A DNA stretch of 64,000 nt from Yinghuangia seranimata (GTDB lineage Bacteria; Actinomycetota; Actinomycetes; Streptomycetales; Streptomycetaceae), in assembly GCF_029953285.1 (NCBI RefSeq), contig NZ_JASAOI010000017.1, positions 1 to 64,000 on the forward strand. Reading direction: 5' to 3'. The position numbers were made by a program, and so were the translations under genes. Within the stretch, counting starts at the first letter, position 1. The number at the start of each line of letters is the position of its first letter. Shown here one piece after another: positions 1-64,000 of this stretch. The notes under the pieces are model-generated. The model saw only the letters and a list, made by a program, of their open reading frames with translations. It made no database searches and was not told the origin of the DNA.

Positions 1-124
1 GATCTGGCCCGCGCGCCCCCGGGCACCCCGCGGGGCGGCCCGGGGGGCCCCCCCCCGCGGGGCCCCGCCGACGCGTCTGCTCCCGCACAACGTCCAGCAC
101 CGCAACGCCTCAGGCAAGGACGCG

Positions 125-865
125 ATGCCCCGCATGACTTCGTTCTCCCGGCAGCGCCGCCGGATCGCCACATGGCTGGCCGCCGTCGCCGCACTCGTCG
201 GCTTCGTCACGGTCGGCCCGGCGGCCCCGACGGCCTCCGCCGCCACACCGTGCTCCAACGGCTACGTCGCGATCAGCTTCGACGACGGGCCGAGCGCGAT
301 GACCCCGCAGTACGTCCAGGCGCTGCACGACGCCGGCTACGTGAAGGCGACCTTCTTCCTCACCGGCGCCCACGCCCAGGACTACCCGCAGTACGTCAAC
401 CAGATCGCCGCCAACGGCAACTGGATCGGCAACCACTCGTACTCGCACCCGTTCCTCGACGAGGTCGGCGAGCCGAACGCGTTCAACGAACTGCTCGGCA
501 CGAACCAGATCCTGCAGTCGATGACCGGCCACGCGCCGACGCTCTTCCGCCCGCCGTACGGCCGGACGAACGCGCAGATCCGTCAGGACGCCACCAGCCT
601 CGGCATGACCGAAGTGCTGTGGACCAACGACACGTTCGACTACAACGGCGTCACCACCCAGGAGATCGTCGACAACGCGCTCCAGGTGAAGCCGGGCGGC
701 ATCATCCTGATGCACGAGGGCTACGAGACCACCCTCGCGGCGATCCCGCAGATCATCAACGGGCTCGCCGAACGCGGCCTGTGCGCGGGGAAGATCGTCC
801 CCAGCGCGACGCCGGTGACCGCGTGGGAAGGCACCACGTACTACGCCGTAGCCGCACACTGGTGA
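125..865 (+). CDS. Secreted polysaccharide deacetylase (NodB fold)
   Basis: A 246-residue exported carbohydrate esterase 4 enzyme, expected to remove acetyl groups from chitin-like or peptidoglycan glycans outside the cell. Residues 1-40 form a signal peptide (Arg-rich start, hydrophobic core, ASAA cleavage region). The NodB motifs are all visible: SFDDGPS (Asp53, Asp54), the metal-binding HSYSHP (His104, His108), RPPYG (142-146) and LMHEGY near the C-terminus. The ATG at 125 is preceded by AAGGA at five bases; an in-frame ATG three codons later is an alternative. A strong terminator follows, so this looks like a single-gene unit. The exact substrate cannot be told from sequence. Confidence 0.93.
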   Translation: MPRMTSFSRQRRRIATWLAAVAALVGFVTVGPAAPTASAATPCSNGYVAISFDDGPSAMTPQYVQALHDAGYVKATFFLTGAHAQDYPQYVNQIAANGNWIGNHSYSHPFLDEVGEPNAFNELLGTNQILQSMTGHAPTLFRPPYGRTNAQIRQDATSLGMTEVLWTNDTFDYNGVTTQEIVDNALQVKPGGIILMHEGYETTLAAIPQIINGLAERGLCAGKIVPSATPVTAWEGTTYYAVAAHW

Positions 866-899
866 CCCGGCGCAGCGAATCCGCTTAAAAGCCACGAAG

Positions 900-927
900 G
901 CGGGCCCCCTGATTCCAGGGGGCCCGC
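900..927 (+). terminator. Rho-independent terminator after the deacetylase gene
   Basis: A perfect 11-bp stem (GCGGGCCCCCT pairing with AGGGGGCCCGC) with a 6-nt loop is followed by TTT. It lies 35 nt after the deacetylase stop codon. Confidence 0.9.
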
Positions 928-1180
928 TTTCGCGTGTTTTGCCGCCCGTTCCCCGGATTATCCACCACGAAATTCGCCCAATATTTGTCGACAGCTCGAC
1001 AGGTTTATGTCCCGAAATCCGACAAACCCCGGGGCAGGTAAAAGAATGGGAACAAGGCTGTGACAATTCTCGGAGCGCGCAACCTTCGGCCCCTAGGCTG
1101 CCTAGGTCGATCGGCGGCCCCGTCATCTGTCCCCGCCGCACGCCCCCCATAGACGGTCCCAAATTGAGGGAGTGCAACAC
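928..1180 (+). promoter_or_regulatory. Upstream region of the thioester-protein gene with a GNAAC-N6-GTGAC box
   Basis: This stretch is less GC-rich than its neighbours and holds several regulatory-looking elements. An inverted repeat TGTCGA-CAGC-TCGACA lies at 986-1001. A direct repeat GGAAC-N6-GTGAC lies at 1049-1064; its 11-bp period is the arrangement described for MtrA boxes. Two CCTAGG hexamers lie at 1092-1097 and 1101-1106. GAGGGAG at 1166-1172 is the ribosome binding site for ATG 1181. No -10 element can be fixed with confidence. Confidence 0.45.
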
Positions 1181-2647
1181 ATGTCCCATTTCCCGGAACG
1201 GAGGACGGCCGTTCGCCGGCTGTCCGCTCTCGCGATGGCCTCGTCCCTGGCCGTCGGCGGAGCGATCCTCGCCGCCGCACCCGCGCACGCTGACAGCGGC
1301 GTCAAAGGCACCTACGAGAGCTTCGCCGACGTGACGGGCGACGGCAACCCCGACGACTCGATGCCGCTGATCGTCACCGGCAGCAGGCACAAGACCGTCC
1401 GCGCTGGTCTGATGAACCTCAAGCTGGACACGGGCGAGACGCTCAAGGTCTACTGCGTCGACATCGACACGGACACCGAAAAGGGCAACCAGTACTCCGA
1501 AAGCCCGTGGGACAACCAGGACGACAAGAGCACCTGGCCCAAGGGCGACAACTCCGCGCAGCGCCGTGCGAAGCTGAAGTGGATCCTGCTCAACTCGTTC
1601 CCGACCGTCGGTGTCGACAAGCTCAAGACCTACGCGGACATCCCTGACCTCGACGCGCAGGAAGCCGCAGCCGCGACGCAGGCCGCGCTGTGGCACTTCA
1701 GCGACAACATCACGCTGAACGACGACGGCAAGGTCGACGTCACCAAGCTGTACAAGAAGCTCGTGGCGGACGCCGACACGCACGGCATGGACACGTCCGA
1801 GCCGCCGACGACGCTCGCGCTGACCCCGGCGGAGTTGGGCCTGCAGCTCGACAAGGCGCCCAACGGGATCGGCCCGTTCACGGTGAAGACCAGCGCCAAG
1901 GGCAAGACGATCGACGCGGCGATCAAGAACAACCTGCCTGCGGGCGCGAAGCTGGTCGACAAGAACGGCGCGGCGGTCTCGAAGGTCGGCGACGGCGACG
2001 ATGTCTACGTCAAGCCCGCCGCAGGCGACACCAACGGGCAGGCCACCGTCCAGGTGTCCGGCAAGTCCAGCGCCGAGGTCGGTCGGCTGTTCACGGGTAC
2101 GCAGAAAGGCAAAAAGGACGAGCACGGCAACGAGGTCGCGGCTCAGAAGCTGATCCTCGCGCAGCGCAGCGACACGCAGGTGCAGGCCACCTCGGTCGCC
2201 AAGTGGGGGAAGGGCCCGCTGCCCGCCTACGCCGCCGAGGTGCAGTGCAAGCAGGGCGGCGTCGAGGTCACCGTGACCAACAACGGCGACCAGGACTTCG
2301 TCTTCACCCTCGACAACAAGCAGTCGACCGTGGCGAAGAACGGCGGCAAGATCACGCAGCTGGTCAAGGTCAACGAAGACCAGGCCTACACCATCCAGAT
2401 CATGCGCGACGGCAAGGTCGACAAGGAGTTCAAGGGCGTCCGCGACTGCGAGACCGCGTCCACGCCCACCACTCCCCCGACCACCCCGCCCGCCACGCCG
2501 GCTCCGCCCGCCCCCAAGGGTCCCGAGCTGGCCCAGACCGGTGGTGACGGCAGCGGCAACACGGCCCTCTACCTGAGCGGCGGCGCGGTGCTGCTGCTCG
2601 GCGGCGGCCTGGTGTTCTTCGTCGTGCGTCGCCGCACGGCGCAGTAG
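1181..2647 (+). CDS. Thioester-domain (TQXA) cell-surface protein with LAXTG sortase anchor
   Basis: A 488-residue surface protein. A Sec signal peptide covers about residues 1-37. An N-terminal thioester domain follows: Cys92 in VYCVDID and Gln167 in ATQAALWHF are the pair that forms the internal Cys-Gln thioester in this family, a reactive bond thought to capture host or surface nucleophiles. Ig-like stretches follow, then a Pro/Thr linker, LAQTG (450-454), a transmembrane segment and an RRR tail, matching sortase E substrates of actinomycetes. GTG 1172 is in frame, but GAGGGAG sits eight bases before ATG 1181, so 1181 is preferred. It is transcribed alone, ending in a shared terminator. 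Confidence 0.9.
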   Translation: MSHFPERRTAVRRLSALAMASSLAVGGAILAAAPAHADSGVKGTYESFADVTGDGNPDDSMPLIVTGSRHKTVRAGLMNLKLDTGETLKVYCVDIDTDTEKGNQYSESPWDNQDDKSTWPKGDNSAQRRAKLKWILLNSFPTVGVDKLKTYADIPDLDAQEAAAATQAALWHFSDNITLNDDGKVDVTKLYKKLVADADTHGMDTSEPPTTLALTPAELGLQLDKAPNGIGPFTVKTSAKGKTIDAAIKNNLPAGAKLVDKNGAAVSKVGDGDDVYVKPAAGDTNGQATVQVSGKSSAEVGRLFTGTQKGKKDEHGNEVAAQKLILAQRSDTQVQATSVAKWGKGPLPAYAAEVQCKQGGVEVTVTNNGDQDFVFTLDNKQSTVAKNGGKITQLVKVNEDQAYTIQIMRDGKVDKEFKGVRDCETASTPTTPPTTPPATPAPPAPKGPELAQTGGDGSGNTALYLSGGAVLLLGGGLVFFVVRRRTAQ

Positions 2648-2671
2648 CCCGCCCCTGAAGGACTGAGACAA

Positions 2672-2712
2672 CGGAAGGCCCCGGACACGGAGTTCGTGTC
2701 CGGGGCCTTCCG
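2672..2712. terminator. Bidirectional terminator between the thioester-protein gene and purH
   Basis: A perfect 18-bp stem (2672-2689 with 2695-2712) and a 5-nt loop lie between the convergent stop codons at 2647 (+) and 2791 (-). The flanking ACAA and TTGT can extend the stem past a small bulge. Confidence 0.9.
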
Positions 2713-2790
2713 CGTTGTGTCGATCAGGCCTTCAGCTGTTCGGTGTTCGACCAGTCCGACCGTGCCGCCGTTCGGGACCGGTCGGACCGG

Positions 2791-4368
2791 TCAGTGGAAG
2801 AAGTGCCGCGTCCCGGTGAAGTACATGGTCACGCCGGCCGCCTTCGCCGCCTCCACGACCAGCTCGTCGCGTACCGAACCACCCGGCTGCACAACGGCCT
2901 TGATGCCCGCCGCGGTCAGCACCTCGAGCCCGTCGGGGAACGGGAAGAACGCGTCGGACGCCGCGACCGAGCCGAGCGCCCGCTCGCCGGCCCGCTGCAC
3001 CGACAGGCGCGCCGAGTCGACCCGGTTGACCTGGCCCATGCCGACGCCGACCGTCGCGCCGCCGGAGGCCAGCAGGATGGCGTTGGACTTGACGGCCCGC
3101 ACCGAGCGCCACGCGAACACGAGGTCGCGCAGCGTCGCCTCGTCGGCGGCCTCGCCGGTGGCGAGCGTCCAGTTCGCGGGGTCGTCGCCCTCGGCCTGGA
3201 AGCGGTCGGCGTTCTGCAGCAGCAGGCCGCCGTCGATCTGCCGGAACTCCGCGGACCCCGAAGAGACCGCGGGCGCCTCGGGAGCGCGCAGGACGCGGAT
3301 GTTCTTCTTGCGGGCGAGCACCTCGACGGCGCCGTCCTCGTAGTCCGGGGCGACGATGACCTCGGTGAAGATCTCCGCGACCTGCTCGGCCATCGCCACC
3401 GACACCGGGCGGTTCACGGCGATGACGCCGCCGAACGCCGAGACGGGGTCGCACTCGTGGGCGAGGCGGTGCGCCTCCGCGACGTCCGCGCCGATCGCGA
3501 TGCCGCACGGGTTGGCGTGCTTGATGATGGCGACGCACGGCTCGGTGTGGTCGTACGCGGCGCGGCGGGCCGCGTCGGTGTCCACGTAGTTGTTGTACGA
3601 CATCTCCTTGCCGTGCAGCTGCTCGGCGCCCGCGAGGCCGCCGGTGCCGTTGCTGTACAGCGCGGCCGCCTGGTGCGGGTTCTCGCCGTACCGCAGCACG
3701 TTCTGGCGCTCGCGCACGGAGCCGAGGAAGGCCGGGAACTGCTCGTCGTCCGCCGGGGCGTAGACGTTGGAGAACCAGGACGCGACGGCGACGTCGTAGG
3801 CGGCGGTGTGCGCGAACGCCTCGCCGGCCAGGCGCTTGCGGGTGGCCAGGTCGAACCCGCCGTCGGTGACGGCGGCGAGCACGTCCGCGTAGCGCGCGGG
3901 GCTGGTCACGACGGCGACCGACGGGTGGTTCTTGGCGGCGGCGCGGACCATCGACGGGCCGCCGATGTCGATCTGCTCGACGCACTCGTCCGGCGTCGCG
4001 CCCGAGTCGACGGTCGCCTGGAACGGGTAGAGGTTGACCACGACGAGGTCGAACGGCTTGACGTCGAGCTCCTCGAGCTGCGCGCGGTGCGACTCGAGGC
4101 GCAGGTCGGCGAGGATGCCGGCGTGGACGCGCGGGTGCAGCGTCTTGACCCGGCCGTCGAGGCACTCGGGGAAGCCGGTCAGCTCCTCCACCTTGGTGAC
4201 CGGGACGCCGGCCGCGGCGATCTTCCCGGCGGTGGAGCCGGTCGAGACGAGCTCGACCCCGGCGGCGTGCAGCCCCTGGGCGAGCTCCTCAAGCCCGGTC
4301 TTGTCGTACACGCTGACCAGCGCGCGGCGGATCGGACGCTTGTTCGGGGAGCTCTCGGGGGTGCTCAT
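2791..4368 (-). CDS. purH: Bifunctional AICAR formyltransferase / IMP cyclohydrolase
   Basis: A 525-residue enzyme for the last two steps of de novo IMP synthesis: formyl transfer to AICAR from 10-formyl-THF, then ring closure. The N-terminal MGS-like cyclohydrolase domain starts [14 protein letters not shown] and contains STGSTAGKI. The C-terminal AICARFT domain shows RYGENPHQ, the KHANPCG motif and a C-terminal [10 protein letters not shown]. The length is normal for the family. The ATG at 4368 overlaps the purN stop (ATGA), so the two are probably translationally coupled and balanced. Confidence 0.97.
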
Positions 4369-5009
4369 GATCCGAGTCGGACCTTTCTTCCTTCGATGCG
4401 GTAGCCCTCGCGGGCGAGGCGGCCCACGATGTCGACGAGCAGGGAACGCTCGACAGTCTTGATGCGCTCGTGCAGCGCGTCTCCGCCGTCGGCGTCGTCG
4501 CCGTCCTCGACCGCGACCACGCCCTGGGCGATGATCGGGCCGGTGTCGACGCCCGCGTCGACGAAGTGGACGGTGCAGCCGGTCACCTTCGCGCCGTACG
4601 CGAGCGCGTCGCGCACGCCGTGCGCGCCGGGGAACGACGGGAGCAGGGCGGGGTGGGTGTTGACCGTGCGGCCCTCGAAACGGGCCAGGAACACCGGCCC
4701 GACGATCTTCATGAAGCCCGCGGACACCACCAGGTCCGGCTGGTACGCGGCGACCGTGTCGGTCAGCGCGGCGTCCCACGCGGCGCGGTCCTCGTACGCC
4801 TTGACCGCGACCACGTGCGTCGGGACGCCGGCCTTCTCGGCCCGCTCGAGGCCCAGGATGCCGTCGCGGTCCGCGACCACGGCGACGACCTCGGCGCCGT
4901 ACGCCGTGTCGGCGGTCGCGTCGAGCAGCGCCTGGAGGTTGGAGCCCGATCCGGACACAAGGACGACGAGCCGCGCGGGCCCGGGAATGCGCGGGGCGTA
5001 GACGGCCAC
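4365..5009 (-). CDS. purN: Phosphoribosylglycinamide formyltransferase
   Basis: A 214-residue GAR transformylase using 10-formyl-THF in purine synthesis. The N-terminal loop VSGSGSNLQ binds the phosphoribosyl group. [15 protein letters not shown] holds the catalytic Asn and His, and [13 protein letters not shown] holds the catalytic Asp region. GTG 5009 is chosen because it gives [20 protein letters not shown], the usual short lead-in; the upstream sequence offers only a weak AAAGAG site. A more distal GTG (5054) is possible. Its stop overlaps the purH start by 4 nt. Confidence 0.95.
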
Positions 5010-5342
5010 AGCGGGGGCTCTTTCCGAACGGGGCGGAACGGGGTGAATAGGCACGCCGGGAACACGCGGGCGGCGCCCGAACGTCAGCAACGATAGCGTC
5101 AGGTGGTGTGCGGTACCGAACCAGGGACCACCACCGGGACCGGGGTCGGCGCACACACGTACGATCCCGGGTAAAGAACGGCACCGGCCGGCTCGCACAG
5201 CCGCGCCCGTAGTACGGAGGTCGGGCGCACTGCTGGACGAGGCCAGGCGCGGCAGGTACGCGGCAACCCGTGGGATGGACGCCGTGAGGCATTGGGAGCG
5301 GGTGCCCGTTGGGGATCCGGCACGACGAGGGCAGGCACACAC
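5010..5342. promoter_or_regulatory. Divergent intergenic region purN / membrane protein
   Basis: 333 bp between two divergent genes must hold the promoter of purN-purH (minus) and that of the membrane protein (plus). No consensus -35/-10 pair, riboswitch or convincing operator could be recognised. Minus-strand CTGACGCTATCGT near 5088-5100 is only a weak promoter-like match. Confidence 0.3.
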
Positions 5343-6059
5343 ATGAGTACGGGCAACGAGACCGACGAGCGGGATCCGTACGCCCCGCCGCCGGAGGGGG
5401 CGCCCGATCGTCCGCCGGCCGCGCCGTGGAACCTCCCCGGTTCGGGGGGCTCCGGCTCGGACGGCCAGGGCGGCGGCCCGTGGGGCGACCCGCGGTCCGG
5501 CCGCGACCAGCGCCCTGACCGGGACCGCGACCGGGACCGGGACCGCGAGCGGCGCGACGACGAGCGCACACCCGTCGACCCGCGGAAGCGCAACGCGCGC
5601 ATCGCCGTGTGGCTCGGCGTGTGGGGCCTCGTCATCGCCGTGACGGTCCGCGAGGAGATCGGTCTCGTGATGGGCATCGCGGCGACCGTCCTGGGCGTCC
5701 GCTCCCTCCGCGGCACCTCCCCCGCCCGCGTCGGCCCCCGCATCGAGCAGGGCCCCGGCGGCACCGCCCGCACCCCGGGCCGCGCCCGCCGCCTCGCCCG
5801 GCCCGCCCGCGTCGAAACCCCGCCCACCGCCTCCGTCCAAGGCACCATCGCCCGCCCCCAGGGCGCCCTCGCCGGGCTCGTCGCCGGCGCCCTGACGGTG
5901 GTCTTCGTCCTGGGCGTATGGGGCTTCCGCACCTGGCAGAGCGACTACTACGACTGCATGGACGCCGCCCTGACGAACACCGCTGAGAAGCAGTGCAAGC
6001 AGGAGCTCCCGAGCATGTTCCGCAGCCTGGTGGACGAGGTCGACAACAAGTACGTCTGA
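5343..6059 (+). CDS. Conserved actinobacterial membrane protein of unknown function
   Basis: A 238-residue protein. The first ~75 residues are disordered, Pro/Gly-rich and then charged, with an [11 protein letters not shown] run. The first hydrophobic stretch covers [28 protein letters not shown], possibly a re-entrant pair. The second, [21 protein letters not shown], is followed by a short external tail with two Cys (YYDCMDAAL...EKQCKQEL) spaced as if for a disulfide. The ATG at 5343 lacks a strong ribosome binding site. The position beside purN/purH suggests a housekeeping membrane protein, but no function can be assigned. Confidence 0.75.
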
Positions 6060-6103
6060 CCCGACGGGCCTCCGACAACCACCGAGGCCCACCGAACACC
6101 GAC

Positions 6104-6140
6104 CGGGGCCGCCCACGCGCAAAGCGCGAAGGCGGCCCCG
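6104..6140 (+). terminator. Terminator after the membrane protein
   Basis: A 10-bp stem CGGGGCCGCC / GGCGGCCCCG encloses a second small stem CGCGC-AAA-GCGCG, followed by TTCG and a T/G-rich stretch. It lies 44 nt past the stop at 6059. Confidence 0.75.
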
Positions 6141-6676
6141 TTCGCTGTGTAGGCGCTGCTAGGGCATACGAGCGCCCAGGCGGCGCCCGACGCAGGCGGC
6201 GCAAACGACGGCACGACCACGAGCCGACCGCCACCGCCACACCGCCACACCGCCACCGCGAAGGGTGCCGCCCGAACGGCACCGGATCGCAACCCCGGCC
6301 GCCCTGACCCGACACCCCGTCAGACCACGGGCCCACCCTCGGTGTTCGCACTTGCGCGAAGTACGCCGCCTGGGCACAGTCGCAGCGCCCCCACCTCACA
6401 CACACGAAGCCTTCCGCCGCGCGCTCCAAGCTCCCCGCCCAGACACCGTCAGGTTGTCCCGCGCCGCGGGCGAGCGGACGTCAGACCGTCATCGACGCCG
6501 AAGGCCGGTGTCCACGACTCGCCCGCTGCGCGCCGCTCGCCGCCCCTTCGCGGCGGCTACGCCGTCAGATCGCAGACTCGCCCGGCACCCCGCGCCGAGT
6601 TGCCGCAGCGCGGGCACTCGTACACCGTCGAAGCGCCCCTCGCCTCGTCTGCGGGTGGGCTCTCGTCGGGGCGGGG
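6141..6676. other. Long intergenic gap without a recognisable gene
   Basis: 536 bp between the terminator and the PerM-like gene (minus strand). It holds a short CCGCCAC(A) tandem run near 6229-6260 and, on the minus strand in frame with the PerM-like gene after its stop, a stretch reading VYECPRCGNSARG before another stop near 6570. That CPRCG looks like half a zinc ribbon but has no start codon or ribosome binding site. Overlapping long open frames here are antisense artefacts of GC bias. Confidence 0.4.
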
Positions 6677-8134
6677 TCATGGCGTCGGGGTGGGCTGTTC
6701 CGGGACTGCGACCACGACTGTTTCGAGGGCCGCGGCGGATTTCACGGTTCGCCAGCGGTACCAGGCGGCGATCAGGGCTGTCAGGGCGGCGACGGTCGTG
6801 ACCTCGGCGGTGATGGCGGCGGCGGTGGTCAGGACGTGGGGGCCGACGCGGGTCAGGCGGTGGGTGCCGGCCGCGCCGGTGGAGAGCCAGGTGGCGGTGG
6901 CGGTGAGGGCGCCCGCGACGGGGCCTGCCGCGGCGGCGGTGGCTGTGGCGGTCCAGAGGCGGCCTGCCTGGCCCGTGCGAGAGGCGAGGAGGCCCGCTGT
7001 GAGGCCCGCGGCGAGGGGGACAGCGAGGGTGCACCAGCCTGCCGGGGTCGGGCCGCCCGGGAGGGCGCCGAGGAGCGGTAGGGCCGGAAGGGCGCCGAGC
7101 TTCACGCCGGTGGGTGCCACGGTCGTGCCGACGCCGACCGCGAACCCGGCGCACGACGCGTACGCGACGGCGCACGCGATCGCGTTCGGCATGAGCGCGG
7201 CGCACAGCAGCGCGAGCCCGATGGTGTCGGGTGCCCGCTCCGCGACCTGGTCGGCGAGCGCGGTGACCCGGTCGAGGTGGGTCACCAGCGCGGCCGAGAC
7301 GACGACCGCTCCGCCGGCCGCGAGGGTGGCCGCGGCGGCGGCGCCCGCGCGTACCGCAGTCCCTGCCGGAAGGGCGAACGGTCGGAGCCGGTCCGCGACC
7401 TGACGGGGCATCCGGTCCGGCAGCGCCTCGAACGCTCCCGCCCGCGCCGCACCGTACGTCGCCAGTACGAGCGCGGCGGCGCCGGCCGCGAGCGGGGCAC
7501 GTTCGCGTACGGGCTGGATGGCGTCGGTGCCGCAGATGACCGCGAGGCCGTACGCGCATGCCGCGTACACCCCCGTGCACGCGGCGAGGGCGAGCGCCGC
7601 CGCGCGGACGGGGTGCCCGTCGGGCCCGGCGGTGTCGGGCGAGGCGGCCGCGGCGCAGCGGCGTCCGGCCCGGATCAGGACGACGACGAGCGGGACGGTG
7701 ACGCCGAGCGGCACGATCCCGAGCCGCACCGGCGCCGCGCCCGGCTGGTCGCCCGCGACGTCGAGGCCGACGCGCTGTGCGGCGAGCCAGATCTGCCCGG
7801 CCGTGCGCAGGATCGCGCCGGGGTCGGTGAACCCGCCCGCGAAGGCGTCGGCGAGCACGGCGACGAGGACCGGCGCGACGGCGATGCCCATGCCGAGGCC
7901 GACCGCGGTCAGTCCGGCGAGCGCGCCGTCGAGTGTCGCGCGGAGGTCGGCGGCGTGTTCGCCGAGCGGTCCGGCGTCGGCGTCGAAGCCGCCGTCGGGG
8001 TCGTCGTCCGGGCCGTCGTCGGGATGAAGGTCCGTCGCGAGGACGGCGTCCTCGACATCGGTGTGGAGGCCCGCGCCGCGGTCGGCCCCTGGGTGGCTCG
8101 GCGGCGCTGGTACGGGGGTGTCGCTCACGATCAC
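6677..8134 (-). CDS. DUF6350 (PerM-like) polytopic membrane protein
   Basis: A protein of about 485 residues with an acidic N-terminal segment (DDGPDDDPDGGFDADAG) and roughly ten hydrophobic helices separated by Ala/Gly/Arg-rich loops. This matches the DUF6350 family, often labelled cell-division protein PerM in actinobacteria, a membrane protein implicated in envelope integrity and divisome stability. Its position between purN/purH and sucC/sucD is the usual one in Streptomyces-like genomes. The start is uncertain: GTG 8134 and GTG 8128 are both in frame and neither has a strong Shine-Dalgarno site. Confidence 0.8.
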   Translation of the reverse strand: MIVSDTPVPAPPSHPGADRGAGLHTDVEDAVLATDLHPDDGPDDDPDGGFDADAGPLGEHAADLRATLDGALAGLTAVGLGMGIAVAPVLVAVLADAFAGGFTDPGAILRTAGQIWLAAQRVGLDVAGDQPGAAPVRLGIVPLGVTVPLVVVLIRAGRRCAAAASPDTAGPDGHPVRAAALALAACTGVYAACAYGLAVICGTDAIQPVRERAPLAAGAAALVLATYGAARAGAFEALPDRMPRQVADRLRPFALPAGTAVRAGAAAAATLAAGGAVVVSAALVTHLDRVTALADQVAERAPDTIGLALLCAALMPNAIACAVAYASCAGFAVGVGTTVAPTGVKLGALPALPLLGALPGGPTPAGWCTLAVPLAAGLTAGLLASRTGQAGRLWTATATAAAAGPVAGALTATATWLSTGAAGTHRLTRVGPHVLTTAAAITAEVTTVAALTALIAAWYRWRTVKSAAALETVVVAVPEQPTPTP

Positions 8135-8366
8135 TCATGCTGCCAATGCCGAGGCGATCCGCCCGGTATATGGCGTTCGCTCCGATCGTGTCGGCCGATA
8201 TCGGCCTCGGTTGATCAGTTTTGATTAGAAATATTGCATTACTAATCATTCAAGGGGGTATCGGCGCACCCAGGCGGATGCTCCACCCGTCCCGTTCCGC
8301 ACGGTCCGGCACACGAGCAACCGGGACCGACGCACCACCGGAGCGAGCACGGGGAGCACCGCAGGC
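8135..8366. promoter_or_regulatory. AT-rich divergent promoter region with palindromes
   Basis: The region between the PerM-like gene (minus) and the sigma-like gene (plus) contains a perfect 14-bp palindrome GGCCGATATCGGCC at 8193-8206. It also has an unusually AT-rich inverted repeat, TGATTAG-N13-CTAATCA, at 8222-8248. The 8210-8262 stretch is far more AT-rich than the rest of the window and probably contains promoters in both directions. GGGGAG about eight bases before ATG 8367 is the ribosome binding site of the plus-strand gene. Confidence 0.5.
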
Positions 8367-9902
8367 ATGAACGACGAGCCCATCGAGGACTTCGACGCGT
8401 TCTACGAGCGCACCGCCCCCGACGTGGCCAGGCACATCTACCTGCTCACCGCCAGCCCGCACCGCGCCGCACACGTCACCCATCAGGCCTACGCGAAGGC
8501 CTACACCGACTGGGACACCGTCTCGCGCATGCCCTCACCGCTCGCGTGGATCCGTATGGCGGCCTCCGACCTCGCCCTCGACCACGTGCGCCGCGGCCTC
8601 CAGAAGGTAGGCGGCTGGATACCCCACCCGGACCGGCTCGCGACCAAGGTCCGCCGCGAGCCCGCGACACCCGCCCCGGCACGGGACGACGAGCCGACAC
8701 CGCCGGAGGCCGTCGACATCGAGGACATCGAGAACGTCGAACCCGAGGCGCCCGAGCCCGAACCGGCCGACGCCGACCTTGAGGCCCACGACGCCGAGCC
8801 CGAGGACCACCCCAAGCCCGTCCGCGACAACCGCAGCAAGAAGAAGGGCCGCAAGCAACGCACCTCCCGTCAGGCCCCCGCGCCCGAGCCCGACGCCACC
8901 GCACCCGAACCCGAAGCCGAACAACCCGAACGGCCCGGAGAACCCGAGGGACCCGAGGAACCCGAACCCCTCGCCCCCCTCACCCCCCTCCCCCTCCCCC
9001 TCCCCCTCCCCGTCCCCGACCTCTCCGACGAACCCCTCGACGCGCCCGGCGACCTGACCTGGAAGGCGGACGTCGCGCTGTTGCGTGCGCTGCGTCGGCT
9101 CCCCGCGCATCGCCGCCGTGCCGTCGTCCTGCACCACCAACTCGGGCTGTCCGCGGAGGAGATCGCCGCCGAGACCGAGGCCACCACCGCCGCGACCCGC
9201 GACCGTATCGCCCTCGGCAACGCACAACTGGCCCGCAAGGTCGGTGAGTTGACCGGGCCCAACCCTGACGGCCCGGAGGCGCACGAGCGGCTCGGCGCGG
9301 TCCTGAACGACCTGACCGGCCGTTACGAGCCCAAACTGCACTCGCCCCGCACCGTCCGCAACGGCGCGCGCACGCGCACCGGCGTGCTGGTCGCGGTGGT
9401 GGCCGTCGTGGTGCTCGGCCTCGCCGGGCTCGCGCTGTCGGCGATGACGACCAGCGGCCTGCCGAACAAACGCGCCGAGGTCCAGGCGTCCATGTCCGCC
9501 CGCGAGGCGGCAGGCATCCGGATCGTCGTGACGCCGCCGCCCGCGCCGTTCAAGTTCGGCCGCACCAACGCGAAGGCGGAGCGGATCCCCGACGAGCGCA
9601 GGGAACTCGTCTACGTGCAGGGCACGGTCGACCGCGACGGCGGCACCTTCCTGACCGTCAAAACGGCACGCGACGCCGACGGCACCGGCGGCACCGACGG
9701 CGTACCGGACGTCCGCGACGTCCCCCTGGCCCCGATCGTGAGCGTGCGCGGCGCGCAGGCGTTCGGCCTCCCGGAGCCGAAGTCGGTGACACCGCAGGAC
9801 TTCCTGGCCGCGCTCGCCGACGGCAAGCTCACGAACACCGCGTTCGACCTGCACTTCAACATGGACGACCAGGTCGACCGCATCAACGAGTACGTCCGCT
9901 GA
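8367..9902 (+). CDS. ECF-type sigma factor-like protein with a transmembrane segment and external domain
   Basis: A 511-residue protein. Residues ~1-75 resemble sigma region 2 (FYERTAPDVARHIYLLT...AYTDWDTV...LAWIRMAASDLALDHVRR). Residues ~100-225 are a Pro/Glu-rich linker ending in a Leu-Pro run. Residues ~228-295 resemble sigma region 4 (LRRLPAHRRRAVVLHHQLGLSAEEIAAET, a helix-turn-helix). A single hydrophobic helix lies at ~332-354, followed by a ~155-residue external domain. Normal ECF factors are ~200 residues and soluble, so this is a fused, membrane-tethered form. It could be a signalling sigma factor that carries its own sensor, or a degenerate sigma-like regulator. No separate anti-sigma gene is adjacent. 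Confidence 0.75.
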   Translation: MNDEPIEDFDAFYERTAPDVARHIYLLTASPHRAAHVTHQAYAKAYTDWDTVSRMPSPLAWIRMAASDLALDHVRRGLQKVGGWIPHPDRLATKVRREPATPAPARDDEPTPPEAVDIEDIENVEPEAPEPEPADADLEAHDAEPEDHPKPVRDNRSKKKGRKQRTSRQAPAPEPDATAPEPEAEQPERPGEPEGPEEPEPLAPLTPLPLPLPLPVPDLSDEPLDAPGDLTWKADVALLRALRRLPAHRRRAVVLHHQLGLSAEEIAAETEATTAATRDRIALGNAQLARKVGELTGPNPDGPEAHERLGAVLNDLTGRYEPKLHSPRTVRNGARTRTGVLVAVVAVVVLGLAGLALSAMTTSGLPNKRAEVQASMSAREAAGIRIVVTPPPAPFKFGRTNAKAERIPDERRELVYVQGTVDRDGGTFLTVKTARDADGTGGTDGVPDVRDVPLAPIVSVRGAQAFGLPEPKSVTPQDFLAALADGKLTNTAFDLHFNMDDQVDRINEYVR

Positions 9903-9910
9903 CGACGGCC

Positions 9911-10288
9911 CTAGCCGGCTTCCTTCGCCACGCAGACCTCGACGAGGCGGTCGAACGTCCCGACCAGCACCTCGCGGCGCTCGGCCTTGTACTCGGGCCG
10001 CGGGCCCAGGTCGTCGATGGTCCGGTCCCACACGTCCATGAAGACCCGTTTCCACTCCACGACCACGTCCGCCGCGGGCAGTTCGGTGCCGACGTAGCCG
10101 CGCAGCGCGATCAGGTGCAGCAGCTCCAGGTTGCACGGCACGGCGACGCCCCAGTACTCGTCGGGCTCCAGCTCGACGGGGTCGCCCTCCATCGCCTCCG
10201 CGACCTCGGCCACCAGCCGTCCGGTCAGCTCCCCGAGATGGTCGGCCGCCGTGTCACTGTCGAAGTTGCCCCTGCCCCAGGTCCCCAC
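9911..10288 (-). CDS. DUF4259 domain protein
   Basis: A 125-residue soluble protein beginning MGTWGRGNFDSDTAADHLGEL, the characteristic DUF4259 opening (GTWGxGxFDNDxAxD). The function of the family is unknown. The GTG at 10288 is supported by GGGGAG a few bases upstream and by the family N-terminus, so the longer open frame is not used. It converges with the sigma-like gene (8 nt between stops). Confidence 0.8.
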   Translation of the reverse strand: MGTWGRGNFDSDTAADHLGELTGRLVAEVAEAMEGDPVELEPDEYWGVAVPCNLELLHLIALRGYVGTELPAADVVVEWKRVFMDVWDRTIDDLGPRPEYKAERREVLVGTFDRLVEVCVAKEAG

Positions 10289-10382
10289 GGCTCTCCCCGT
10301 CGATGAAGTCGATGGCCTCGCTGTCGCCCAGGCATTGGACACCACCGCTACGACAGCAAGCCCCGACCACGCACACCGCCAC

Positions 10383-11195
10383 CTACCGAGCCGAGTCCAC
10401 CGCGACCAGACACAACACGTACTTGTCGTCGTTGCGGTCGTTCCGGTACGTGAACGCCGCCGTGGACTCGTTCGGGCAGCCGGCATCCGACGTGGCACCG
10501 TCGAGCCGCCCGACCACCCTGAACACACCCGGCTCCGTCGAGTCGCACGCCACGAAACGCATCTCCGGGTCGTTCTCCGTACCGGAGTTCACGACGCAGT
10601 CACCACGCTCGGCGAAGCGCATGTCATCGCCATCGTCCCGAGTGGCCGCGTACACCAGCGCCGAGACGAGCAGCAGCGGCACCACGAGCATCGCGATCGC
10701 GAACCGCTTGTGCACCGGCTTCCCGACCCGCAGCGGCGACCGCGGGCTGCCGGGCACCGGCTCGGGCAGCTTGCGGATCTTCCGGTAGGCGTTCAGGTTG
10801 GCGAGCAGAGTCACCGGAGCGACGAACATCGAGAACACGCCCCACCAGCCCCTGAACAGGGTGGCCGACGTCATGTCGCGGAACTCCGACAGACCGCACG
10901 AACGGCAGAACGGCCCGTTCAGCTTGATGCGTTCCATCCACACCACGGCCCCGTGGTGCTGCCGCAGGTTCACGTCCGCCGCGGGGTAGGAGCCGCAGAT
11001 CGAACACACGAACGGCACGCCGTCCGCATAGCCGGTGTGCACCACAGGCACGTGATACGCCGGCCCGAGCATCCCGGGCTTACGCGGCGGATCCGCCTCG
11101 GGCTGCTGCTCGTTCCGTGGTTCAGCCTGCGGGTCCGCTTCGACGGACGGTTCCGGGGCCAACTCTTCGGACGGTATGTGCGACGGGGTCGTCAA
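10383..11195 (-). CDS. Membrane protein with zinc-ribbon-like cysteines and LppU-like external domain
   Basis: About 270 residues. A Pro/Glu-rich N-terminal segment is followed by FVCSICG and FCRSCG, two CxxC pairs likely to bind zinc on the cytoplasmic side. Then come a hydrophobic segment (GVFSMFVAPVTLLANL), a basic loop, a second transmembrane helix (IAMLVVPLLLVSALVYAA) and an external domain with four Cys (GDCV...VACDS...DAGCPN...YVLCLVAV). The external domain resembles the LppU/SCO3897-type domain. No ATG or GTG start fits; TTG 11195 has GAGG five bases before it and is the best choice, with moderate certainty. Confidence 0.65.
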   Translation of the reverse strand: MTTPSHIPSEELAPEPSVEADPQAEPRNEQQPEADPPRKPGMLGPAYHVPVVHTGYADGVPFVCSICGSYPAADVNLRQHHGAVVWMERIKLNGPFCRSCGLSEFRDMTSATLFRGWWGVFSMFVAPVTLLANLNAYRKIRKLPEPVPGSPRSPLRVGKPVHKRFAIAMLVVPLLLVSALVYAATRDDGDDMRFAERGDCVVNSGTENDPEMRFVACDSTEPGVFRVVGRLDGATSDAGCPNESTAAFTYRNDRNDDKYVLCLVAVDSAR

Positions 11196-11330
11196 CGAGG
11201 CCTCATGGTGGTCGCATTCGGGGACAGCGGCACACGATAGCGCCGCGCCCCCGCTAGCGCTCCAGCGCCGCCCCGTCGATCGCGAACGTCGATCGGGTGG
11301 CCGCGCGGAACGGTTGGGCGCGGGAACGCG

Positions 11331-11364
11331 GAACGCCCCCGCCGGGAGTCCGGCGGGGGCGTTC
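11331..11364 (-). terminator. Terminator downstream of sucD
   Basis: A perfect 15-bp stem (GAACGCCCCCGCCGG / CCGGCGGGGGCGTTC) with a GAGT loop lies 23 nt past the sucD stop and before the next minus-strand gene. Confidence 0.85.
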
Positions 11365-11386
11365 TTCACGCGGGCGGAGGGGCTGG

Positions 11387-12271
11387 TCAGCCCTCCATGA
11401 TGGCGCGCATGAGACGGGCGGTCTCGGACGGCGTCTTGCCGACCTTGACGCCGACGGCCTCGAGCGCGTCCTTCTTCGCCTGGGCGGTGCCGGCCGAGCC
11501 GGACACGATCGCGCCGGCGTGGCCCATCGTCTTGCCCTCGGGGGCGGTGAAGCCCGCGACGTAGCCGACGACCGGCTTGGTGATGTGCTCGGCGATGTAG
11601 GCCGCCGCGCGCTCCTCGGCGTCGCCGCCGATCTCACCGATCATCACGATCGCGTCGGTGTCCGGGTCGTCCTGGAACGCCTGGAGGCAGTCGATGTGCG
11701 TGGTGCCGATGATCGGGTCGCCGCCGATGCCGACCGCGGTCGAGAAGCCGATGTCGCGCAGCTCGTACATCATCTGGTACGTCAGCGTGCCCGACTTCGA
11801 GACCAGGCCGATGCGGCCCGGCTTGGTGATGTCGGCCGGGATGATGCCGGCGTTCGACTGGCCCGGCGTGATCAGGCCGGGGCAGTTCGGGCCGATGATG
11901 CGGGTCTTGTTGCCCTTCGCGCCGGCCAGCGCCCAGAACTGGGCGGTGTCGTGCACCGGGACGCCCTCGGTGATGACGACCGCGAGGCCGATCTCGGCCT
12001 CGATCGCCTCGACGACCGCGTCCTTGGTGAACTTCGGCGGAACGAAGATGACCGTGACGTCGGCGCCGGTGGCCTCGATCGCCTCGGCGACGGTGCCGAA
12101 CACCGAGATCTCGGTGCCGTCGACGTCGACCTTCTCGCCGGCCTTGCGCGGGTTCACGCCACCGACGATGTTGGTCCCGGAGGCCAGCATGCGGCGGGTG
12201 TGCTTCATACCCTCCGAGCCGGTCATGCCCTGGACGATGACCTTGCTGTCCTTGGTCAGGAAGATAGCCAT
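11387..12271 (-). CDS. sucD: Succinyl-CoA synthetase alpha subunit
   Basis: A 294-residue subunit that binds CoA and carries the phospho-histidine in the TCA-cycle reaction succinyl-CoA + NDP + Pi = succinate + CoA + NTP. The N-terminal CoA-binding domain reads [36 protein letters not shown] contains the active-site His and the phosphate loop. The ATG at 12271 is preceded by GGGAGCC. It starts 17 nt after the sucC stop, in one operon. Confidence 0.97.
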
Positions 12272-12288
12272 GGCTGGTTCAGGCTCCC

Positions 12289-13464
12289 TTACTTCGCAGC
12301 CGCGAGCTGAGCGGCACGGTCGGCCGCGCCGTCCATGGTGTCCACCTGCTCGACCAGCGGGTGGTTCGCGTCGGTCAGGATCTTGCGACCCAGCTCCGCG
12401 TTGTTGCCGTCGAGACGCACGACGAGCGGCTTGGTGACCGCCTCGCCCTTGCTCTCCAGCAGCGCGAGGGCCTGCACGATGCCGTTGGCGACCGCGTCAC
12501 ACGCGGTGATGCCGCCGAACACGTTGACGAAGACCGACTTGACCGCCGGGTCGCCCAGGATGATCTCGAGGCCGTTCGCCATGACCTCGGCCGACGCGCC
12601 GCCGCCGATGTCAAGGAAGTTCGCGGGCTTGACGCCGGAGTGGTTCTCACCGGCGTACGCGACCACGTCGAGGGTGCTCATGACGAGGCCCGCGCCGTTG
12701 CCGATGATGCCGACCTCGCCGTCGAGCTTGACGTAGTTGAGGCCCTTGGCCTTGGCCGCCGCCTCGAGCGGGTCCGCCGAGTCCTTGTCCTCGAGGGCCG
12801 CGTGGTCCTCGTGGCGGAAGTCGGCGTTCTCGTCCAGCGTGACCTTGCCGTCGAGCGCGATGATCTTGCCCTCGCCGGACTTGATCAGCGGGTTGACCTC
12901 GACCAGCGTGGCGTCTTCCTTCACGAAGACGGTCCACAGCTGCTGCAGCACCTCGACGAGCTGGTCGTGCAGCTCGGCCGGGAACTTCGCGGCCTCGACG
13001 ATCTCGCGGGCCTTGGCCGGCGTGACGCCCTCGATCGCGTCGACCGCGATCTTCGCGAGCGCGTCGGGGTTCTCCTCGGCCACGACCTCGATCTCCACGC
13101 CGCCCTCGACGGACGCCATGGCGAGGAAGGTGCGGTTGGTGCGGTCGAGAAGGAAGGAGACGTAGTACTCCTCCGCGATCTCGCCCAGACCGGCCAGCAT
13201 GACCTTGTGGACGGTGTGGCCCTTGATGTCCATGCCGAGGATGTCGGTGGCCTTCTCGACCGCCTCGTCCGGGCTGAACGCGAGCTTCACGCCGCCGGCC
13301 TTGCCGCGGCCGCCGACCTTCACCTGCGCCTTGACCACGGCCTTGCCGCCCAGGCGCTCGGTCGCCGCACGCGCGGCCTCCGGCGTGTCGACGACTTCAC
13401 CGGGGAGAACCGGCACCCCGTGCTTGGCGAAGAGGTCCCTCGCCTGGTACTCGAACAGGTCCAC
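12289..13464 (-). CDS. sucC: Succinyl-CoA synthetase beta subunit
   Basis: A 391-residue ATP-grasp subunit providing the nucleotide and succinate sites. It shows [19 protein letters not shown] at the start, [16 protein letters not shown] (ATP-grasp), EVNPLI, a GNGAGLVM glycine loop, and [16 protein letters not shown] 13464 gives the standard N-terminus, with AAGGA about ten bases upstream; the longer frame to 13653 lacks similarity. It is first in a two-gene operon with sucD. Confidence 0.97.
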
Positions 13465-13814
13465 GCGCGTCCGTCCTTGTGATCGCGGTTGTTGTCGGAA
13501 GACATTCGCGCCACGTTCGTCGACCATGAAGGTCCCGCGGAGGCCAGGAAGGCTCGCCCCCAGAACCCTGGTGGACGGCGTCCGTACGCGCAGCTGATCC
13601 GCCTTGCAGATTAACCGGGGCGGCGACGTGCTCTGAACCGGGGGCTTGATCACACGTGCGAACGTGTCGAGCCGCCGGCTCCGAGCGAGCCCCGCACCAG
13701 GCCGGGTACGTCCCGTTTACACCCGATCCATCGTCGCGCAACCCGCACGCTCGTGCACACTCCGGACAAGAATCCACCCGGCCGATGTGGCGCAGGCCAC
13801 GTCACTCACACGGC
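13465..13814 (-). promoter_or_regulatory. Intergenic region upstream of sucC
   Basis: 350 bp between the VWA gene stop and sucC, both on the minus strand. It should hold the sucCD promoter. An inverted repeat ACACGT-GCGA-ACGTGT at 13652-13667 is a candidate operator. No clear -10/-35 pair or terminator for the VWA operon was recognised. Confidence 0.4.
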
Positions 13815-15317
13815 CTACCCCGCATTGTGAGCGCCGCGGGGTGTCTCGTGCGGGATCGGGCGGCCGGCGAGGGCCGCCGCCATCACCTCCGGGAACAGGT
13901 CCGGCGTGCACGCGAAGGCGGGGCTGCCGAGCGCGGCCAGGGCTGCGGCGTTCTGGTGGTCGTACGCCGGGGCGCCCTCGTCGGACAGGGCCAGCAGCGT
14001 CACCACCTGGACGCCCGCCCGGCGCAGGGCCGCGACGCGGCGCAGCATCTCGTCCCGGATCCCGCCCTCGAACAGGTCGCTGACCAGCACCAGGACGGTG
14101 TCGGCGGGACGGGTGACCAGCGACTCGCAGTAGGCCAGCGCCCGGTTGATGTCGGTGCCGCCGCCCAACTGGGTGCCGAACAGGACGTCGACGGGGTCGG
14201 CCAGCTGGTCGGTCAGGTCGACGACGGCGGTGTCGAAGGCCACGAGCGACGTGCGGAGCGAGCGCATCGACGCGAGCACCGCGCCGAACACCGACGCGTA
14301 CACGACGGACGCGGCCATCGAGCCCGACTGGTCGACGCAGAGGATGACGTCCTTCCGCACGCCGTTGCGGCGCCGCCCGTAGCCGACGAGCCGCTCGGGC
14401 ACGACGGTCCGGTGCCCCGCCTGGTAGTGCCGCAGGTTGGCGCGGATCGTCGCGTTCCAGTCGATGTCGTGGTGCCGGGGCCTCTGCACGCGTGCCGAAC
14501 GGTCGAGCGCGCCCTGCACGAGGCTGCGCGTGCGCTGCTCGACGCGCCGCTCCAGGTCGTCGACGACACGCCGGACGACGGCGCGGGCGGCGTCCTTGGC
14601 GGCCTCGGGCATGATCCGGTTCAGCGACAGCAGCGTGCCGACCAGGTGCACGTCGGGTTCGACGGCGGCGAGCATCTCCGGCTCCAGCAGCAGCCGCGTC
14701 AGGTCGAGGCGCTCGATGGCGTCCTGCTGCAGGATCTGCACAACGCCGGACGGGAAGTACTCCCGGATGTCGCCGAGCCACCGCGCGACCGACGGCGCAG
14801 ACGCCCCGAGCCCGGCCCCACGGGCCCCACCCCCGGCGGCACCCCGGCCCTCCGACGGGGCGGGCCGATAGAGCGCGGCCAGCGTCTCGTCGATCCGCCG
14901 GTCCTGACCGGTGAGGGCTTGGCCGGTGCCGTCGGCATCGCCGCCGAGAATGAGCCGCCAACGCCGCAACCGCTCCCCGTCCTCGGCGGGCGGGGTAGAG
15001 GCCTGGGCGAGGGGGGACGGGACGGTGTGGCGGGCGGGTGCGTGAGCCGGGTGCGCGGGGTCGGGACGGCCCGCGGCAACGCCGGGCGCGGCGGTGTCGG
15101 CGGGAGACGGCTCCGGCGCGGACGGGTTCGCAATGCCACCGGGCCGGGGCGGGGTGGTCGGCGTGCTCACTTGGACACCTCCGCGGCGCGACCGCGTGGG
15201 CGGCGTGTCGTGGGCGGGTCGCGTTGGGTCGGGATGGGTCACGGCGACGACGGGCGCGGTGTCGGTGGCGGGCGACGGCTCGGGGGCATCCGTTGTGGGC
15301 GTGCTCGGTGTGCTCAC
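13815..15317 (-). CDS. VWA (CoxE-like) metal-binding adaptor protein
   Basis: A 500-residue protein as called from GTG 15317. The C-terminal ~250 residues are a VWA domain with an intact MIDAS: DQSGSMAAS, a GGGTDINRAL threonine and LVSDLFEGG. Such proteins work with MoxR-type AAA+ ATPases as substrate or metal-ion adaptors. The middle (RRWRLILGG...LTRLLLEPEML) is typical of this family. The N-terminal ~100 residues are Pro/Thr/Ala-rich and contain an internal duplication; a second GTG start with its own GGAGG and GTGA context lies at 15170 and may be the original start (451 residues). It overlaps the upstream small frame by 4 nt. Confidence 0.88.
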   Translation of the reverse strand: MSTPSTPTTDAPEPSPATDTAPVVAVTHPDPTRPAHDTPPTRSRRGGVQVSTPTTPPRPGGIANPSAPEPSPADTAAPGVAAGRPDPAHPAHAPARHTVPSPLAQASTPPAEDGERLRRWRLILGGDADGTGQALTGQDRRIDETLAALYRPAPSEGRGAAGGGARGAGLGASAPSVARWLGDIREYFPSGVVQILQQDAIERLDLTRLLLEPEMLAAVEPDVHLVGTLLSLNRIMPEAAKDAARAVVRRVVDDLERRVEQRTRSLVQGALDRSARVQRPRHHDIDWNATIRANLRHYQAGHRTVVPERLVGYGRRRNGVRKDVILCVDQSGSMAASVVYASVFGAVLASMRSLRTSLVAFDTAVVDLTDQLADPVDVLFGTQLGGGTDINRALAYCESLVTRPADTVLVLVSDLFEGGIRDEMLRRVAALRRAGVQVVTLLALSDEGAPAYDHQNAAALAALGSPAFACTPDLFPEVMAAALAGRPIPHETPRGAHNAG

Positions 15318-15548
15318 CTGGGCACCTCCGCGGGGCCGGTTCGGGGCAGGGTGGTCGAGGCCCGAACGTCGGCCGCGCGCGTGGTGGCCGGGTCGGCGGC
15401 CGACCCGATACCCGCGACCGCATAGGCGGCCACAGCGTCGACCGGGTTCGGCTCGGAGGCTTCCGCAGCGAGCGTGCTCGCCTTCGTCGGCGAGCTCGGC
15501 GTGGTCGGAGTGGTCACCTCGACACCTCCGCGGGGCCGGTTCGGGGCG
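15167..15548 (-). repeat. Three tandem copies of the DUF5682/VWA gene junction
   Basis: On the minus strand the sequence GCGGAGGTG(T/C)C(C/G)(A)(A/G)G followed by GTGA and an (M/V)(S/T)TP(T/S)TP coding start occurs three times, with GTGA at 15517-15514, 15317-15314 and 15170-15167. Each copy also reads as a protein end AAEVSK, PAEVPR or PAEVSR plus TGA in the other frame. The spacings are 200 and 147 nt. The encoded segments align: APEPSPATDTAPVVAV against APEPSPADTAAPGVAA. This is a tandem duplication of a gene boundary. Confidence 0.8.
15314..15517 (-). CDS. Small junction ORF created by tandem duplication (doubtful gene)
   Basis: A 67-residue frame starting at GTG 15517, overlapping the DUF5682 stop (GTGA) and ending in TGA that overlaps the VWA start (GTGA). 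The N-terminus MTTPTTPSSPT resembles the VWA starts, and the C-terminus PRTGPAEVPR resembles the DUF5682 C-terminus PRTGPAEVSR. It is therefore best explained as a by-product of the junction duplication: it starts like the VWA protein and stops like DUF5682. It has a good GGAGG ribosome binding site and could be translated, coupling the two large genes. The Ala-rich composition suggests no folded domain. Confidence 0.5.
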   Translation of the reverse strand: MTTPTTPSSPTKASTLAAEASEPNPVDAVAAYAVAGIGSAADPATTRAADVRASTTLPRTGPAEVPR

Positions 15549-18500
15549 GGGGTGTCGGGGCGCCGAGGAGGTAGGCGACCAGGGGGAGCGCGGCGTCGGC
15601 TCGGGCGGGGTCGAAGGGGAGCGGGTCGGTGTCGCGGGCGGCGCGGCGGGCGGCGGAGGCGGCCGGTGCGCGCAGGCGCTCGCCCAGCGTGCGCCGCTCC
15701 GGGGCGGCGAACGACGCGAACGTGCGGCGCAGCAGCGGCAGCACGTCGGTGAAGTCCTCCGGCGGGATGCCCGCCACCCAGTCGTCGACCAGTGCCAGCA
15801 GGTCCTCGTCGTGCACCAGCAGCAGCCCGCCGCCTGACAGGAAACCCTCCACCCACGCCGCCGCGTCGCGGTATGGCGTGCCTCGGGTCAGCGCGCGGGC
15901 CAACCGGGGCGCGGCGTCGGCGGCGGTGAGCCGGTCGCCGTCCAGGAGAAGGCGCACGGCACGCCCGGTGAGCAGGCCGGGCACCGCGGGGCGGTCGGCC
16001 AGGCGGACGAGCGCGGCGTACCAGTGCTCGCGCAGGTCGTCCGTGGAGTCCGGGGGTCGGGTCGGGCCGGCGGCCCCTCCGGACCCTCCCACTGCTTCGG
16101 AATCTCCCGCTCCCCCGGCCCCGCCGGTTCCTCCGGCCCCACCGGCGGCCGCGGCGACCCGTGCGGGCTCGCGCGCCGCGGCCAGGAGCCGTACCGCGTC
16201 GTGCACTTCGTCGACGCGTCGGCACATGTCGCGCGCCCCGTCCGCGTCGAGGCCCGCGCACGCCGGGACCAGGCCCACGCAGACGCGCAGCAGCAGGCCC
16301 TCCACGACGGTCGCCAGCGCCGCCGTGTCGGTGCCCCGTACGTCGCCGTACCGCAGCGCCCGCACGAGCGCCGGCAACGCCTGTGCCATGCCCGCCACGT
16401 CGGAGTGCAACGCGGCGCGTTCCTCCAGGACGCGCATGACCAACGGCAAGGCATCCGGCAGGTCGGCGCGCAGGCACTGTTCCGCGACCGCCGTCACGTC
16501 GGCGAGCGACTCGGCGCGGTAGGCCAGTTCGGCGGCGCGGTTGGTCGCGGCCGCCGCCACCGTCGTGCCCCACACGCCCGCCTCCGCGACGCGGATCGCC
16601 AGCTCGGGCTGCCAGTGCAGCGACCACGCCTCGCGGAAGGTCCCGGTGCCGCGGCGTGCGGTGGACGGCACGCCCCACGGGACGTCGAGCAGGTCGAGCC
16701 TGGTCAGCAGTCGGCTGCGGTCGGCGTCGACGGGCTTGCGCAGGTCGAGTTCGAGCTCGCGCGGGGCGGCCTCGGGCTTGAGCCGCAGCCGGTTCTGCTC
16801 GCGGGTGAGGTCGCGTTGCAGGGGTACGGCGGGCACGCCGTCCGGGACGGTGCCGATGCGGTCGCCGACGACGATGTCGTCGACGACGAGCGCGAGCGGG
16901 GCGTCCTCGCCGTCGCACATGACCGCGCGCACGGCTTCGAGGGTCTCGTCGAGGCCGGCGAGCGGTCGGCCGCGCAGCATCGCGAGCGCCTCGGCGTGCC
17001 GCACCGCCTCGATCACGTGCGCGGGCGACACCGGCCGGCCCGCGTCGCGGAACAGTTCGGCGATGCGGACGAACCACGACGGCAGCAGCGTCTCCCGCGG
17101 CCGGTCGGCGGCCGCGAACAGGTGCCCGTACCAGCCCGGCGAGGCGACGCCGGCCCCGTAGCCGGACGCGTGCGCAAGCCGCCGGTGCGTCCACGGCACC
17201 CACGTCGTCTCGACTTTCACTCGCGGCAACGCCCCGCCACGCCCGAACGGCGCAAGCACCGCCCGGTCCTCCGCGGCGGGCCGCGGCTCGACGAGCGCGG
17301 GCACGTGCCACGCCCCGCACACCACGGCGACCTCGCGGAACCCTTGCCGGTAGGCGGTGGCGACGGCCAGCCGCATATGCGCCTCACGCGCGGCTTCGAG
17401 GCCGGGCAGGTCCGCGGTGGCAACGGAGCCGACCGCCCGCGAACCGGGTCGCACCGACGCGGGGGCCGCCGACGGAGAGGTGGCCGACGCGGGGATGACC
17501 GACGCAGGGCTGACCCCTGGCAGGCCGGTCGCGCGTGACGTGGCCATACCCGCGGTGTCCCGACCAGCCGCGGCAGCGAGACCTGCCTGAGTGTCCAGGC
17601 CGTCCGGCGCGGGGCCGGTACGCGCGGACGGGCTCGGCGTGTGGTGTGCACCGGCTGCCTGCGCGGTCGCGCCCCAACGTCCCTCCCGCACAGGCCCTGT
17701 CGCGCTCCCATCGCGATCAGCCACACCATCGTGGCCAGGGGCGGCCAGAGAATCGGCGTCGGCGGCGCCGCGTTCGTTCGCGCCCTCGCCCGTAGCCGAA
17801 GCGGTACCGCGCCCGGGCATCGCCGGACTGCCCTGCAGCGGCCGTCCCGTCGTGTGCCCGTCCGTCACGTTCGCCTGTCGCGCGGTGTCCTCGTGAGCGC
17901 CCAGCGTCGCAGCGGAGCCCGCCCCGCTTGCCCGGAGTTCGGCCATCGCCTCGGCCAGGAGGGCGAACGGCGCCATCGGGTCGGCGTGGTCGGTGTGGTC
18001 GGTGTGGTGCTCGACCGCGTCCTCCCACCAGCGTTCGGGGTCGTCGTGGCCGGCGACGTGGGCGAGGGCGGCTATCGGGTCGGCGCGAGGAGCGGGGGCG
18101 GAGGCGGGGTCGGCGTCCGGTTCGTCCTCGTCGGCGGCGTCGGCCCGCGCGCGGTCGAGGGCGAAGGTGCAGCCTGCCGGGAGGTCGATGAAGCGGACCG
18201 GGACACCCTTGTCGAGCGCGTAGCGGATGGCGACCCACTCGGGGCTGAACTCGGCGTACGGCCAGAACCCGGCCTGCGCCGGGTCGTCGGCCGCGTGGGC
18301 GAGGAGCGCGACCGGCGGGCGCATGCCGGGGTCGGCCGCGTAGGACAGCAGCAGGTCCGCTTCCGGCGGCCCTTCGATCAGCACGATGTCGGGGGCGAGC
18401 GCGGTCAGAGCGGCGGCGACCGCGCGGGCCGAGCCGGGGCCGTGGTGCCGGACCCCGAGCAGGTGCGGCCGGGGCGCGGGGCGCCGGGCGGAACGCCCGG

Positions 18501-18792
18501 CCGGACGCGCGGTCGTGGGCGCGGTCGTACGCGCGGCGGCCCGTCCGGACACCGCGCCGGGACGCCGGGCCGGGCGCACGGCTGACGCACCCGCCGTGGC
18601 CGGGCGCTCGTCGGACGCACCCGCATCGGCCAGGCCCTCCTCGGCCGCGACCACGTCGACGGGAGCCTCATCCGCCGGCCCCACCTCGGCGTGCCCCGGC
18701 CCCGCGCGGCCCACACCGGTACGGCGCGCGCCGGCAAGGCCCATGTCAACCGGGCGCGCCTCCGTCGGGACGCCCGTCGGGGCGTCCGCCAT
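15514..18792 (-). CDS. DUF5682 family protein (MoxR/VWA partner) with long insertions
   Basis: A 1092-residue protein of unknown function. The conserved core starts at residue ~111 (LLGVRHHGPGSARAV...PDIVLIEGPPEADLLL), continues with RFIDLPAG and GFREVAVVCGAWHVPAL, and has a helical C-terminal half. The HHGPGSA / IEGPPEA / GAWHVPAL pattern recalls TraB/ChaN-like proteins, an inference only. Two parts look like additions: residues 1-110 (Ala/Pro/Arg-rich) and residues ~290-460 (Ala/Gly/Ser/Thr-rich, no secondary structure expected). ATG 18792 shares one base with the upstream ATPase stop (TGATG), so translation is coupled. It sits between the MoxR ATPase and VWA genes in one operon. Confidence 0.85.
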   Translation of the reverse strand: MADAPTGVPTEARPVDMGLAGARRTGVGRAGPGHAEVGPADEAPVDVVAAEEGLADAGASDERPATAGASAVRPARRPGAVSGRAAARTTAPTTARPAGRSARRPAPRPHLLGVRHHGPGSARAVAAALTALAPDIVLIEGPPEADLLLSYAADPGMRPPVALLAHAADDPAQAGFWPYAEFSPEWVAIRYALDKGVPVRFIDLPAGCTFALDRARADAADEDEPDADPASAPAPRADPIAALAHVAGHDDPERWWEDAVEHHTDHTDHADPMAPFALLAEAMAELRASGAGSAATLGAHEDTARQANVTDGHTTGRPLQGSPAMPGRGTASATGEGANERGAADADSLAAPGHDGVADRDGSATGPVREGRWGATAQAAGAHHTPSPSARTGPAPDGLDTQAGLAAAAGRDTAGMATSRATGLPGVSPASVIPASATSPSAAPASVRPGSRAVGSVATADLPGLEAAREAHMRLAVATAYRQGFREVAVVCGAWHVPALVEPRPAAEDRAVLAPFGRGGALPRVKVETTWVPWTHRRLAHASGYGAGVASPGWYGHLFAAADRPRETLLPSWFVRIAELFRDAGRPVSPAHVIEAVRHAEALAMLRGRPLAGLDETLEAVRAVMCDGEDAPLALVVDDIVVGDRIGTVPDGVPAVPLQRDLTREQNRLRLKPEAAPRELELDLRKPVDADRSRLLTRLDLLDVPWGVPSTARRGTGTFREAWSLHWQPELAIRVAEAGVWGTTVAAAATNRAAELAYRAESLADVTAVAEQCLRADLPDALPLVMRVLEERAALHSDVAGMAQALPALVRALRYGDVRGTDTAALATVVEGLLLRVCVGLVPACAGLDADGARDMCRRVDEVHDAVRLLAAAREPARVAAAAGGAGGTGGAGGAGDSEAVGGSGGAAGPTRPPDSTDDLREHWYAALVRLADRPAVPGLLTGRAVRLLLDGDRLTAADAAPRLARALTRGTPYRDAAAWVEGFLSGGGLLLVHDEDLLALVDDWVAGIPPEDFTDVLPLLRRTFASFAAPERRTLGERLRAPAASAARRAARDTDPLPFDPARADAALPLVAYLLGAPTPPPRTGPAEVSR

Positions 18793-19928
18793 CAGGCCGC
18801 CCCCGCCTCGCGGCAGGCCCGGTAGAAGTCCTGCCAGCCGTCGCGGGACCGCACCACGGTCTCCAAATACTCCTGCCACACGACCCCGTCGGCGGCCGGG
18901 TCCTTCACCACCGCGCCGAGGATCCCGGCGGCGGTGTCGGCGGCCCGCAGCACGCCGTCGCCGAAGTGGGCGGCGAGGGCCAGGCCGCCGGTGACGACGG
19001 AGATCGCCTCGGCGGTGGAGAGGGTGCCCGACGGCGACTTGAGCTTTGTGCGTCCGTCCTCGGTCAGTCCGGCCCGCAGTTCGCGGAACACCGTGACGAC
19101 GCGCCGCAGTTCGGCGTCGGCGGCGGCGACCTTCGGCAGTTGGAGGGACACGCCGAGCTGTTCGACGCGGCGGGTGACGATGTCGACCTCGGCCTCGGCG
19201 GTCGCGGGCAGCGGCAGGACGACGGTGTTGAAGCGCCGGCGCAGCGCGCTGGACAGGTCGTTGACACCGCGGTCGCGGTCGTTGGCGGTGGCGATCAGGT
19301 TGAAGCCGCGGACCGCCTGGACCTCGTCGCCGAGTTCGGGGATCGGCAGGGTCTTCTCGGACAGGATCGTGATGAGCGTGTCCTGCACGTCGGCCGGGAT
19401 CCGGGTGAGTTCCTCGACGCGGGCGACGCGGCCTTCGGCCATGGCGCGCATGACGGGGCCGGCGACGAGCGCGTCGCGGCTGGGACCGTGGGCGAGCAGC
19501 TGGGCGTAGTTCCAGCCGTAGCGGATGGCTTCCTCGGGTGTGCCGGCGGTGCCCTGGACGAGCAGCGTGGAGTCGCCGCAGACGGCCGCCGCCAAGTGCT
19601 CGGACACCCACGTCTTCGCGGTGCCGGGCACGCCGAGCAGGAGCAGCGCGCGGTCGGTGACGAGGGTGGTGACGGCGACCTCGACGATGCGGCGCGGGCC
19701 GACGTACTTGGGGCTGATGACGGTGCCGTCGGGCAGGACGCCGCCGAGCAGGTACGTGGACACCGCCCACGGCGAGAGCTTCCAGCGCGGCGGCCTCGGC
19801 CGGTCGTCGGCGGCGGCCAGTGCGGCGAGTTCGGCGGCGAACGCGTGCTCGGCGTGCGGCCGCAGCGCCGCACCCGCCTGCTCGTCGGCGTGTTCGCCGG
19901 TCACGGCGGAGGACGCGGCAGAGGTCAC
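18792..19928 (-). CDS. MoxR-family AAA+ ATPase
   Basis: About 378 residues. Walker A is GVPGTAKT at ~99-106. The Walker B region reads RVARVEELTRIPADVQDTLI, with Glu-Glu where the classic motif has Asp-Glu. Sensor 1 is GFNLIATANDRD and an arginine-finger region is LSSALRRRFN. These ATPases remodel or metallate targets together with VWA proteins, here encoded two genes downstream. GTG 19928 is preferred (GGGGG upstream; MTSAASSAVTG); GTG 19967 and TTG 19973 extend it by 13 and 15 residues. First gene of the MoxR-DUF5682-VWA operon. Confidence 0.9.
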   Translation of the reverse strand: MTSAASSAVTGEHADEQAGAALRPHAEHAFAAELAALAAADDRPRPPRWKLSPWAVSTYLLGGVLPDGTVISPKYVGPRRIVEVAVTTLVTDRALLLLGVPGTAKTWVSEHLAAAVCGDSTLLVQGTAGTPEEAIRYGWNYAQLLAHGPSRDALVAGPVMRAMAEGRVARVEELTRIPADVQDTLITILSEKTLPIPELGDEVQAVRGFNLIATANDRDRGVNDLSSALRRRFNTVVLPLPATAEAEVDIVTRRVEQLGVSLQLPKVAAADAELRRVVTVFRELRAGLTEDGRTKLKSPSGTLSTAEAISVVTGGLALAAHFGDGVLRAADTAAGILGAVVKDPAADGVVWQEYLETVVRSRDGWQDFYRACREAGAA

Positions 19929-20020
19929 GGACAGCCCCCGGAGGTCGAGTTCGGAACGCGGTTGCACGTCCAAGCTTGCCGGTCCGTACCGACATACAGG
20001 CGACCCGGGGAACGTGACAA

Positions 20021-20058
20021 GCGCCCGAGGACACCGGCCGACCGGTGTCCTCGGGCGC
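20021..20058 (-). terminator. Terminator downstream of the small membrane-protein gene
   Basis: A perfect 17-bp stem (20021-20037 with 20042-20058) with a 4-nt loop CCGA. It separates the minus-strand gene ending at 20130 from the MoxR operon. Confidence 0.85.
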
Positions 20059-20129
20059 GTCGCGCGTCGGCCCGGACGGGGACTAGTGCCCGGGCCCGCG
20101 CCCGCTGTCCGGCGGGGTCCGGACAGCCG

Positions 20130-20828
20130 TCATCGGGTGATGGTGCTCTTGCCGAACGTCAGGCCGAGGCCGGTGATCAGCAGCCACGGCTGCGCCACCA
20201 GGGCCGGCAGGCCGGGGACCGGCTCGAACGCCCAGAAGACGAGCAGCGCCAGGATGAGCAGGACGGACACGACGCCGATCCAGCGCGAGACGGTCCGTTC
20301 GCGCAGCGCCATCCACGCGATGGCGCCCGCCGCGACGACCACGCCGAGCCAGCCGATGTAGCCGCCGAAGTCGGTGAGCATGTAGTAGACGTAGCGGCCC
20401 TGCTCGTCGAACGCGTCGTCCTCCTTGCCGCCCTGGGCGTAGATGGCCAGCGCGCCCTTCCAGCCGTAGCCGTACGTGAGCCCCGCGGCCGACGCGGCCA
20501 CGCCGAGGCTGACCACGCGGGCCGCGGTGCTGCCGGGCACGCGCGGTTCGACGTGCCGGCGCCACATCGCGGCCAGTACGAGCAGCAGCGTGACGGTGAC
20601 GACGCCGGCGTAGAAGCCGAACCTCGCCGTCGTGACGTTGACGTCTTTCACCATCGCGGACGTCACCGTGACGCCGCCGTCGGGATCGACGTGGACGTCC
20701 GTCAGGATCGTCGCCGTGAGCCCTGCGAGGCCCGCGGCGGTGAAGACCAGCGGCCAGTAGGTGCGGCGCGCCGGGGTCTCCCCCACCCCGGCGCGCCCGC
20801 CGACGGGACCGGATTCCGTGTACGTCAT
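20130..20828 (-). CDS. Polytopic membrane protein of unknown function
   Basis: A 232-residue protein with about five hydrophobic helices (YWPLVFTAAGLAGLTATIL, FGFYAGVVTVTLLLVLAAMW, VVSLGVAASAAGLTYGYG, GGYIGWLGVVVAAGAIAWMAL, IGVVSVLLILALLVFWAF). Between them are an acidic loop and an external segment with DVHVDPDGGVTV. The ATG at 20828 has GGGGGA about eleven bases upstream. It is divergent from the histidine kinase gene and could share its regulation. No family was recognised. Confidence 0.7.
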   Translation of the reverse strand: MTYTESGPVGGRAGVGETPARRTYWPLVFTAAGLAGLTATILTDVHVDPDGGVTVTSAMVKDVNVTTARFGFYAGVVTVTLLLVLAAMWRRHVEPRVPGSTAARVVSLGVAASAAGLTYGYGWKGALAIYAQGGKEDDAFDEQGRYVYYMLTDFGGYIGWLGVVVAAGAIAWMALRERTVSRWIGVVSVLLILALLVFWAFEPVPGLPALVAQPWLLITGLGLTFGKSTITR

Positions 20829-21027
20829 GTGGTGTTTTATCCCCCCACACAAGTCGCCGCTTGCGATACCGCCCCCCAGCGGTGCGTACTCGGACCCTGT
20901 GCCCGGTGCGGCGAGGTATACGTTCGCCGGACCGGTGTCCCGGGTACCAGGGACACCCGCACCGGGTCTCCGGGATTCCGCACGGGGGCGGTGTCGGGCG
21001 GCGCGGCCGCTGCGGCAGCATGACGGC

Positions 21028-23091
21028 GTGACCACGCACCAGCCGCCCGCCACGGACCTCGCCGACCTGCCCACGCCCCCGGTGGGGCGGGTGCGGGCGG
21101 CGGTGCGGCGCGTCCCCGAGCCGGTGCTCGTGCGGACGGCCGCGGTGCTGGCGGTGGTCGCGGTGGTGGCGATGGCCGCCTACATCCCCGTGTACGACTG
21201 GGTCGCGGCGCGGGCCGACGTGGTCCCGCTGTCGTGGGGCGACGTGATCCTCGGCTCGGCCTGGCCGGTGATCGGCGCGTTCGTCGTGCGGGGACGGCCT
21301 CGCAACCCGGTGGGCTGGCTGCTCATGGTGCCGTCGTCGTACGGCCCGTACCTCCTGGTCTCGCTCTACGGGGTGGCGTCCGCGCGCATCGCCGACGACC
21401 CGCTGCCGCTCGGGGACTTCGCGGCGTGGATCGGGACGTGGGGCTTCGCGCAGTACTTCGTCGTCGTCCCGATGCTGCTCCTGCTGTTCCCGGACGGGCA
21501 CCTCCCGGGGCGGCGCTGGCGGTTCGCGGCGTACGGCGTGTTCTTCTGCGCGGCCGTGGCGGCGCTGTCCGCGGCGTTCCACGAAGGCCCCGTGGACATC
21601 AGCGACGAGGTCGACAACCCGTACGGCATCCCGGGCACGCGATGGCTCATGTACGGCGTCATGGCGGGCGCGCTCATCACGCTGCTCCCGGGCACCCTGG
21701 TCGGCGTCGCGTCGCTCATCGTGCGGATGCGGCGCGCGGTCGGCGTGCAGCGCGCCCAGTTGCACTGGCTGGCCCTGGGCGCCGTCGGCATGGTGACCAG
21801 CTGGCTCGTGTCGTCGGTGCTGAACGACGGGCAGCTCACGGACGCGCTCTTCAGCGTCGGACTGCTGTGCCCGCCGATCGGCATCGCCGTCGCCATGCTG
21901 CGGCACCGCATGTTCGACGTGGTGGTGGTGCTCAACCGGACGATCGTGTCGATCGTGCTGACGGCGCTCATGGTCGGCGTGTACGCGGTCCTGGTGATCG
22001 GCGCCGGGCAGGTCGTGCCGAAGTCGACGATGGGGATCGTCGGGGTCGCGTTCATAGCGCTGTTCGCCTCCTTCGGGCACGACGCGGTGCAGCGCGTCGT
22101 CGACCGCTGGCTGTTCGGGCACCGGCACGACCCGTACGCGGTCGTCGCGCGCGTCGGCCGGCACGTCGCGCCGGCGTCCGAACCGACCGAGGCGCTGCAA
22201 CGGCTCGTGGACGCGCTGCGCAAAGCGCTGCGGCTGCCGTACGTGGCGTTCCACGGCGACGGCGTCGAAGCGGTCAGCGGAACCGCGGTCGCGGGCTGGC
22301 ACACCGTCCCGGCCCGGGCCCTCGGACAGGACATCGGCGAACTGCACGTCGGCATGCGCACCAGCAAAGAACGCTGGACCCCCGAGGAACTCGCCGCCGT
22401 CGAAGAGGTCGCCGCACGCGCCGCCACCCTCGCCTACGCCGCCAACCTCGTCGCCGACGTCGCCGCGAGCCGCGCCCGCATCGTCGTCGCCCGCGAGGAG
22501 GAACGGCGCAGGCTGCGTGCCGACCTGCACGACGGCGTCGGCCCGGCGCTGGCCGGCACCGCGCACCAGCTCGACGCCCTCGCGCGGCGCATCGACGCCG
22601 CCGGGCAGCCCGAACTCGCCGGGCGGGCCCGCGGCGTCCGCGACCGGCTCCGGCAGACCGTCACCGACCTGCGGTCCGTCGTGCACGGACTGCGCCCGCC
22701 CATCCTCGACCAACTGGGACTCACCGGCGCCCTGCGCGACCTGATCGCCGGCTACGAGACACCGCGCTGCACCGTCGACCTCGGGCCCGGCCTGGACACG
22801 GTGCCGGCCGCCGTCGAGGTCGCGGCGTACGCCATCACCGCCGAAGCGGTCAACAACGCCGTCCGCCACAGCGCCGCCGGAGAACTCCACGTCGGCGCAC
22901 ACCTGCGCGGCGGGAACCTCGTCGTCCACATACGCGACAACGGCTGCGGCATGCCGGTGCACCCCTCCGCCGGGGTCGGGCTCCGCAGCATGGGCGAACG
23001 CGCCGGCGAGGTCGGCGGCCGCGTCGACATCCTCCCGACGCCCGGCGGCGGCACAACGGTGCGGGCGAGCCTGCCGGGAGGACAACAGTGA
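21028..23091 (+). CDS. Membrane sensor histidine kinase (NarL-partner type)
   Basis: A 687-residue kinase. The N-terminal ~370 residues hold about nine transmembrane helices and no large external loop, so it probably senses membrane or intramembrane cues. A GAF-like region (~380-480) follows. The HisKA_3 dimerisation domain has EEERRRLRADLHDGVGPALAG with phospho-His501. The HATPase domain shows EAVNNAVRHS, DNGCGM and GLRSMGERA. The start GTG 21028 lacks a clear Shine-Dalgarno. The stop overlaps the response-regulator start (GTGA), so the pair forms one two-component system. Confidence 0.92.
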   Translation: MTTHQPPATDLADLPTPPVGRVRAAVRRVPEPVLVRTAAVLAVVAVVAMAAYIPVYDWVAARADVVPLSWGDVILGSAWPVIGAFVVRGRPRNPVGWLLMVPSSYGPYLLVSLYGVASARIADDPLPLGDFAAWIGTWGFAQYFVVVPMLLLLFPDGHLPGRRWRFAAYGVFFCAAVAALSAAFHEGPVDISDEVDNPYGIPGTRWLMYGVMAGALITLLPGTLVGVASLIVRMRRAVGVQRAQLHWLALGAVGMVTSWLVSSVLNDGQLTDALFSVGLLCPPIGIAVAMLRHRMFDVVVVLNRTIVSIVLTALMVGVYAVLVIGAGQVVPKSTMGIVGVAFIALFASFGHDAVQRVVDRWLFGHRHDPYAVVARVGRHVAPASEPTEALQRLVDALRKALRLPYVAFHGDGVEAVSGTAVAGWHTVPARALGQDIGELHVGMRTSKERWTPEELAAVEEVAARAATLAYAANLVADVAASRARIVVAREEERRRLRADLHDGVGPALAGTAHQLDALARRIDAAGQPELAGRARGVRDRLRQTVTDLRSVVHGLRPPILDQLGLTGALRDLIAGYETPRCTVDLGPGLDTVPAAVEVAAYAITAEAVNNAVRHSAAGELHVGAHLRGGNLVVHIRDNGCGMPVHPSAGVGLRSMGERAGEVGGRVDILPTPGGGTTVRASLPGGQQ

Positions 23092-24026
23092 ACGCCGGCA
23101 CCGACGAGCGCTACCAGCTGGCGCAGGCCGGCGGTGTGGACGAGCCGGGCCCTCCGACGCAGTCCGGCGTTGTGGACGGGGCAGACCGCTTGGCCGAGCC
23201 CGACGCGACGCCCGCACCGCACCCGTCGTCCGACACCTGCCTGACTTTCGAACCGCATCCGCACGCCGGAGCGGTCTTCTTATTACGCACTGTGGACACC
23301 CCACCCACCTCCGAGACCCCCCAGAGGCCCGACATCTCCACGCAGTCCGAAACCCCGTCCCCGTCCGGCGTCCGCGTCCTGGTCGTCGACGACCACCCCG
23401 TGTTCCGCGCCGGGATGGTCACCGTGCTCGAGGACCTCGACGACCTGGACGTCGTCGGTCAGGCGGGCGACGGCGCCGCCGCCCTCGCCGAAGTGGCCCG
23501 CCTCGCACCCGACGTGGTCCTGATGGACCTGCGCATGCCGGGCATGGGCGGCCTCGAAGCCACCGCGCAGCTCAGCACCACGCACCCCGACACCGCGGTC
23601 ATCGTCCTGACCATGGACGAGGACGACGACTCGGTCTTCGCGGCCCTCCGCGCGGGCGCCCGCGGCTACCTCCTCAAGGAGGCCGACGGCGACGACATCC
23701 GCCGCGCCATCCTCGGCGTCGCCCGCGGCGAGGCGGTCTTCGGCCCGCGGATCGCCCAACGCGTCCTGTCCTTCTTCGCCGGCGCCCCCGCGCACGCCCG
23801 CGGCGCCGTCCCCTTCCCCCAACTCACCGACCGCGAACGCGAGGTCCTCGACCTCCTGGCCCACGGCCTCGACAACGCCTCGATCGCCCGCCGCCTGGTC
23901 CTGTCGGAGAAGACCGTCCGCAACCGCGTCAGCGACGTCCTGGCCAAACTCCGCGCCCGCAGCCGCGCCGAAGCCGTAGCCATCGCCCGCGACGCCGGCC
24001 TCGGCCCGGCGCCTCAGTCGTCGTAG
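23088..24026 (+). CDS. NarL/LuxR-type response regulator with TTA-containing N-terminal extension
   Basis: 312 residues from GTG 23088, which has a strong GGGAGGAC site and overlaps the kinase stop. A receiver domain starts only at residue ~92 (VRVLVVDDHPVFRAG); phospho-acceptor Asp147 is in VVLMDLRMPG. A LuxR helix-turn-helix follows (LTDREREVLDLLAHGLDNASIARRL). The ~90-residue extension is unusual for this family and contains two consecutive TTA codons (23280-23285), codons 65-66. An in-frame GTG at 23292 (MDTPPTSE) would avoid both but has no ribosome binding site. The 3' end overlaps the opposite gene by 13 nt. Confidence 0.9.
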   Translation: MNAGTDERYQLAQAGGVDEPGPPTQSGVVDGADRLAEPDATPAPHPSSDTCLTFEPHPHAGAVFLLRTVDTPPTSETPQRPDISTQSETPSPSGVRVLVVDDHPVFRAGMVTVLEDLDDLDVVGQAGDGAAALAEVARLAPDVVLMDLRMPGMGGLEATAQLSTTHPDTAVIVLTMDEDDDSVFAALRAGARGYLLKEADGDDIRRAILGVARGEAVFGPRIAQRVLSFFAGAPAHARGAVPFPQLTDREREVLDLLAHGLDNASIARRLVLSEKTVRNRVSDVLAKLRARSRAEAVAIARDAGLGPAPQSS

Positions 24027-24379
24027 GCGTGGGCCTTCCACCAGGTGACGTCGATCCGGGCGTCCTCGATCTCCTGCGCCCGACGCAGCACATGCTCGAC
24101 GAACTCACGGGGCAGGCGCACGGCATGCTCGATGACGTAGTGCCCGAGCCCGCTGGGCCAGATATAGGTGCCGTCCGTGCGCTCGTCCCCGCCGTTCGCC
24201 TGCCCGCAGATGCGGCACCGCGAAGCACCCATGAACTGCCTGGCCACCTGCCCGTCGTGCAGATAGGTCTCGACGAGTACCCGCTCCTCCATGTCCCAGC
24301 CGGGATCCACGAGCACCTTCGGATCGGGGTAGGCGGAGGCGTCCTCTGACCACCAGTAGCCGACCATACGCAGGTCCAT
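24014..24379 (-). CDS. Conserved hypothetical protein
   Basis: A 121-residue soluble protein, MDLRMVGYWWSEDASAYPDPKVLVDPGWDMEER. A single CRICG pair near residue 55 is the only motif seen. An aromatic-rich C-terminus (VTWWKAHAYDD) is notable. The ATG at 24379 has a good GGAGG site at eight bases. Its last 13 bases overlap the end of the response-regulator gene on the other strand. The family was not recognised. Confidence 0.75.
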   Translation of the reverse strand: MDLRMVGYWWSEDASAYPDPKVLVDPGWDMEERVLVETYLHDGQVARQFMGASRCRICGQANGGDERTDGTYIWPSGLGHYVIEHAVRLPREFVEHVLRRAQEIEDARIDVTWWKAHAYDD

Positions 24380-24455
24380 GTCAGCCTCCGCTCCGCGTGA
24401 CGACGGGTGTGCCGGCCCGGACTTCGTTGATGACGGCGGCCACCTGGTCCTCGGC

Positions 24456-25970
24456 CTACTCCGCGTCGAACTCGGCGCGCATGGTGGCGCGTTCGCGGAG
24501 GGTGCCGGCGAGGTCGGTGAAGACGCGGGGCCAGTAGCCGGCGTCGTCTGTGGTGGTGGTCAGGGTGTGGACGGCGGGGAGCAGACCGGGGTTCATGGAG
24601 CGGCCGGCCATGCCGGTGACGCCGCTGTAGCTCCAGGGGTAGGCGGATTCGCGGGCGGCGGTGGCGAGGGCGTCGAGGACGGCGTGGCCGAGGACGTCGG
24701 GCCAGACGGCGGGGCAGCCGGCGAGGAGTTGGAAGGCTTCGGAGAGGCCGTGTTCGGCGACGTGCGCGGCGACATGGGCGGCGCGTTCGTCGACGGGGAG
24801 GACGGACAGCAGGCGGGTCGGGGCGCCGCGGCCGGCCTGGGCGCGGGCCCAGGCGGTGTCGTGTTGGGCGACGGCGGCGCGGGCCCAGCCGTCGCGGACG
24901 TCCTCGGCCCAGCGGGTCGGGAGGCGGCGGGCGAGGATGGCGGCGGGCGGCTCGGCGAAGGCCTCGGTCCATGCGGAGAGCGGGGTCGCGGCGACGATCT
25001 CGCCGAGCCACCAGGCGCGTTCCTCGCGGCCGGTCGGGGACTTGTCGGCTATGCCGTCGCGGCGCATGGCCTCGTCGCAGGCCTCCGGCGGGACGACGGT
25101 CACGGCGTCGGTGCCGTTGGGGCGTACGCAGGCGAGGGCACGCTCGGCCATGCGTCGGGCGAACGCCGAGCCCGGCAGGGTCGCGAGCAGTGCGGCGGCG
25201 CCGACGCGGACGGCCTTGCCGCGGTCGTCGAGGGCGGTTTCGAGGAAGGCCTCGTCGGCGTGGGAGAGGCCGGTGGCGAGGGCGGCGAGGAACTGGGCGC
25301 GGTCCTCGGCCGGTTCGCCGCGCCAGGTCTGTTCGAGCAGGTCGCGGGCGGCGTCGGGGCCGCGGCCGCGCAGGGCGGTGAGGAAGGCCAGGCGCTCGCC
25401 GAACAGGCCGTGGCGCCACACGTCCGGGTCGGCCGAGGTGTCGGCGGCGGCGACCCGTGCGGCCCATCCCCAGTCCGGGTTCAGACGGGCGAGCCAGCGG
25501 CCGCGCGGTCCGGCCAACGCCGCGACGTCGCTGCGTAGTTCGCTGTGCGCGCGGGCGATGTCGAGCAGGGCGGGGAGCTCCGACTCGGGTGCGCGGAAGC
25601 CACGTGCGCGGGCTTCGGCGAGCCATTCCGGCAGGAGTTCGGCGATCGCGGTACGGCCGGCCGGGGCGCCGCCTCCGCCGAGGAGGATCCGCAGGCGGAC
25701 GCGGGCCCGGTCCGGGACCGTCGGCCGCGGGTCCGGCGGGCACCGGTCGGGGAGGGCCGCACCGGTGCCGGGCCGCCGTCCGGCACGGCGGTGGACGAGC
25801 GTCAGCGCGGCCAGGTCGAGGAGGCGTTCGGCGGGGTCGGCGCGCCCGACGCTGAGAGCGGCGGCCCCGAGCGGGCCGGCCGGGTCGACGCCGGGCACGG
25901 CCCGTTTGCCGGTGCCGACGAGCGCGGTGGAGACGAGGTCGTCCCACAGCGCCTCGGTGTTCGCAGTCAT
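24456..25970 (-). CDS. DUF5691 family protein (HEAT-like helical repeats)
   Basis: A 504-residue, Ala/Leu/Arg-rich, all-helical protein. Its opening MTANTEALWDDLVSTALVGTGKR and the stretches HADEAFLETALDDRGKAVRVGAAALLATLPGSAFARRMAERA look like HEAT-type repeats. This matches DUF5691, a family of unknown function usually found beside SWIM zinc-finger and MoxR/VWA genes. Both kinds of partner are present here (SWIM upstream at 26815-28386, MoxR at 18792-19928). ATG 25970 is preceded by a GGGGTGG site. Confidence 0.82.
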   Translation of the reverse strand: MTANTEALWDDLVSTALVGTGKRAVPGVDPAGPLGAAALSVGRADPAERLLDLAALTLVHRRAGRRPGTGAALPDRCPPDPRPTVPDRARVRLRILLGGGGAPAGRTAIAELLPEWLAEARARGFRAPESELPALLDIARAHSELRSDVAALAGPRGRWLARLNPDWGWAARVAAADTSADPDVWRHGLFGERLAFLTALRGRGPDAARDLLEQTWRGEPAEDRAQFLAALATGLSHADEAFLETALDDRGKAVRVGAAALLATLPGSAFARRMAERALACVRPNGTDAVTVVPPEACDEAMRRDGIADKSPTGREERAWWLGEIVAATPLSAWTEAFAEPPAAILARRLPTRWAEDVRDGWARAAVAQHDTAWARAQAGRGAPTRLLSVLPVDERAAHVAAHVAEHGLSEAFQLLAGCPAVWPDVLGHAVLDALATAARESAYPWSYSGVTGMAGRSMNPGLLPAVHTLTTTTDDAGYWPRVFTDLAGTLRERATMRAEFDAE

Positions 25971-26044
25971 CGCCACCCCGTTGCTTTGACTCTCGGTGAG
26001 ACTCGGCAATCCCGGTGTTTCCGCCGGGATGGTTCGTGACGGTG

Positions 26045-26512
26045 TCACCCAAGCACGACCTGCGTTCGGGTGCCCTGTCGACGATGTACCGCTTCCTCCC
26101 GCCGCTGGTGCGGCGGGATTGCTCGGGCACCCTCGCGCTGGCCCCGCTTGGAGTTGGCGTAGTTGTCGAACGCGGCAGACGCGTTCGCCGGCCCGGTGTT
26201 GTACGCCTCCTTGGAGTTCTCCGCCCACCAGCCGGCGAACCTCCGGTCGGTGTGCTTGACACGGTTGAACTCCCGGCGCAACGCGGGCAGCGCCCACGAC
26301 CGCCACGCGGTCAGCCCGTCCTCGGGGACGCCGTAGGTCTCCTCGGCGGCACGCTGCCGCCACACCGCCTCGACCCACGCCACCGCCCAGTTGAACGCCG
26401 CCCGCGCCGCACCGCAGTGTGAGCGAAACCCCGCCTCCCGCGCCGCGTTCGGGTCCAACGCGAACCGGAACGCCTGCACGACGCAACCCTCGCGCACCAC
26501 GATCCGCTTCAC
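26045..26512 (-). pseudogene. Truncated TnpB (IS200/IS605 family OrfB) remnant
   Basis: The minus-strand frame from GTG 26512 reads VQAFRFALDPNAAREAGFRSHCGAARAAFNWAVAW, then WWAENSKEAYNTGPANASAAFDNYANSKRGQREG. These are the hallmark N-terminal segments of TnpB. After that the frame is lost and only ~155 residues remain of the usual ~400; the RuvC residues and zinc finger are absent. A small inverted repeat ATCCCGG/CCGGGAT lies near 26010-26031. It is a dead relic in the gap between the SWIM and DUF5691 genes. Confidence 0.8.
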
Positions 26513-26814
26513 CGTGCACCCCCGCCCAACGTTTCGGACACGCCCTGACTTCCAGCCCCCCGTTGTCGCAGAGTTCACCGCCGGAGCGGCAAATCCGCTG
26601 CGAACCAGCCTAAAGGGACGGTCTGACAGTGTGGGTCAACGGTGGGACGGGTGCTCGACGGCGCGGCGCAGGCGTGTGCAGGCCGACGAGCCGTCGGCCT
26701 GCGGCGGTCCTCGTCGAGACGAATCTCGTTGTCCGGGTCCGATGCCGGGCCTCCACTTGCGCGGATGACGCGCGGCACCTATCGACCGTCACTCGGACCG
26801 TGTTCGTCCTCGCG
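26513..26814 (-). other. Intergenic remnant region between the TnpB relic and the SWIM gene
   Basis: 302 bp with no credible gene. It contains the hairpin described at 26678-26702 and otherwise only GC-biased antisense frames. It may include flanking sequence of the decayed insertion element. Confidence 0.4.
26678..26702 (-). terminator. Hairpin downstream of the SWIM gene
   Basis: A perfect 10-bp stem GCAGGCCGAC / GTCGGCCTGC with a 5-nt loop lies 112 nt past the SWIM gene stop. It is a plausible terminator, though without a T-run. Confidence 0.6.
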
Positions 26815-28386
26815 TTACAGCGGGACCGCCCGGCCCTCGTGCCAGCAGGTCACCGGGGCGAAGCCCCGTGCGCCGTACTCGCCGAAGACCGTCATGCCGG
26901 CTCCGCCCGACATCGCCGCAAGGCGCCACAAGGCGTCGTCGCGGCAGCGGGAGCGGTCGACCGGGAGCCAGAAGCCCTTGTCGCCCGCGAAGTTCGGCAG
27001 GCCGCCCATGTCGGCGGCGTCCTGCGACAGGTCGCCGCCGAGGGCGACGATGCGCCAGCCGAGGACGTCGGGGACGGCGGCGACGTCGGCGAGGACGACC
27101 GGCCAGGTGTCGAGCCAGGGTTCGCGGCGCAGCGCGTCGGCGTAGGCGAGGGCGGCGTCTTCGGCGCCGCAGCCGGCCGGGACGTCGGCGGGCTCGGGCG
27201 GGCCGTGGCGTTCCGCGAGGTGGGCGCGCAGGGGTGCGGCCGCGTCGTGGAAGACCAGGTCGGCTTCGAAGCGCTCGCCGACGGGGAGGGCGAGCGGTGG
27301 GGCCTGGCCGGCGGCTCCGTAGGCGAGCACGAGGGCGGTGCGCCCGGTGCGTTCGCCGAGGAGCCATATCTGGCGGCGGACGGTGGGGTTGTCCTCGTCG
27401 TCACGACTGCCGAGGACGGTCCAGTGGTCGCGTACGGCGGTGCCCTGTTCGGCGGCGCGCTTGACGAGTTCCGCCGAGTCGACGTTCCAGCCGATGCGGG
27501 CCCGCAGGGACGCCGCCAGCGGCGCTTCGAGGCCGGCCAGCCGCTCGGCACCGTCGAGGCGTTCGCCGTCGAGACGTTCGCCGTCCAGGCCGGGGTCGGC
27601 GGCGTCGTCCGGTCCGCCGAGCCGGTCGTGGGCGCGCAGGACGAGCCACATCAGCGCGTAGTCCTCCAGCAGCCGGCTGGGCCAGCCTTCGCCGGAGCCC
27701 GGTCTGGTGCCGGCCTCGCGGAGCCGTTCGGCCAGCCGCGGGGCCTGCGCGTCGACCATGCTGCGCGCCTCGTTCTCCCAGTGCGCGTAGCCGGCGCGTT
27801 CGGCGCCGGCGAGGCCCTGGCGGACCTGGTCGGTGAGCCAGCGGCCGAGTTCGTCGACGCCTTCCGCGACGCGCGCGGCCTTCTGCGCGGCGCGGCGCCG
27901 CGCGGCCTCGGGGTCGGCGAGGCCGCCGCCCGCGGGCCGCTCCGTTTTCGGGCGCGCCGTCGCGGGCTCGCCGCCGTAGCGCGCGGTCAGCCATGAGGTG
28001 ACCCACGCGGGCGCGCCGACGGCGCCGCGGTCGTCCGTGTCTGCGGCATCCCCCGCGACCCCGCCGGCCGACCACAGCAGCAGCAGTCCGAGCGCGTGCT
28101 TGCACGGCTGCTTGCGGCTCGGGCATGTGCACGACCACGCGGGCGCGTCTGGGTCGACGACCGTGCGGTACGCGGTTGCGCCGCTTCCCGTGCACAACCC
28201 CCACACACCGCCGCGTGCGGTGCCCGGCGCGCCCCCTTGTTCGTCGCCGGTCGTGTCGCCGAGGGGTATGAGTCCTGCTCCGAGCCCCGTCCACGGCCCG
28301 GGGGCCGCCAGCTTCGTTCCGGCCTTCTGCGACGCGGCGTCGGGTGCCAGTGCCAACACCCGGTCCGCGGTCCAGCGTTCCAGCAT
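26815..28386 (-). CDS. SWIM zinc-finger protein
   Basis: A 523-residue protein. The SWIM motif CxCx6CxH is complete (Cys86, Cys88, Cys95, His97 in SCTCPSRKQPCKHALGLLLLW). It is predicted to bind zinc and DNA or protein. The remainder is helical, then alpha/beta, with a short LDGERLDGERLDG repeat. ATG 28386 (MLERWTADRVLALAPD) fits the family start; GTG 28395 and GTG 28422 are in-frame alternatives, none with a good ribosome binding site. Together with DUF5691 it usually belongs to the MoxR-DUF5682-VWA neighbourhood. Confidence 0.85.
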   Translation of the reverse strand: MLERWTADRVLALAPDAASQKAGTKLAAPGPWTGLGAGLIPLGDTTGDEQGGAPGTARGGVWGLCTGSGATAYRTVVDPDAPAWSCTCPSRKQPCKHALGLLLLWSAGGVAGDAADTDDRGAVGAPAWVTSWLTARYGGEPATARPKTERPAGGGLADPEAARRRAAQKAARVAEGVDELGRWLTDQVRQGLAGAERAGYAHWENEARSMVDAQAPRLAERLREAGTRPGSGEGWPSRLLEDYALMWLVLRAHDRLGGPDDAADPGLDGERLDGERLDGAERLAGLEAPLAASLRARIGWNVDSAELVKRAAEQGTAVRDHWTVLGSRDDEDNPTVRRQIWLLGERTGRTALVLAYGAAGQAPPLALPVGERFEADLVFHDAAAPLRAHLAERHGPPEPADVPAGCGAEDAALAYADALRREPWLDTWPVVLADVAAVPDVLGWRIVALGGDLSQDAADMGGLPNFAGDKGFWLPVDRSRCRDDALWRLAAMSGGAGMTVFGEYGARGFAPVTCWHEGRAVPL

Positions 28387-28721
28387 GACGGTCACGGTAC
28401 GGGTTTGCGCCGACACCTGCACCGTGGGGCCGGAATCCGGCCATTACCGCCACCCCTACCGGTCATGTCGGCACTGTGCGTGAACCGTCGCGCGCCCGCC
28501 GCACGTGTTCGTTGACATGACCGGGACGGTGCGCGGACGGGTCCGCGACGTCCCCCAAATGCCATACGCATAAAGGGGATTCATCCCCAACCATGATGTT
28601 AACGGGGTGTTTCGTGACATCCCCGGCCGGGGATACCGGCCGGTAGGGACCCGCGCCGGCGCTCGGCTCGCGGCGTCGCCACCACGGGGGACCTCTCCTT
28701 GATGACGCACGGAGGTGGGTC
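28387..28721. promoter_or_regulatory. Divergent SWIM / hydrolase control region with GGGGAT palindromes
   Basis: This region holds three perfect inverted repeats: GGGGATTCATCCCC (28575-28588), ATCCCCGGCCGGGGAT (28619-28634) and TACCGGCCGGTA (28634-28645). The first two share the half-site GGGGAT. GGAGG a few bases before ATG 28722 is the hydrolase ribosome binding site. A regulator binding GGGGAT half-sites could control both divergent genes. Promoter hexamers could not be fixed. Confidence 0.5.
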
Positions 28722-29624
28722 ATGGCTGCGTCCTCGGACCCGGAAGCGATCGACACAACGCCCGGCGAAGCCGTCCCGCCGGCCCCGCCAGCGGACCCGC
28801 CGCGCCGCACCGGCATCCCGCCCGCCGGACTGTTCGTCGGCGTGGCGCGTGAAGTCGCGTGGCTGGTCGGCCATCTGGCGCTCTACCCCACCGGCCTGCT
28901 CCCCTTCCTTCCCGCCGCCCTGTCGACGTGCCCCGCCCGGGAACCCGCGGCCGTGCCGCCGCCGGCACCGGGCACGCTGCCCGTCGTCCTGGTGCACGGG
29001 CTCGCCGACAACCGGTCGATCTTCGCGGTGCTGCGGCGCGCGCTGCGCCGCGCGGGCTGCGCGTCGATCCATCCGTTCGACCACAACCCGCTGGGCGGCG
29101 ACATCCGCACCAAGGCGGAGCTGCTGGACCTGCACATCGCGCAGGTCTGCGCGCGCACGGGCGCGACCGCCGTGCACGTCGTCGGGCACAGCCTCGGCGG
29201 CCTCATCGCCCGCTACCACGCGCAGTTCGTCGACCGGGGCGTACGGGTGCGCACGGTCGTCACCCTCGGCACACCGCACCGCGGCACCGCGGCGGCGCAC
29301 CTGCTGCGCGCGCACCCGCTGGTCCGCGAGCTGTGCCCGGACAGCCCGGTCGTCGCCGAGCTCGCCGGGCCGGCGCCCGGCTGCGCGACCCGATTCGTCG
29401 CGTTCTGGGGAGACTTGGACCCGTTCGTCATCCCGCTGGCGTCGGGCGCGCTGGCGCATCCCGACCTGGACGCGACCAGCGTCCTCGTCCCGGGCGCGGG
29501 GCACCTCACGCTCCCGGCGTGCCGCGCCGTGGTCTCCGAGGTGTGCGCGCTGGCGGCCGCCGCAAGCGATGCGGCACCGGTACGCGACGGCCTCCTGCGA
29601 GGCGAGGTCCGCGCGGCGGCCTGA
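28722..29624 (+). CDS. Alpha/beta hydrolase (lipase/esterase-like)
   Basis: A 300-residue hydrolase. HGLADN (92-97) is the oxyanion region and GHSLGG holds the nucleophile Ser157. Catalytic Asp (FWGDLDPFVIP) and His (GAGHLTLP) are visible. A hydrophobic stretch near residues 35-65 (AREVAWLVGHLALYPTGLLPFLP) may anchor it to the membrane or act as an uncleaved signal. Similar actinobacterial proteins are called triacylglycerol lipases; the substrate is not certain. ATG 28722 has an excellent GGAGG site. Confidence 0.88.
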   Translation: MAASSDPEAIDTTPGEAVPPAPPADPPRRTGIPPAGLFVGVAREVAWLVGHLALYPTGLLPFLPAALSTCPAREPAAVPPPAPGTLPVVLVHGLADNRSIFAVLRRALRRAGCASIHPFDHNPLGGDIRTKAELLDLHIAQVCARTGATAVHVVGHSLGGLIARYHAQFVDRGVRVRTVVTLGTPHRGTAAAHLLRAHPLVRELCPDSPVVAELAGPAPGCATRFVAFWGDLDPFVIPLASGALAHPDLDATSVLVPGAGHLTLPACRAVVSEVCALAAAASDAAPVRDGLLRGEVRAAA

Positions 29625-29911
29625 CGCGCCACGACCACGCCGACGGGCCACGACCGCGAGCGGGCCCCGGCGAACCGCGTGCCGGTGGTGACGTATTGAG
29701 ACGTCCCGAACCCCCCGATCGGTTGCCGGGTTTCCCCACGTTCATCCGTTCGGGGGAGCGGCTGATCGCCACGCGGGTGAGCCCCGATGGATTGTCCCGG
29801 CCGCGCACGGCGGGCTAGAGTCCCCCCTTGATTGCAGTTGAGGACCTGTTGAGCTGAGCCCGCCGCCGTGCGCGGAGGGTCGTATTTGCCCCCGAGACGA
29901 AGGCGAATCAG

Positions 29912-31669
29912 GTGACGGACGGCCGCTATCCGGACGGCGACCCCTACGGTCGCGGCGTTCCGGACGACGGCATGGCCTACACCTCCGGTGACTACGCCGC
30001 CTACCAGGCCCACGACTCGGGCGCCTACAACGCAGGCGGGTACCAGCAGGCCGCACCCGGCGGATACGCCGCGGACGCCTACGCGGGCTACGACTCCGGC
30101 GCCTACAACGCCTACCAGGCCACCGGCTCCTACTCCACCGGCTACGACGCCTCCTACGCGTCGGGCACGTACGAGGCGAGCGCCTACGAGGCCGCCTCCT
30201 ACGACGCCTCCGGCCAGTGGCAGACCGCCGGTTACGGCACCGCCGACACGACCGGCGGCTACGCGGCCGACGGCTACGGCACCGCCGTGCAGAGCGGCTA
30301 CGACTCGGGCGCCTACAACGCCTACCAGGCCACCGGCTCCTACGACGCCCCGTACGACAGCGGCGGCTACCCCGCGGCCGGCTACGGCGAGATGGACCCC
30401 AACGCCGCCGCGACCGCCGCCTACGCCGCGTTCCCGCACCAGGCCTCGTACGACACGGCGTACGACGCCGCCGCCTGGTCCGGCGACGTCATGACCGCGA
30501 CGGCCGCGCCCCAGCAGGCCGACCCGTGGTCCGCCGACGCCGCGACCACCGCGTGGCCGTCCACAGCCGCGGGCACCGACCTGTGGACGGGCGGCGACAA
30601 CCGGCTGGGCTCGGACGCCTTCACCGACGCGCACCGCAACGAGAGCGGCGCCGCGGCCGGCTGGTACGACGAGGCGACCATCGTCCAGCAGGCCGTCCCC
30701 GCCTACGACTCCGACGGGTCCGGCACGTGGGACGCCCCCGAGCCGTGGGCGCACCAGGCCGTCACGGCCGAGGCGGACGCCCCGGGCGACCTCCAGGCCG
30801 ACGCCGACGAGGACGACGACGCACACGACGAGACCCCGGACGGCACCGCCGACGCGGACACCGACGAGGACGCACCCCGCGCCAAGGCGGCCTCGGTCGC
30901 GACGGCCGCGAGTGCCGCCGCCACGGCGGCCGAACTGCGGTCCCGCGCCGCACGCCGCAAGACCACCAAGCGCACCCGCCCGATGGCCAAGGTCGCCGGC
31001 GGTTCGCTGGCGGTCATGGGCGCCGCCGCGATGGCCGTCGCCGCGGCGGGCGGCATCCAGGCCGCGGACGCGCAGGGCGACTCCTCCGCGTCGGGCCGCG
31101 ACGTACCGCTGGCCGCCTCGCCGCTCGACCAGCAGTTCACCGATCTCCGGGACGGCGCCGAGGACTTCGCCGACCGGGCGAGCCGCGCGCAGGCCCGCGT
31201 CGCGCTGCAGGAGCGCCAGGAGGAGATCGCCCGGCAGCAGGACGAGGACCGCAAGAAGCGCGAGTCGCTGCGGCCCAAGTACGTGCTGCCGGTCAGGCCG
31301 GGCCTGTCGGCCTACTTCGGCCAGGCGGGTGGCCGCTGGTCGCACCTGCACACCGGCATCGACTTCCCGGTGGACCGCGGCACGCCGGTGCGGGCGGTCA
31401 CCGACGGCGTCGTGCGGACCGAGTGGAACTCGGCCTACGGCAACATGGTGATCGTGACCGCGCCCGACGGCACCGAGACGTGGTACTGCCACCTGACCCG
31501 CGCCAAGGTCGTGTCCGGCCCGGTGAAGGCCGGCGACGTCATCGCCTACTCGGGCAACAGCGGCAACAGCACCGGCCCGCACCTCCACCTTGAGGTGCGC
31601 CCGGGCGGCGGCCAGCCGATAAATCCCATACCGTGGCTCCGCGACCGAGGCCTCGACCCGACGGGCTGA
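29912..31669 (+). CDS. M23 family metallopeptidase with tyrosine-rich N-terminal region
   Basis: A 585-residue peptidoglycan endopeptidase. The C-terminal LytM domain has HLHTGIDF and GPHLHLEV, the zinc ligands and catalytic His. Before it lie a coiled-coil-like stretch (ASRAQARVALQERQEEIARQQDED) and one transmembrane/signal-anchor helix (GGSLAVMGAAAMAVAAAGGIQAA). The first ~200 residues are a low-complexity Tyr/Ala/Gly/Ser region built from SGAYNAYQATGSY-like units, followed by an acidic segment, probably cytoplasmic. GTG 29912 is the start, with only a weak GAAGG site. It likely works in cell-wall remodelling. Confidence 0.92.
   Translation: MTDGRYPDGDPYGRGVPDDGMAYTSGDYAAYQAHDSGAYNAGGYQQAAPGGYAADAYAGYDSGAYNAYQATGSYSTGYDASYASGTYEASAYEAASYDASGQWQTAGYGTADTTGGYAADGYGTAVQSGYDSGAYNAYQATGSYDAPYDSGGYPAAGYGEMDPNAAATAAYAAFPHQASYDTAYDAAAWSGDVMTATAAPQQADPWSADAATTAWPSTAAGTDLWTGGDNRLGSDAFTDAHRNESGAAAGWYDEATIVQQAVPAYDSDGSGTWDAPEPWAHQAVTAEADAPGDLQADADEDDDAHDETPDGTADADTDEDAPRAKAASVATAASAAATAAELRSRAARRKTTKRTRPMAKVAGGSLAVMGAAAMAVAAAGGIQAADAQGDSSASGRDVPLAASPLDQQFTDLRDGAEDFADRASRAQARVALQERQEEIARQQDEDRKKRESLRPKYVLPVRPGLSAYFGQAGGRWSHLHTGIDFPVDRGTPVRAVTDGVVRTEWNSAYGNMVIVTAPDGTETWYCHLTRAKVVSGPVKAGDVIAYSGNSGNSTGPHLHLEVRPGGGQPINPIPWLRDRGLDPTG
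30086..30343 (+). repeat. Two 48-bp direct repeats inside the M23 gene
   Basis: Positions 30086-30133 and 30296-30343 are identical except for one silent change, exactly 210 bp (70 codons) apart and in frame. They encode GYDSGAYNAYQATGSY. Confidence 0.9.
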
Positions 31670-31737
31670 ACGGACCGCGCGGGCTGCACGGGCCGAACAG
31701 GCCGCACGGGCCTCGGCCTACACCCCTATTCAACGAT

Positions 31738-31769
31738 CAGGCGGCGGACCCGGTTGGGTCCGCCGCCTG
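31738..31769. terminator. Bidirectional terminator between the M23 gene and pcrA
   Basis: A perfect 14-bp stem CAGGCGGCGGACCC / GGGTCCGCCGCCTG with loop GGTT is followed by TTTCGTCTT. It sits between convergent stops at 31669 and 31846. Confidence 0.92.
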
Positions 31770-31845
31770 TTTCGTCTTCCTCTGACGCCTGCCTCCGACG
31801 TCTTCGCCCGGCGCCCCCGTACGACGCCGGACGCCTCCGTCCGCC

Positions 31846-34338
31846 CTAGAGCTTCTCCACCGGCGCGTACCGCAGCAGCAGCTGCTTCGTCCCGCCCGCG
31901 CCGAAGTCGATCGTCGCCTGGGCCTTATCGCCCTCGCCCTGCGTCGCGACGACCGTCCCCAGCCCGAACTTGTCGTGCGTGACCCGGTCCCCGGCCTTCA
32001 GGGCGACGACCTCGCGCTCGACGATGCGGCTCGGTCCGCTCAGCCGGCCACCGCTCGGCGCCGAGCGCGGCGTACGCGTCGCGGACAGGGTCTGCCCGGC
32101 GGAGCGGCTCAGCCCCTTCCACTCGACCAGCGACTCCGGCAGCTCGCCGATGAAGCGCGACTCGGGGTTGTAGGCCGGCGCGCCCCACGCGCTACGCAGC
32201 TTCGCGCGCGTCAGGTACAGCCGTTCGCGCGCGCGGGTGATGCCCACGTACGCCAGCCGCCGCTCCTCCTCCAGCTCCTTCTTGTCGCCGATGGCCCGCA
32301 TGTGCGGGAACACGCCGTCCTCGAGCCCGGTCAGGAACACCACCGGGAACTCCAGGCCCTTGGCCGTGTGCAGCGTCATCAGCGTCACGACGCCGCCGTC
32401 GTCGTCCGGGATCTGGTCCGAGTCGGCGACCAGCGACACCCGCTCCAGGAAGTCGGCGAGCGTCCCCTCGGGCTCGGACTGTTCGAACTCCAGGGCCACC
32501 GCCGCGAGTTCCTGGAGGTTCTCGATCCGGGTCTCGTCCTGCGGGTCGCTCGACGCCTGCAGCTCGGCCAGGTAGCCGCTCTGCTCCAGCACGGCCTCCA
32601 GCACCGTCGCGGGCCCCGAGCCGGCGTCCACGAGGGTGCCCAGCTGGTCCAGGAGCGTCACGAAGCCGGCCACCGCCTTCGCGGACCGGGTCGCCATCCC
32701 CGGCGCCTCGTCCGCCCGCCTCAGCGCCGCGGCGAACGGGATCCGGTCGCGGGCCGCGAGCACCTCGACGCACGCCTCCGCGCGGTCGCCGATGCCGCGC
32801 TTGGGCACGTTCAGGATGCGCCGCAGCGACACCACGTCGTCGGGGTTCGCGAGCACCCGCAGGTACGCGAGCGCGTCGCGGACCTCCTTGCGCTCGTAGA
32901 ACCGCACGCCGCCGACGACCTTGTACGGCAGGCCGACGCGGATGAAGACCTCTTCGAACACACGCGACTGCGCGTTGGTGCGGTAGAAGACCGCGACCTG
33001 GCTCGGCGTGACCTTCTCGGCGTCGGAGAGCCGGTCGATCTCGTCGGCGACGAACTGTGCCTCGGCGTGCTCGTCGTCCGCGACGTAGCCGACGATCCGG
33101 GCGCCCTGCCCCGAGTCGGTCCACAGGTTCTTGGCGCGCCGGTTGCTGTTCCGCTCGATGACGGCGTTCGCCGCCGCGAGGATCGTCTGCGTCGAGCGGT
33201 AGTTCTGCTCCAGCAGGATCGTCGTCGCGTCCGGGTAGTCCTCTTCGAAGTCGAGGATGTTGCGGATCGTCGCGCCACGGAACGCGTAGATCGACTGGTC
33301 GGCGTCACCCACGACGCACAGCTCGGCGGGCGGCACCTCGGACAGCCCCTCGGCGGCCGGGTTGACCAGGTCGCCGTCGACGGTGCGCTTGGGGGCCTGC
33401 CCCGCCGCGCCGCCGACCAGCTCGCGGACCAGCACGTACTGCGCGTGGTTGGTGTCCTGGTACTCGTCGACGAGGACGTGCCGGAAGCGCCGCCGGTAGT
33501 GCTCGGCGACGTCGGGGAACGCCTGGAGCAGGTTGACCGTGGTCATGATCAGGTCGTCGAAGTCGAGCGCGTTGGCCTGCCGCAGCCGCGCCTGGTAGAG
33601 CGTGTACGCCTCGGCGAGCTTGCGCTCGGTGTCGTTCTGCGCGGTCGCCGCGTAGGTCTCCGGGTCGATGAGCTCGTTCTTGAGGTTGGAGACCTGCGCG
33701 TTGAACTTGCGCGGCGGGTACTGCTTGGCGTCCAGGTCTAGGTCGCGGCACACCATCGCCATGAGGCGCTGGGAGTCGGCGGCGTCGTAGATCGAGAAGC
33801 TCGAGCCGAGGCCGAGCTTCTTGTGCTGCTGGCGCAGGATGCGGACGCAGGACGAGTGGAACGTGGAGACCCACATCGCCTTGGCGCGCGGCCCCACGAG
33901 CGCCTCGACGCGCTCCTTCATCTCGCCGGCGGCCTTGTTGGTGAACGTGATCGCCAGGATCTCGCCGGGGTGCGCCCCGCGCGCGCCGAGCAGGTACGCG
34001 ATGCGGTGGGTCAGCACGCGGGTCTTGCCGGACCCGGCGCCCGCGACGATGAGGAGCGGCGAGCCCTCGTGCACGACCGCGGCGCGCTGCTGCGGGTTCA
34101 TCCCGTCGAGCAGGCGGTCCGGGTCGATGACGGGCTTGCGGGCGCCGTTGCGGTAGTACTCCTCGTACGGCTCGGCCGGCGGCGGCACGTACGCGCCGTC
34201 GAACAGGTCGTCCGGGGCCGGGTCGTACTCGGGCGGCGGGGGCGCGTCGTCGTATCCCGGTTCGGCGGGGGGCTCCGCGGGCGGCGGGATCGCGGCGTCG
34301 AATCCGGGCAGCGGCATGTCGTCGAAGAGGTTGCTCAT
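31846..34338 (-). CDS. pcrA: ATP-dependent DNA helicase PcrA/UvrD
   Basis: An 830-residue SF1A 3'-5' helicase acting in nucleotide excision repair, replication restart and removal of stalled RNA polymerase. Motifs: NPQQRAAV (Q motif), GAGSGKT (Walker A), VDEYQDTN (II), GDADQSIYAFRGA (III), QNYRST (IV), TLHTAKGLEFPVVF (V) and YVGITRARERL (VI). The C-terminal GDRVTHDKFGLGTVV Tudor-like domain binds RNA polymerase in relatives. The first ~65 residues are a Pro/Glu/Tyr-rich extension. It is 52 nt downstream of a small membrane gene in the same direction. Confidence 0.96.
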   Translation of the reverse strand: MSNLFDDMPLPGFDAAIPPPAEPPAEPGYDDAPPPPEYDPAPDDLFDGAYVPPPAEPYEEYYRNGARKPVIDPDRLLDGMNPQQRAAVVHEGSPLLIVAGAGSGKTRVLTHRIAYLLGARGAHPGEILAITFTNKAAGEMKERVEALVGPRAKAMWVSTFHSSCVRILRQQHKKLGLGSSFSIYDAADSQRLMAMVCRDLDLDAKQYPPRKFNAQVSNLKNELIDPETYAATAQNDTERKLAEAYTLYQARLRQANALDFDDLIMTTVNLLQAFPDVAEHYRRRFRHVLVDEYQDTNHAQYVLVRELVGGAAGQAPKRTVDGDLVNPAAEGLSEVPPAELCVVGDADQSIYAFRGATIRNILDFEEDYPDATTILLEQNYRSTQTILAAANAVIERNSNRRAKNLWTDSGQGARIVGYVADDEHAEAQFVADEIDRLSDAEKVTPSQVAVFYRTNAQSRVFEEVFIRVGLPYKVVGGVRFYERKEVRDALAYLRVLANPDDVVSLRRILNVPKRGIGDRAEACVEVLAARDRIPFAAALRRADEAPGMATRSAKAVAGFVTLLDQLGTLVDAGSGPATVLEAVLEQSGYLAELQASSDPQDETRIENLQELAAVALEFEQSEPEGTLADFLERVSLVADSDQIPDDDGGVVTLMTLHTAKGLEFPVVFLTGLEDGVFPHMRAIGDKKELEEERRLAYVGITRARERLYLTRAKLRSAWGAPAYNPESRFIGELPESLVEWKGLSRSAGQTLSATRTPRSAPSGGRLSGPSRIVEREVVALKAGDRVTHDKFGLGTVVATQGEGDKAQATIDFGAGGTKQLLLRYAPVEKL

Positions 34339-34390
34339 CGTCTGCCGAGTCTACGAGGGCCGGACCCCCGCCGGATTCCAGGCCGCGAAC

Positions 34391-34747
34391 TCAGGTCCAC
34401 ATGACGGCGATGGCGATGTTCGCCACAGTGAGCAGCCCGACGGCGCCGAAGACCTTCACGCTGACGCGCTCCTTCATGCGCTCCGTCCACACCAGCAGCA
34501 GGACCGCGACCAGGATGACCAGCTTGGTGGCGATCTTCGCGTTGTCGACGGGCAGGTCGAGGGCGCTCTGCCGGACGCCGACCAGCGCGACGCCGGTGAC
34601 CAGCATCGTGAGGGCGCCGTGCGTCATGGCCGGCACGATCCGCACGTCGCCGGTCTTCATGCCCTTCATCTGCGTGAAGAAGCCGCCGAGCAGCGCTCCG
34701 ATCCCGACGATGTGCAGGACGAGCAGGAGTTGACGGACGACGTCCAC
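34391..34747 (-). CDS. Small four-helix membrane protein
   Basis: A 118-residue integral membrane protein with four hydrophobic helices (LLLVLHIVGIGALLGGFF, MTHGALTMLVTGVALVGV, IATKLVILVAVLLLVW, VFGAVGLLTVANIAIAVMW). The function is unknown. A similar small protein commonly precedes pcrA in Streptomyces-like genomes. GTG 34747 is backed by AGGAG at eight bases. Confidence 0.8.
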   Translation of the reverse strand: MDVVRQLLLVLHIVGIGALLGGFFTQMKGMKTGDVRIVPAMTHGALTMLVTGVALVGVRQSALDLPVDNAKIATKLVILVAVLLLVWTERMKERVSVKVFGAVGLLTVANIAIAVMWT

Positions 34748-34858
34748 GGGTGGGCTCCTCTGAGTCGACTGACCCGCAGCCTACAAAAATGACAAACCGG
34801 ACAATGAAACGGGTCCCAAGGTAAAGAATTCGCAATACGCGCCGGAATCCTGGGGGCC

Positions 34859-34880
34859 GTGACACAGCTGTGACTAATGT
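34859..34880 (+). promoter_or_regulatory. Candidate MtrA box and -10 upstream of the c-di-AMP riboswitch
   Basis: A direct repeat GTGAC-N6-GTGAC at 34859-34874 has the 11-bp period known for MtrA response-regulator boxes. TAATGT, a possible -10, follows at 34875-34880. MtrA is known to control cell-wall hydrolase genes in actinobacteria, and this gene is one. The assignment is inference. Confidence 0.5.
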
Positions 34881-34917
34881 TCTCGGCCAAGTGGCCGTAC
34901 GTCCGCACTCCGACAGG

Positions 34918-35107
34918 AGCGCGCGGCCGCTACCGCCGAGTCCGGCGACGACCGGGCGGCCTCCCCCAAGGCCGTCGGGACCGAGCCGGAGCCGGGGACC
35001 CACGTGTTATCTGAGGCGAATCGGGGACCAGGCCGCTACCTGGGAACCGTAGGGCGTCTTCTTCCGCCCGAGCCTGTCAGCTAACCCGGTAGGCGGCAGA
35101 GGAAGGA
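34918..35107 (+). ncRNA. c-di-AMP (ydaO/yuaA) riboswitch
   Basis: The 5' leader of the NlpC/P60 gene carries the signature parts of this class in order: CCGGAGCCGGGGACCCA (34985-35001), GGCGAATCGGGG near 35015-35026, a CTTCCGCCCGAGCC segment, and the highly conserved CTGTCAGCTAACCCGGTAGG (35074-35093), ending in GAGGAAGGA. The class is established in front of cell-wall hydrolase genes of Streptomyces and turns expression down when c-di-AMP is high. The 5' boundary is approximate. The gene's Shine-Dalgarno GGAAGGAG (35101-35108) abuts the aptamer. Confidence 0.92.
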
Positions 35108-35118
35108 GTGACGCTTTC

Positions 35119-36192
35119 GTGGCGTCCCATCGCCGTCCCCCGCAGCACCGCCGCACGAAATCGCGCACCGCCCAGCGCGGAGCCGCGACGCTGGCCACCG
35201 CGGCCGCAACCGTCACCGGTGTCATCGCGTTCGCCGCCCCGTCGCACGCGGACCCCGCGCCGACCGTCGCGCAGGTGCAGGAGCAGGTCAACCAGCTCAA
35301 CCACGAGGTCTCCAAGCAGACCGACCTGTTCAACGGCGTCCAGGAGAAGATCGAGAAGCTCCAGAAGGACTCCAACGCCACGCAGGACCGCGTCGCGCAG
35401 GAGCAGGCGGCGATGTCCCAGCTGCGCGACCAGCTCGGCACCATGGCCTCCGAGCAGTACCGCACCGGCGGCATCCCGCCCGAGCTCCAGCTCGCGCTGA
35501 GCGGGAACCCCGGCGACTACCTCAGCCGCGCGCAGATGATCGACCAGCTCGACTCGCAGCAGGCCACCAAGCTCCAGCAGATCGCCGCGCAGGCGCGCAT
35601 GCTCCAGCAGGACCGCGCCGAGGCGTCCGCGCAGCTCGCCGAGCTCGACGGGCTCCGCCAGGATCTCAACGCCAAGAAGGGCGAGATCCAGGAGAAGCTC
35701 AACAAGGCGCAGACGCTGCTCAACACGCTCACCGCCGCCGAGCGCCAGAAGGTCCTGGACGCCGCCGACCAGGCCGACAGCCGCACGACGGACCGCAGTT
35801 CGCGCGACAACAGCCGCACCGACCTGCCGAACGTCCCGGCCTCGCCGCGCGCCGCGGAGGCCATCGCCTTCGCCCGGGCGCAGATCGGCAAGCCGTACGG
35901 CTGGGGCAAGGAAGGCCCCGCGTCGTTCGACTGCTCCGGCCTGACCAAGGCCGCGTGGGCCGCCGCGGACGTCTCGCTGCCCCGCACCACGTGGGACCAG
36001 ATCAACGCCGGCACCCGGGTCTCCAAGGCCGATCTGCAGCCGGGCGACCTGGTGTTCTTCTACTCGGACATCAGCCACGTCGGCCTGTACATCGGCGACG
36101 GCCTGATGATCCACGCCCCGCACTCCGGCACGACCATCAAGATCGCGCCGATCAGCCAGATGCCGTTCTACGGCGCGGTGCGTCCCGGCTAG
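35119..36192 (+). CDS. NlpC/P60 peptidoglycan endopeptidase (RipA-like)
   Basis: A 357-residue secreted hydrolase that should cleave the D-Glu-mDAP peptide bond. A signal peptide covers about residues 1-44. Two coiled-coil stretches (~47-110 and ~140-215) resemble the regulatory helices of RipA/CwlT-type proteins. The NlpC/P60 domain has catalytic Cys272 (FDCSGL), His in ISHVGLYIG and a third polar residue in HAPHSG. GTG 35119 lies ten bases after GGAAGGAG. Expression is expected to follow c-di-AMP levels through the riboswitch directly upstream. Confidence 0.95.
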   Translation: MASHRRPPQHRRTKSRTAQRGAATLATAAATVTGVIAFAAPSHADPAPTVAQVQEQVNQLNHEVSKQTDLFNGVQEKIEKLQKDSNATQDRVAQEQAAMSQLRDQLGTMASEQYRTGGIPPELQLALSGNPGDYLSRAQMIDQLDSQQATKLQQIAAQARMLQQDRAEASAQLAELDGLRQDLNAKKGEIQEKLNKAQTLLNTLTAAERQKVLDAADQADSRTTDRSSRDNSRTDLPNVPASPRAAEAIAFARAQIGKPYGWGKEGPASFDCSGLTKAAWAAADVSLPRTTWDQINAGTRVSKADLQPGDLVFFYSDISHVGLYIGDGLMIHAPHSGTTIKIAPISQMPFYGAVRPG

Positions 36193-36239
36193 GACCACCC
36201 CCACCCTCCGGCCGAGGGCGACCCACCCCACCGCGCCAC

Positions 36240-36273
36240 CGGAAGCCCGCCCGCCCCACCGGGCGGGCTTCCG
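36240..36273. terminator. Bidirectional terminator between the NlpC/P60 gene and the response regulator
   Basis: A perfect 14-bp stem CGGAAGCCCGCCCG / CGGGCGGGCTTCCG with a 6-nt loop lies between convergent stops at 36192 and 36330. Confidence 0.9.
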
Positions 36274-36329
36274 CACGTTCCGGCGGGGTCAGGGCGGCCG
36301 CACAGACGGCCGGAAGGACGACCGGACCG

Positions 36330-37016
36330 TCAGACCAGGCGCCGGTCCGTCGCCCACCGCGTCAGCTCGTGCCGGTTCGACAGCTGCAGCTTGCGCAGCA
36401 CCGCCGACACGTGCGTCTCGACCGTCTTGATCGAGATGACCAGCCGCCGCGCGATCTCCTTGTACGCGTAGCCGCGCGCGATCAGCCGCAGCACCTCGCG
36501 CTCGCGCTGCGTCAGCCGGTCCAGGTCCTCGTCGATCGGCGGCACGTCGGTCGCCGCGAACGCGTCCAGCACGAAGCCGGCCAGGCGCGGCGAGAACACC
36601 GCGTCGCCGTCCGCGACCCGGCCGACCGCGCGCACCAGTTCGTCGCCGGTGATGGACTTGGTGACGTAGCCGCGCGCGCCGCCGCGGATCACGCCGATGA
36701 CGTCGTCGGCCGCGTCCGACACCGACAGCGCCAGGAACCGCACCTGCTTCAGGTCGGCGCACTGCTTGAGCACCTCGACCCCGCCGCCGCCCGGCAGGTG
36801 CACGTCCAGCAGCACCACTTCGGGCAGTTCGGCGCGCACCACGGCGACCGCGGACGCGACGTCGTCGGCCTCGCCGACCACGTCGACCCGGTCCCCGATC
36901 TCGGCGCGCACGCCCGTGCGGAACATGCGGTGGTCGTCGACCAGGACGACCCGCACGAGGGCGCCGTCCCCGCCGCCGCCCGCGCCCTCCGGTCCCGTGC
37001 TGTCCGGCATGCTCAC
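36330..37016 (-). CDS. LuxR-type response regulator of the PspC module
   Basis: A 228-residue regulator. The receiver starts VRVVLVDDHRMF with phospho-acceptor Asp71 (VVLLDVHLPGG) and Lys in RGYVTKSI. The NarL-type helix-turn-helix is LTQREREVLRLIARGYAYKEIARRLVISIKTVETH. GTG 37016 overlaps the kinase stop (GTGA) and has AGGAG upstream; ATG 37010 is a two-codon-shorter option. It pairs with the PspC-domain kinase directly upstream. Confidence 0.93.
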   Translation of the reverse strand: MSMPDSTGPEGAGGGGDGALVRVVLVDDHRMFRTGVRAEIGDRVDVVGEADDVASAVAVVRAELPEVVLLDVHLPGGGGVEVLKQCADLKQVRFLALSVSDAADDVIGVIRGGARGYVTKSITGDELVRAVGRVADGDAVFSPRLAGFVLDAFAATDVPPIDEDLDRLTQREREVLRLIARGYAYKEIARRLVISIKTVETHVSAVLRKLQLSNRHELTRWATDRRLV

Positions 37017-38278
37017 GACCTGCTCCTGTTCGACTCGCTGCGGGCCATCTCCAGCTCGACCTCGGTGCCTTCGCCGGGTTCGCTGCGGATGACCGCGGTG
37101 CCGCCGTTGCGGCGCATCCGCCCGATGATCGACTCTCGCACACCCATGCGGTCCTCGGGCAGCGTCTCGGGGTCGAAGCCCGGCCCACCGTCCCGGACGA
37201 ACACCGTCACCATGCGGTCCTCGACCTCCGCGAAGACCTGGATCGGCGCGCCGGGCGCGTACTTGGCGGCGTTGACCATCGCCTCGCGGGCCGCGGCGAT
37301 CTGCGCCGCGAGCCGCTCGTCGACGGGGCAGTCGCCGACCGGCACGATCTCGATCGTCGCGCCGTGCAGGTCCTCGACCTCGGCGGCCTGCTTCCGCAGC
37401 GCCGCCGCGAACGTGCGGTCCGGCTCCTCGCCTTCCGGCCGATACAGCCACGCGCGCAGCTCGCGTTCCTGCGCGCGGGCCAGTTTCGCGACCTCGCGCG
37501 GGTCGTCGACGTGCCGCTGGATGAGGGTGAGCGTGTGCAGCACGGAGTCGTGGACGTGCGCGGCCACTTCGGCGCGTTCCTGGGCGCGGATGCGGGCCCG
37601 GCGCTCGGCGCTCAGCTCGCGGGTCTGGCGCAGCGCGTACGGGCCGAAGATGACCAGCAGCCCGAAGAACAGCAGCAGCGCGCCGCGCAGCGCGGCGAAC
37701 GCGTCGCCCAGTCCGCCGCGGTAGGCGACGAAGATGCCGATGCCGATCGCGAAGACGATCAGGCCGAACACGGTGCGGATGATGCCGAGCGTGCGGCTGC
37801 GGCCGTCGAGCGACAGCCAGCGGGTGCGCTGCGTGTCGTCGGCCTGCCGCCACACCACGGCGACGCCGAGCGCGGCGAGCATCAGCGGCCAGATCCACCC
37901 CTTGCCGCCGATGCTGCCGATCATCATCACCATGGCGAACGCGAGGAGCACCGTGACGACGGCCAGCGCGGCGTGCCGCGACTTGCGCTCGGGCCCGGTC
38001 GGCGGCGGAGGCGCCTCCCCCTCGGGGACGTTGAGCCACAGCAGCCCGTAGAGCACCACGCCCAGTCCGCCGCCCGCGGTCAGCACCGCGAAGCCGATGC
38101 GCAGCCATGCCACGTCGACGCCGAGGTGGTCGGACAGGCCGCGGGCGACGCCCGCGACGATCCGGCGCTCGGGATTGCGGTAGAGCGTGGGCGCGGGGCG
38201 CCACGAGGCGTTCTTGGGCGTGGCGGTGCCGCTCCCGGTCGGATGTCCGGACAGCGGCGGGGGTGGTGCGGTAGTCAC
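37013..38278 (-). CDS. PspC-domain sensor histidine kinase
   Basis: A 421-residue kinase with an N-terminal PspC domain (LYRNPERRIVAGVARGLSDHLGVDVAWLRIGFAVLTAGGGLGVVLYGLLWLNVP, ~32-87), about three further transmembrane helices, the HisKA_3-like helix AAHVHDSVLHTLTLIQRH (His243) and an ATPase domain with REAMVNAAKYAPG and DGGPGFD. It probably senses envelope stress through PspC. GTG 38278 is chosen; GTG 38302 is an alternative eight codons upstream; neither has a strong ribosome binding site. Confidence 0.92.
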   Translation of the reverse strand: MTTAPPPPLSGHPTGSGTATPKNASWRPAPTLYRNPERRIVAGVARGLSDHLGVDVAWLRIGFAVLTAGGGLGVVLYGLLWLNVPEGEAPPPPTGPERKSRHAALAVVTVLLAFAMVMMIGSIGGKGWIWPLMLAALGVAVVWRQADDTQRTRWLSLDGRSRTLGIIRTVFGLIVFAIGIGIFVAYRGGLGDAFAALRGALLLFFGLLVIFGPYALRQTRELSAERRARIRAQERAEVAAHVHDSVLHTLTLIQRHVDDPREVAKLARAQERELRAWLYRPEGEEPDRTFAAALRKQAAEVEDLHGATIEIVPVGDCPVDERLAAQIAAAREAMVNAAKYAPGAPIQVFAEVEDRMVTVFVRDGGPGFDPETLPEDRMGVRESIIGRMRRNGGTAVIRSEPGEGTEVELEMARSESNRSRS

Positions 38279-38403
38279 GCGACCGATCGTCTCGCGCGGC
38301 ACGCCGTCCGCGCATCAGGGTGCGACCCTGATACGCCCTCAGGGTCCGTTCGGGGTAGCCCCGGGGCCCCACCCGATAGGCCCGCACGCCTGCGGCCGGA
38401 ACG

Positions 38404-39684
38404 ATGGACCACATGAGCGAGACGACCTCTTCCGCAACGCAGAACCCGCCCCCGGGCCCGCCGGGCGACCGCGGCAACCCGCCGCTGGTCCGCACCGTCG
38501 ACGACCGGGTCGTCGCGGGTGTCGCGGGCGGCGTGGGCCGGCACTTCGGCGTCGACCCGGTCATCTTCCGGGTCGTGTTCGCGGTCCTGACGCTGTTCGG
38601 CGGCCTCGGCGTACTGCTGTACGGCCTGTCGTGGCTGCTGATGCCCGCGGACGACCAGCCGGTGCCGCTGGCCCGCGACGTCCTCAACGGCCGGCACATC
38701 GGCCAGGCGGTCCTCCCGATCGCCGTGGCGGGCATCGGCACCGGCGTGTTCTTCTCCTATGTCGACGACGGCTTCGACGGGGCGTTCCCGCTGCTGATCG
38801 TCGCGGCGGTGCTCCTCTACATCTCGCGGGCGCACACCAGACGGGGTCAGGCGAAGACGCTCGCCCAGTCCCCGGTGGCGTGGTCCGACGGCCCCGGCAC
38901 GGCGGCGTACGCCGAGGCCGCCGCGGGCACGGCGACCGCCCCGGGCGCGGCCGACGCCCCTGTCGGCGGCACCGGCGGGCCGGCGGCCGGGCCGGGGCTG
39001 GCTCCCGGCCCGGCGCCGTGGTGGCAGCGCTCGACGCCCGAGCAGGCGGAGCCGGCCCCGAAGAAGCCGAAGCCGCGCTCCTACCTGGCCCCGGCGACGC
39101 TGTCGCTGGCCACGGTCGCCGCCGGCGTCATGTGGTGGCTGGACGCGACGACGAGCGTGAACATCACCGCTCAGGTGGCCCTGTCGGTGGTCCTCGCGAT
39201 CCTCGCGTGCGGGCTGCTGGTCGGCACGTTCGTCGGCCGCGGCCGGTGGCTGGTGGTGCCCGCGCTCGTGGTCTCCGCGATGGTGACGGCCGTGGCGGCG
39301 ATCAGCGTGCCGATCACCGGGTCGCTCGGGGACCAGACGTTCCACCCGACCACGCCGGCGGCGGTGCACTCCCCGTACCGGATGAAGGCCGGGGACATGC
39401 GGGTCGACCTGACCGACCTGGCGCCGTACGACGGCGTGAAGGTCACCGCGACCATCGGCGCGGGGACGGTCCGCGTCTTCGTCCCGAACGACGCCCGCGT
39501 CGTGGTGCACGCCACGTCCGACGCCGGCGAGATCCGCCTCGGGGACGACCAGCGCAGCAGCGGCTGGCACCCCAAGCGCGACACCGTGCTCGAACCGGCC
39601 GCCGGCGGAACGCCGGGCGGGACCATCACGCTCGACCTGGGAGTCGGGCTCGGCGACGTCGAGGTGATCCAAGGTGGACCGTGA
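38404..39684 (+). CDS. PspC-domain membrane protein with LiaF-like C-terminal domain
   Basis: A protein of about 426 residues, divergent from the PspC kinase. An N-terminal PspC domain (VRTVDDRVVAGVAGGVGRHFGVDPVIFRVVFAVL) is followed by several membrane helices, a Pro/Ala-rich cytoplasmic loop, three more helices and a C-terminal beta-rich domain (GDMRVDLTDL...VRVFVPNDARVVVHATSDAGEI...GDVEVI) like those of LiaF/DUF4097. It likely regulates or is regulated by the adjacent kinase pair. ATG 38404 and ATG 38413 are both possible starts. Confidence 0.88.
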   Translation: MDHMSETTSSATQNPPPGPPGDRGNPPLVRTVDDRVVAGVAGGVGRHFGVDPVIFRVVFAVLTLFGGLGVLLYGLSWLLMPADDQPVPLARDVLNGRHIGQAVLPIAVAGIGTGVFFSYVDDGFDGAFPLLIVAAVLLYISRAHTRRGQAKTLAQSPVAWSDGPGTAAYAEAAAGTATAPGAADAPVGGTGGPAAGPGLAPGPAPWWQRSTPEQAEPAPKKPKPRSYLAPATLSLATVAAGVMWWLDATTSVNITAQVALSVVLAILACGLLVGTFVGRGRWLVVPALVVSAMVTAVAAISVPITGSLGDQTFHPTTPAAVHSPYRMKAGDMRVDLTDLAPYDGVKVTATIGAGTVRVFVPNDARVVVHATSDAGEIRLGDDQRSSGWHPKRDTVLEPAAGGTPGGTITLDLGVGLGDVEVIQGGP

Positions 39685-40018
39685 CCCGCTGACCAGGCCC
39701 GGCCTGATCACCCCCGACGACCCGATCTGGTCGGAGCCCCTTCCGGGTTCGGCCGCGCACCCCGACCAGGGCCGCACGGCCCGCTCATCCTGGAGGCTCC
39801 CCGTGGAACGCCACGACTTCGACCCCATGGCGATGATCGCGGGCGGCGTCTTCATGGCGATCGCGGTCATGTACATGCTCGACGCGAACGGCGCGATGGA
39901 CGCCCGGCCGGGGCTGATGCTCGCGCTCGCCGTGATCGGCGTCGGAGCGTCCGGCTTCGCCGGTGCCGTATGGGCAGTCGTCACGGGCCGCCGCCGCAAG
40001 CGTGAGGCGGCCGAGTAG
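39674..40018 (+). CDS. Small membrane protein of the PspC module
   Basis: A 114-residue protein with two transmembrane helices (FDPMAMIAGGVFMAIAVMYML and GLMLALAVIGVGASGFAGAVWAVV) after a polar ~50-residue N-terminus. GTG 39674 has GAGGTG nine bases upstream and overlaps the preceding gene by 11 nt, so it is coupled to it. The function is unknown. It converges with the next gene with 2 nt between stops. Confidence 0.82.
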   Translation: MDRDPLTRPGLITPDDPIWSEPLPGSAAHPDQGRTARSSWRLPVERHDFDPMAMIAGGVFMAIAVMYMLDANGAMDARPGLMLALAVIGVGASGFAGAVWAVVTGRRRKREAAE

Positions 40019-40020
40019 CC

Positions 40021-41259
40021 CTACTCGGCGACCTCTATCTCATAGGGATTCGACTCGACCCCGGACGCCGTCACCACGCACAACTCGACGCGTCCGGGGT
40101 CGACGTCTACCGGGATGGGCACGACGACCACCGCGTCGCACGGGTTGGCGAAGCCGGTCTCGGTCGGCACCAGCGGCGCGTACACGTGCACCGCCCCGAA
40201 CCGCACCACGACGCGGGCGAGCTGGTCGGGCTCGCGGCCCCCGGCGCCGACCAGGTTGGTGCCGCGGATCTCGATGTCGTCGCCCTGGCGCAGCGCGGTG
40301 TCCAGGTTGCCGGGCACGTGCACGCGCACCACGGACAGGATCACGGGGCGGTTGTTCTCCACCAGTTTGGCGACCAGGTACACCACCGCCGAGACGACCG
40401 CGAGGGCGACCAGGGTGGCCGGGATGTCCGGCAGGCCGTTCGGGTCGCGGGCGAGCTCGACGACGACGAAGCCGGCCGCGACCAGGTTGACCAGCAGGTA
40501 CTGGGCGTCGGCGAGCGCGCTGCGGCCGGTGTCCTCGGTCACCAGGTCGAGCAGCCGGGCCCGGTCGGAGTACGGCTTCTGCAGGACGCGGCGGGTGACC
40601 TTGTCCCCCACGACGCGACGGACGAGCACCGCGGCGAACAGCGGCGCCCCGACCAGCAGAAGCATCTCCGCCGAGACCGAGCCGAGGTTGTCGAGCAGGT
40701 CCGAGCGGTCGCCGCCGTCGGACGCGGCCGCCAGGCGCACGGCGAAGAACACGAACGTATAGGTGAGCGCGACCGCCCACAGCCCGGCGACCGCCTTCGA
40801 GGTCGACAGCCGCCCGTCCAGGCCGCGCACAGGCGCGTACATCCCGGCGCCGGTGCGGGTCCAGTACGCGAGGGCGCTCAGCGCCACGACCGTGACGACG
40901 GCGGCGACCAGGGCGGCGGTGCGGGTGACCGTCCAGCCCGTGCCTATCGCGGTCAGCGCCTGGACGAGCAGCAGCACGACGACCGCCGCCCACACCGCGC
41001 TCAGCGTGCGGGTGCCGAGCAGCCGCAGCGCCGCCCGGCCGTGTGCGCGCCGCTTGGCGGCGAGGTCCTTCGACCTGCCGCGCAGCTCGTCGTCTATCCA
41101 CTGGCGGGTGGCCGGCTCGGACGGCGCGACGACGGTCGGCACGCCTTCCCGGCGGGCCAGCGCGCGGCGGGCGTCGTCGAAGTCCGCGCGGGCGCGCCGG
41201 TACTCCTCCCGGATCACGCAGTGGCAGTCCGGTCCGTGCACGCTGAGGCCGTGCGCCAT
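40021..41259 (-). CDS. Polytopic membrane protein of unknown function
   Basis: A 412-residue protein, MAHGLSVHGPDCHCVIREEYRRARADF. A Cys/His cluster (HGPDCHC) and a helical basic region lie before about six membrane helices (SAVWAAVVVLLLVQALTAIG, ALVAAVVTVVALSALAYW, AVAGLWAVALTYTFVFFAV, AEMLLLVGAPLFAAVLV, YLLVNLVAAGFVVVEL, ATLVALAVVSAVVYLVAKL). A C-terminal beta-rich domain (RQGDDIEIRGTNLVGAGG...GRVELCVVTASGVESNPYEIEV) resembles an IPT/TIG-type fold. GGGAGGG seven bases before ATG 41259 fixes the start. No family was recognised. Confidence 0.7.
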   Translation of the reverse strand: MAHGLSVHGPDCHCVIREEYRRARADFDDARRALARREGVPTVVAPSEPATRQWIDDELRGRSKDLAAKRRAHGRAALRLLGTRTLSAVWAAVVVLLLVQALTAIGTGWTVTRTAALVAAVVTVVALSALAYWTRTGAGMYAPVRGLDGRLSTSKAVAGLWAVALTYTFVFFAVRLAAASDGGDRSDLLDNLGSVSAEMLLLVGAPLFAAVLVRRVVGDKVTRRVLQKPYSDRARLLDLVTEDTGRSALADAQYLLVNLVAAGFVVVELARDPNGLPDIPATLVALAVVSAVVYLVAKLVENNRPVILSVVRVHVPGNLDTALRQGDDIEIRGTNLVGAGGREPDQLARVVVRFGAVHVYAPLVPTETGFANPCDAVVVVPIPVDVDPGRVELCVVTASGVESNPYEIEVAE

Positions 41260-41457
41260 CAGGAAACCCTCCCCTGGGACGGCGGCGCGTCGTTCGCGGG
41301 ACCGGGCGGCGTTCCGGAAGCGCACCTGCCAGCGGGCATTCTGCCGCATCGGCAGGCCCAGAAGTTCACTCTTGCCCCACCATGCTTAACCTGGGAAATA
41401 GTTGGACTTCCTAGTATCTTGGGAGGTGACCCGCTCCATGCGTCAACGGAGGCTTCG
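41260..41457. promoter_or_regulatory. Divergent promoter region of icmF
   Basis: TAGTAT at 41412-41417 is a good -10 candidate for icmF, and the surrounding 41380-41425 stretch is AT-enriched. GGAGG at 41448-41452, five bases before GTG 41458, is the ribosome binding site. No operator or B12 riboswitch was seen. Confidence 0.45.
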
Positions 41458-44400
41458 GTGGCCCTGTACGTCCCGGTTCGACCCGTGCGGTTCGTGACCG
41501 CGTCCGCCCTCTTCGACGGCCACGACGCGGCCATCAACATCATGCGGCGCATCCTGCAGGCGCAGGGCGCGGAGGTCATCCATCTGGGCCACAACCGCTC
41601 GGTGAGCGAGGTCGTCGACGCGGCGCTGGAGGAGGACGTCCAGGGCGTCGCGGTCAGCTCCTACCAGGGCGGCCACGTCGAGTACTTCGAGTACCTCGTC
41701 GAGCGGCTCCGGGCCCGCGGGGCCGGCCACGTCAAGGTGTTCGGCGGCGGGGGCGGCGTCATCATCCCCGAGGAGATCGCCCGCCTCGCGCAGTCCGGCG
41801 TCACCGTCTTCTCGCCCGAGGACGGCCAGCGGCTCGGCCTCGCCGGCATGATCAACACGCTGGTCCAGGCGTGCGACACCGACCTGACCGAGCACCCCGC
41901 GCCGCTCGACGCGCTGCTGGCCGGCGACCGCGCGGCCCTGGCCCGCACGCTGACCGTGGTGGAGAACCGCGGGCTCGACGACGAGACGCTCAAGGCCGTC
42001 GAGGCCGCCGCCGCGCCCCGGCACGTCCCCGTGCTCGGCATCACCGGCACCGGCGGCTCCGGCAAGTCCTCGCTGACCGACGAGCTCGTCCGCCGGCTGC
42101 GCACCGACCAGCAGGACAAGCTGCGTATCGCGGTGCTCGCGGTCGACCCGACCCGGCGCCGCGGCGGCGGCGCCCTGCTCGGCGACCGCATCCGGATGAA
42201 CGCGCTGGACGGCGAGCGGGTCTTCTTCCGCTCCTTCGCCACCCGCCGCGCCGGCTCGGAACTCCCCGAGCGCGTCGAGCAGTTGCTGAGCGTGTGCAAG
42301 GCGGCCGGATACGACCTGATCATCCTGGAGACCCCCGGCATCGGCCAGGGCGACGCCGCGGTGACGCAGTACGCGGACACCTCGCTGTACGTCATGACCC
42401 CCGAGTTCGGCGCGGCGTCCCAGCTCGAGAAGATCGACATGCTCGACTTCGCCGACGTCGTCGCGATCAACAAGTTCGAGCGCCGCGGCGCCCAGGACGC
42501 GCTGCGCGACGTGTCGCGCCAACTGGTGCGCAACCGCGAGGCGTTCACCTCGCGCCCCGAGGACATGCCGGTGTTCGGCACCTCCGCCGCCACGTTCAAC
42601 GACGACGGCGTCACCGCGCTCTACCAGCACCTCGCCGAGCGCCTCGGCGGCCAGGGCCTGCCGCTGGAGCCCGGCGTGCTGCCGCGCGTCACCGGCCGCA
42701 CGTCCACCGGCGCGGCGCACATCGTCCCGACCTCGCGGGTCCGCTACCTGGCCGAGGTCGCCGAGACGGTCCGCACGTACCACGCCGAGACCGCCGGGCA
42801 GACGGCCGCGGCGGCGCGGCTGCAGCGCGTGGACCTCGTCCGCGGCGAACTCCCGGAGCCCGTACCGTCCGTCGAGGCCCTGCACGCCGACGCGGAGGCG
42901 GGCGTCACGCCGGCCTCCCGCGACCTCCTCGCCGGGTGGCTGGCCACGGTGGAGGCGTACTCGGGCGACGAGCAGGTCGTGAAGATCCGCGACCGCGAGC
43001 TGCACACGGTGCTCACCCGGGAGTCGCTGTCGGGCAACAAGATCCGCCGCGTCGCGCTGCCGCGCTACACCGACCACGGCGAGCTGCTGCGCTTCCTGCG
43101 CGAGGAGAACCTGCCGGGCCACTTCCCGTTCACCGCGGGCGTGTTCCCGTTCAAGCGGGACGGCGAGGACCCCGCGCGCATGTTCGCCGGCGAGGGCGAC
43201 CCGTTCCGCACCAACCGGCGCTTCAAGCTGCTGTCGCACGGCGGCGAGGCGACCCGGCTGTCCACCGCGTTCGACTCGGTCACGCTGTACGGCCGCGACC
43301 CCGACGAGCGCCCCGACATCTACGGCAAGGTCGGCACCTCCGGCGTCTCCGTCGCCACCCTCGACGACATGAAGGCGCTGTACGACGGCTTCGACCTGAC
43401 CGCGCCGTCGACGTCCGTCTCGATGACCATCAACGGCCCCGCGCCGACCATCCTCGCGTTCTTCCTCAACACCGTCGTCGACGCCGAGGTGGACAGGTTC
43501 CGCGCCGCCGAGGACCGCGAACCGTCCGCCGACGAGGCCGCCGCCATCCGCGCGAAGGCCCTCGCGACCGTGCGCGGCACCGTGCAGGCCGACATCCTCA
43601 AGGAGGACCAGGGCCAGAACACCTGCCTGTTCTCCACCGAGTTCAGCCTGCGGATGATGGCCGACATCCAGGAGTGGTTCATCCAGAACCGGGTGCGCAA
43701 CTTCTACTCGGTGTCGATCTCCGGCTACCACATCGCCGAGGCCGGGGCGAACCCCATCTCGCAGCTCGCCTTCACCCTCGCGAACGGCTTCACCTACGTC
43801 GAGTCGTACCTCGCGCGCGGCATGGACATCGACGACTTCGCGCCGAACCTGTCGTTCTTCTTCAGCAACGGGATGGACCCCGAGTACTCGGTGCTCGGCC
43901 GCGTCGCCCGCCGGCTGTGGGCGGTGGCGATGCGCGACAAGTACGGCGCCAACGAGCGGTCGCAGAAGCTCAAGTACCACGTCCAGACGTCGGGCCGGTC
44001 GCTGCACGCGCAGGAGATGGACTTCAACGACATCCGCACCACGCTGCAGGCGCTCATCGCCATCTACGACAACTGCAACTCGCTGCACACCAACGCGTTC
44101 GACGAGGCCGTCACCACGCCGACCGAGGACTCGGTGCGCCGCGCACTGGCCATCCAGCTCATCATCAACCGCGAGTGGGGCCTCGCGATGAACGAGAACC
44201 CGCTCCAGGGCTCGTACATCATCGACGAGCTGACCGACCTCGTCGAGGAGGCCGTGCTCGTCGAGTTCGACCGCATCTCCGAGCGCGGCGGCGTGCTCGG
44301 CGCCATGGAGACCGGCTACCAGCGCGGCCGCATCCAGGACGAGTCGATGCTGTACGAGCAGCGCAAGCACGACGGCACGCTGCCGATCGTCGGCGTCAAC

Positions 44401-44676
44401 ACCTTCCGCAAGGAGCACGCCGGCGACGAGGCCCACGGCCCGGTCGAACTGGCCCGCGCGACCGAGGCGGAGAAGGAGTCGCAGCTCGGCCGGGTACGGG
44501 ACTTCCGCTCCCGCCACCACTCCGCGGCCGACGAGGCCCTGGCCGCCCTGAAGCACGCCGCGACGCACAACGAGAACGTCTTCGCGGTGCTCATGGACGC
44601 GGCGCGGGTGTGCACGCTGGAGCAGGTCACCAACGCGTTCTTCGAGGTGGGCGGCCAGTACCGCCGCAACGTCTAG
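41458..44676 (+). CDS. icmF: Fused isobutyryl-CoA mutase (IcmF)
   Basis: A 1072-residue B12-dependent acyl-CoA mutase that interconverts isobutyryl- and n-butyryl-CoA. Domain order is that of IcmF: an N-terminal cobalamin-binding domain (FDGHDAAINIMRR with cobalt-ligand His22, then GGGGGVI), a MeaI/ArgK-like G-protein chaperone (GTGGSGKSSLTDEL P-loop near residues 195-207, later NKFERRGAQDAL), and the C-terminal mutase barrel (YGKVGTSGVSVATLDDMKALYDGFDL, SISGYHIAEAGANP). The built-in chaperone loads and repairs the cofactor. GTG 41458 with GGAGG is the start. It links branched-chain amino acid breakdown with acyl-CoA supply. Confidence 0.95.
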   Translation: MALYVPVRPVRFVTASALFDGHDAAINIMRRILQAQGAEVIHLGHNRSVSEVVDAALEEDVQGVAVSSYQGGHVEYFEYLVERLRARGAGHVKVFGGGGGVIIPEEIARLAQSGVTVFSPEDGQRLGLAGMINTLVQACDTDLTEHPAPLDALLAGDRAALARTLTVVENRGLDDETLKAVEAAAAPRHVPVLGITGTGGSGKSSLTDELVRRLRTDQQDKLRIAVLAVDPTRRRGGGALLGDRIRMNALDGERVFFRSFATRRAGSELPERVEQLLSVCKAAGYDLIILETPGIGQGDAAVTQYADTSLYVMTPEFGAASQLEKIDMLDFADVVAINKFERRGAQDALRDVSRQLVRNREAFTSRPEDMPVFGTSAATFNDDGVTALYQHLAERLGGQGLPLEPGVLPRVTGRTSTGAAHIVPTSRVRYLAEVAETVRTYHAETAGQTAAAARLQRVDLVRGELPEPVPSVEALHADAEAGVTPASRDLLAGWLATVEAYSGDEQVVKIRDRELHTVLTRESLSGNKIRRVALPRYTDHGELLRFLREENLPGHFPFTAGVFPFKRDGEDPARMFAGEGDPFRTNRRFKLLSHGGEATRLSTAFDSVTLYGRDPDERPDIYGKVGTSGVSVATLDDMKALYDGFDLTAPSTSVSMTINGPAPTILAFFLNTVVDAEVDRFRAAEDREPSADEAAAIRAKALATVRGTVQADILKEDQGQNTCLFSTEFSLRMMADIQEWFIQNRVRNFYSVSISGYHIAEAGANPISQLAFTLANGFTYVESYLARGMDIDDFAPNLSFFFSNGMDPEYSVLGRVARRLWAVAMRDKYGANERSQKLKYHVQTSGRSLHAQEMDFNDIRTTLQALIAIYDNCNSLHTNAFDEAVTTPTEDSVRRALAIQLIINREWGLAMNENPLQGSYIIDELTDLVEEAVLVEFDRISERGGVLGAMETGYQRGRIQDESMLYEQRKHDGTLPIVGVNTFRKEHAGDEAHGPVELARATEAEKESQLGRVRDFRSRHHSAADEALAALKHAATHNENVFAVLMDAARVCTLEQVTNAFFEVGGQYRRNV

Positions 44677-45581
44677 GCGTTCCGGCCGGCGGGCGGGCCG
44701 GTGAGCGGTTGGCTCACCGGCCGCCCCGCGCCGTACGGGTCCGGGGCCGCGTCCGGCGCCGCCCACGACGTGAGCAGTTGGAGGGCCGCCTCGGTCGGGC
44801 CGTCCGGCTCGGGTTCGAGGGTGACCAGGCGCTGCCGTGCGTCGCCGGGGAGTTCGAGGTTCTCGTACCGGAACGTCAGTACACCGACGGCCGGGTGCCG
44901 GAAGCTCTTCGTGCCGTGTGCGCGGACCGCCACGTCGCCGCGCGCCCACAGGCCGGCGAATTCCAGGCTTCCCTCGCGCAGTTCGGCGAGCAGCCGGGCG
45001 AGCTCGCGGTCGGCGGGGAAGCGCCCTGCGACCGAACGGAGTTGGCCGACGGTCGCGGACGCCACGTCGTCCCACTCCACGTAGAAGTCGCGCCCGGCCG
45101 GGTCGAGGAACAGGAACCGCGCGAGGTTCGGCATGCCGCCCGGAGCCGTGGCGAACGGGCCGAACAGGCGGCGGGCGAGCGGGTTCAGGGCCAGCACGTC
45201 GAACCGGTCGCCGACCACCATCGCCGGGACCGAGACCCGGCCGAGCAGACTCGCGAGCTCGGGCCGCACCACCGCCGCGTCCGGCGCGGCCGGCTCCGCC
45301 GCCTTCGGCGGCCGTGCCAGCCTGCGCAGGTGGTCGCGCTCGGTGGGTGTCAGGGACAGGGCGTCCGCGAGCGCGTCGAGGATCGCGTCGGACGGATGCC
45401 GCGCCCGGCCCTGCTCCAGGCGCTGGTAGTACTCGACGCTGATCCCCGCCAGGTGCGCGAGTTCCTCGCGGCGCAGGCCCGCGACCCGGCGCCGGGTACC
45501 CGCGCGCAGCCCCGCGGCCTCCGGGGTGATCCGGGCGCGCCGCGCCTTGAGGAATCCGCCCAGGTCCTGACGATCGTCCAT
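44673..45581 (-). CDS. XRE-family regulator with MmyB-like ligand domain
   Basis: A 302-residue repressor-type protein. The helix-turn-helix is in LGGFLKARRARITPE...RRVAGLRREELAHLAGISVEYYQRLEQGRARHPSDAILDALADAL. The C-terminal ~180 residues (MVVGDRFDVLALNPLARRLFGPF...WARGDVAVRAHGTKSFRHPAVGVLTFRYENLELPGD) match the MmyB-like PAS-type ligand domain. It is divergent from the dienelactone hydrolase operon, its likely target. The stop codon overlaps that of icmF on the other strand by 4 nt (CTAG). Weak ribosome binding site at ATG 45581. Confidence 0.92.
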   Translation of the reverse strand: MDDRQDLGGFLKARRARITPEAAGLRAGTRRRVAGLRREELAHLAGISVEYYQRLEQGRARHPSDAILDALADALSLTPTERDHLRRLARPPKAAEPAAPDAAVVRPELASLLGRVSVPAMVVGDRFDVLALNPLARRLFGPFATAPGGMPNLARFLFLDPAGRDFYVEWDDVASATVGQLRSVAGRFPADRELARLLAELREGSLEFAGLWARGDVAVRAHGTKSFRHPAVGVLTFRYENLELPGDARQRLVTLEPEPDGPTEAALQLLTSWAAPDAAPDPYGAGRPVSQPLTGPPAGRNA

Positions 45582-45788
45582 GCCCGCCAGTATGCCGAGC
45601 GGCGCCGCGCGCAGCGTGGCCCTGCGAGTACCCGGAAAACCAGGGACCTGGGTACGTCCGGACGGGCCCGGCAGGCTCGGTGGCGTCGCCGGAGCGGCCG
45701 GCCGCGGCAGGACGCGGAGCCGGTCCGGCGCCCTCCCGACCGCCTTGTGCCGCCGCCGCGCGGCCGCCCAACGAACCGAGGCCCGCCC
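45582..45788. promoter_or_regulatory. Divergent operator region, XRE regulator / hydrolase operon
   Basis: Nested inverted repeats lie at 45628-45655: outer arms GTACCC...GGGTAC (16-nt spacer) and an inner CCAGG-GA-CCTGG at 45640-45651. They are placed where the XRE regulator could control both genes. GAGG eight bases before ATG 45789 is the ribosome binding site. Confidence 0.5.
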
Positions 45789-46535
45789 ATGTGCCACACC
45801 ACCGACAGCTGCCCGCCCGCTTCCCCCGTCGTGACCGGCGGCATCGCCGACAGCGGCGGTTTCGAGCTCGGCGCCGCGGACGGCAACCGCTTCCGCGCCT
45901 TCCACGCCGCGCCGACCGAGCCCAACGGCCGCGCGATCGTGCTGCTCCCTGACCTGCGCGGCCTGCACCCGTTCTACGAGGCGCTCGCCGGCCGCTTCGC
46001 CGAGGCCGGGTTCGACACGCTCGTGATCGACTTCTACGGCCGCACCGCCGGCACCGGACCGCGCGACGACGACTTCGACGGCATGGCGCACCTCCCGCTG
46101 CTGGAGCCCGCACACGTCGAGGCCGACGCCGCCGCGGCCGTCGCCTGGCTGCGCGAACGCGGCCACGGCACCGTCTTCAGCGTCGGCTTCTGCCTCGGCG
46201 GCGGCTACTCGTGGCGGCTGGCCGCGGCCGGGCTCGGACTCGCCGGAGCCGTGGGCTTCTACGGGCCGCCGCGCTTCTTCGGTGACCGCACCGACGCTCT
46301 GGCGGCGCCCCTGCTCATGCTGCTGGCCGGGGACGACGTGGCCACCGGGCAGGCCGAGTTCGACGCGCTGGCGGCGGGGTTCGCCGCGGCCGGCAAGCCG
46401 TACGAGATGCACGTGTACGAGGGCGCCCCGCACTCGTTCTTCGACGCCGCCTACGCGGACTGGCGCGAGGCCTGCGACGACGCCTGGCACCGGCTCGTCG
46501 ACTTCACCGAGCGCCACGCGGCGGCCGCGGCATGA
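45789..46535 (+). CDS. Dienelactone hydrolase family protein
   Basis: A 248-residue alpha/beta hydrolase of the DLH family. The nucleophile is Cys135 in GFCLGGGY. The Asp lies in LLAGDDVATG and the His in GAPHSFFD, completing a Cys-Asp-His triad. Such enzymes open lactone rings in aromatic breakdown or act as general carboxyl esterases. It is first in an operon, overlapping the next gene by 4 nt (ATGA), and divergent from the XRE regulator. Confidence 0.92.
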   Translation: MCHTTDSCPPASPVVTGGIADSGGFELGAADGNRFRAFHAAPTEPNGRAIVLLPDLRGLHPFYEALAGRFAEAGFDTLVIDFYGRTAGTGPRDDDFDGMAHLPLLEPAHVEADAAAAVAWLRERGHGTVFSVGFCLGGGYSWRLAAAGLGLAGAVGFYGPPRFFGDRTDALAAPLLMLLAGDDVATGQAEFDALAAGFAAAGKPYEMHVYEGAPHSFFDAAYADWREACDDAWHRLVDFTERHAAAAA

Positions 46536-47479
46536 GCCGGCCGACAACGGGAGCCGCCGACGACAGGTACGCGCGCGGCCTCGCGCGGCAGGCCGAGCTC
46601 GGCGGCCCCGGAGCCGCACGCGCCCAGGCGTACGACGCGCTCGCCGACATCGCGCCCGATCTGCGGCGCCTCGCCCTTGAGTTCGCGTACGGCGACATCC
46701 ACGCCCGCCCCGGCCTGGACGCCGGCCGCCGCGAACTCGTCGTCCTGGGCGCGCTGATCGCCCTCGGCGGTGTCGAACCGCAGTTGGAGGCCCACCTCGG
46801 GTCCGCGCTCGGCGCCGGACTGACGGCGCCCGCGCTGGTCGAGGCGATCCTCCAGGCGCTGCCCTACGCCGGGTTCCCCCGGGTGTTCGCGGCCATGGGC
46901 GTCGCCCGCCGCGTCTTCGCCGAGCGCGGGCTGCTGCCGGTTGCGGCGTCCTCGCACGACGCCCCCTGCCCCCCGAAGACCCCCTGCTCCGAGGAGACTT
47001 CCGTGAGCCGGCCCGCACACCCCGACACCGACCGGAACGCCGTCGTCGACCTGGCGTCGCGCATGATGCACCTGATCGACACCCGCGACTGGGAGCGGCT
47101 CGGCGACGTCTTCGCCGACCGGGTCCTGCTGGACTACACGAGCCTGTTCGGCGGCGAGCCGGAGGAGTTGGCGCCCACGGCGATCGTCGCGAACTGGTCG
47201 GCGCTGCTGGGCGCGTTCGACGCTACGCAGCACCTGCTCGCGAACCAGCTGGTCTCGGTGGACGGCGACCAGGGCGAACTGACCGCCGCGTTCCAGGCCA
47301 CGCACCGGCTCGCGAACCCCTTCGGGTCGCCGCTGTGGACGCTGGGCGGGACGTACCGCGTCGGCGTGGTCCGGGTGGCCGACACCTGGCGTGTCGACCG
47401 CCTGGTCATGACCGCGACCTGGGCGGACGGCAACAAGGACCTGCTCGCCCTGGCGACCGCGTCCGCGGCGGCTGCCTGA
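46532..47479 (+). CDS. Carboxymuconolactone decarboxylase-like / NTF2-like (SnoaL) fusion protein
   Basis: 315 residues in one frame. Residues ~1-140 are CMD/AhpD-like (LARQAELGGPGAARAQAYDALADIAPDLRRL...RRELVVLGALIALGGVEPQLEAHLGSALGAGLT...EAILQALPYAGFPRVFAA). Residues ~165-305 are a SnoaL/NTF2-like barrel (NAVVDLASRMMHLIDTRDWERLGDVFADRVLLDYTSLFGG). The linker has no fold, but its DNA contains GAGGAG (46991-46996) six bases before an in-frame GTG (47003, reading VSRPAHPD), so the second domain can probably also be made alone. The two domains are normally separate genes. Coupled to the DLH gene. Confidence 0.85.
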   Translation: MSRPTTGAADDRYARGLARQAELGGPGAARAQAYDALADIAPDLRRLALEFAYGDIHARPGLDAGRRELVVLGALIALGGVEPQLEAHLGSALGAGLTAPALVEAILQALPYAGFPRVFAAMGVARRVFAERGLLPVAASSHDAPCPPKTPCSEETSVSRPAHPDTDRNAVVDLASRMMHLIDTRDWERLGDVFADRVLLDYTSLFGGEPEELAPTAIVANWSALLGAFDATQHLLANQLVSVDGDQGELTAAFQATHRLANPFGSPLWTLGGTYRVGVVRVADTWRVDRLVMTATWADGNKDLLALATASAAAA

Positions 47480-47480
47480 G

Positions 47481-47954
47481 CTACGCCTGACCGCCCCCGG
47501 CCAGGCGCGCTGCCTGGTCCCGGCCGACCGCGGCGGCCTTGCGCAAGTAGTCGGCGATCAGCCGCAGTTCGTCGTCCGAGTAGCTGTCGAGCACAGCGAC
47601 GAAGGCCCTCCCCGGCTCGTCCCACGCCGCCCCGATCCGCGCCCGGGCCTCGGGTGCCAGCGCCACCAGCTGGCGCCTGCGGTCGTGCGGGTCAGGGTGG
47701 CGTTCGACCAGTCCGGCCTTCACCATGCGGTCGACGAGCCGGGTCGCCGAGCCGGACGTCAGCCCCGTCAGGCGCGCGACGTCGCCGACACTGACCGGAG
47801 CCGACTCCAGGTCCAGCAGCGAGACGCACTGCAGGTCGGTCGGGTGCAGCCCCAGATGGTCGGCCATCGCCTGGTTGAACAGCATGTAGTCGGCGTAGTG
47901 CCGCTGACTGTCGTCCGCCACCTGCTCCAACAGCCGCGCACGGGTGGTTGACAC
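47481..47954 (-). CDS. MarR-family transcriptional regulator
   Basis: A 157-residue winged-helix protein: QCVSLLDLESAPVSVGDVARLTGLTSGSATRLVDRMVKAGLVERHPDPHDRRRQLVALAPEA shows the recognition helix and the DxRxR wing. GTG 47954 is preceded by GGGAGG. It lies 1 nt from the convergent fusion gene and is divergent from the NmrA-like reductase, with two palindromes in the shared promoter, the standard arrangement for MarR autoregulation plus control of the neighbour. Confidence 0.94.
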   Translation of the reverse strand: MSTTRARLLEQVADDSQRHYADYMLFNQAMADHLGLHPTDLQCVSLLDLESAPVSVGDVARLTGLTSGSATRLVDRMVKAGLVERHPDPHDRRRQLVALAPEARARIGAAWDEPGRAFVAVLDSYSDDELRLIADYLRKAAAVGRDQAARLAGGGQA

Positions 47955-47976
47955 TCCGCACCTCCCTGCCTAGATT

Positions 47977-48017
47977 TATCTGCGTTACGCAGATACTTCT
48001 CAACGCAGAAGCTGCGT
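47977..48017. promoter_or_regulatory. Two MarR-type operators
   Basis: TATCTGCGTTACGCAGATA (47977-47995, perfect 19-nt palindrome) and ACGCAGAAGCTGCGT (48003-48017, 6-bp arms) share the half-site CTGCGT/ACGCAG. They lie between the divergent MarR and reductase genes. Confidence 0.75.
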
Positions 48018-48052
48018 CACACATCATGCTACCGCTCCGAAGGAGACCTCTC

Positions 48053-48871
48053 GTGACCGTCCTCGTCACCGGCGCCCGCGGCGCCGTCGCCCGCCACCTC
48101 ATGCGCCTGCTCGACGAACGCGGCATCGCCTACCGCGCCGCGTCCGCCACCCCGTCGGACACCGCCGTCGCCTGCAACCTCAACGACCCGGCCACCTTCG
48201 CCGCCGCCCTCGACGGCGTCGAGTCGGTGTTCCTGTACGCCAACCCGACGCACATCGACGCGTTCCTCAAAGAGGCCGCCGCCGCGGGCGTCCAGCACAT
48301 CGTGCTGCTGTCGTCGTCCGCGGTCCTCGCCCCCGACGCGTCCGTCAACGTCATGGCGAAGTCCCACCTCGACGTCGAGACCGCCCTCGTCGCCTCGCCG
48401 ATCCGCGGCACGCTGCTGCGCCCCGGCTCGTTCGCGTCCAACGCCGGGGCGTGGGCCTGGTCGATCCGCTCCGGCGCGCCGGTGAGCCTGCCGTACCCGG
48501 GTGCCCACAACGACCCGATCCACGAGGCCGACGTCGCCGAATGCGCGCTCGCCGTCCTCACCGACCCGGCGCTCGCCGGCCGCGCCTACACGCTCACCGG
48601 CCCGGAGTCCGTCGACTTCACGACGCAGATCGCCACGCTCGCGCGCGTCACCGGCACCGACATCGCGACCGCGCACGTCACCCGCGACGCGTGGAAGACC
48701 GCGATGGCCGACTACATCCCGGCGCAGTACGCCGACGCGCTGCTCGACTGGTGGGAGTCCAACGACGGCAAGCCGGTCGACCTGACGGACTCCGTCGCCG
48801 CCCTCACCGGGCACGCCCCGCGCGACTTCGCCACCTGGGCCGCCGACCACCGCGCGGACTTCACCGCCTGA
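48053..48871 (+). CDS. NAD(P)-binding NmrA-like reductase
   Basis: A 272-residue atypical short-chain dehydrogenase of the NmrA/QOR2 type. The N-terminal MTVLVTGARGAVARHLMRLL is the dinucleotide-binding loop. SVFLYANP and HIVLLSSSAV are typical, and the Tyr-Lys catalytic pair of classic SDRs is not evident. It may be a quinone or NADPH sensor/reductase. GTG 48053 has AAGGAG seven or eight bases upstream; the longer frame runs back through the operators and is rejected. Likely controlled by the adjacent MarR protein. Confidence 0.9.
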   Translation: MTVLVTGARGAVARHLMRLLDERGIAYRAASATPSDTAVACNLNDPATFAAALDGVESVFLYANPTHIDAFLKEAAAAGVQHIVLLSSSAVLAPDASVNVMAKSHLDVETALVASPIRGTLLRPGSFASNAGAWAWSIRSGAPVSLPYPGAHNDPIHEADVAECALAVLTDPALAGRAYTLTGPESVDFTTQIATLARVTGTDIATAHVTRDAWKTAMADYIPAQYADALLDWWESNDGKPVDLTDSVAALTGHAPRDFATWAADHRADFTA

Positions 48872-48900
48872 CCGGCGGGCGCGCTCCGCGCCCGCCCGGT
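48871..48900 (+). terminator. Terminator after the NmrA-like gene
   Basis: A 12-bp stem with a one-base bulge (ACCGGCGGGCGCG with GCGCCCGCCCGGT) and a short CTCC loop directly follows the stop codon. Confidence 0.65.
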
Positions 48901-48934
48901 CGCACCACCCGCGCCTGTTCGCGCCTACCCGCGC

Positions 48935-49492
48935 CTACCCGCGCCCCAGCATCCGCCTGGCCGCGTCCCGCAGCGACGCGTAGTGCTCCGGGTCCCGCCA
49001 CACCCACGGCTGCAGGCCGACCATCTCCCCGATCCGCTGGACGAACAGCTCAGCGGTCGGCTCCGGGCCCGCGCCGAAGTTCAGGTGCCCGTCCTTGGCC
49101 CACTCGCCGACGACCGTCGCCGTGCCGCCGTCGAGCGTCCTCGTGAACTCCAAGGTGAAGTACCGGGCTTCGAGCGTCTTCGGGAAGAGCGCGGCCGTGA
49201 AGTACGCCTCCGTCATCCGCTCCGGCGCCGGAAACGCCATGACCGCGAGCATCTCGTCGCCGGGTCCCCAGTAGAGCGTCGACCCGAGGCCGTCGGGCGC
49301 CAGCCGCTCCTCCTCGGGGAGTTTGTCGCCCTCGCCCTGCCAGATCCGCCCGAGCAGTTCGTCCAAGAGCCCGGCGAGCGCGAACGCCGCCAGGTCCGTG
49401 GGCTGCTGCAAGGCGATGGCACGCACCACGCCGTGCGCGACCGTGTAGTGGTGTCCGCGCGGGCGGCCGGCCGCCCAGTCCGAAGTCGTCAC
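48935..49492 (-). CDS. Hypothetical soluble protein
   Basis: A 185-residue protein, MTTSDWAAGRPRGHHYTVAHGVVRAIALQQPTDLAAFALAGLLDELLGRIWQGEG, with an alpha/beta C-terminal half containing LYWGPGDEMLAVMAFPAPERMTEAYFTAALFPKTLEARYFTLE. No signal peptide, membrane helix or known motif was recognised. GTG 49492 has GGGGGA nine bases upstream. It stands downstream of the MFS gene, in the same direction with a ~97-nt gap. Confidence 0.65.
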   Translation of the reverse strand: MTTSDWAAGRPRGHHYTVAHGVVRAIALQQPTDLAAFALAGLLDELLGRIWQGEGDKLPEEERLAPDGLGSTLYWGPGDEMLAVMAFPAPERMTEAYFTAALFPKTLEARYFTLEFTRTLDGGTATVVGEWAKDGHLNFGAGPEPTAELFVQRIGEMVGLQPWVWRDPEHYASLRDAARRMLGRG

Positions 49493-49589
49493 GTCGTCCG
49501 GTCCCCCTGCCGGCGGCACCTGCGGCCGCCCGGCCACAGCGTAGGCCTGCCCCACCGGTCCCCACAGAGGGCGAACCCTCAAGCCCGGC

Positions 49590-50888
49590 TCAAGCCTTCG
49601 CCTTCACCCGCAGCACGTTCGCGCCCACGATCAGGCCGAACGACAGGGCCGTCACGACACCGAACGACACCACCAACGACGTCGCGTGCGCCAGGCCGCC
49701 GATCAGCGACGGGGCGACCAGGCCCGACGAGTACGTGACCGTCGCGACGCCCGCGATGGCCTGGCTCGGGTTGGGGCCGCTGCGGGCCGCCGCCGCGAAC
49801 GCCAGCGGGACCACGACCGCACAGCCGAGGCCGAGCAGCGCGAACCCGGTGATCGCCAACGCCGGACCCGGTGCCAGCACCACCAACAGGCCGCCCGCGG
49901 TGGACAGGACGCCGCCGGCCCGCACCGTCAGCACCCCGCCGAAGCGGTCCACCACGCGGTCGCCCGCGAGCCGGGCCACCGCCATCATGAGCGCGAACGC
50001 CGTCGTGGTCGCGGCCGCGAGGCCCGCCCCGGTGTCGATCACGTCCTTCAGGTAGACCGCCGACCAGTCCAGGCTGGCGCCCTCCGCGAACACCGCGCAG
50101 AAGCTGATCATGCCGATCAGCAGCGCCGACTTCGGCGGCAGCGCGAAGTGCGGCGGGGCCTCCTCGTCCGGCTCGGGCCGGACGTCGAGCACCGCACGCG
50201 AGACCAGCAGGCCGATCACCAGCAGGACGCCGGAGGCGACCGCCTGGTGCAGGCGCGCGTCGACGTCGAGGTGCGCCGCGAGCGTGCCGACGGCGGAGCC
50301 GACCAGCACGCCGACGCTCCACATCCCGTGCAGGCCCGACATGATCGACCGGCCGAGCCGGTTCTCGGTCTCCACGCCGAGCGCGTTCATCGCGACGTCG
50401 GGCATCCCGGCCGCGGCGCCGTACATGAACAGGGCGATGCACAGCACCACCAGGTTCGGGGCCAGCGCCGGGAGGACGAGCGCGAGCGTCCATCCGCTCA
50501 GCAGGATCCGCAGCGCGCGGCGGGCGCCGAGCCGGTGGCTGATCGCGGCGGCGAGCGGCATCGCGAGCGACGCCCCGATCGCCGGGAACGCGAGGGCGAG
50601 CCCGAGCTGGCCCGGGCCGATGCCCGTGTGGTCCTGGATCCACGGCACGCGGGTGGCGAAGTTGCCGGTCACCGCGCCGTGCACGGCGAACACGGCGGCG
50701 ATCGCCCACCGGGCCCGGACGAGCCGGGCCCGGTCGGTCCCGTCGCCCGAGGTCTCCCCTGTGGTGACGCGCGGCGCGTCGAGCCCCACCCCGTGTGGAG
50801 CTTCCGCGCCGCGCGCCACCAGGCCCTCCCCGGGGGCGGCCTCCTCCGCGGCGGCCCGCCCGTCTTCCGTGGTCCCGATGTCGGTCAC
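49590..50888 (-). CDS. MFS transporter
   Basis: A 432-residue major facilitator protein with twelve predicted helices after a ~50-residue polar N-terminus. The loop 2-3 motif is degenerate (ISHRLGARRALR), and GDRVVDRFGG between helices 8 and 9 is the second-half copy. Similar proteins are annotated as sugar or fucose-like permeases or drug exporters; the substrate is unknown. GTG 50888 with GGAGGGG is the start and overlaps the stop of a small upstream ORF (GTGA). It is divergent from a ROK regulator. Confidence 0.9.
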   Translation of the reverse strand: MTDIGTTEDGRAAAEEAAPGEGLVARGAEAPHGVGLDAPRVTTGETSGDGTDRARLVRARWAIAAVFAVHGAVTGNFATRVPWIQDHTGIGPGQLGLALAFPAIGASLAMPLAAAISHRLGARRALRILLSGWTLALVLPALAPNLVVLCIALFMYGAAAGMPDVAMNALGVETENRLGRSIMSGLHGMWSVGVLVGSAVGTLAAHLDVDARLHQAVASGVLLVIGLLVSRAVLDVRPEPDEEAPPHFALPPKSALLIGMISFCAVFAEGASLDWSAVYLKDVIDTGAGLAAATTTAFALMMAVARLAGDRVVDRFGGVLTVRAGGVLSTAGGLLVVLAPGPALAITGFALLGLGCAVVVPLAFAAAARSGPNPSQAIAGVATVTYSSGLVAPSLIGGLAHATSLVVSFGVVTALSFGLIVGANVLRVKAKA

Positions 50889-51166
50889 CGACGCCCCTCC
50901 GTGCCGCACCGCAGGTCCGCGTCGGCCGGGTCCGCGTCACCGGCGACCGGGTCGGCCTCCCAGACGTGGACCCGGTCTCGGCCGCGCGGCGTCCTTCGCC
51001 GCCGCACTCGGCCGGCGTGCGGCTCGTCGGCCACGCGCGGGCCGGGCGTCGGGGTGACGGCGGCGACGCCGGTGGAGCCGCCGATGCCGAACTCCCGTCC
51101 CTTCCCGCACCGCACGGCCTGGATCGCGCCGACGATGCCGGCGGCCTGGATCGCTTCGTACGCCAT
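50885..51166 (-). CDS. Small upstream ORF coupled to the MFS gene
   Basis: A 93-residue frame, MAYEAIQAAGIVGAIQAVRCGKGREFGIGGSTG, ending in an Arg-rich then acidic tail. ATG 51166 is preceded by a strong GGGGAGGG site and its TGA overlaps the MFS GTG start. Third codon positions are mostly G/C. No family was recognised; it may be a real small protein or a translated leader that sets MFS expression. Confidence 0.5.
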   Translation of the reverse strand: MAYEAIQAAGIVGAIQAVRCGKGREFGIGGSTGVAAVTPTPGPRVADEPHAGRVRRRRTPRGRDRVHVWEADPVAGDADPADADLRCGTEGRR

Positions 51167-51247
51167 GACACCCTCCCCGGGTCGTTCTCCGTGACGGTAA
51201 ACTATCAGGAACCCTTCATGAAAGAAATATCTGCGAGGATCACCCCC
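51167..51247. promoter_or_regulatory. Divergent promoter region, MFS operon / ROK regulator
   Basis: This is an AT-enriched stretch with TTCATGAA (51215-51222, palindrome) and, on the minus strand, a direct repeat TTCATGAA / TTCCTGAT at an 11-bp interval (51204-51222). TAAACT at 51198-51203 is a possible -10 for the plus strand. GAGGA about ten bases before ATG 51248 is the ROK ribosome binding site. Confidence 0.45.
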
Positions 51248-52453
51248 ATGCCCCCCGCCTCTCCCAGCACCGCCCGGGCCCACAACGACCGGCTCGCCCT
51301 GCGGCTCCTCCAGCAGCAGGGCCCGCTGACGGCAGGGCAGCTCAAGGACCTCACCGGGCTGTCCCGCCCGACCGTGGCCGACCTCGTCGACCGCCTGCAG
51401 AGCTCGGGCCTCATCCACGACGTCGGCGAGTCCGCCACCGGCCGCCGCGGGCCCAACGCGCGGCTCTACGGCATCGTCGCCGACGTGGCGCACCTCGCCG
51501 CGCTCGACGTCCGCACCGAGACCGTCAGCGTCGTCGTCACCGACCTCCTCGGCACCCGCCTCGGCGAAGCCACCGCCCCCATCGACGCCGAAGACGGCAT
51601 CCAGGCCGCCGTCGACCAGACCCTCGCGCTCGTCGAGAGCGCCGTACGCGACGCCGGCGCCACCCGCCTGCACAGCATCGGCATCGGCGCGCCCGGCCTC
51701 ATCGACCCCGCGACCGGCGAACTCCGCCAGGCCCCCGGCCTCCCCGCGTGGCACCGCAGCCTGGCCGCCGCGCTCCGCGTGCGCCTCGGGGCCACCGTCC
51801 GGGTCGAGAACGAGACCAACCTCGCCGCGCTCGCCGAACGCCGCAACGGCGTCGCCCGCGACATCGACACCTTCGTCCTGATGTGGCTGGCCAACGGCAT
51901 CGGCGCCGCCGTCATCCTCGACGGCGAACTACGCCGCGGCGCCTCGGGCGGCGCGGGCGAACTCGGCTTCCTGCCGGTGCCCGGCACCGACGGCCTGCCC
52001 TCCCGCAACGGCTGCGAAGGCGGCTACCACTCCCTCGTCGGCAACCCCGCCGTGTGCGAACTCGCCGAACAGCACGGGCTCGGCCACCTCATCCCGTCCG
52101 TCCACAGCGCGCACGACGAGGCCGTCGAACCCCTCGGCGCCACCCTCGTCCGCGCCGCGCGCCACGCGGGCCCGGCCGGCTCCGCGTTCCTCGACGAGTT
52201 CGCGGCGCGCCTCGCACTCGGCGTCTCCGCCGTCGCCGCCGTCCTCGACCCGGGCTGCGTCGTCCTCGCCGGCGAACTCGGCCACGCCGGCGGCACCGAC
52301 CTCGCCGCCCGCGTCCAGGCGAAGGCCGCGGCCCTCTCCCCCGTCAACACCGTCGTCCGCGCCACCACCCTGGGCGGCTCCGCGATCCTCCAAGGCGCCC
52401 TCTACGCCGCCCAACAGGCCGCCCAGGACGCCCTGTTCCCCTCCGGCGACTGA
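51248..52453 (+). CDS. ROK-family transcriptional repressor
   Basis: A 401-residue regulator. The N-terminal winged helix is in NDRLALRLLQQQGPLTAGQLKDLTGLSRPTVADLVDRLQSSGLIHDVG. The ROK sugar-kinase-like domain follows, with GIGAPGLID, VRVENETNLAALAE and a GxGxG-like stretch NGIGAAVILDGELRRGASGGAGELGFLPV. In place of the usual zinc-binding CxCGxxGC it has NGCEGGYHS, so metal binding may be lost. It probably controls the divergent MFS operon in response to a sugar. ATG 51217 upstream is possible but has no good ribosome binding site. Confidence 0.92.
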   Translation: MPPASPSTARAHNDRLALRLLQQQGPLTAGQLKDLTGLSRPTVADLVDRLQSSGLIHDVGESATGRRGPNARLYGIVADVAHLAALDVRTETVSVVVTDLLGTRLGEATAPIDAEDGIQAAVDQTLALVESAVRDAGATRLHSIGIGAPGLIDPATGELRQAPGLPAWHRSLAAALRVRLGATVRVENETNLAALAERRNGVARDIDTFVLMWLANGIGAAVILDGELRRGASGGAGELGFLPVPGTDGLPSRNGCEGGYHSLVGNPAVCELAEQHGLGHLIPSVHSAHDEAVEPLGATLVRAARHAGPAGSAFLDEFAARLALGVSAVAAVLDPGCVVLAGELGHAGGTDLAARVQAKAAALSPVNTVVRATTLGGSAILQGALYAAQQAAQDALFPSGD

Positions 52454-52466
52454 CGGTAGCCCGCGC

Positions 52467-52976
52467 TCAGCCCGCGAACCGCCGTGCAGCCGCGACGTAT
52501 TGCTCTGTCACCCGGCGCTGCATCAGCCGCGTGACCGGCGCACCCAGCTTCGCCCACCACGTCCCCGGCCGGCTGAACGCCTTTACCGTGAACCAGACTT
52601 CGCCGTCGGCATCGATCTCCGCGAGGAACGCCTCCTCGCCGCGGGCCGGATGCCCCGGCAGCGTCCCGTACGCGAACCCGCCCCGCCGCGGCCCGTCGAC
52701 GACGGCCACCACCCGGCACGGCACCTTCACCCGCACCGGCCCGACCCGCGTCACACACACGACCCCGACGCCTTCGCCGACCCGCTCCCCCTCGGCCCGC
52801 ACCTCAAGGCCGGCGCCGCGCTGGACGTCCCACCGCATGATCCCGTCGACGAGCGCCCGGTACGAAGCCTCCCCGGCCCCGACCCGCACCCGCCGCTCCA
52901 CGTGCCGGTACCCCGACGGCATCGCCTCGGCGAACGTGCCCCCGACCTCGTCATACGTGAGTTCCGCGCGTGTCAT
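52467..52976 (-). CDS. DUF1990 family protein
   Basis: A 169-residue protein, MTRAELTYDEVGGTFAEAMPSGYRHVERRVRVGAG, with RWDVQRGAGLEV, CRVVAVVD and GFAYGTLPGHPARGEEAFLAEIDADGEVWFTVKAFSRPGTWWAKLGAPVTRLMQRRVTEQY. This C-terminal pattern is diagnostic of the DUF1990 (UPF0548) family. Function unknown. It converges with the ROK gene (13 nt between stops). Confidence 0.88.
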   Translation of the reverse strand: MTRAELTYDEVGGTFAEAMPSGYRHVERRVRVGAGEASYRALVDGIMRWDVQRGAGLEVRAEGERVGEGVGVVCVTRVGPVRVKVPCRVVAVVDGPRRGGFAYGTLPGHPARGEEAFLAEIDADGEVWFTVKAFSRPGTWWAKLGAPVTRLMQRRVTEQYVAAARRFAG

Positions 52977-53093
52977 GCGGCCATTCTCCCGCTCAGCCAA
53001 CCGTCTAGCCCGAAAGGGTGATCTATTCGCTTTTGCCTGCGGCACGCTCCCCACCTCTAATCTGATGGCGTCGGTCTCGACGGAGGAGGGCAT

Positions 53094-53690
53094 ATGACCG
53101 TCATGGTCGACGCCGAGCAGGAGCACCGCATCACCGATCTCCTCGATGCCATCGACACGCCCGAGGGCTGGCGTGTCGAGTACATCGAGGAAGGAATCAT
53201 CGTGACGCCACCCGCCGGGCCGTACCACGAGTCGATCCTCACGAACCTGCTGTACCAGCTGATCCCAGGCGTCGCATTCGTACTGCAGGCGGGGCGTGGC
53301 TACTGCCTGGACGCCGGTTCGGAGAAGCACACCGGCGACCACGTGATCCCGGACCTGGCAATCGGATCCAGGGCGTTCAGCCCCGAGGAGATGGCAAGGT
53401 CGGCCGAGACTCACAGCGGCTGGCTACCGGCTGACGCCCTGGCCGTCGTGTTCGAGGTGACCAGCTCGAACCGCAGGACCGACGTTCGCGACAAGCTCGT
53501 CGCTTATGGCCGAATGGGCATTCCGCACTATGTGCTGATCGACCGCGCTACCGGAACCGTCGTCGTTCACTCGGACCCCACCGGCGACTGCGACTCTCCC
53601 GGCTACGCGTCGAAGAAGACCACCAAGTTCGGTCACGACGTGCAACTGCCCGCCCCCTACCCCGTCCTGGAGACCAAGACCTGGCAGTGA
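53094..53690 (+). CDS. Uma2-family (DUF820) putative endonuclease
   Basis: A 198-residue PD-(D/E)XK-fold protein: VEYIEEGIIVTPPAGPYHESILTNLLYQL, HVIPDLAIGS and VVFEVTSSNRRTDVRDKLVAYGRMGIPHYVLIDRATG carry the usual catalytic Asp and Glu. The family is widespread and multicopy in Streptomyces and cyanobacteria, with unproven in vivo role. GAGGAGG just before ATG 53094 fixes the start. Codon use is slightly less GC-biased than in neighbours. Confidence 0.9.
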   Translation: MTVMVDAEQEHRITDLLDAIDTPEGWRVEYIEEGIIVTPPAGPYHESILTNLLYQLIPGVAFVLQAGRGYCLDAGSEKHTGDHVIPDLAIGSRAFSPEEMARSAETHSGWLPADALAVVFEVTSSNRRTDVRDKLVAYGRMGIPHYVLIDRATGTVVVHSDPTGDCDSPGYASKKTTKFGHDVQLPAPYPVLETKTWQ

Positions 53691-53720
53691 GCGGGCAGTC
53701 GCCTCGCGGTCAGAGGGAGG

Positions 53721-55310
53721 TCACTCCCACTCGATGGTGCCCGGGGGCTTGCTGGTCACGTCGAGGACGACGCGGTTGATCTCGCGGACCTCGTTGGTGA
53801 TGCGGTTGGAGATCCGGGCCAGCAGGTCGTACGGGAGGCGCGACCAGTCCGCCGTCATGGCGTCCTCGGAGGAGACCGGGCGCAGGACGACCGGGTGGCC
53901 GTAGGTGCGGCCGTCGCCCTGGACGCCGACCGACCGGACGTCGGCCAGGAGCACGACCGGGCACTGCCAGATCTCGCGGTCCAGGCCCGCCTTCGAGAGC
54001 TCCTCGCGGGCGATGGCGTCCGCGTCGCGCAGGGTCTCCAGGCGGTCGGCGGTCACCTCGCCGATGATGCGGATGCCGAGGCCGGGGCCGGGGAACGGCT
54101 GGCGCCACACGATCTCGGACGGCAGGCCCAGCTCCTCGCCGACCGCGCGGACCTCGTCCTTGAACAGCTTGCGCAGCGGCTCGATGAGCTTGAACTGCAG
54201 GTCCTCGGGCAGGCCGCCCACGTTGTGGTGCGACTTGATGTTCGCGGTGCCGGTGCCGCCGCCGGACTCGACGACGTCCGGGTAGAGGGTGCCCTGCACG
54301 AGGAACTCGACCTGCTCGCCGTGCGCGCCGGCCTCGGCGACGACCTCGGCGGCCGCCTGCTCGAAGACGCGGATGAACTCGCGGCCGATGATCTTGCGCT
54401 TCTCCTCGGGGTCGGTGACCCCGGCCAGCGCGTTGAGGAACCGCTGCTGCGCGTCGACGACCTTGAGCGACACACCGGTCGCCGCGACGTAGTCCCGCTC
54501 GACCTGCTCGGCCTCGCCCTTGCGCAGCAGGCCGTGGTCGACGAACACGCAGGTCAGCTTGTCGCCGACGGCGCGCTGGACGAGCGCCGCGGCGACCGCG
54601 GAGTCGACGCCGCCGGACAGCCCGCAGATGACGTGCTTGTCGCCGACCTGCTCGCGGATGAGCTCGACCTGCTCGTCGATGACGTTGGCCATCGTCCAGT
54701 CGGCGCGCAGCCCGGCGCCGACGTGCAGGAAGCGCTCGAGGGTCTTCTGGCCGTACTTCGAGTGCAGCACCTCGGGGTGGTACTGGACGCCGTACAGCTT
54801 GCGCTCGTCGTCCTCGAACGCCGCAACCGGCGCGCCGCCCGTGGTCGCGGTGACGGCGAACCCGGCCGGGGCCGCGGCGACCGAGTCGCCGTGCGACATC
54901 CACACCGACTGGTCGGCGGGCTGGCCGTCGAAGAGCGTGGACGCGGTGTCGGTGACGGTCAGCGGGGTCGCGCCGAACTCGGCCAGACCGGTCTTGGCGA
55001 CGTCGCCGCCGAGCGCCGCGGCCATCGCCTGGAAGCCATAGCAGATGCCGAACACCGGGACACCGGCGAGGAACAGCTCCGGACCGACCGCCGGGGCGCC
55101 GTCGGCGTACACCGACGAGGGGCCGCCGGACAGGATGATGGCGGCGGGCTTCTTCGCGAGCATCTCGTCGACCGGCATGGTGTGCGGGACGATCTCGCTG
55201 TAGACGCGGGCCTCCCGGACCCGGCGGGCGATCAGCTGCGCGTACTGGGCACCGAAGTCGACGACGAGAACGGTTTCGGTTCCGCTCGCGTCCGGACTGG
55301 TCGAGGTCAC
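53721..55310 (-). CDS. guaA: GMP synthase (glutamine-hydrolysing)
   Basis: A 529-residue enzyme converting XMP to GMP. The class I amidotransferase domain has nucleophile Cys90 ([10 protein letters not shown]) with His178 and Glu180 (QYHPEV). The ATP-pyrophosphatase domain has SGGVDS (232-237). The C-terminal dimerisation domain ends in [12 protein letters not shown] 55310 has GGAAGG six bases upstream. It is divergent from the chorismate mutase leader. Confidence 0.97.
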
Positions 55311-55521
55311 GAAGGGCCTTCCGGCGATGTAGTGCGGGGGTCACCTCGATTCTACGGGCTGCCCGCGAGGCGCCCGGCCGCAGCCTCACGGCCACCCTTC
55401 GGCCACTGCCCGGCCACCCGCAACCAACCGGAACGCCTGGCGCCCATAGCCCCTGTTCGGAGGGGGTCTCGGCATCCGGATAGTTGTGGCAGGCACGCAT
55501 CGGGCCGGGCATACTGGCGGC
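55311..55521. promoter_or_regulatory. guaA / chorismate mutase divergent promoter region
   Basis: 211 bp before the leader peptide. CATACT at 55509-55514, seven bases before the leader ATG, is a -10 candidate with GTGGCA about 18 bp further upstream as a weak -35. If used, the leader transcript would be nearly leaderless. No purine-related operator for guaA was recognised. Confidence 0.4.
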
Positions 55522-55590
55522 ATGTTCAGCGGCACGCACCTCAGCTTTACCTATGGCACCGGGCAACCCGGCGCCATCGCTGCCGCCTGA
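55522..55590 (+). CDS. Putative Phe/Tyr leader peptide for chorismate mutase attenuation
   Basis: A 22-codon frame beginning MFSGTHLSFTYG contains two Phe and one Tyr within eleven codons. One Phe uses TTT and the Tyr uses TAT, codons that are very rare in this GC-rich genome. The stop codon is embedded in a small hairpin (GCCTGA / TCAGGC, 55585-55602), and a terminator-like hairpin follows at 55610-55638. This is the layout of a ribosome-mediated attenuator for aromatic amino acid supply. Confidence 0.6.
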   Translation: MFSGTHLSFTYGTGQPGAIAAA

Positions 55591-55609
55591 ACGACATCAG
55601 GCCTCGACG

Positions 55610-55638
55610 ACGCCCCGGGTTCTCGGAACCCGGGGCGT
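55610..55638 (+). terminator. Attenuator hairpin upstream of chorismate mutase
   Basis: A perfect 13-bp stem ACGCCCCGGGTTC / GAACCCGGGGCGT with a 3-nt loop lies between the leader peptide and the chorismate mutase gene. An earlier hairpin CCGGG-CAA-CCCGG (55559-55571) and the stop-codon hairpin could form alternative structures. Confidence 0.65.
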
Positions 55639-55704
55639 TCGTCTGTCGCGGCCGGGGCACCCGAGGACTCCCGAAGCACACGCCAGCAGGACAGGAGACC
55701 CGAC

Positions 55705-55980
55705 ATGAGCGCCACGCAGAGCAGCACCGAGCAGACCCCCGAGCAGGTCATCGCGGACGCCCGCGCCCGCATCGACGATCTGGACCGCCGCATCATCGCG
55801 TTGATCACCGAGCGCGTGACCGAGTCCCGCGAAGTGCAGCGCACCCGCATCGCGGCCGGCGGCCGGCGCGTGCAGCTGTCCCGCGAGATGGAGGTCATCG
55901 CGCGCTACCGCGAGGCGCTCGACAAGCCCGGCACCGAGGTGGCGATGGCGCTGCTGGAGCTGTGCCGCGGCCGCGTCTGA
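55705..55980 (+). CDS. Chorismate mutase (AroQ type)
   Basis: A 91-residue all-helical enzyme converting chorismate to prephenate, the entry to Phe and Tyr synthesis. ADARARIDDLDRRIIALITERVTESREVQRTRIAAGGRRVQLSREMEVIARYREAL carries the AroQ helix 1 Arg and Asp residues and the Lys/Arg positions of the active site. It is monofunctional, as in actinobacteria. GGAG precedes ATG 55705. An upstream Phe/Tyr leader suggests control by aromatic amino acid charging. Confidence 0.92.
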   Translation: MSATQSSTEQTPEQVIADARARIDDLDRRIIALITERVTESREVQRTRIAAGGRRVQLSREMEVIARYREALDKPGTEVAMALLELCRGRV

Positions 55981-56684
55981 CAGCGGTACGCACGGGCGGG
56001 TCCGGGCCCTCGCGGCCGGGCCCGCCCGACCCGCCTGACGATCTCTCAGGCCCCGGCCCGGCAGGGCTTCGCACCCTGCGTCACTCGAAAGAGCACCGGG
56101 ACTGACCCGACCGCGTAACCTCCCCGCGCCGACCGTCGTTGTGCCTGCTGACCAGCCCGCCGCGGGGCGGCCCTGGTGCAAGATCGCCGGCGCGATGAGG
56201 CATGCCGTTGACGGCTGCCGTGGGACCTCGCGTCGGCGCCGTGACCGGGACGCAGGGGACAGCAATCCGGTCACGACCCCGCCGGCGGCCGGTGTCGGGG
56301 ACGCCCGACATCGGCCGCCGAGCCACGGCGGCGGCACGGCACGACACCCTGCGGCACCGAAGCACGGTGACGCTCCGCCGAGAGGTCACACACTATCCGC
56401 TATCGGCCCGGCCGCGCGCGGTTCGGCGCGCACGCCGCGCCTTGCCGACCCCGGCCGCCCGCGGAAAGCGCGGAGTGAGGGCAGGCCGCCTCCACAACGC
56501 ACCAACGAGGCACAGGAGCGGTACGACGGACGCGCGCCGGGCGGCGACCCTGCCCGATACGACCGTCGTCCCGCGTCACAGGACCCCCACCCGGTGCGCC
56601 CACCCGCCGCCGTGGACCGGCCGCACGGCTCCCGCCGGGCCGGTGCTCACGCCGGGCCGGTCCCCCGTCCCGGCCCGGCGGGGT
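55981..56684. other. Intergenic region between chorismate mutase and the convergent dehydrogenase
   Basis: 704 bp without a credible gene. It contains the terminator at 55993-56028 and a long-armed inverted repeat CGTGACCGG-N18-CCGGTCACG at 56240-56275. Open frames here are antisense or GC-bias artefacts with no ribosome binding sites or recognisable motifs. Confidence 0.5.
55993..56028 (+). terminator. Terminator after chorismate mutase
   Basis: An imperfect ~15-bp GC stem: CGGGCGGGTCCGGGCC pairs with GGCCGGGCCCGCCCG, with a bulge, around a short loop, 12 nt past the stop. Confidence 0.75.
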
Positions 56685-58256
56685 TCAGCGCATCCCGAGC
56701 GTCTTGAGGATCCGCAGCGACAGCGTCAGCGACCGCGCCCACTGCTCGTCCGTCAGCCCGAACGACGCCGCGATCGGCACCAGGCGCTGCGTCGCGACGG
56801 TCTGCGCCTCGGTGAACTTCGCGATGCCCTCGACGCCGTGCCGGCGCCCCAGGCCCGAGTCGCCCATGCCGCCCATCGGGGCTCCCGCGCTGCCGTAGGC
56901 GGCCGCGTAGCCCTCGTTCACGTTGACGGTGCCGGCGTGCAGGCGGCGCGCGATCTCACCGCCGCGGCGGGTGTCGCGCGTCCACACGCTCGCGTTGAGG
57001 CCGTACGCGGTCGCGTTCGCGCGCTCGACGGCCTCCTCGACGTCGGTGAACGGGTACACCGACACGACCGGGCCGAACGTCTCGTCGCCGCACACCGCCA
57101 TGCCGGGCGTCACGCCCTCCAGCACCGTCGGCTCGTAGAACAGCGGCCCGACGTCGGGGCGCGCCCGCCCGCCGGCGAGCACCTTCGCGCCGAGCTCACG
57201 GGCCTGGTCGACGTGCCGCGACACGGCGTCGAGCTGGCGGCGCGACGTGAGCGAGCCCATGTCGGTGTCCCAGTCGTAGCCGGCGCCGAGCCGCATGTTC
57301 CCGACCCGGGCGAGGAACCGCTCGAGGAACCGGTCGACGACGTCGGCGTGCACGTACATGCGCTCGATCGACACGCACAGCTGCCCCGCCGACGAGAAGC
57401 ACGCGCGCACCGCGCCCTCCGCCGCCCGGTCCAGGTCCGCGTCCGCGAGCACGATCATCGCGTTCTTGCCGCCGAGTTCGAGCGACGCCCCGACCAGCCG
57501 CGCGGCGGCCTGCTGCGCGACCTGCCGCCCGGTGCGGGTCGACCCGGTGAAGCACACGTAGTCGGCGCGCTCGATAACGGCGGGGCCGATGACCGGGCCG
57601 TCGCCGATCACGATCTGCCACAGGTCCTCGGGCAGTCCGCACTCGGTGAGCAGGTCGAGCGCCCACAGCGCGGTCAGCGCGGTCTGCGTGTCCGGCTTCA
57701 TGACGACCGCGTTGCCCGCGATCATCGCGGGGATCGCGTCGCCGATGGACAGCGCGAGCGGGTAGTTCCACGGCGACACCAGGCCGACGACGCCCTTGGG
57801 CTGCCGCACCTCGACCGCCTTCGTCAGCACCGGCAGCGCGCCCGCGCGGCGCCGGTCGCGCAGGTAGCCGCCGGCCCGCCGACCGTAGTGACGGCACGTC
57901 AGCGCGACGTCCAGGACCTCCTCGAAGGCGTGCTTGCGCGCCTTGCCGGTCTCGGTCTGGATGATGTCGAGGATCTCGTCCTGGCGCGCCAGCAGCCTGT
58001 CGTGGAAGCGCAGGAAGACCGCGGCGCGCTGCGCGACGGGGCGTTCGGCCCAGCGGCGCTGGGCGACGCGCGCCCGCTCGTAGGCCGTGGCGACGTCCTC
58101 GTCGGTCGACTCCGGCAGGTCCGCGACCGCGGCACCGGTGAACGGCGCCCGGGTCGTGACACGGGTCGGCATCGGTCCGGCGACGACCCGACGCACGAGG
58201 CGGTCGACGGGGACGTCGGGGTGGGCGGCGGCCGCTTCGCGCGCAGTGTCCGTCAT
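56685..58256 (-). CDS. gabD2: Succinate-semialdehyde dehydrogenase (NADP+)
   Basis: A 523-residue aldehyde dehydrogenase oxidising succinate semialdehyde to succinate. Catalytic Cys294 (SSAGQLCVSIERM) and general base Glu260 (SLELGGKN) are present, with the cofactor-site motif GLVSPWNYPLALSIGDAIPAMIAGNAVVMKPD and FTGSTRTG. The closest resemblance is to the actinobacterial GabD2-type enzymes; the exact aldehyde substrate is inferred. ATG 58256 is the start. It lies just downstream of the kinase cluster but has its own promoter region of ~60 nt. Confidence 0.9.
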   Translation of the reverse strand: MTDTAREAAAAHPDVPVDRLVRRVVAGPMPTRVTTRAPFTGAAVADLPESTDEDVATAYERARVAQRRWAERPVAQRAAVFLRFHDRLLARQDEILDIIQTETGKARKHAFEEVLDVALTCRHYGRRAGGYLRDRRRAGALPVLTKAVEVRQPKGVVGLVSPWNYPLALSIGDAIPAMIAGNAVVMKPDTQTALTALWALDLLTECGLPEDLWQIVIGDGPVIGPAVIERADYVCFTGSTRTGRQVAQQAAARLVGASLELGGKNAMIVLADADLDRAAEGAVRACFSSAGQLCVSIERMYVHADVVDRFLERFLARVGNMRLGAGYDWDTDMGSLTSRRQLDAVSRHVDQARELGAKVLAGGRARPDVGPLFYEPTVLEGVTPGMAVCGDETFGPVVSVYPFTDVEEAVERANATAYGLNASVWTRDTRRGGEIARRLHAGTVNVNEGYAAAYGSAGAPMGGMGDSGLGRRHGVEGIAKFTEAQTVATQRLVPIAASFGLTDEQWARSLTLSLRILKTLGMR

Positions 58257-58319
58257 GCGTTCAGCCTAAAGCGGGCTACTTCACGGTAACAAGGCTTCCG
58301 GCACCCGCCGTCGCGCGCG

Positions 58320-60191
58320 TCACCCCTGGCGGAAGTTCGCCACCGCGGTGTCGAAGATCGGCTTCGCGGTCGACCAGTCCGCCTCGAACGACGCGACGTA
58401 GATCGCGAAGTCCTTGCCCTTGTCCGTGCGCATGCCCAGGTCGATGGCGTGGCTCGGCTTCAGGGTCGCGCTCTGGGGGTCGAACGGATTGCCGATCCAC
58501 TTGAACTCCCAGACCGCGGCGTCCCAACCGGGCACGCCCACCTGGTACGCCCCGAGCTGCAGCGTCGCGTACTCCTGCTTGACGCCCGCGAACTGCTTGT
58601 CCAGCGCCGTGAAGTTGTCCAGCGGCTTCTTGTTGCCGGTGGTCGTGCTCACGCGCAGCAGCGTCTTGCTCTTCGGGTCCATGAAGTCGACCCCGGTGTT
58701 GTTCGTCACGCGCGTCCACCCGGACGGGACCATCATCGAGAACCCGGCCGGGTCCTGCACCCAGGTGTAGCCGGCCGGCGTCGGGGGCGCGCCCGACCCG
58801 GGCGGCTTGAGCGTCGTCGGGGCGCCGCTGCTCGCCGACGGGGTCGGCGTCTGCGGCCCGACCGGCAGGTTCGCGTCGTTGCTCGCGGGCGGGTTGGACT
58901 GGTGCCCGGCGTTCCCGGCCTTGTCGTCCTTGCCGTTGCCGCGCAGCACCACGACGACCACCACCGCCGCCGCGATCAGCGCGACGACCAGGGAGACGAC
59001 GCCCAGAATCATCGGCTTACGCGAATGCCGCGCCGGGGCCGGGGCGGCCTCGAACGCGGTGTCGTAACCGGAGGGCGTGTCGTACGGGGCCGCCGGGCCG
59101 GTGGCGTAGCCCGCGCCGCGCGACGGGTCGTTCGGGTAGCCCGCGTCGTACGCCTGCGCCGCGTACGGCTGCGGCGTGGCCGCCGACTGTGTCGGTGCCT
59201 GCGCCTGTGACTGTGCCTGAGCCTGTGTCCACGACTCGGCGGCCGGCGCGGACTGCGTGTGCGACGTCGAGGCGCTCTGCCCCGCCGGGGTCGGCGGCAG
59301 CACCGGCGCGCCGGCCGGCACCGCAGCGGAGTGCGACTGCGTCTGGTCGCCGCGGACGATCCCGACGAGCAGCCGCTCGACCTCCTTCGCCGGCAGCCGG
59401 TGCGCGGGGTCCTTCTGCAGCAGCCCCTCGATCACCGGCAGCAGCACACCCGCGCGCCGCGGCGGGTCCGGCTCCTCCAACATGATCGAGTTGAGCGTGC
59501 TGATCATCGTTGGACGGTCGAACGGGTTGCGGCCCTCGACCGCCATGTACAGCACCAGGCCCAGCGACCACAGGTCCGCGGCGAGGTTCGGACGCAGGCC
59601 CTGCGCGCGCTCGGGCGCCAGGAAGTTCGGCGAACCGACGAGCATGCCGGTCGCGGTGAGCGTCTGACCGCCCATCTCCGTGGCGATGCCGAAGTCGGTC
59701 AGCACGACCCGCCCGGTCTCCGTCACCAGGATGTTGCCGGGCTTCACGTCACGGTGCAGCACGCCCTTCGCCTCGGCGGCGACCAGCGCACGCAGCACCT
59801 TCACACCGATCTCGGCGGCCTCGACGGGCGACAGCATGCCGCGCTTGAGGATGTCGGCGAGCGACTCGGCCTCGACGAGCTCCATGACGATCCACGGGAT
59901 GCCGCCGTCCTCGACGACGTCGTGGATCGTGATGACGTTCTCGTGCCCGATCCGCGCCGCGGTACGGGCCTCGCGCAGCGTGCGCTGCTGCTGGATGTCG
60001 CGTTCCTCGTCGTCGAGGTGCTCGGGCAGGCGCAGTTCCTTGACGGCGACGTCCCGGTGCAGCATCTCGTCGACGGCCCGCCACACCGTGCCCATGCCGC
60101 CGCGTCCGAGCACCGACGTGAGCCGGTACCGCCCCGCGACTACGCGCGTCCCGCTCGCACGCGCACCGCCGGGGGTCGCCCCGTCCGCCAT
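58320..60191 (-). CDS. Membrane Ser/Thr protein kinase 1
   Basis: A 623-residue PknB-like kinase. The domain has GRGGMGTVW, Lys51, HRDVKPGN (Asp148), DFG (166-168) and APE. A long Gln/Ala/Tyr-rich juxtamembrane segment (~290-390) leads to a transmembrane helix (394-417). The external part has a Pro/Ser linker and a ~150-residue sensor-like domain (YTWVQDPAGFSMMVPSGWTRV...WDAAVWEFKWIGN). No PASTA repeats. ATG 60191 has GGGGAGGG eight bases upstream. Kinase 3 carries a related external domain. Confidence 0.94.
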   Translation of the reverse strand: MADGATPGGARASGTRVVAGRYRLTSVLGRGGMGTVWRAVDEMLHRDVAVKELRLPEHLDDEERDIQQQRTLREARTAARIGHENVITIHDVVEDGGIPWIVMELVEAESLADILKRGMLSPVEAAEIGVKVLRALVAAEAKGVLHRDVKPGNILVTETGRVVLTDFGIATEMGGQTLTATGMLVGSPNFLAPERAQGLRPNLAADLWSLGLVLYMAVEGRNPFDRPTMISTLNSIMLEEPDPPRRAGVLLPVIEGLLQKDPAHRLPAKEVERLLVGIVRGDQTQSHSAAVPAGAPVLPPTPAGQSASTSHTQSAPAAESWTQAQAQSQAQAPTQSAATPQPYAAQAYDAGYPNDPSRGAGYATGPAAPYDTPSGYDTAFEAAPAPARHSRKPMILGVVSLVVALIAAAVVVVVVLRGNGKDDKAGNAGHQSNPPASNDANLPVGPQTPTPSASSGAPTTLKPPGSGAPPTPAGYTWVQDPAGFSMMVPSGWTRVTNNTGVDFMDPKSKTLLRVSTTTGNKKPLDNFTALDKQFAGVKQEYATLQLGAYQVGVPGWDAAVWEFKWIGNPFDPQSATLKPSHAIDLGMRTDKGKDFAIYVASFEADWSTAKPIFDTAVANFRQG

Positions 60192-60501
60192 GCCTAGCCC
60201 TCCCCATCACTCCGGTGGCCCGACCTCCCCGCCGCACTCCACCGGGGTCCGCAGTCGCCCGATCAGGTTAACGGCCTCCCCAACCCCCCGCGCCCCGCGC
60301 CCAGGCCTGAACCGAATAGTGATGTCCCGATCCCGCCCCGCCACCCACCCCACGAGCCCCGTTTCCGACGTCTGCCCCCTCCCCGACCGACGAGCACCCC
60401 CGCCGTCGCAGACGGTGGGGACGCCCTGCCGCCCACAACACCACAGCCACACAACCCTGTTGCCCAGCAGACGACAGATCGCCAGGTAGCAACACGCAGA
60501 C
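60192..60501 (-). promoter_or_regulatory. Upstream region of kinase 1
   Basis: 310 bp between the kinase 1 start and the structured repeat. It holds the ribosome binding site and presumably the promoter. No clear -10/-35 pair or gene was seen; open frames on both strands lack starts with ribosome binding sites. Confidence 0.35.
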
Positions 60502-60948
60502 GCACCGTTCCGAGCCACCGTGCGAGCCCTGCCCCAGACGGGTGCCGTTGGCGGGTGCTTGTCGCGGGCTGCCCTCTGGGGCCACACACTCGTCGTGGCC
60601 CCCGCGTCGTCGTGCTCTGCGCCGGGCGGCTTCGTTGGAGCTGTTCCGCCTGTCCTCAGACCGAGCCCGGCGGCAACGCCTCAGCCGCGCTGCCGACTTG
60701 CCACGTCGGTGCCCGCAGCGGCCGCTGCCTCGACGCCGGTCGCATGCGCCGTTCCGAGCCACCGTGCGAGCCCTGCCCCAGACGGGTGCCGTTGGCGGGT
60801 GCTTGTCGCGGGCTGCCCTCTGGGGCCACACACTCGTCGTGGCCCCCGCGTCGTCGTGCTCTGCGCCGGGCGGCTTCGTCGGACCTGTTCCGCCTGCCCC
60901 CGGACCGAGCCCGGCGGCAACGCCTCGGCCGTGCTGTTGACTTGCTCT
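60502..60948. repeat. Duplicated ~203-bp structured non-coding element (period 244 bp)
   Basis: Copies at 60502-60704 and 60746-60948 are nearly identical: the first ~130 bp differ at one position, the rest at a handful. Each copy can form two hairpins sharing a strand: GCCCCAGA...TCTGGGGC (60531-60538 with 60575-60582; +244) and GGGGCCAC...GTGGCCCC (60578-60585 with 60595-60602; +244). A unique ~41-bp spacer separates the copies. No reading frame in either copy has protein-like composition. Confidence 0.85.
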
Positions 60949-60966
60949 CCGCTGGTCGGGGCCTGC

Positions 60967-62625
60967 TCAGCCGCCGGGGGCTGGTTCGGGCGGTGGGGCC
61001 GCTGCGTTGCCGCCGGCGGCTGGGGGCGGGGGTGCCACGGCGGTCGGGGACTTGGAGGTGGTGGTCGGCGGCTTCGAGGTTGTCGTCGACCAGGTGGGCT
61101 TGGTTGTCGTGGTGGTCGGCTTTGTCGTGGTCGGCGCCGGGCGGGTTGTCGTCGGGCGGTGGGTTGTTGATGTGGTCGTGTCCGACGTGTCGTCGTCGGT
61201 CGGGGTCGCGGAGCGGGCGGAGGTCGTCGACGGGCTGCCGGCCGCGCCGAGGCCCGCTCCCGGGTCCGACGAGGACGATGTCGCCACCGACGATCCGCTG
61301 TCCTTGCCCCCTCCCCCGCCGCTGTTCTGGTCGCCGAGGGCCGGGACGACGAAGAACGCCGCCGCGGCCACGCCCGCCACCGCCAGGCCGCCCAGGACCG
61401 CGTAGAGGCCCTTCGCGCGGCGCCGCGGCGGGTACTGCTCGACCTGCGGGACCGGCCGGGTGCCGTGGAAGCCGCCTACCGCGAACGGCGGCGGGGTGTC
61501 GCCCATGCGCGGGTGCCCCGCGCCCGCGGTGCGGGTCTCGTCGGCGTGCCCGTGGGCTGAGGTGTCGTACGCGTCCACCGCGCCGGTACGAGGGCCGAGC
61601 CCGGCCGCTGCCCCGCCCGCCGCTGCCGCCGCCGCCTCGTGTCCGGACCGCGCCGCGCCCTGGCCGAACGTCGGCCCGCCGGGACCGCGCGGGTCCTCGA
61701 CGGTCAGCGCGGAGTCCGCCCCTGGCGGCCCGGGTATCGGCGGCGCCGGAATCGACGGCAGTGCCGCGGAGGCCTGCCCGGTGCCTTGCTGCTTCCCCTT
61801 CAGCGCGGCACCGAGCAGGAGTTCGGTGGCGGCCTCGTCCGGCCGCTCGTCGGGCTCCTTGCGCAGCAGCTGCTCCAGCGCGGGGCCGAGCGCACCCGCG
61901 TGCCGGGGCGGGTCGACGCTGTCCGTCAGCACCGCGGTCAACGTCTCGATCGGCGTGATCCGCTTGAACGGCGAACGCCCCTCGACCGCCTGATACAGCG
62001 TCACGCCGAGCGACCACAGGTCGGACGCCGGCCCGGGCCGCCGCCCCAGCACCCGCTCTGGCGCGAGGTATTCGGGCGAGCCGACGAGCATGCCGGTCGC
62101 GGTCAGCGTCGCCGACCCCAGCACGGTCGCGATCCCGAAGTCGGTGAGCACGACCCTGCCGCCTTCCGACAGCAGGATGTTGCTCGGCTTGACGTCGCGG
62201 TGCAGCACGTCGGCGATGCGCGCGGCGCGCAAGGCGGCCAGCACTTTCAGGCCGATCTCGGCGGCCTCCGACGGCGACAGCCGCCCCTCGTTCTCGATGA
62301 CCTCCTCGAGCGACCGGGCGCGCACCAGCTCCATGACGATCCAGGGCCGCCCGCCGTCCTCGACGACGTCGAAGATCGTCACGACGTTCGGGTGCGTGAC
62401 CCGCGCCGCGGCGCGCGCCTCGCGCATGGCGCGCTCGCGCCGCATCTCCTGTTCGCCGGGGTCGAGGTCGTCCGGGACCCGGACCTCCTTGACCGCCACC
62501 TCACGGCGCAGCACCTCATCGACGGCGTGCCACACCGTGCCCATTCCCCCGCGGCCCAGCGATTCGCCGAGCCGATACCTGCCGTTGACCACGCGGCCGG
62601 CTGTGCCGCCGCTCGCCTCCGTCAC
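60967..62625 (-). CDS. Membrane Ser/Thr protein kinase 2 with Thr-rich external tail
   Basis: A 552-residue kinase with GRGGMGTVW, Lys46, HRDVKPSN (Asp144), DFG and APE. After a Gly/Pro/Ala linker and a transmembrane helix (GLYAVLGGLAVAGVAAAAFFVV) the external ~100 residues are almost only Thr, Ser, Pro and Lys (TTTSTTHRPTTTRPAPTTTK) and end in a Pro/Ala/Gly tail. It lacks any folded sensor domain, unlike kinases 1 and 3. GTG 62625 with GGGGAGGA is the start; the longer frame to 62742 is rejected. Confidence 0.93.
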   Translation of the reverse strand: MTEASGGTAGRVVNGRYRLGESLGRGGMGTVWHAVDEVLRREVAVKEVRVPDDLDPGEQEMRRERAMREARAAARVTHPNVVTIFDVVEDGGRPWIVMELVRARSLEEVIENEGRLSPSEAAEIGLKVLAALRAARIADVLHRDVKPSNILLSEGGRVVLTDFGIATVLGSATLTATGMLVGSPEYLAPERVLGRRPGPASDLWSLGVTLYQAVEGRSPFKRITPIETLTAVLTDSVDPPRHAGALGPALEQLLRKEPDERPDEAATELLLGAALKGKQQGTGQASAALPSIPAPPIPGPPGADSALTVEDPRGPGGPTFGQGAARSGHEAAAAAAGGAAAGLGPRTGAVDAYDTSAHGHADETRTAGAGHPRMGDTPPPFAVGGFHGTRPVPQVEQYPPRRRAKGLYAVLGGLAVAGVAAAAFFVVPALGDQNSGGGGGKDSGSSVATSSSSDPGAGLGAAGSPSTTSARSATPTDDDTSDTTTSTTHRPTTTRPAPTTTKPTTTTTKPTWSTTTSKPPTTTSKSPTAVAPPPPAAGGNAAAPPPEPAPGG

Positions 62626-62769
62626 GGTTCCTCCCCATCGGACCGTGGAGTCGTCGCTCCCCCAGACGACAACGTAAGGAGACACCTGCCCACTCGGGTG
62701 CCGCGCAACCGGATCCGGACGTCCCCGTGACGGAACCGGCACACGCGGCGCGCACTCCGGCGCGGATGA

Positions 62770-64000
62770 TCAACGTGTAGGCGTGAAGCTGGACTTCGCC
62801 TGGTCGAAAGCGCCCCGCACGGTTGGCGACTGGGCCTCCGGACCGGACACCCAGAAGTCGTACGTGTGACCGTTCGCCGTGTAGCGCAGGTTGACGGTGC
62901 GCCGCTGCACCCCGGAGTCCGACCAGGTGAACTCCCAGACGACGGCCGGGTTTCCCTTGTACGTCGTCCGGGTCAGCTGGATCGGCGTGTAGCCGGGGTA
63001 ACTGCCCGCTCCGGTGCCGGCCTGCGCGGCCAGATCCTTGTACGCGTCGCCGGACGCGTCCGCCGGGTCCATCCGCACGCCGAGCCGCAAAGAGTCGTCG
63101 GACGACCGGAAGAACACCCGGTCGCCCTTCGGGTCACGGGTCCACCCGTCCGGCACCAGCACGCTGAAGCCGGCCTGGTCGTTCGCCTGGTGGTAGCCGG
63201 CGGGGTTGGTGGACGACGGCGGCACCGGCGACGCCGACGGACCGGTCCCGGCCGGCGCGGACGGCGACGCCGCGGCCCCGGACGCGGCCGGCGAGGCCGC
63301 GTCGTGCGAGTCCTTCGAGTCGCCGCCGACCACCTTGAGCAGCACGACGACCACCGCGGCCGCGACCACGAGCGCCGTACCGCCCAGCACCAGGGGCAGC
63401 CGACGACGGCGCCCGCCGCCACCCGACCCGGCCCCGTCCGACCCCGCGGTCGGCGTGACCGCGGGGCCGCCCTGACCGGCTGCCACCGCCGGCCCCCACG
63501 TGGCGGCGTCGCCCAGGTCCGCCCCCGACGAGCCACCCTGGCCGGACGTCTGGGACACCGGGGCGGTGTACCCCACCGCCGCCGAAGCCGAGGTCCGCTC
63601 CGGCCGCGTCACGCGCGGCGCCGGAACGCCGTCGACGGTGACCGCCGCCGCGGCCGGGTCCACGCCGCCCCGCACACGGCCGCCGTCGGTCGCGCCCGCA
63701 GGCACGCCGTCCAAGACCACCGCGCCCGGCGTCCCGGCCTCCACCGCCGTCAGCAGCTTGATCGCCGCCTCCGCCGTCATCCGCTGGTCGGGGTCGGCGG
63801 TCAGCAGTCCGGCCAGCACGGGCTCGAGCGCGCCCGCGTGCCGCGGCGGGTCGTACTGGCCGTCCATCACGGCCTGCAGGGTCGCGAACTCGCCGTTGCG
63901 GCGAAACGGGGAGCGGCCTTCGACCATCTCGTAGAGCGTCGCCCCGGCCGACCACAGGTCGGACGCCGGCCCCGGCCGCACCCCCAGGGCGCGCTCCGGG
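62770..64000 (-). CDS. Membrane Ser/Thr protein kinase 3 (5' end beyond the window)
   Basis: The visible ~410 residues begin inside the kinase C-lobe (PERALGVRPGPASDLWSAGATLYEMVEG) and run off the right edge. A disordered linker, a transmembrane helix (LPLVLGGTALVVAAAVVVVLL) and an external domain follow (GYHQANDQAGFSVLVPDGWTRD...GNPAVVWEFTWSDSG...YTANGHTYDFWVSGPE). That domain is clearly related to the one in kinase 1, so these two kinases are paralogues that probably sense similar signals. The catalytic residues lie outside the window. Confidence 0.92.
   Translation of the reverse strand, partial: PERALGVRPGPASDLWSAGATLYEMVEGRSPFRRNGEFATLQAVMDGQYDPPRHAGALEPVLAGLLTADPDQRMTAEAAIKLLTAVEAGTPGAVVLDGVPAGATDGGRVRGGVDPAAAAVTVDGVPAPRVTRPERTSASAAVGYTAPVSQTSGQGGSSGADLGDAATWGPAVAAGQGGPAVTPTAGSDGAGSGGGGRRRRLPLVLGGTALVVAAAVVVVLLKVVGGDSKDSHDAASPAASGAAASPSAPAGTGPSASPVPPSSTNPAGYHQANDQAGFSVLVPDGWTRDPKGDRVFFRSSDDSLRLGVRMDPADASGDAYKDLAAQAGTGAGSYPGYTPIQLTRTTYKGNPAVVWEFTWSDSGVQRRTVNLRYTANGHTYDFWVSGPEAQSPTVRGAFDQAKSSFTPTR

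Follow-up and report, generated by a model that had tools for sequence, protein, structure and literature searches.

Among the systems akin to NorQ/NorD are CbbQ/CbbO and CoxD/CoxE. NorD is a MIDAS-bearing VWA protein with an extra N-terminal domain, paired with the MoxR ATPase NorQ (as described in the available part of PMC9976466), and NorQD inserts iron (available parts of PMC13036017 and PMC9976466). The MoxR-vWA ternary conflict systems (VMAP, iSTAND, FtsH and beta-propeller) combine MoxR and VWA with a constant third protein, and a P-loop variant of the GxPGTAK[ST] or GxxxTAKS type is frequent in the FtsH and beta-propeller ones (PMC7159879). In the window, by which we mean the whole analysed stretch of 64,000 nucleotides from Yinghuangia seranimata (NZ_JASAOI010000017.1, positions 1 to 64,000), a MoxR gene is accompanied by genes for SWIM, DUF5691, DUF5682 and VWA proteins, a set regarded in the initial annotation as one uncharacterised ATPase system. 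The word "uncharacterised" holds in part: E. coli yehLMPQ displays four of the five families and YehL is already a named MoxR subfamily, so that the ATPase is not wholly uncharted, though no study of the function of the yeh system was found in the literature.

Pfam analysis of the six open reading frames first submitted recovered all five families within 13815-28422 of the minus strand, where they had been placed before (Table 1), the sixth frame (20083-23304, minus strand) being without a Pfam match. A motif check found the MIDAS residues of the VWA protein complete (DQSGS, GGTD, SDLF), in agreement with their earlier description as intact; the in-frame GTG starts of its gene are 15317 and 15170. 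In the SWIM protein, the ligands CxC...CxH occupy residues 98, 100, 107 and 109 and are kept in 22 of the 24 rows of an alignment; the remaining two rows are local hits that end short of the finger. The DUF5691 frame opens at 26519 with the domain beginning at residue 194, and its likely start, judging by the sequence, is ATG 25970. The predicted structure of this protein (mean pLDDT 88.8) is all helix except for one short hairpin, consistent with the helical repeats proposed for it.

Table 1. Features of the locus, with positions in the window
Feature	Positions	Strand	Evidence
VWA_CoxE protein	13815..15317	-	Pfam VWA_CoxE 196.4 bits (cut-off 26.4)
67-codon ORF between DUF5682 and VWA	15314..15517	-	4-nt GTGA overlap at each side
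DUF5682 protein	15514..18792	-	Pfam 884.7 bits (cut-off 26)
DUF5682 His of GxxH (VVCGAWH)	17305..17307	-	29/29 diverse copies
DUF5682 Asp (FIDLP)	18184..18186	-	29/29 diverse copies
DUF5682 Glu (VLIEGPPE)	18373..18375	-	29/29 diverse copies
DUF5682 His-His (GVRHHGPGS), first signature motif	18442..18447	-	both H in 29/29 diverse copies
MoxR AAA+ ATPase, variant P-loop GVPGTAKT	18792..19973	-	AAA_5 129.6 bits (cut-off 22)
Putative membrane protein ORF	20130..21074	-	coding-like codon-position bias; Pfam matches all below cut-off
Histidine kinase (HisKA_3, HATPase_c)	20761..23091	+	Pfam
LuxR-type response regulator, inside open frame	23091..24026	+	Response_reg 101.2 bits, GerE 60.7 bits
DUF5691 helical-repeat protein	24456..25970	-	Pfam 528.5 bits (cut-off 27)
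TnpB relic	26045..26578	-	HTH_OrfB_IS605 23.8 bits (cut-off 21), E 3e-5
SWIM zinc-finger protein	26815..28422	-	Pfam SWIM 27.6 bits (cut-off 19.6)

The coupling of the MoxR, DUF5682 and VWA genes by overlaps of 1-4 nt, as initially annotated, was found at the first junction, where the DUF5682 ATG (18792) shares 1 nt with the MoxR stop, but not at the second, where DUF5682 and VWA do not overlap directly and a 67-codon ORF lies between them. This ORF is opened by a GTGA at the DUF5682 stop (15517), in a frame different from that of DUF5682, and closes at a second GTGA (15317), which is in frame with VWA. It is the product of a threefold repetition of the start region, with repeat spacing of 147 and 200 nt, and was not seen in two congeners, where the DUF5682 and VWA genes abut or overlap directly. 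The proposal that the set was split by later insertions is borne out by comparison with relatives. The kinase of the two-component system, both proteins of which Pfam recognized on the plus strand, is present between the two halves of the cluster in both congeners (L054 and L055) and is without a match in two genomes of another genus of the same family (L047 and L048), and the system is a genus-level insertion. The putative membrane protein ORF, which displays DNA similarity in both congeners, is likewise a genus-level insertion and is left out of the machine; because it overlaps the kinase ORF at the 5' end, its true start may be further in. The TnpB relic is weakly borne out by a match slightly above the cut-off, and the stretch carrying it (25980-26810) has no DNA match in either congener, being confined to the window among the three congeneric sequences.

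All five families were found together in 75 of 80 DUF5691 loci in one scan (the remaining 5 being cut by contig or stretch ends), in 24 of 25 class-A regions with the window counted, and in all five records found by a DUF5691 search of the plasmid collection. Among 149 evenly sampled Actinomycetota genomes, the same 9 carry both class-A DUF5682 and DUF5691 above the cut-off, neither occurring in the other 140, and in each of these 9 genomes DUF5691 adjoins the other four families; this co-occurrence exceeds chance. Far from being found mostly apart from the other four families, DUF5691 stays with them, in other phyla as well, and the five-family set is a genuine conserved system. The exceptions are G016, where the SWIM-DUF5691 pair is intact and lies about 28 kb away from MoxR-DUF5682-VWA, and the draft genome G011, where DUF5691 stands at a contig end and DUF5682 has no match. 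Taken by themselves, these two genomes speak against a single machine.

Two sub-modules were defined within the set because both are seen as fusions: DUF5682-VWA is a single ORF in 8/8 type III loci, and SWIM-DUF5691 is a single ORF in one genome, Hymenobacter HDW8. In Streptomycetaceae the cluster occupies a fixed chromosomal address between sucCD and pcrA, the window being flanked by sucCD, a hydrolase, an M23 peptidase and a UvrD/PcrA helicase, and the same flanks recur in relatives. The sub-modules might be independent units, mere neighbours in a conserved chromosomal region, a reading in line with the two exceptional genomes and with the divergent orientation of the SWIM-DUF5691 pair relative to the core in 77 of the 80 loci of the scan, 74 of these 77 being complete and 3 cut. 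We consider it highly improbable, since five-gene co-directional rows occur in four phyla (the gene order of the window being found in Actinomycetota, Deinococcota, Bacteroidota and Alphaproteobacteria), the annotation around L169-L172 and L189 shows no sucCD gene, the presence and absence of both units match in the 149-genome sample, and the edition with DUF4132 is likewise accompanied by a SWIM gene.

MoxR-DUF5682-VWA is the core common to four editions, all of which are held by the genome of the window; beside the core stand SWIM-DUF5691, DUF4132-SWIM (the edition of E. coli yehI-L-M-P-Q), a giant unassigned protein with a small DUF4132 protein, or neither. The core also occurs in three editions without DUF5691, which makes the five-part set just one edition within a wider family; of the five-part machine suggested initially the conserved set stands, whereas its core is limited to MoxR-DUF5682-VWA. 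In a MoxR tree of 34 rows, which contains no other MoxR subfamilies, each edition is set apart by a branch with support of 100/99 or 100/100, and the window MoxR and YehL fall into different well-supported groups. The MoxR gene of the window lies next to VWA_CoxE and DUF5682 genes, as in a YehL-type cluster; in a profile search DUF4132 was not the best match of any window ORF, DUF5691 being found instead.

In all DUF5682 loci examined by profile, MoxR and VWA partners are present, and all 29 diverse copies of the protein carry the signature HH...E...D...GxxH, with a change of G to P in the first motif of four type IV rows and L169. In the structure model the signature residues lie at or just past predicted strand ends; the model also contains a low-confidence insertion of about 160 aa, which is probably disordered, and a large helical C-terminal half. 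The TIKI/TraB/ChaN/Ere proteins share a conserved His-Glu logic (available part of PMC6254334), and DUF5682 resembles them in the motif xxxHH, in a Glu about 24 residues further on at a strand end, in a late GxxH and in an alpha/beta order to which the predicted strands point. The GxxH...Glu...GxxH layout at strand ends was recognizable in DUF5682, as judged by eye. The TraB_PrgY_gumN HMM matched none of 21 genomes, among them that of the window (G000), which contains DUF5682 loci (6 of 14 control genomes matched), and profile-profile comparison gave no significant similarity; in the structure comparison the helical C-terminal half filled the match list, so that the N-terminal domain was barely probed. 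Of the TraB/ChaN-like nature ascribed to DUF5682 earlier, the motif layout and the predicted strand order are retained, but not a profile-level relationship. The large helical C-terminal half and the MoxR and VWA partners distinguish DUF5682 from these families. Tentatively, DUF5682 may be an enzyme, either a hydrolase or a protease of TIKI-like kind, with MoxR-VWA as its motor, a possibility to which we assign less than even weight.

On balance, we slightly favour the reading that the five genes encode one ATP-driven, NorQD-like remodelling machine of two sub-modules. In its motor arm, modelled on NorQ working on NorD (available part of PMC13036017), a MoxR hexamer would act on the VWA protein bound to DUF5682, a bond that in one edition is an actual fusion; the nearest solved relatives of the MoxR protein are midasin and NorQ. 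DUF5682 would replace the N-terminal domain of NorD, supplying an alpha/beta domain with the HH...E...D...GxxH site, hydrolase-like or metal-binding, together with its helical C-terminal half. In the recognition arm, the SWIM zinc finger and the ARM/HEAT-like helical solenoid of DUF5691 would choose the client; the VWA arm, twisted as ATP is hydrolysed, would offer the client held on the MIDAS site to the DUF5682 site.

The same components could serve as a metallocofactor insertion chaperone like NorQD/CoxDE, in which MoxR-VWA opens the client while DUF5682 and SWIM pass on or sense the metal. The CoxE-type VWA domain with intact MIDAS, the relation to NorQ and the iron insertion by NorQD argue for it, as do observations from E. 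coli: in the available part of the DGF-298 deletion list, yehI is immediately preceded by molR pieces, presumably the yehH pseudogene that stands at this position in MG1655; molR is called essential for molybdate use in a title cited by PMC8533742 (available part); and yehM is among the genes mutated in copper-evolved E. coli (available part of PMC12409786). The copper result is, however, a list of mutated genes rather than a test of yehM, and in the accessible part of a Deinococcus data set, molybdate genes were not differentially expressed under the condition in which one DUF4132 gene and one WGR gene were strongly raised. In the regions read, no gene for a metalloenzyme or for another obvious client is linked to the cluster, the window neighbours being those named above, and we consider such a chaperone quite unlikely.

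A further MoxR-vWA ternary conflict subsystem, in which a thresholding ATPase switch deploys a DUF5682 effector against invaders, is a rather unlikely alternative, although several features agree with it. GTAK[ST] is present in 25/25 MoxR rows of types I-III (GTAKT in the window) and in 0/4 rows of type IV; the window MoxR scores 25 bits with bpMoxR, below the curated cut-off of 27; four editions are housed inside one large actinomycete genome; and plasmid copies exist, a YehM relative being found in 31 of 72,556 plasmid-collection records, several of them chromosome-sized, while one type II copy adjoins restriction-modification genes. The plasmid copies and the latter copy fit a mobile or conflict role better than a resident one. 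With VMAP, iSTAND, FtsH and beta-propeller systems the locus shares MoxR, VWA and a constant third protein, the latter being DUF5682 instead, and none of these four families gave a Pfam match in the window proteins, the library possibly not holding all of them. None of the five proteins was matched in PADLOC-DB at E 0.001, 50,697 phage records contained one unverified DUF5682 and no DUF5691, and, unlike in the conflict systems, a non-systematic look at the annotated rows read brought no conspicuous variable effector gene to light. The fixed address in Streptomycetaceae and the sister system yehLMPQ, which 95% of E. coli genomes (5162 of 5426) carry at a coverage of at least 80%, also argue against the conflict reading; both point to a resident maintenance job of the remodelling machine rather than to a mobile weapon.

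Taken together, the results unite the orphan families DUF5682, DUF5691 and DUF4132, along with SWIM proteins of two kinds, in one machine family whose core is clear and whose other parts can be exchanged, and DUF5682 gains a sharply conserved candidate active site. Should DUF5682 be an enzyme, the family would be a class of ATP-dependent processing machines not described before and would give bacterial cell biology a new AAA+-coupled type of such machines, with the recognition module swapped and the motor-enzyme core constant, and yehLMPQ of E. coli K-12 would be its working example. One edition being near-universal in E. coli, this "y" gene row and its named MoxR subfamily are testable by K-12 deletions. 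Compared with NorQ/NorD, the locus has the same MoxR ATPase and MIDAS-bearing VWA protein, its VWA domain being of the CoxE type, while the role of the extra domain would fall to DUF5682; to our knowledge, SWIM-DUF5691 has no counterpart in NorQ/NorD systems. Compared with E. coli yehI-L-M-P-Q, DUF5691 stands in the place of DUF4132, the SWIM gene is first and not last, and the two SWIM proteins align over 29 columns around the finger only (8.6% probability), whereas both have a single row of genes for MoxR, DUF5682, VWA_CoxE and SWIM proteins and share the P-loop variant and the DUF5682 signature.

The five families named in the initial annotation are all present in the window on the minus strand, as borne out by curated Pfam scores. 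The coupling of MoxR, DUF5682 and VWA genes by 1-4 nt overlaps, proposed at the same time, holds for the first pair, which overlap by 1 nt (TGATG), but not as a direct overlap for the second, where a 67-codon ORF lies in between, sharing GTGA with the DUF5682 stop on one side and with the VWA frame on the other. This ORF, found in neither of the two congeners, accompanies three copies of the VWA start region (63-nt units at spacings of 147 and 200 nt, positions 15151-15560). The long DUF5691 ORF is over-extended, its 183 upstream codons (25971-26519) overlapping a TnpB relic in another frame, and the ATG at 25970 is likely the true start. A scan for sigma-70-type promoters and terminators, uninformative in this GC-rich genome, found none. 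Elsewhere in the window, a 511-aa protein encoded at 8367-9902 on the plus strand matches sigma-70 region 4 above the cut-off, with a region 2 match that narrowly misses it.

Genes of the five-family cluster in the Yinghuangia seranimata window
Gene	Position	Strand	Basis
VWA_CoxE	13815-15317	minus	curated Pfam score
DUF5682	15514-18792	minus	curated Pfam score, start settled separately
MoxR	18792-19973	minus	curated Pfam score
DUF5691	24456-25970	minus	curated Pfam score, likely start assigned separately
SWIM	26815-28422	minus	curated Pfam score

Genes of a putative membrane protein, a histidine kinase and a LuxR-type regulator lie between the halves of the cluster, and a TnpB remnant separates DUF5691 from SWIM. 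By DNA comparison, the three genes are present in both congeners and the TnpB stretch in neither, and in two genomes of another genus of the family (L047, L048) DUF5691 adjoins MoxR, with no kinase match at either locus. Given this pattern, the view that the cluster was split by later insertions is right.

That the five families belong together, as the initial annotation had it, is upheld by their co-occurrence in other genomes. Among 41 genomes in the survey of relatives, DUF5682 was present in 35 and DUF5691 in 35; a DUF5682 match lay within 10 kb of DUF5691 in 30 of the latter, about 28 kb away in one (G016) and on a different contig in three (G021, G038, G039), and only one DUF5691 genome (G011) gave no DUF5682 match. 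In G011 and G021 the DUF5691 match begins at a contig end. Forty DUF5682 regions were fetched, of which class A (our grouping by score and neighbours) comprised 23 of the 29 best places plus G001; together with the window, all five families were found in 24 of 25 class-A regions, the DUF5691 match being weak or partial in some of the 24 and falling in two frames in one (L051). The lone exception, the G016 region (L066), has the SWIM-DUF5691 pair together elsewhere on the contig, and in six class-A places outside the fetched set (G027, G029, G030, G031, G034, G037) DUF5691 stands beside DUF5682.

When public species genomes were searched with a DUF5691 profile and the 80 highest-scoring out of 516 confirmed places were kept, the five families were complete in 75 of the 80, and the remaining five were cut by contig or stretch ends; these 80 loci are not independent, since nearly all belong to Streptomycetaceae. 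An even sample of 149 Actinomycetota, from which the DUF5691 and DUF5682 counts are both assumed to come, had DUF5691 above cut-off in nine genomes, class-A DUF5682 in the same nine, and neither in the other 140 (Fisher p 1.3e-14, without correction for relatedness). One of the 140 (G162) carries a type II DUF5682 (see below), and a DUF5691 match in G088, below cut-off and without partner genes, was dropped as spurious. All five genomes of the nine that lie outside the window's family have the five genes in a co-directional row, with DUF5691 weak and partial in three. Against a plasmid collection, the window DUF5691 matched five records, several of them of chromosome size (Nonomuraea L186, Nocardia L187, Methylobacterium L188, Hymenobacter L189 and L170), and the other four families adjoined it in every one; DUF5682 led to three further rows of this type in Deinococcus (L169), Rhizobium (L171, SWIM in two pieces) and Methylosinus (L172, VWA in pieces). 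In Fusobacterium (L190), the place of DUF5691 between SWIM and MoxR is taken by an unassigned 638-aa protein (5947-7861). On the grounds of linkage and co-occurrence, chance clustering is rejected.

Several of these loci have peculiarities of their own. In Nocardia farcinica (L187:435-4016), a predicted rpoB2 gene for rifamycin resistance stands upstream of the row. DUF5682 of Hymenobacter radiodurans (L189:11986-14278) is annotated as three overlapping pieces, either because the gene is broken or through an error of sequencing, and the annotation of Hymenobacter HDW8 has it in one piece. Small extra ORFs stand between MoxR and DUF5682 in Deinococcus (L169:8747-8983, 79 codons) and Hymenobacter (L170:8362-8973, 204 codons).

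The constant core is MoxR-DUF5682-VWA, and it occurs in four editions. Type I, that of the window, is SWIM-DUF5691-core; type II is DUF4132-core-SWIM (E. coli yehI-L-M-P-Q, an Iodobacter plasmid and, in another order, Sinorhizobium); type III consists of a small DUF4132 protein, a giant protein (no Pfam match for the two tested, of 1,585 and 1,639 aa), MoxR, and DUF5682 fused to VWA; and type IV is VWA-MoxR-DUF5682-like. That yehLMPQ is the E. coli relative was presumed at the outset and confirmed here. Because L076, L167, L168, L169-L173 and the window went into the edition profiles, their matches hold by construction; independent confirmations came from L067-L071 (5/5) and from L205 and L206 (2/2) for type II, from L056-L062 (7/7) for type III, and from L072-L075 (4/4, core only) for type IV. 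L205, with a weak SWIM match of 27 bits, had been predicted beforehand from a genome with DUF5682 and without DUF5691 above cut-off, and proved to be type II. The window's genome holds one of each edition (the window, L071, L059 and L072 for types I to IV), its type III copy sharing a contig with the window copy at a distance of about 136 kb. In a MoxR tree of 34 rows, a single branch sets each edition apart from the others (support 100/99 or 100/100), so that the partner genes follow the ancestry of MoxR. Profile comparison detected no homology between DUF5691 and DUF4132 (0.5% probability). On the Iodobacter plasmid (L167:15092-18749) the type II genes adjoin restriction-modification genes (M, a PDDEXK nuclease and S), and the sole phage record with DUF5682 (L196), which also has MoxR and VWA, is an unverified 14-kb faecal scaffold, possibly of bacterial DNA.

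Fusions divide the five genes further. DUF5682 and VWA share a single ORF in 8/8 type III loci, the VWA domains within these ORFs scoring 234-255 bits. The VWA profile includes one row without a MIDAS motif (L173:12717-14594), probably not a VWA protein, and relatives of this row probably account for the weak VWA matches (28-63 bits) found downstream of L056, L058 and L061; the fusions are independent of this flaw, as the window VWA protein alone matches the same stretches in L056-L062. SWIM and DUF5691 are likewise in a single ORF, annotated as one gene, in Hymenobacter HDW8, where the SWIM profile matches residues 4-472 with 292 bits and tblastn puts DUF5691 in the second half (the fused protein is contained in the DUF5691 profile and not in the SWIM profile). 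In Nocardia both lie in one stop-free frame, a less sure fusion since GC-rich DNA often contains long open frames. Furthermore, the SWIM-DUF5691 pair stays intact in G016 at a distance of 28 kb from the core, and the pair is divergent from the core in 77 of the 80 scanned loci (best 80 of 516). The fusions, the separate pair and its divergent orientation give two units, a motor-enzyme unit (MoxR, DUF5682, VWA) and a recognition unit (SWIM, DUF5691).

A housekeeping role is favoured over one in conflict, because the cluster has a constant chromosomal address in Streptomycetaceae and 5162 of the 5426 E. coli genomes searched have yehLMPQ at a coverage of at least 80%. Within regions of about 20 kb, where misses include cut ends, sucC or sucD was a neighbour in 21 of 24 regions and in 67 of the best 80 of 516, and pcrA was one in 14 and 75 of these, respectively. 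A conflict system would fit the existence of plasmid copies and the variant P-loop GxPGTAK[ST], which is present in 25/25 type I-III MoxR rows (GTGKS in 4/4 type IV rows), a GXXXTAKS variant being reported as frequent in FtsH and beta-propeller ternary conflict systems (PMC7159879, section 22); these two points keep the reading in play, at a low probability. PADLOC gave no match to a known defence system, and published passages on vWA-MoxR-VMAP genes near CRISPR loci do not name the families considered here. In E. coli the genes are dispensable, the reduced strain DGF-298 lacking molR to yehQ according to its deletion list. For a role in metal handling there are only leads, links of the E. coli edition to molybdate via molR, and to copper. 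In the literature searched, with subscription papers mostly outside its scope, no functional study of DUF5682, DUF5691 or the YehLMPQ system was among the papers listed, and no paper turned up for DUF5682 or DUF5691 by name. A study of butanol tolerance deleted yehQ and constructed plasmids that carry the gene in wild or mutated form. Seven MoxR subfamilies have been named, YehL among them, and of the two MoxR proteins in K-12 one is YehL (PMC3893208).

As to the individual proteins, DUF5691 is predicted to be an ARM/HEAT-like solenoid: the structure search returned generic solenoids of this kind only, the best with Z 10.3 (rmsd 3.9, 122 aligned), under the level that the tool calls telling for helical repeats. 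The corresponding search with DUF5682 found helical repeats at residues ~635-937 (best Z 8.9, rmsd 3.6, 209 aligned); the structure alignments took 38/75 and 39/79 available relatives, and Foldseek gave no E below 0.001 for either protein. By sequence, the SWIM protein had no match among solved structures up to E 1, and DUF5682 had one (E 0.17), taken as chance. Conserved in DUF5682 of all four editions (29/29 rows) are His-His, Glu, Asp and a late GxxH Gly and His, located at or just after the ends of predicted strands 4-8, 30-33, 93-95 and 382-387; the model has a mean pLDDT of 74.3, rising to 80 to 94 in the 10-residue blocks with these motifs. The motif layout resembles the TIKI/TraB signature; TIKI catalysis is treated in PMC6254334. 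Judged from motifs and model, DUF5682 thus appears to resemble TIKI/TraB, and membership is not claimed, because HMM and profile searches gave no support and the fold comparison covered mainly the helical half. The TraB HMM did not match DUF5682, and in a profile comparison the probability was 1.5% for TraB (6 sequences) and 0.1% for Ere, but this test was uninformative, as the intended positive control, Ere-TraB, also gave 0.1% and at least two Ere rows look read in the wrong frame. The absence of TIKI-fold chains from the top 50 rows of structure matches excludes nothing.

Among solved structures, midasin and NorQ are nearest to the window MoxR. A NorQD-like mechanism is most likely for the window system. 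NorQ remodels a linker of NorD beside the VWA domain (PMC13036017), and NorD presumably binds its client via the MIDAS site (PMC9976466). In such a mechanism DUF5682 would be the tethered domain, as suggested by the type III fusion of DUF5682 to VWA.
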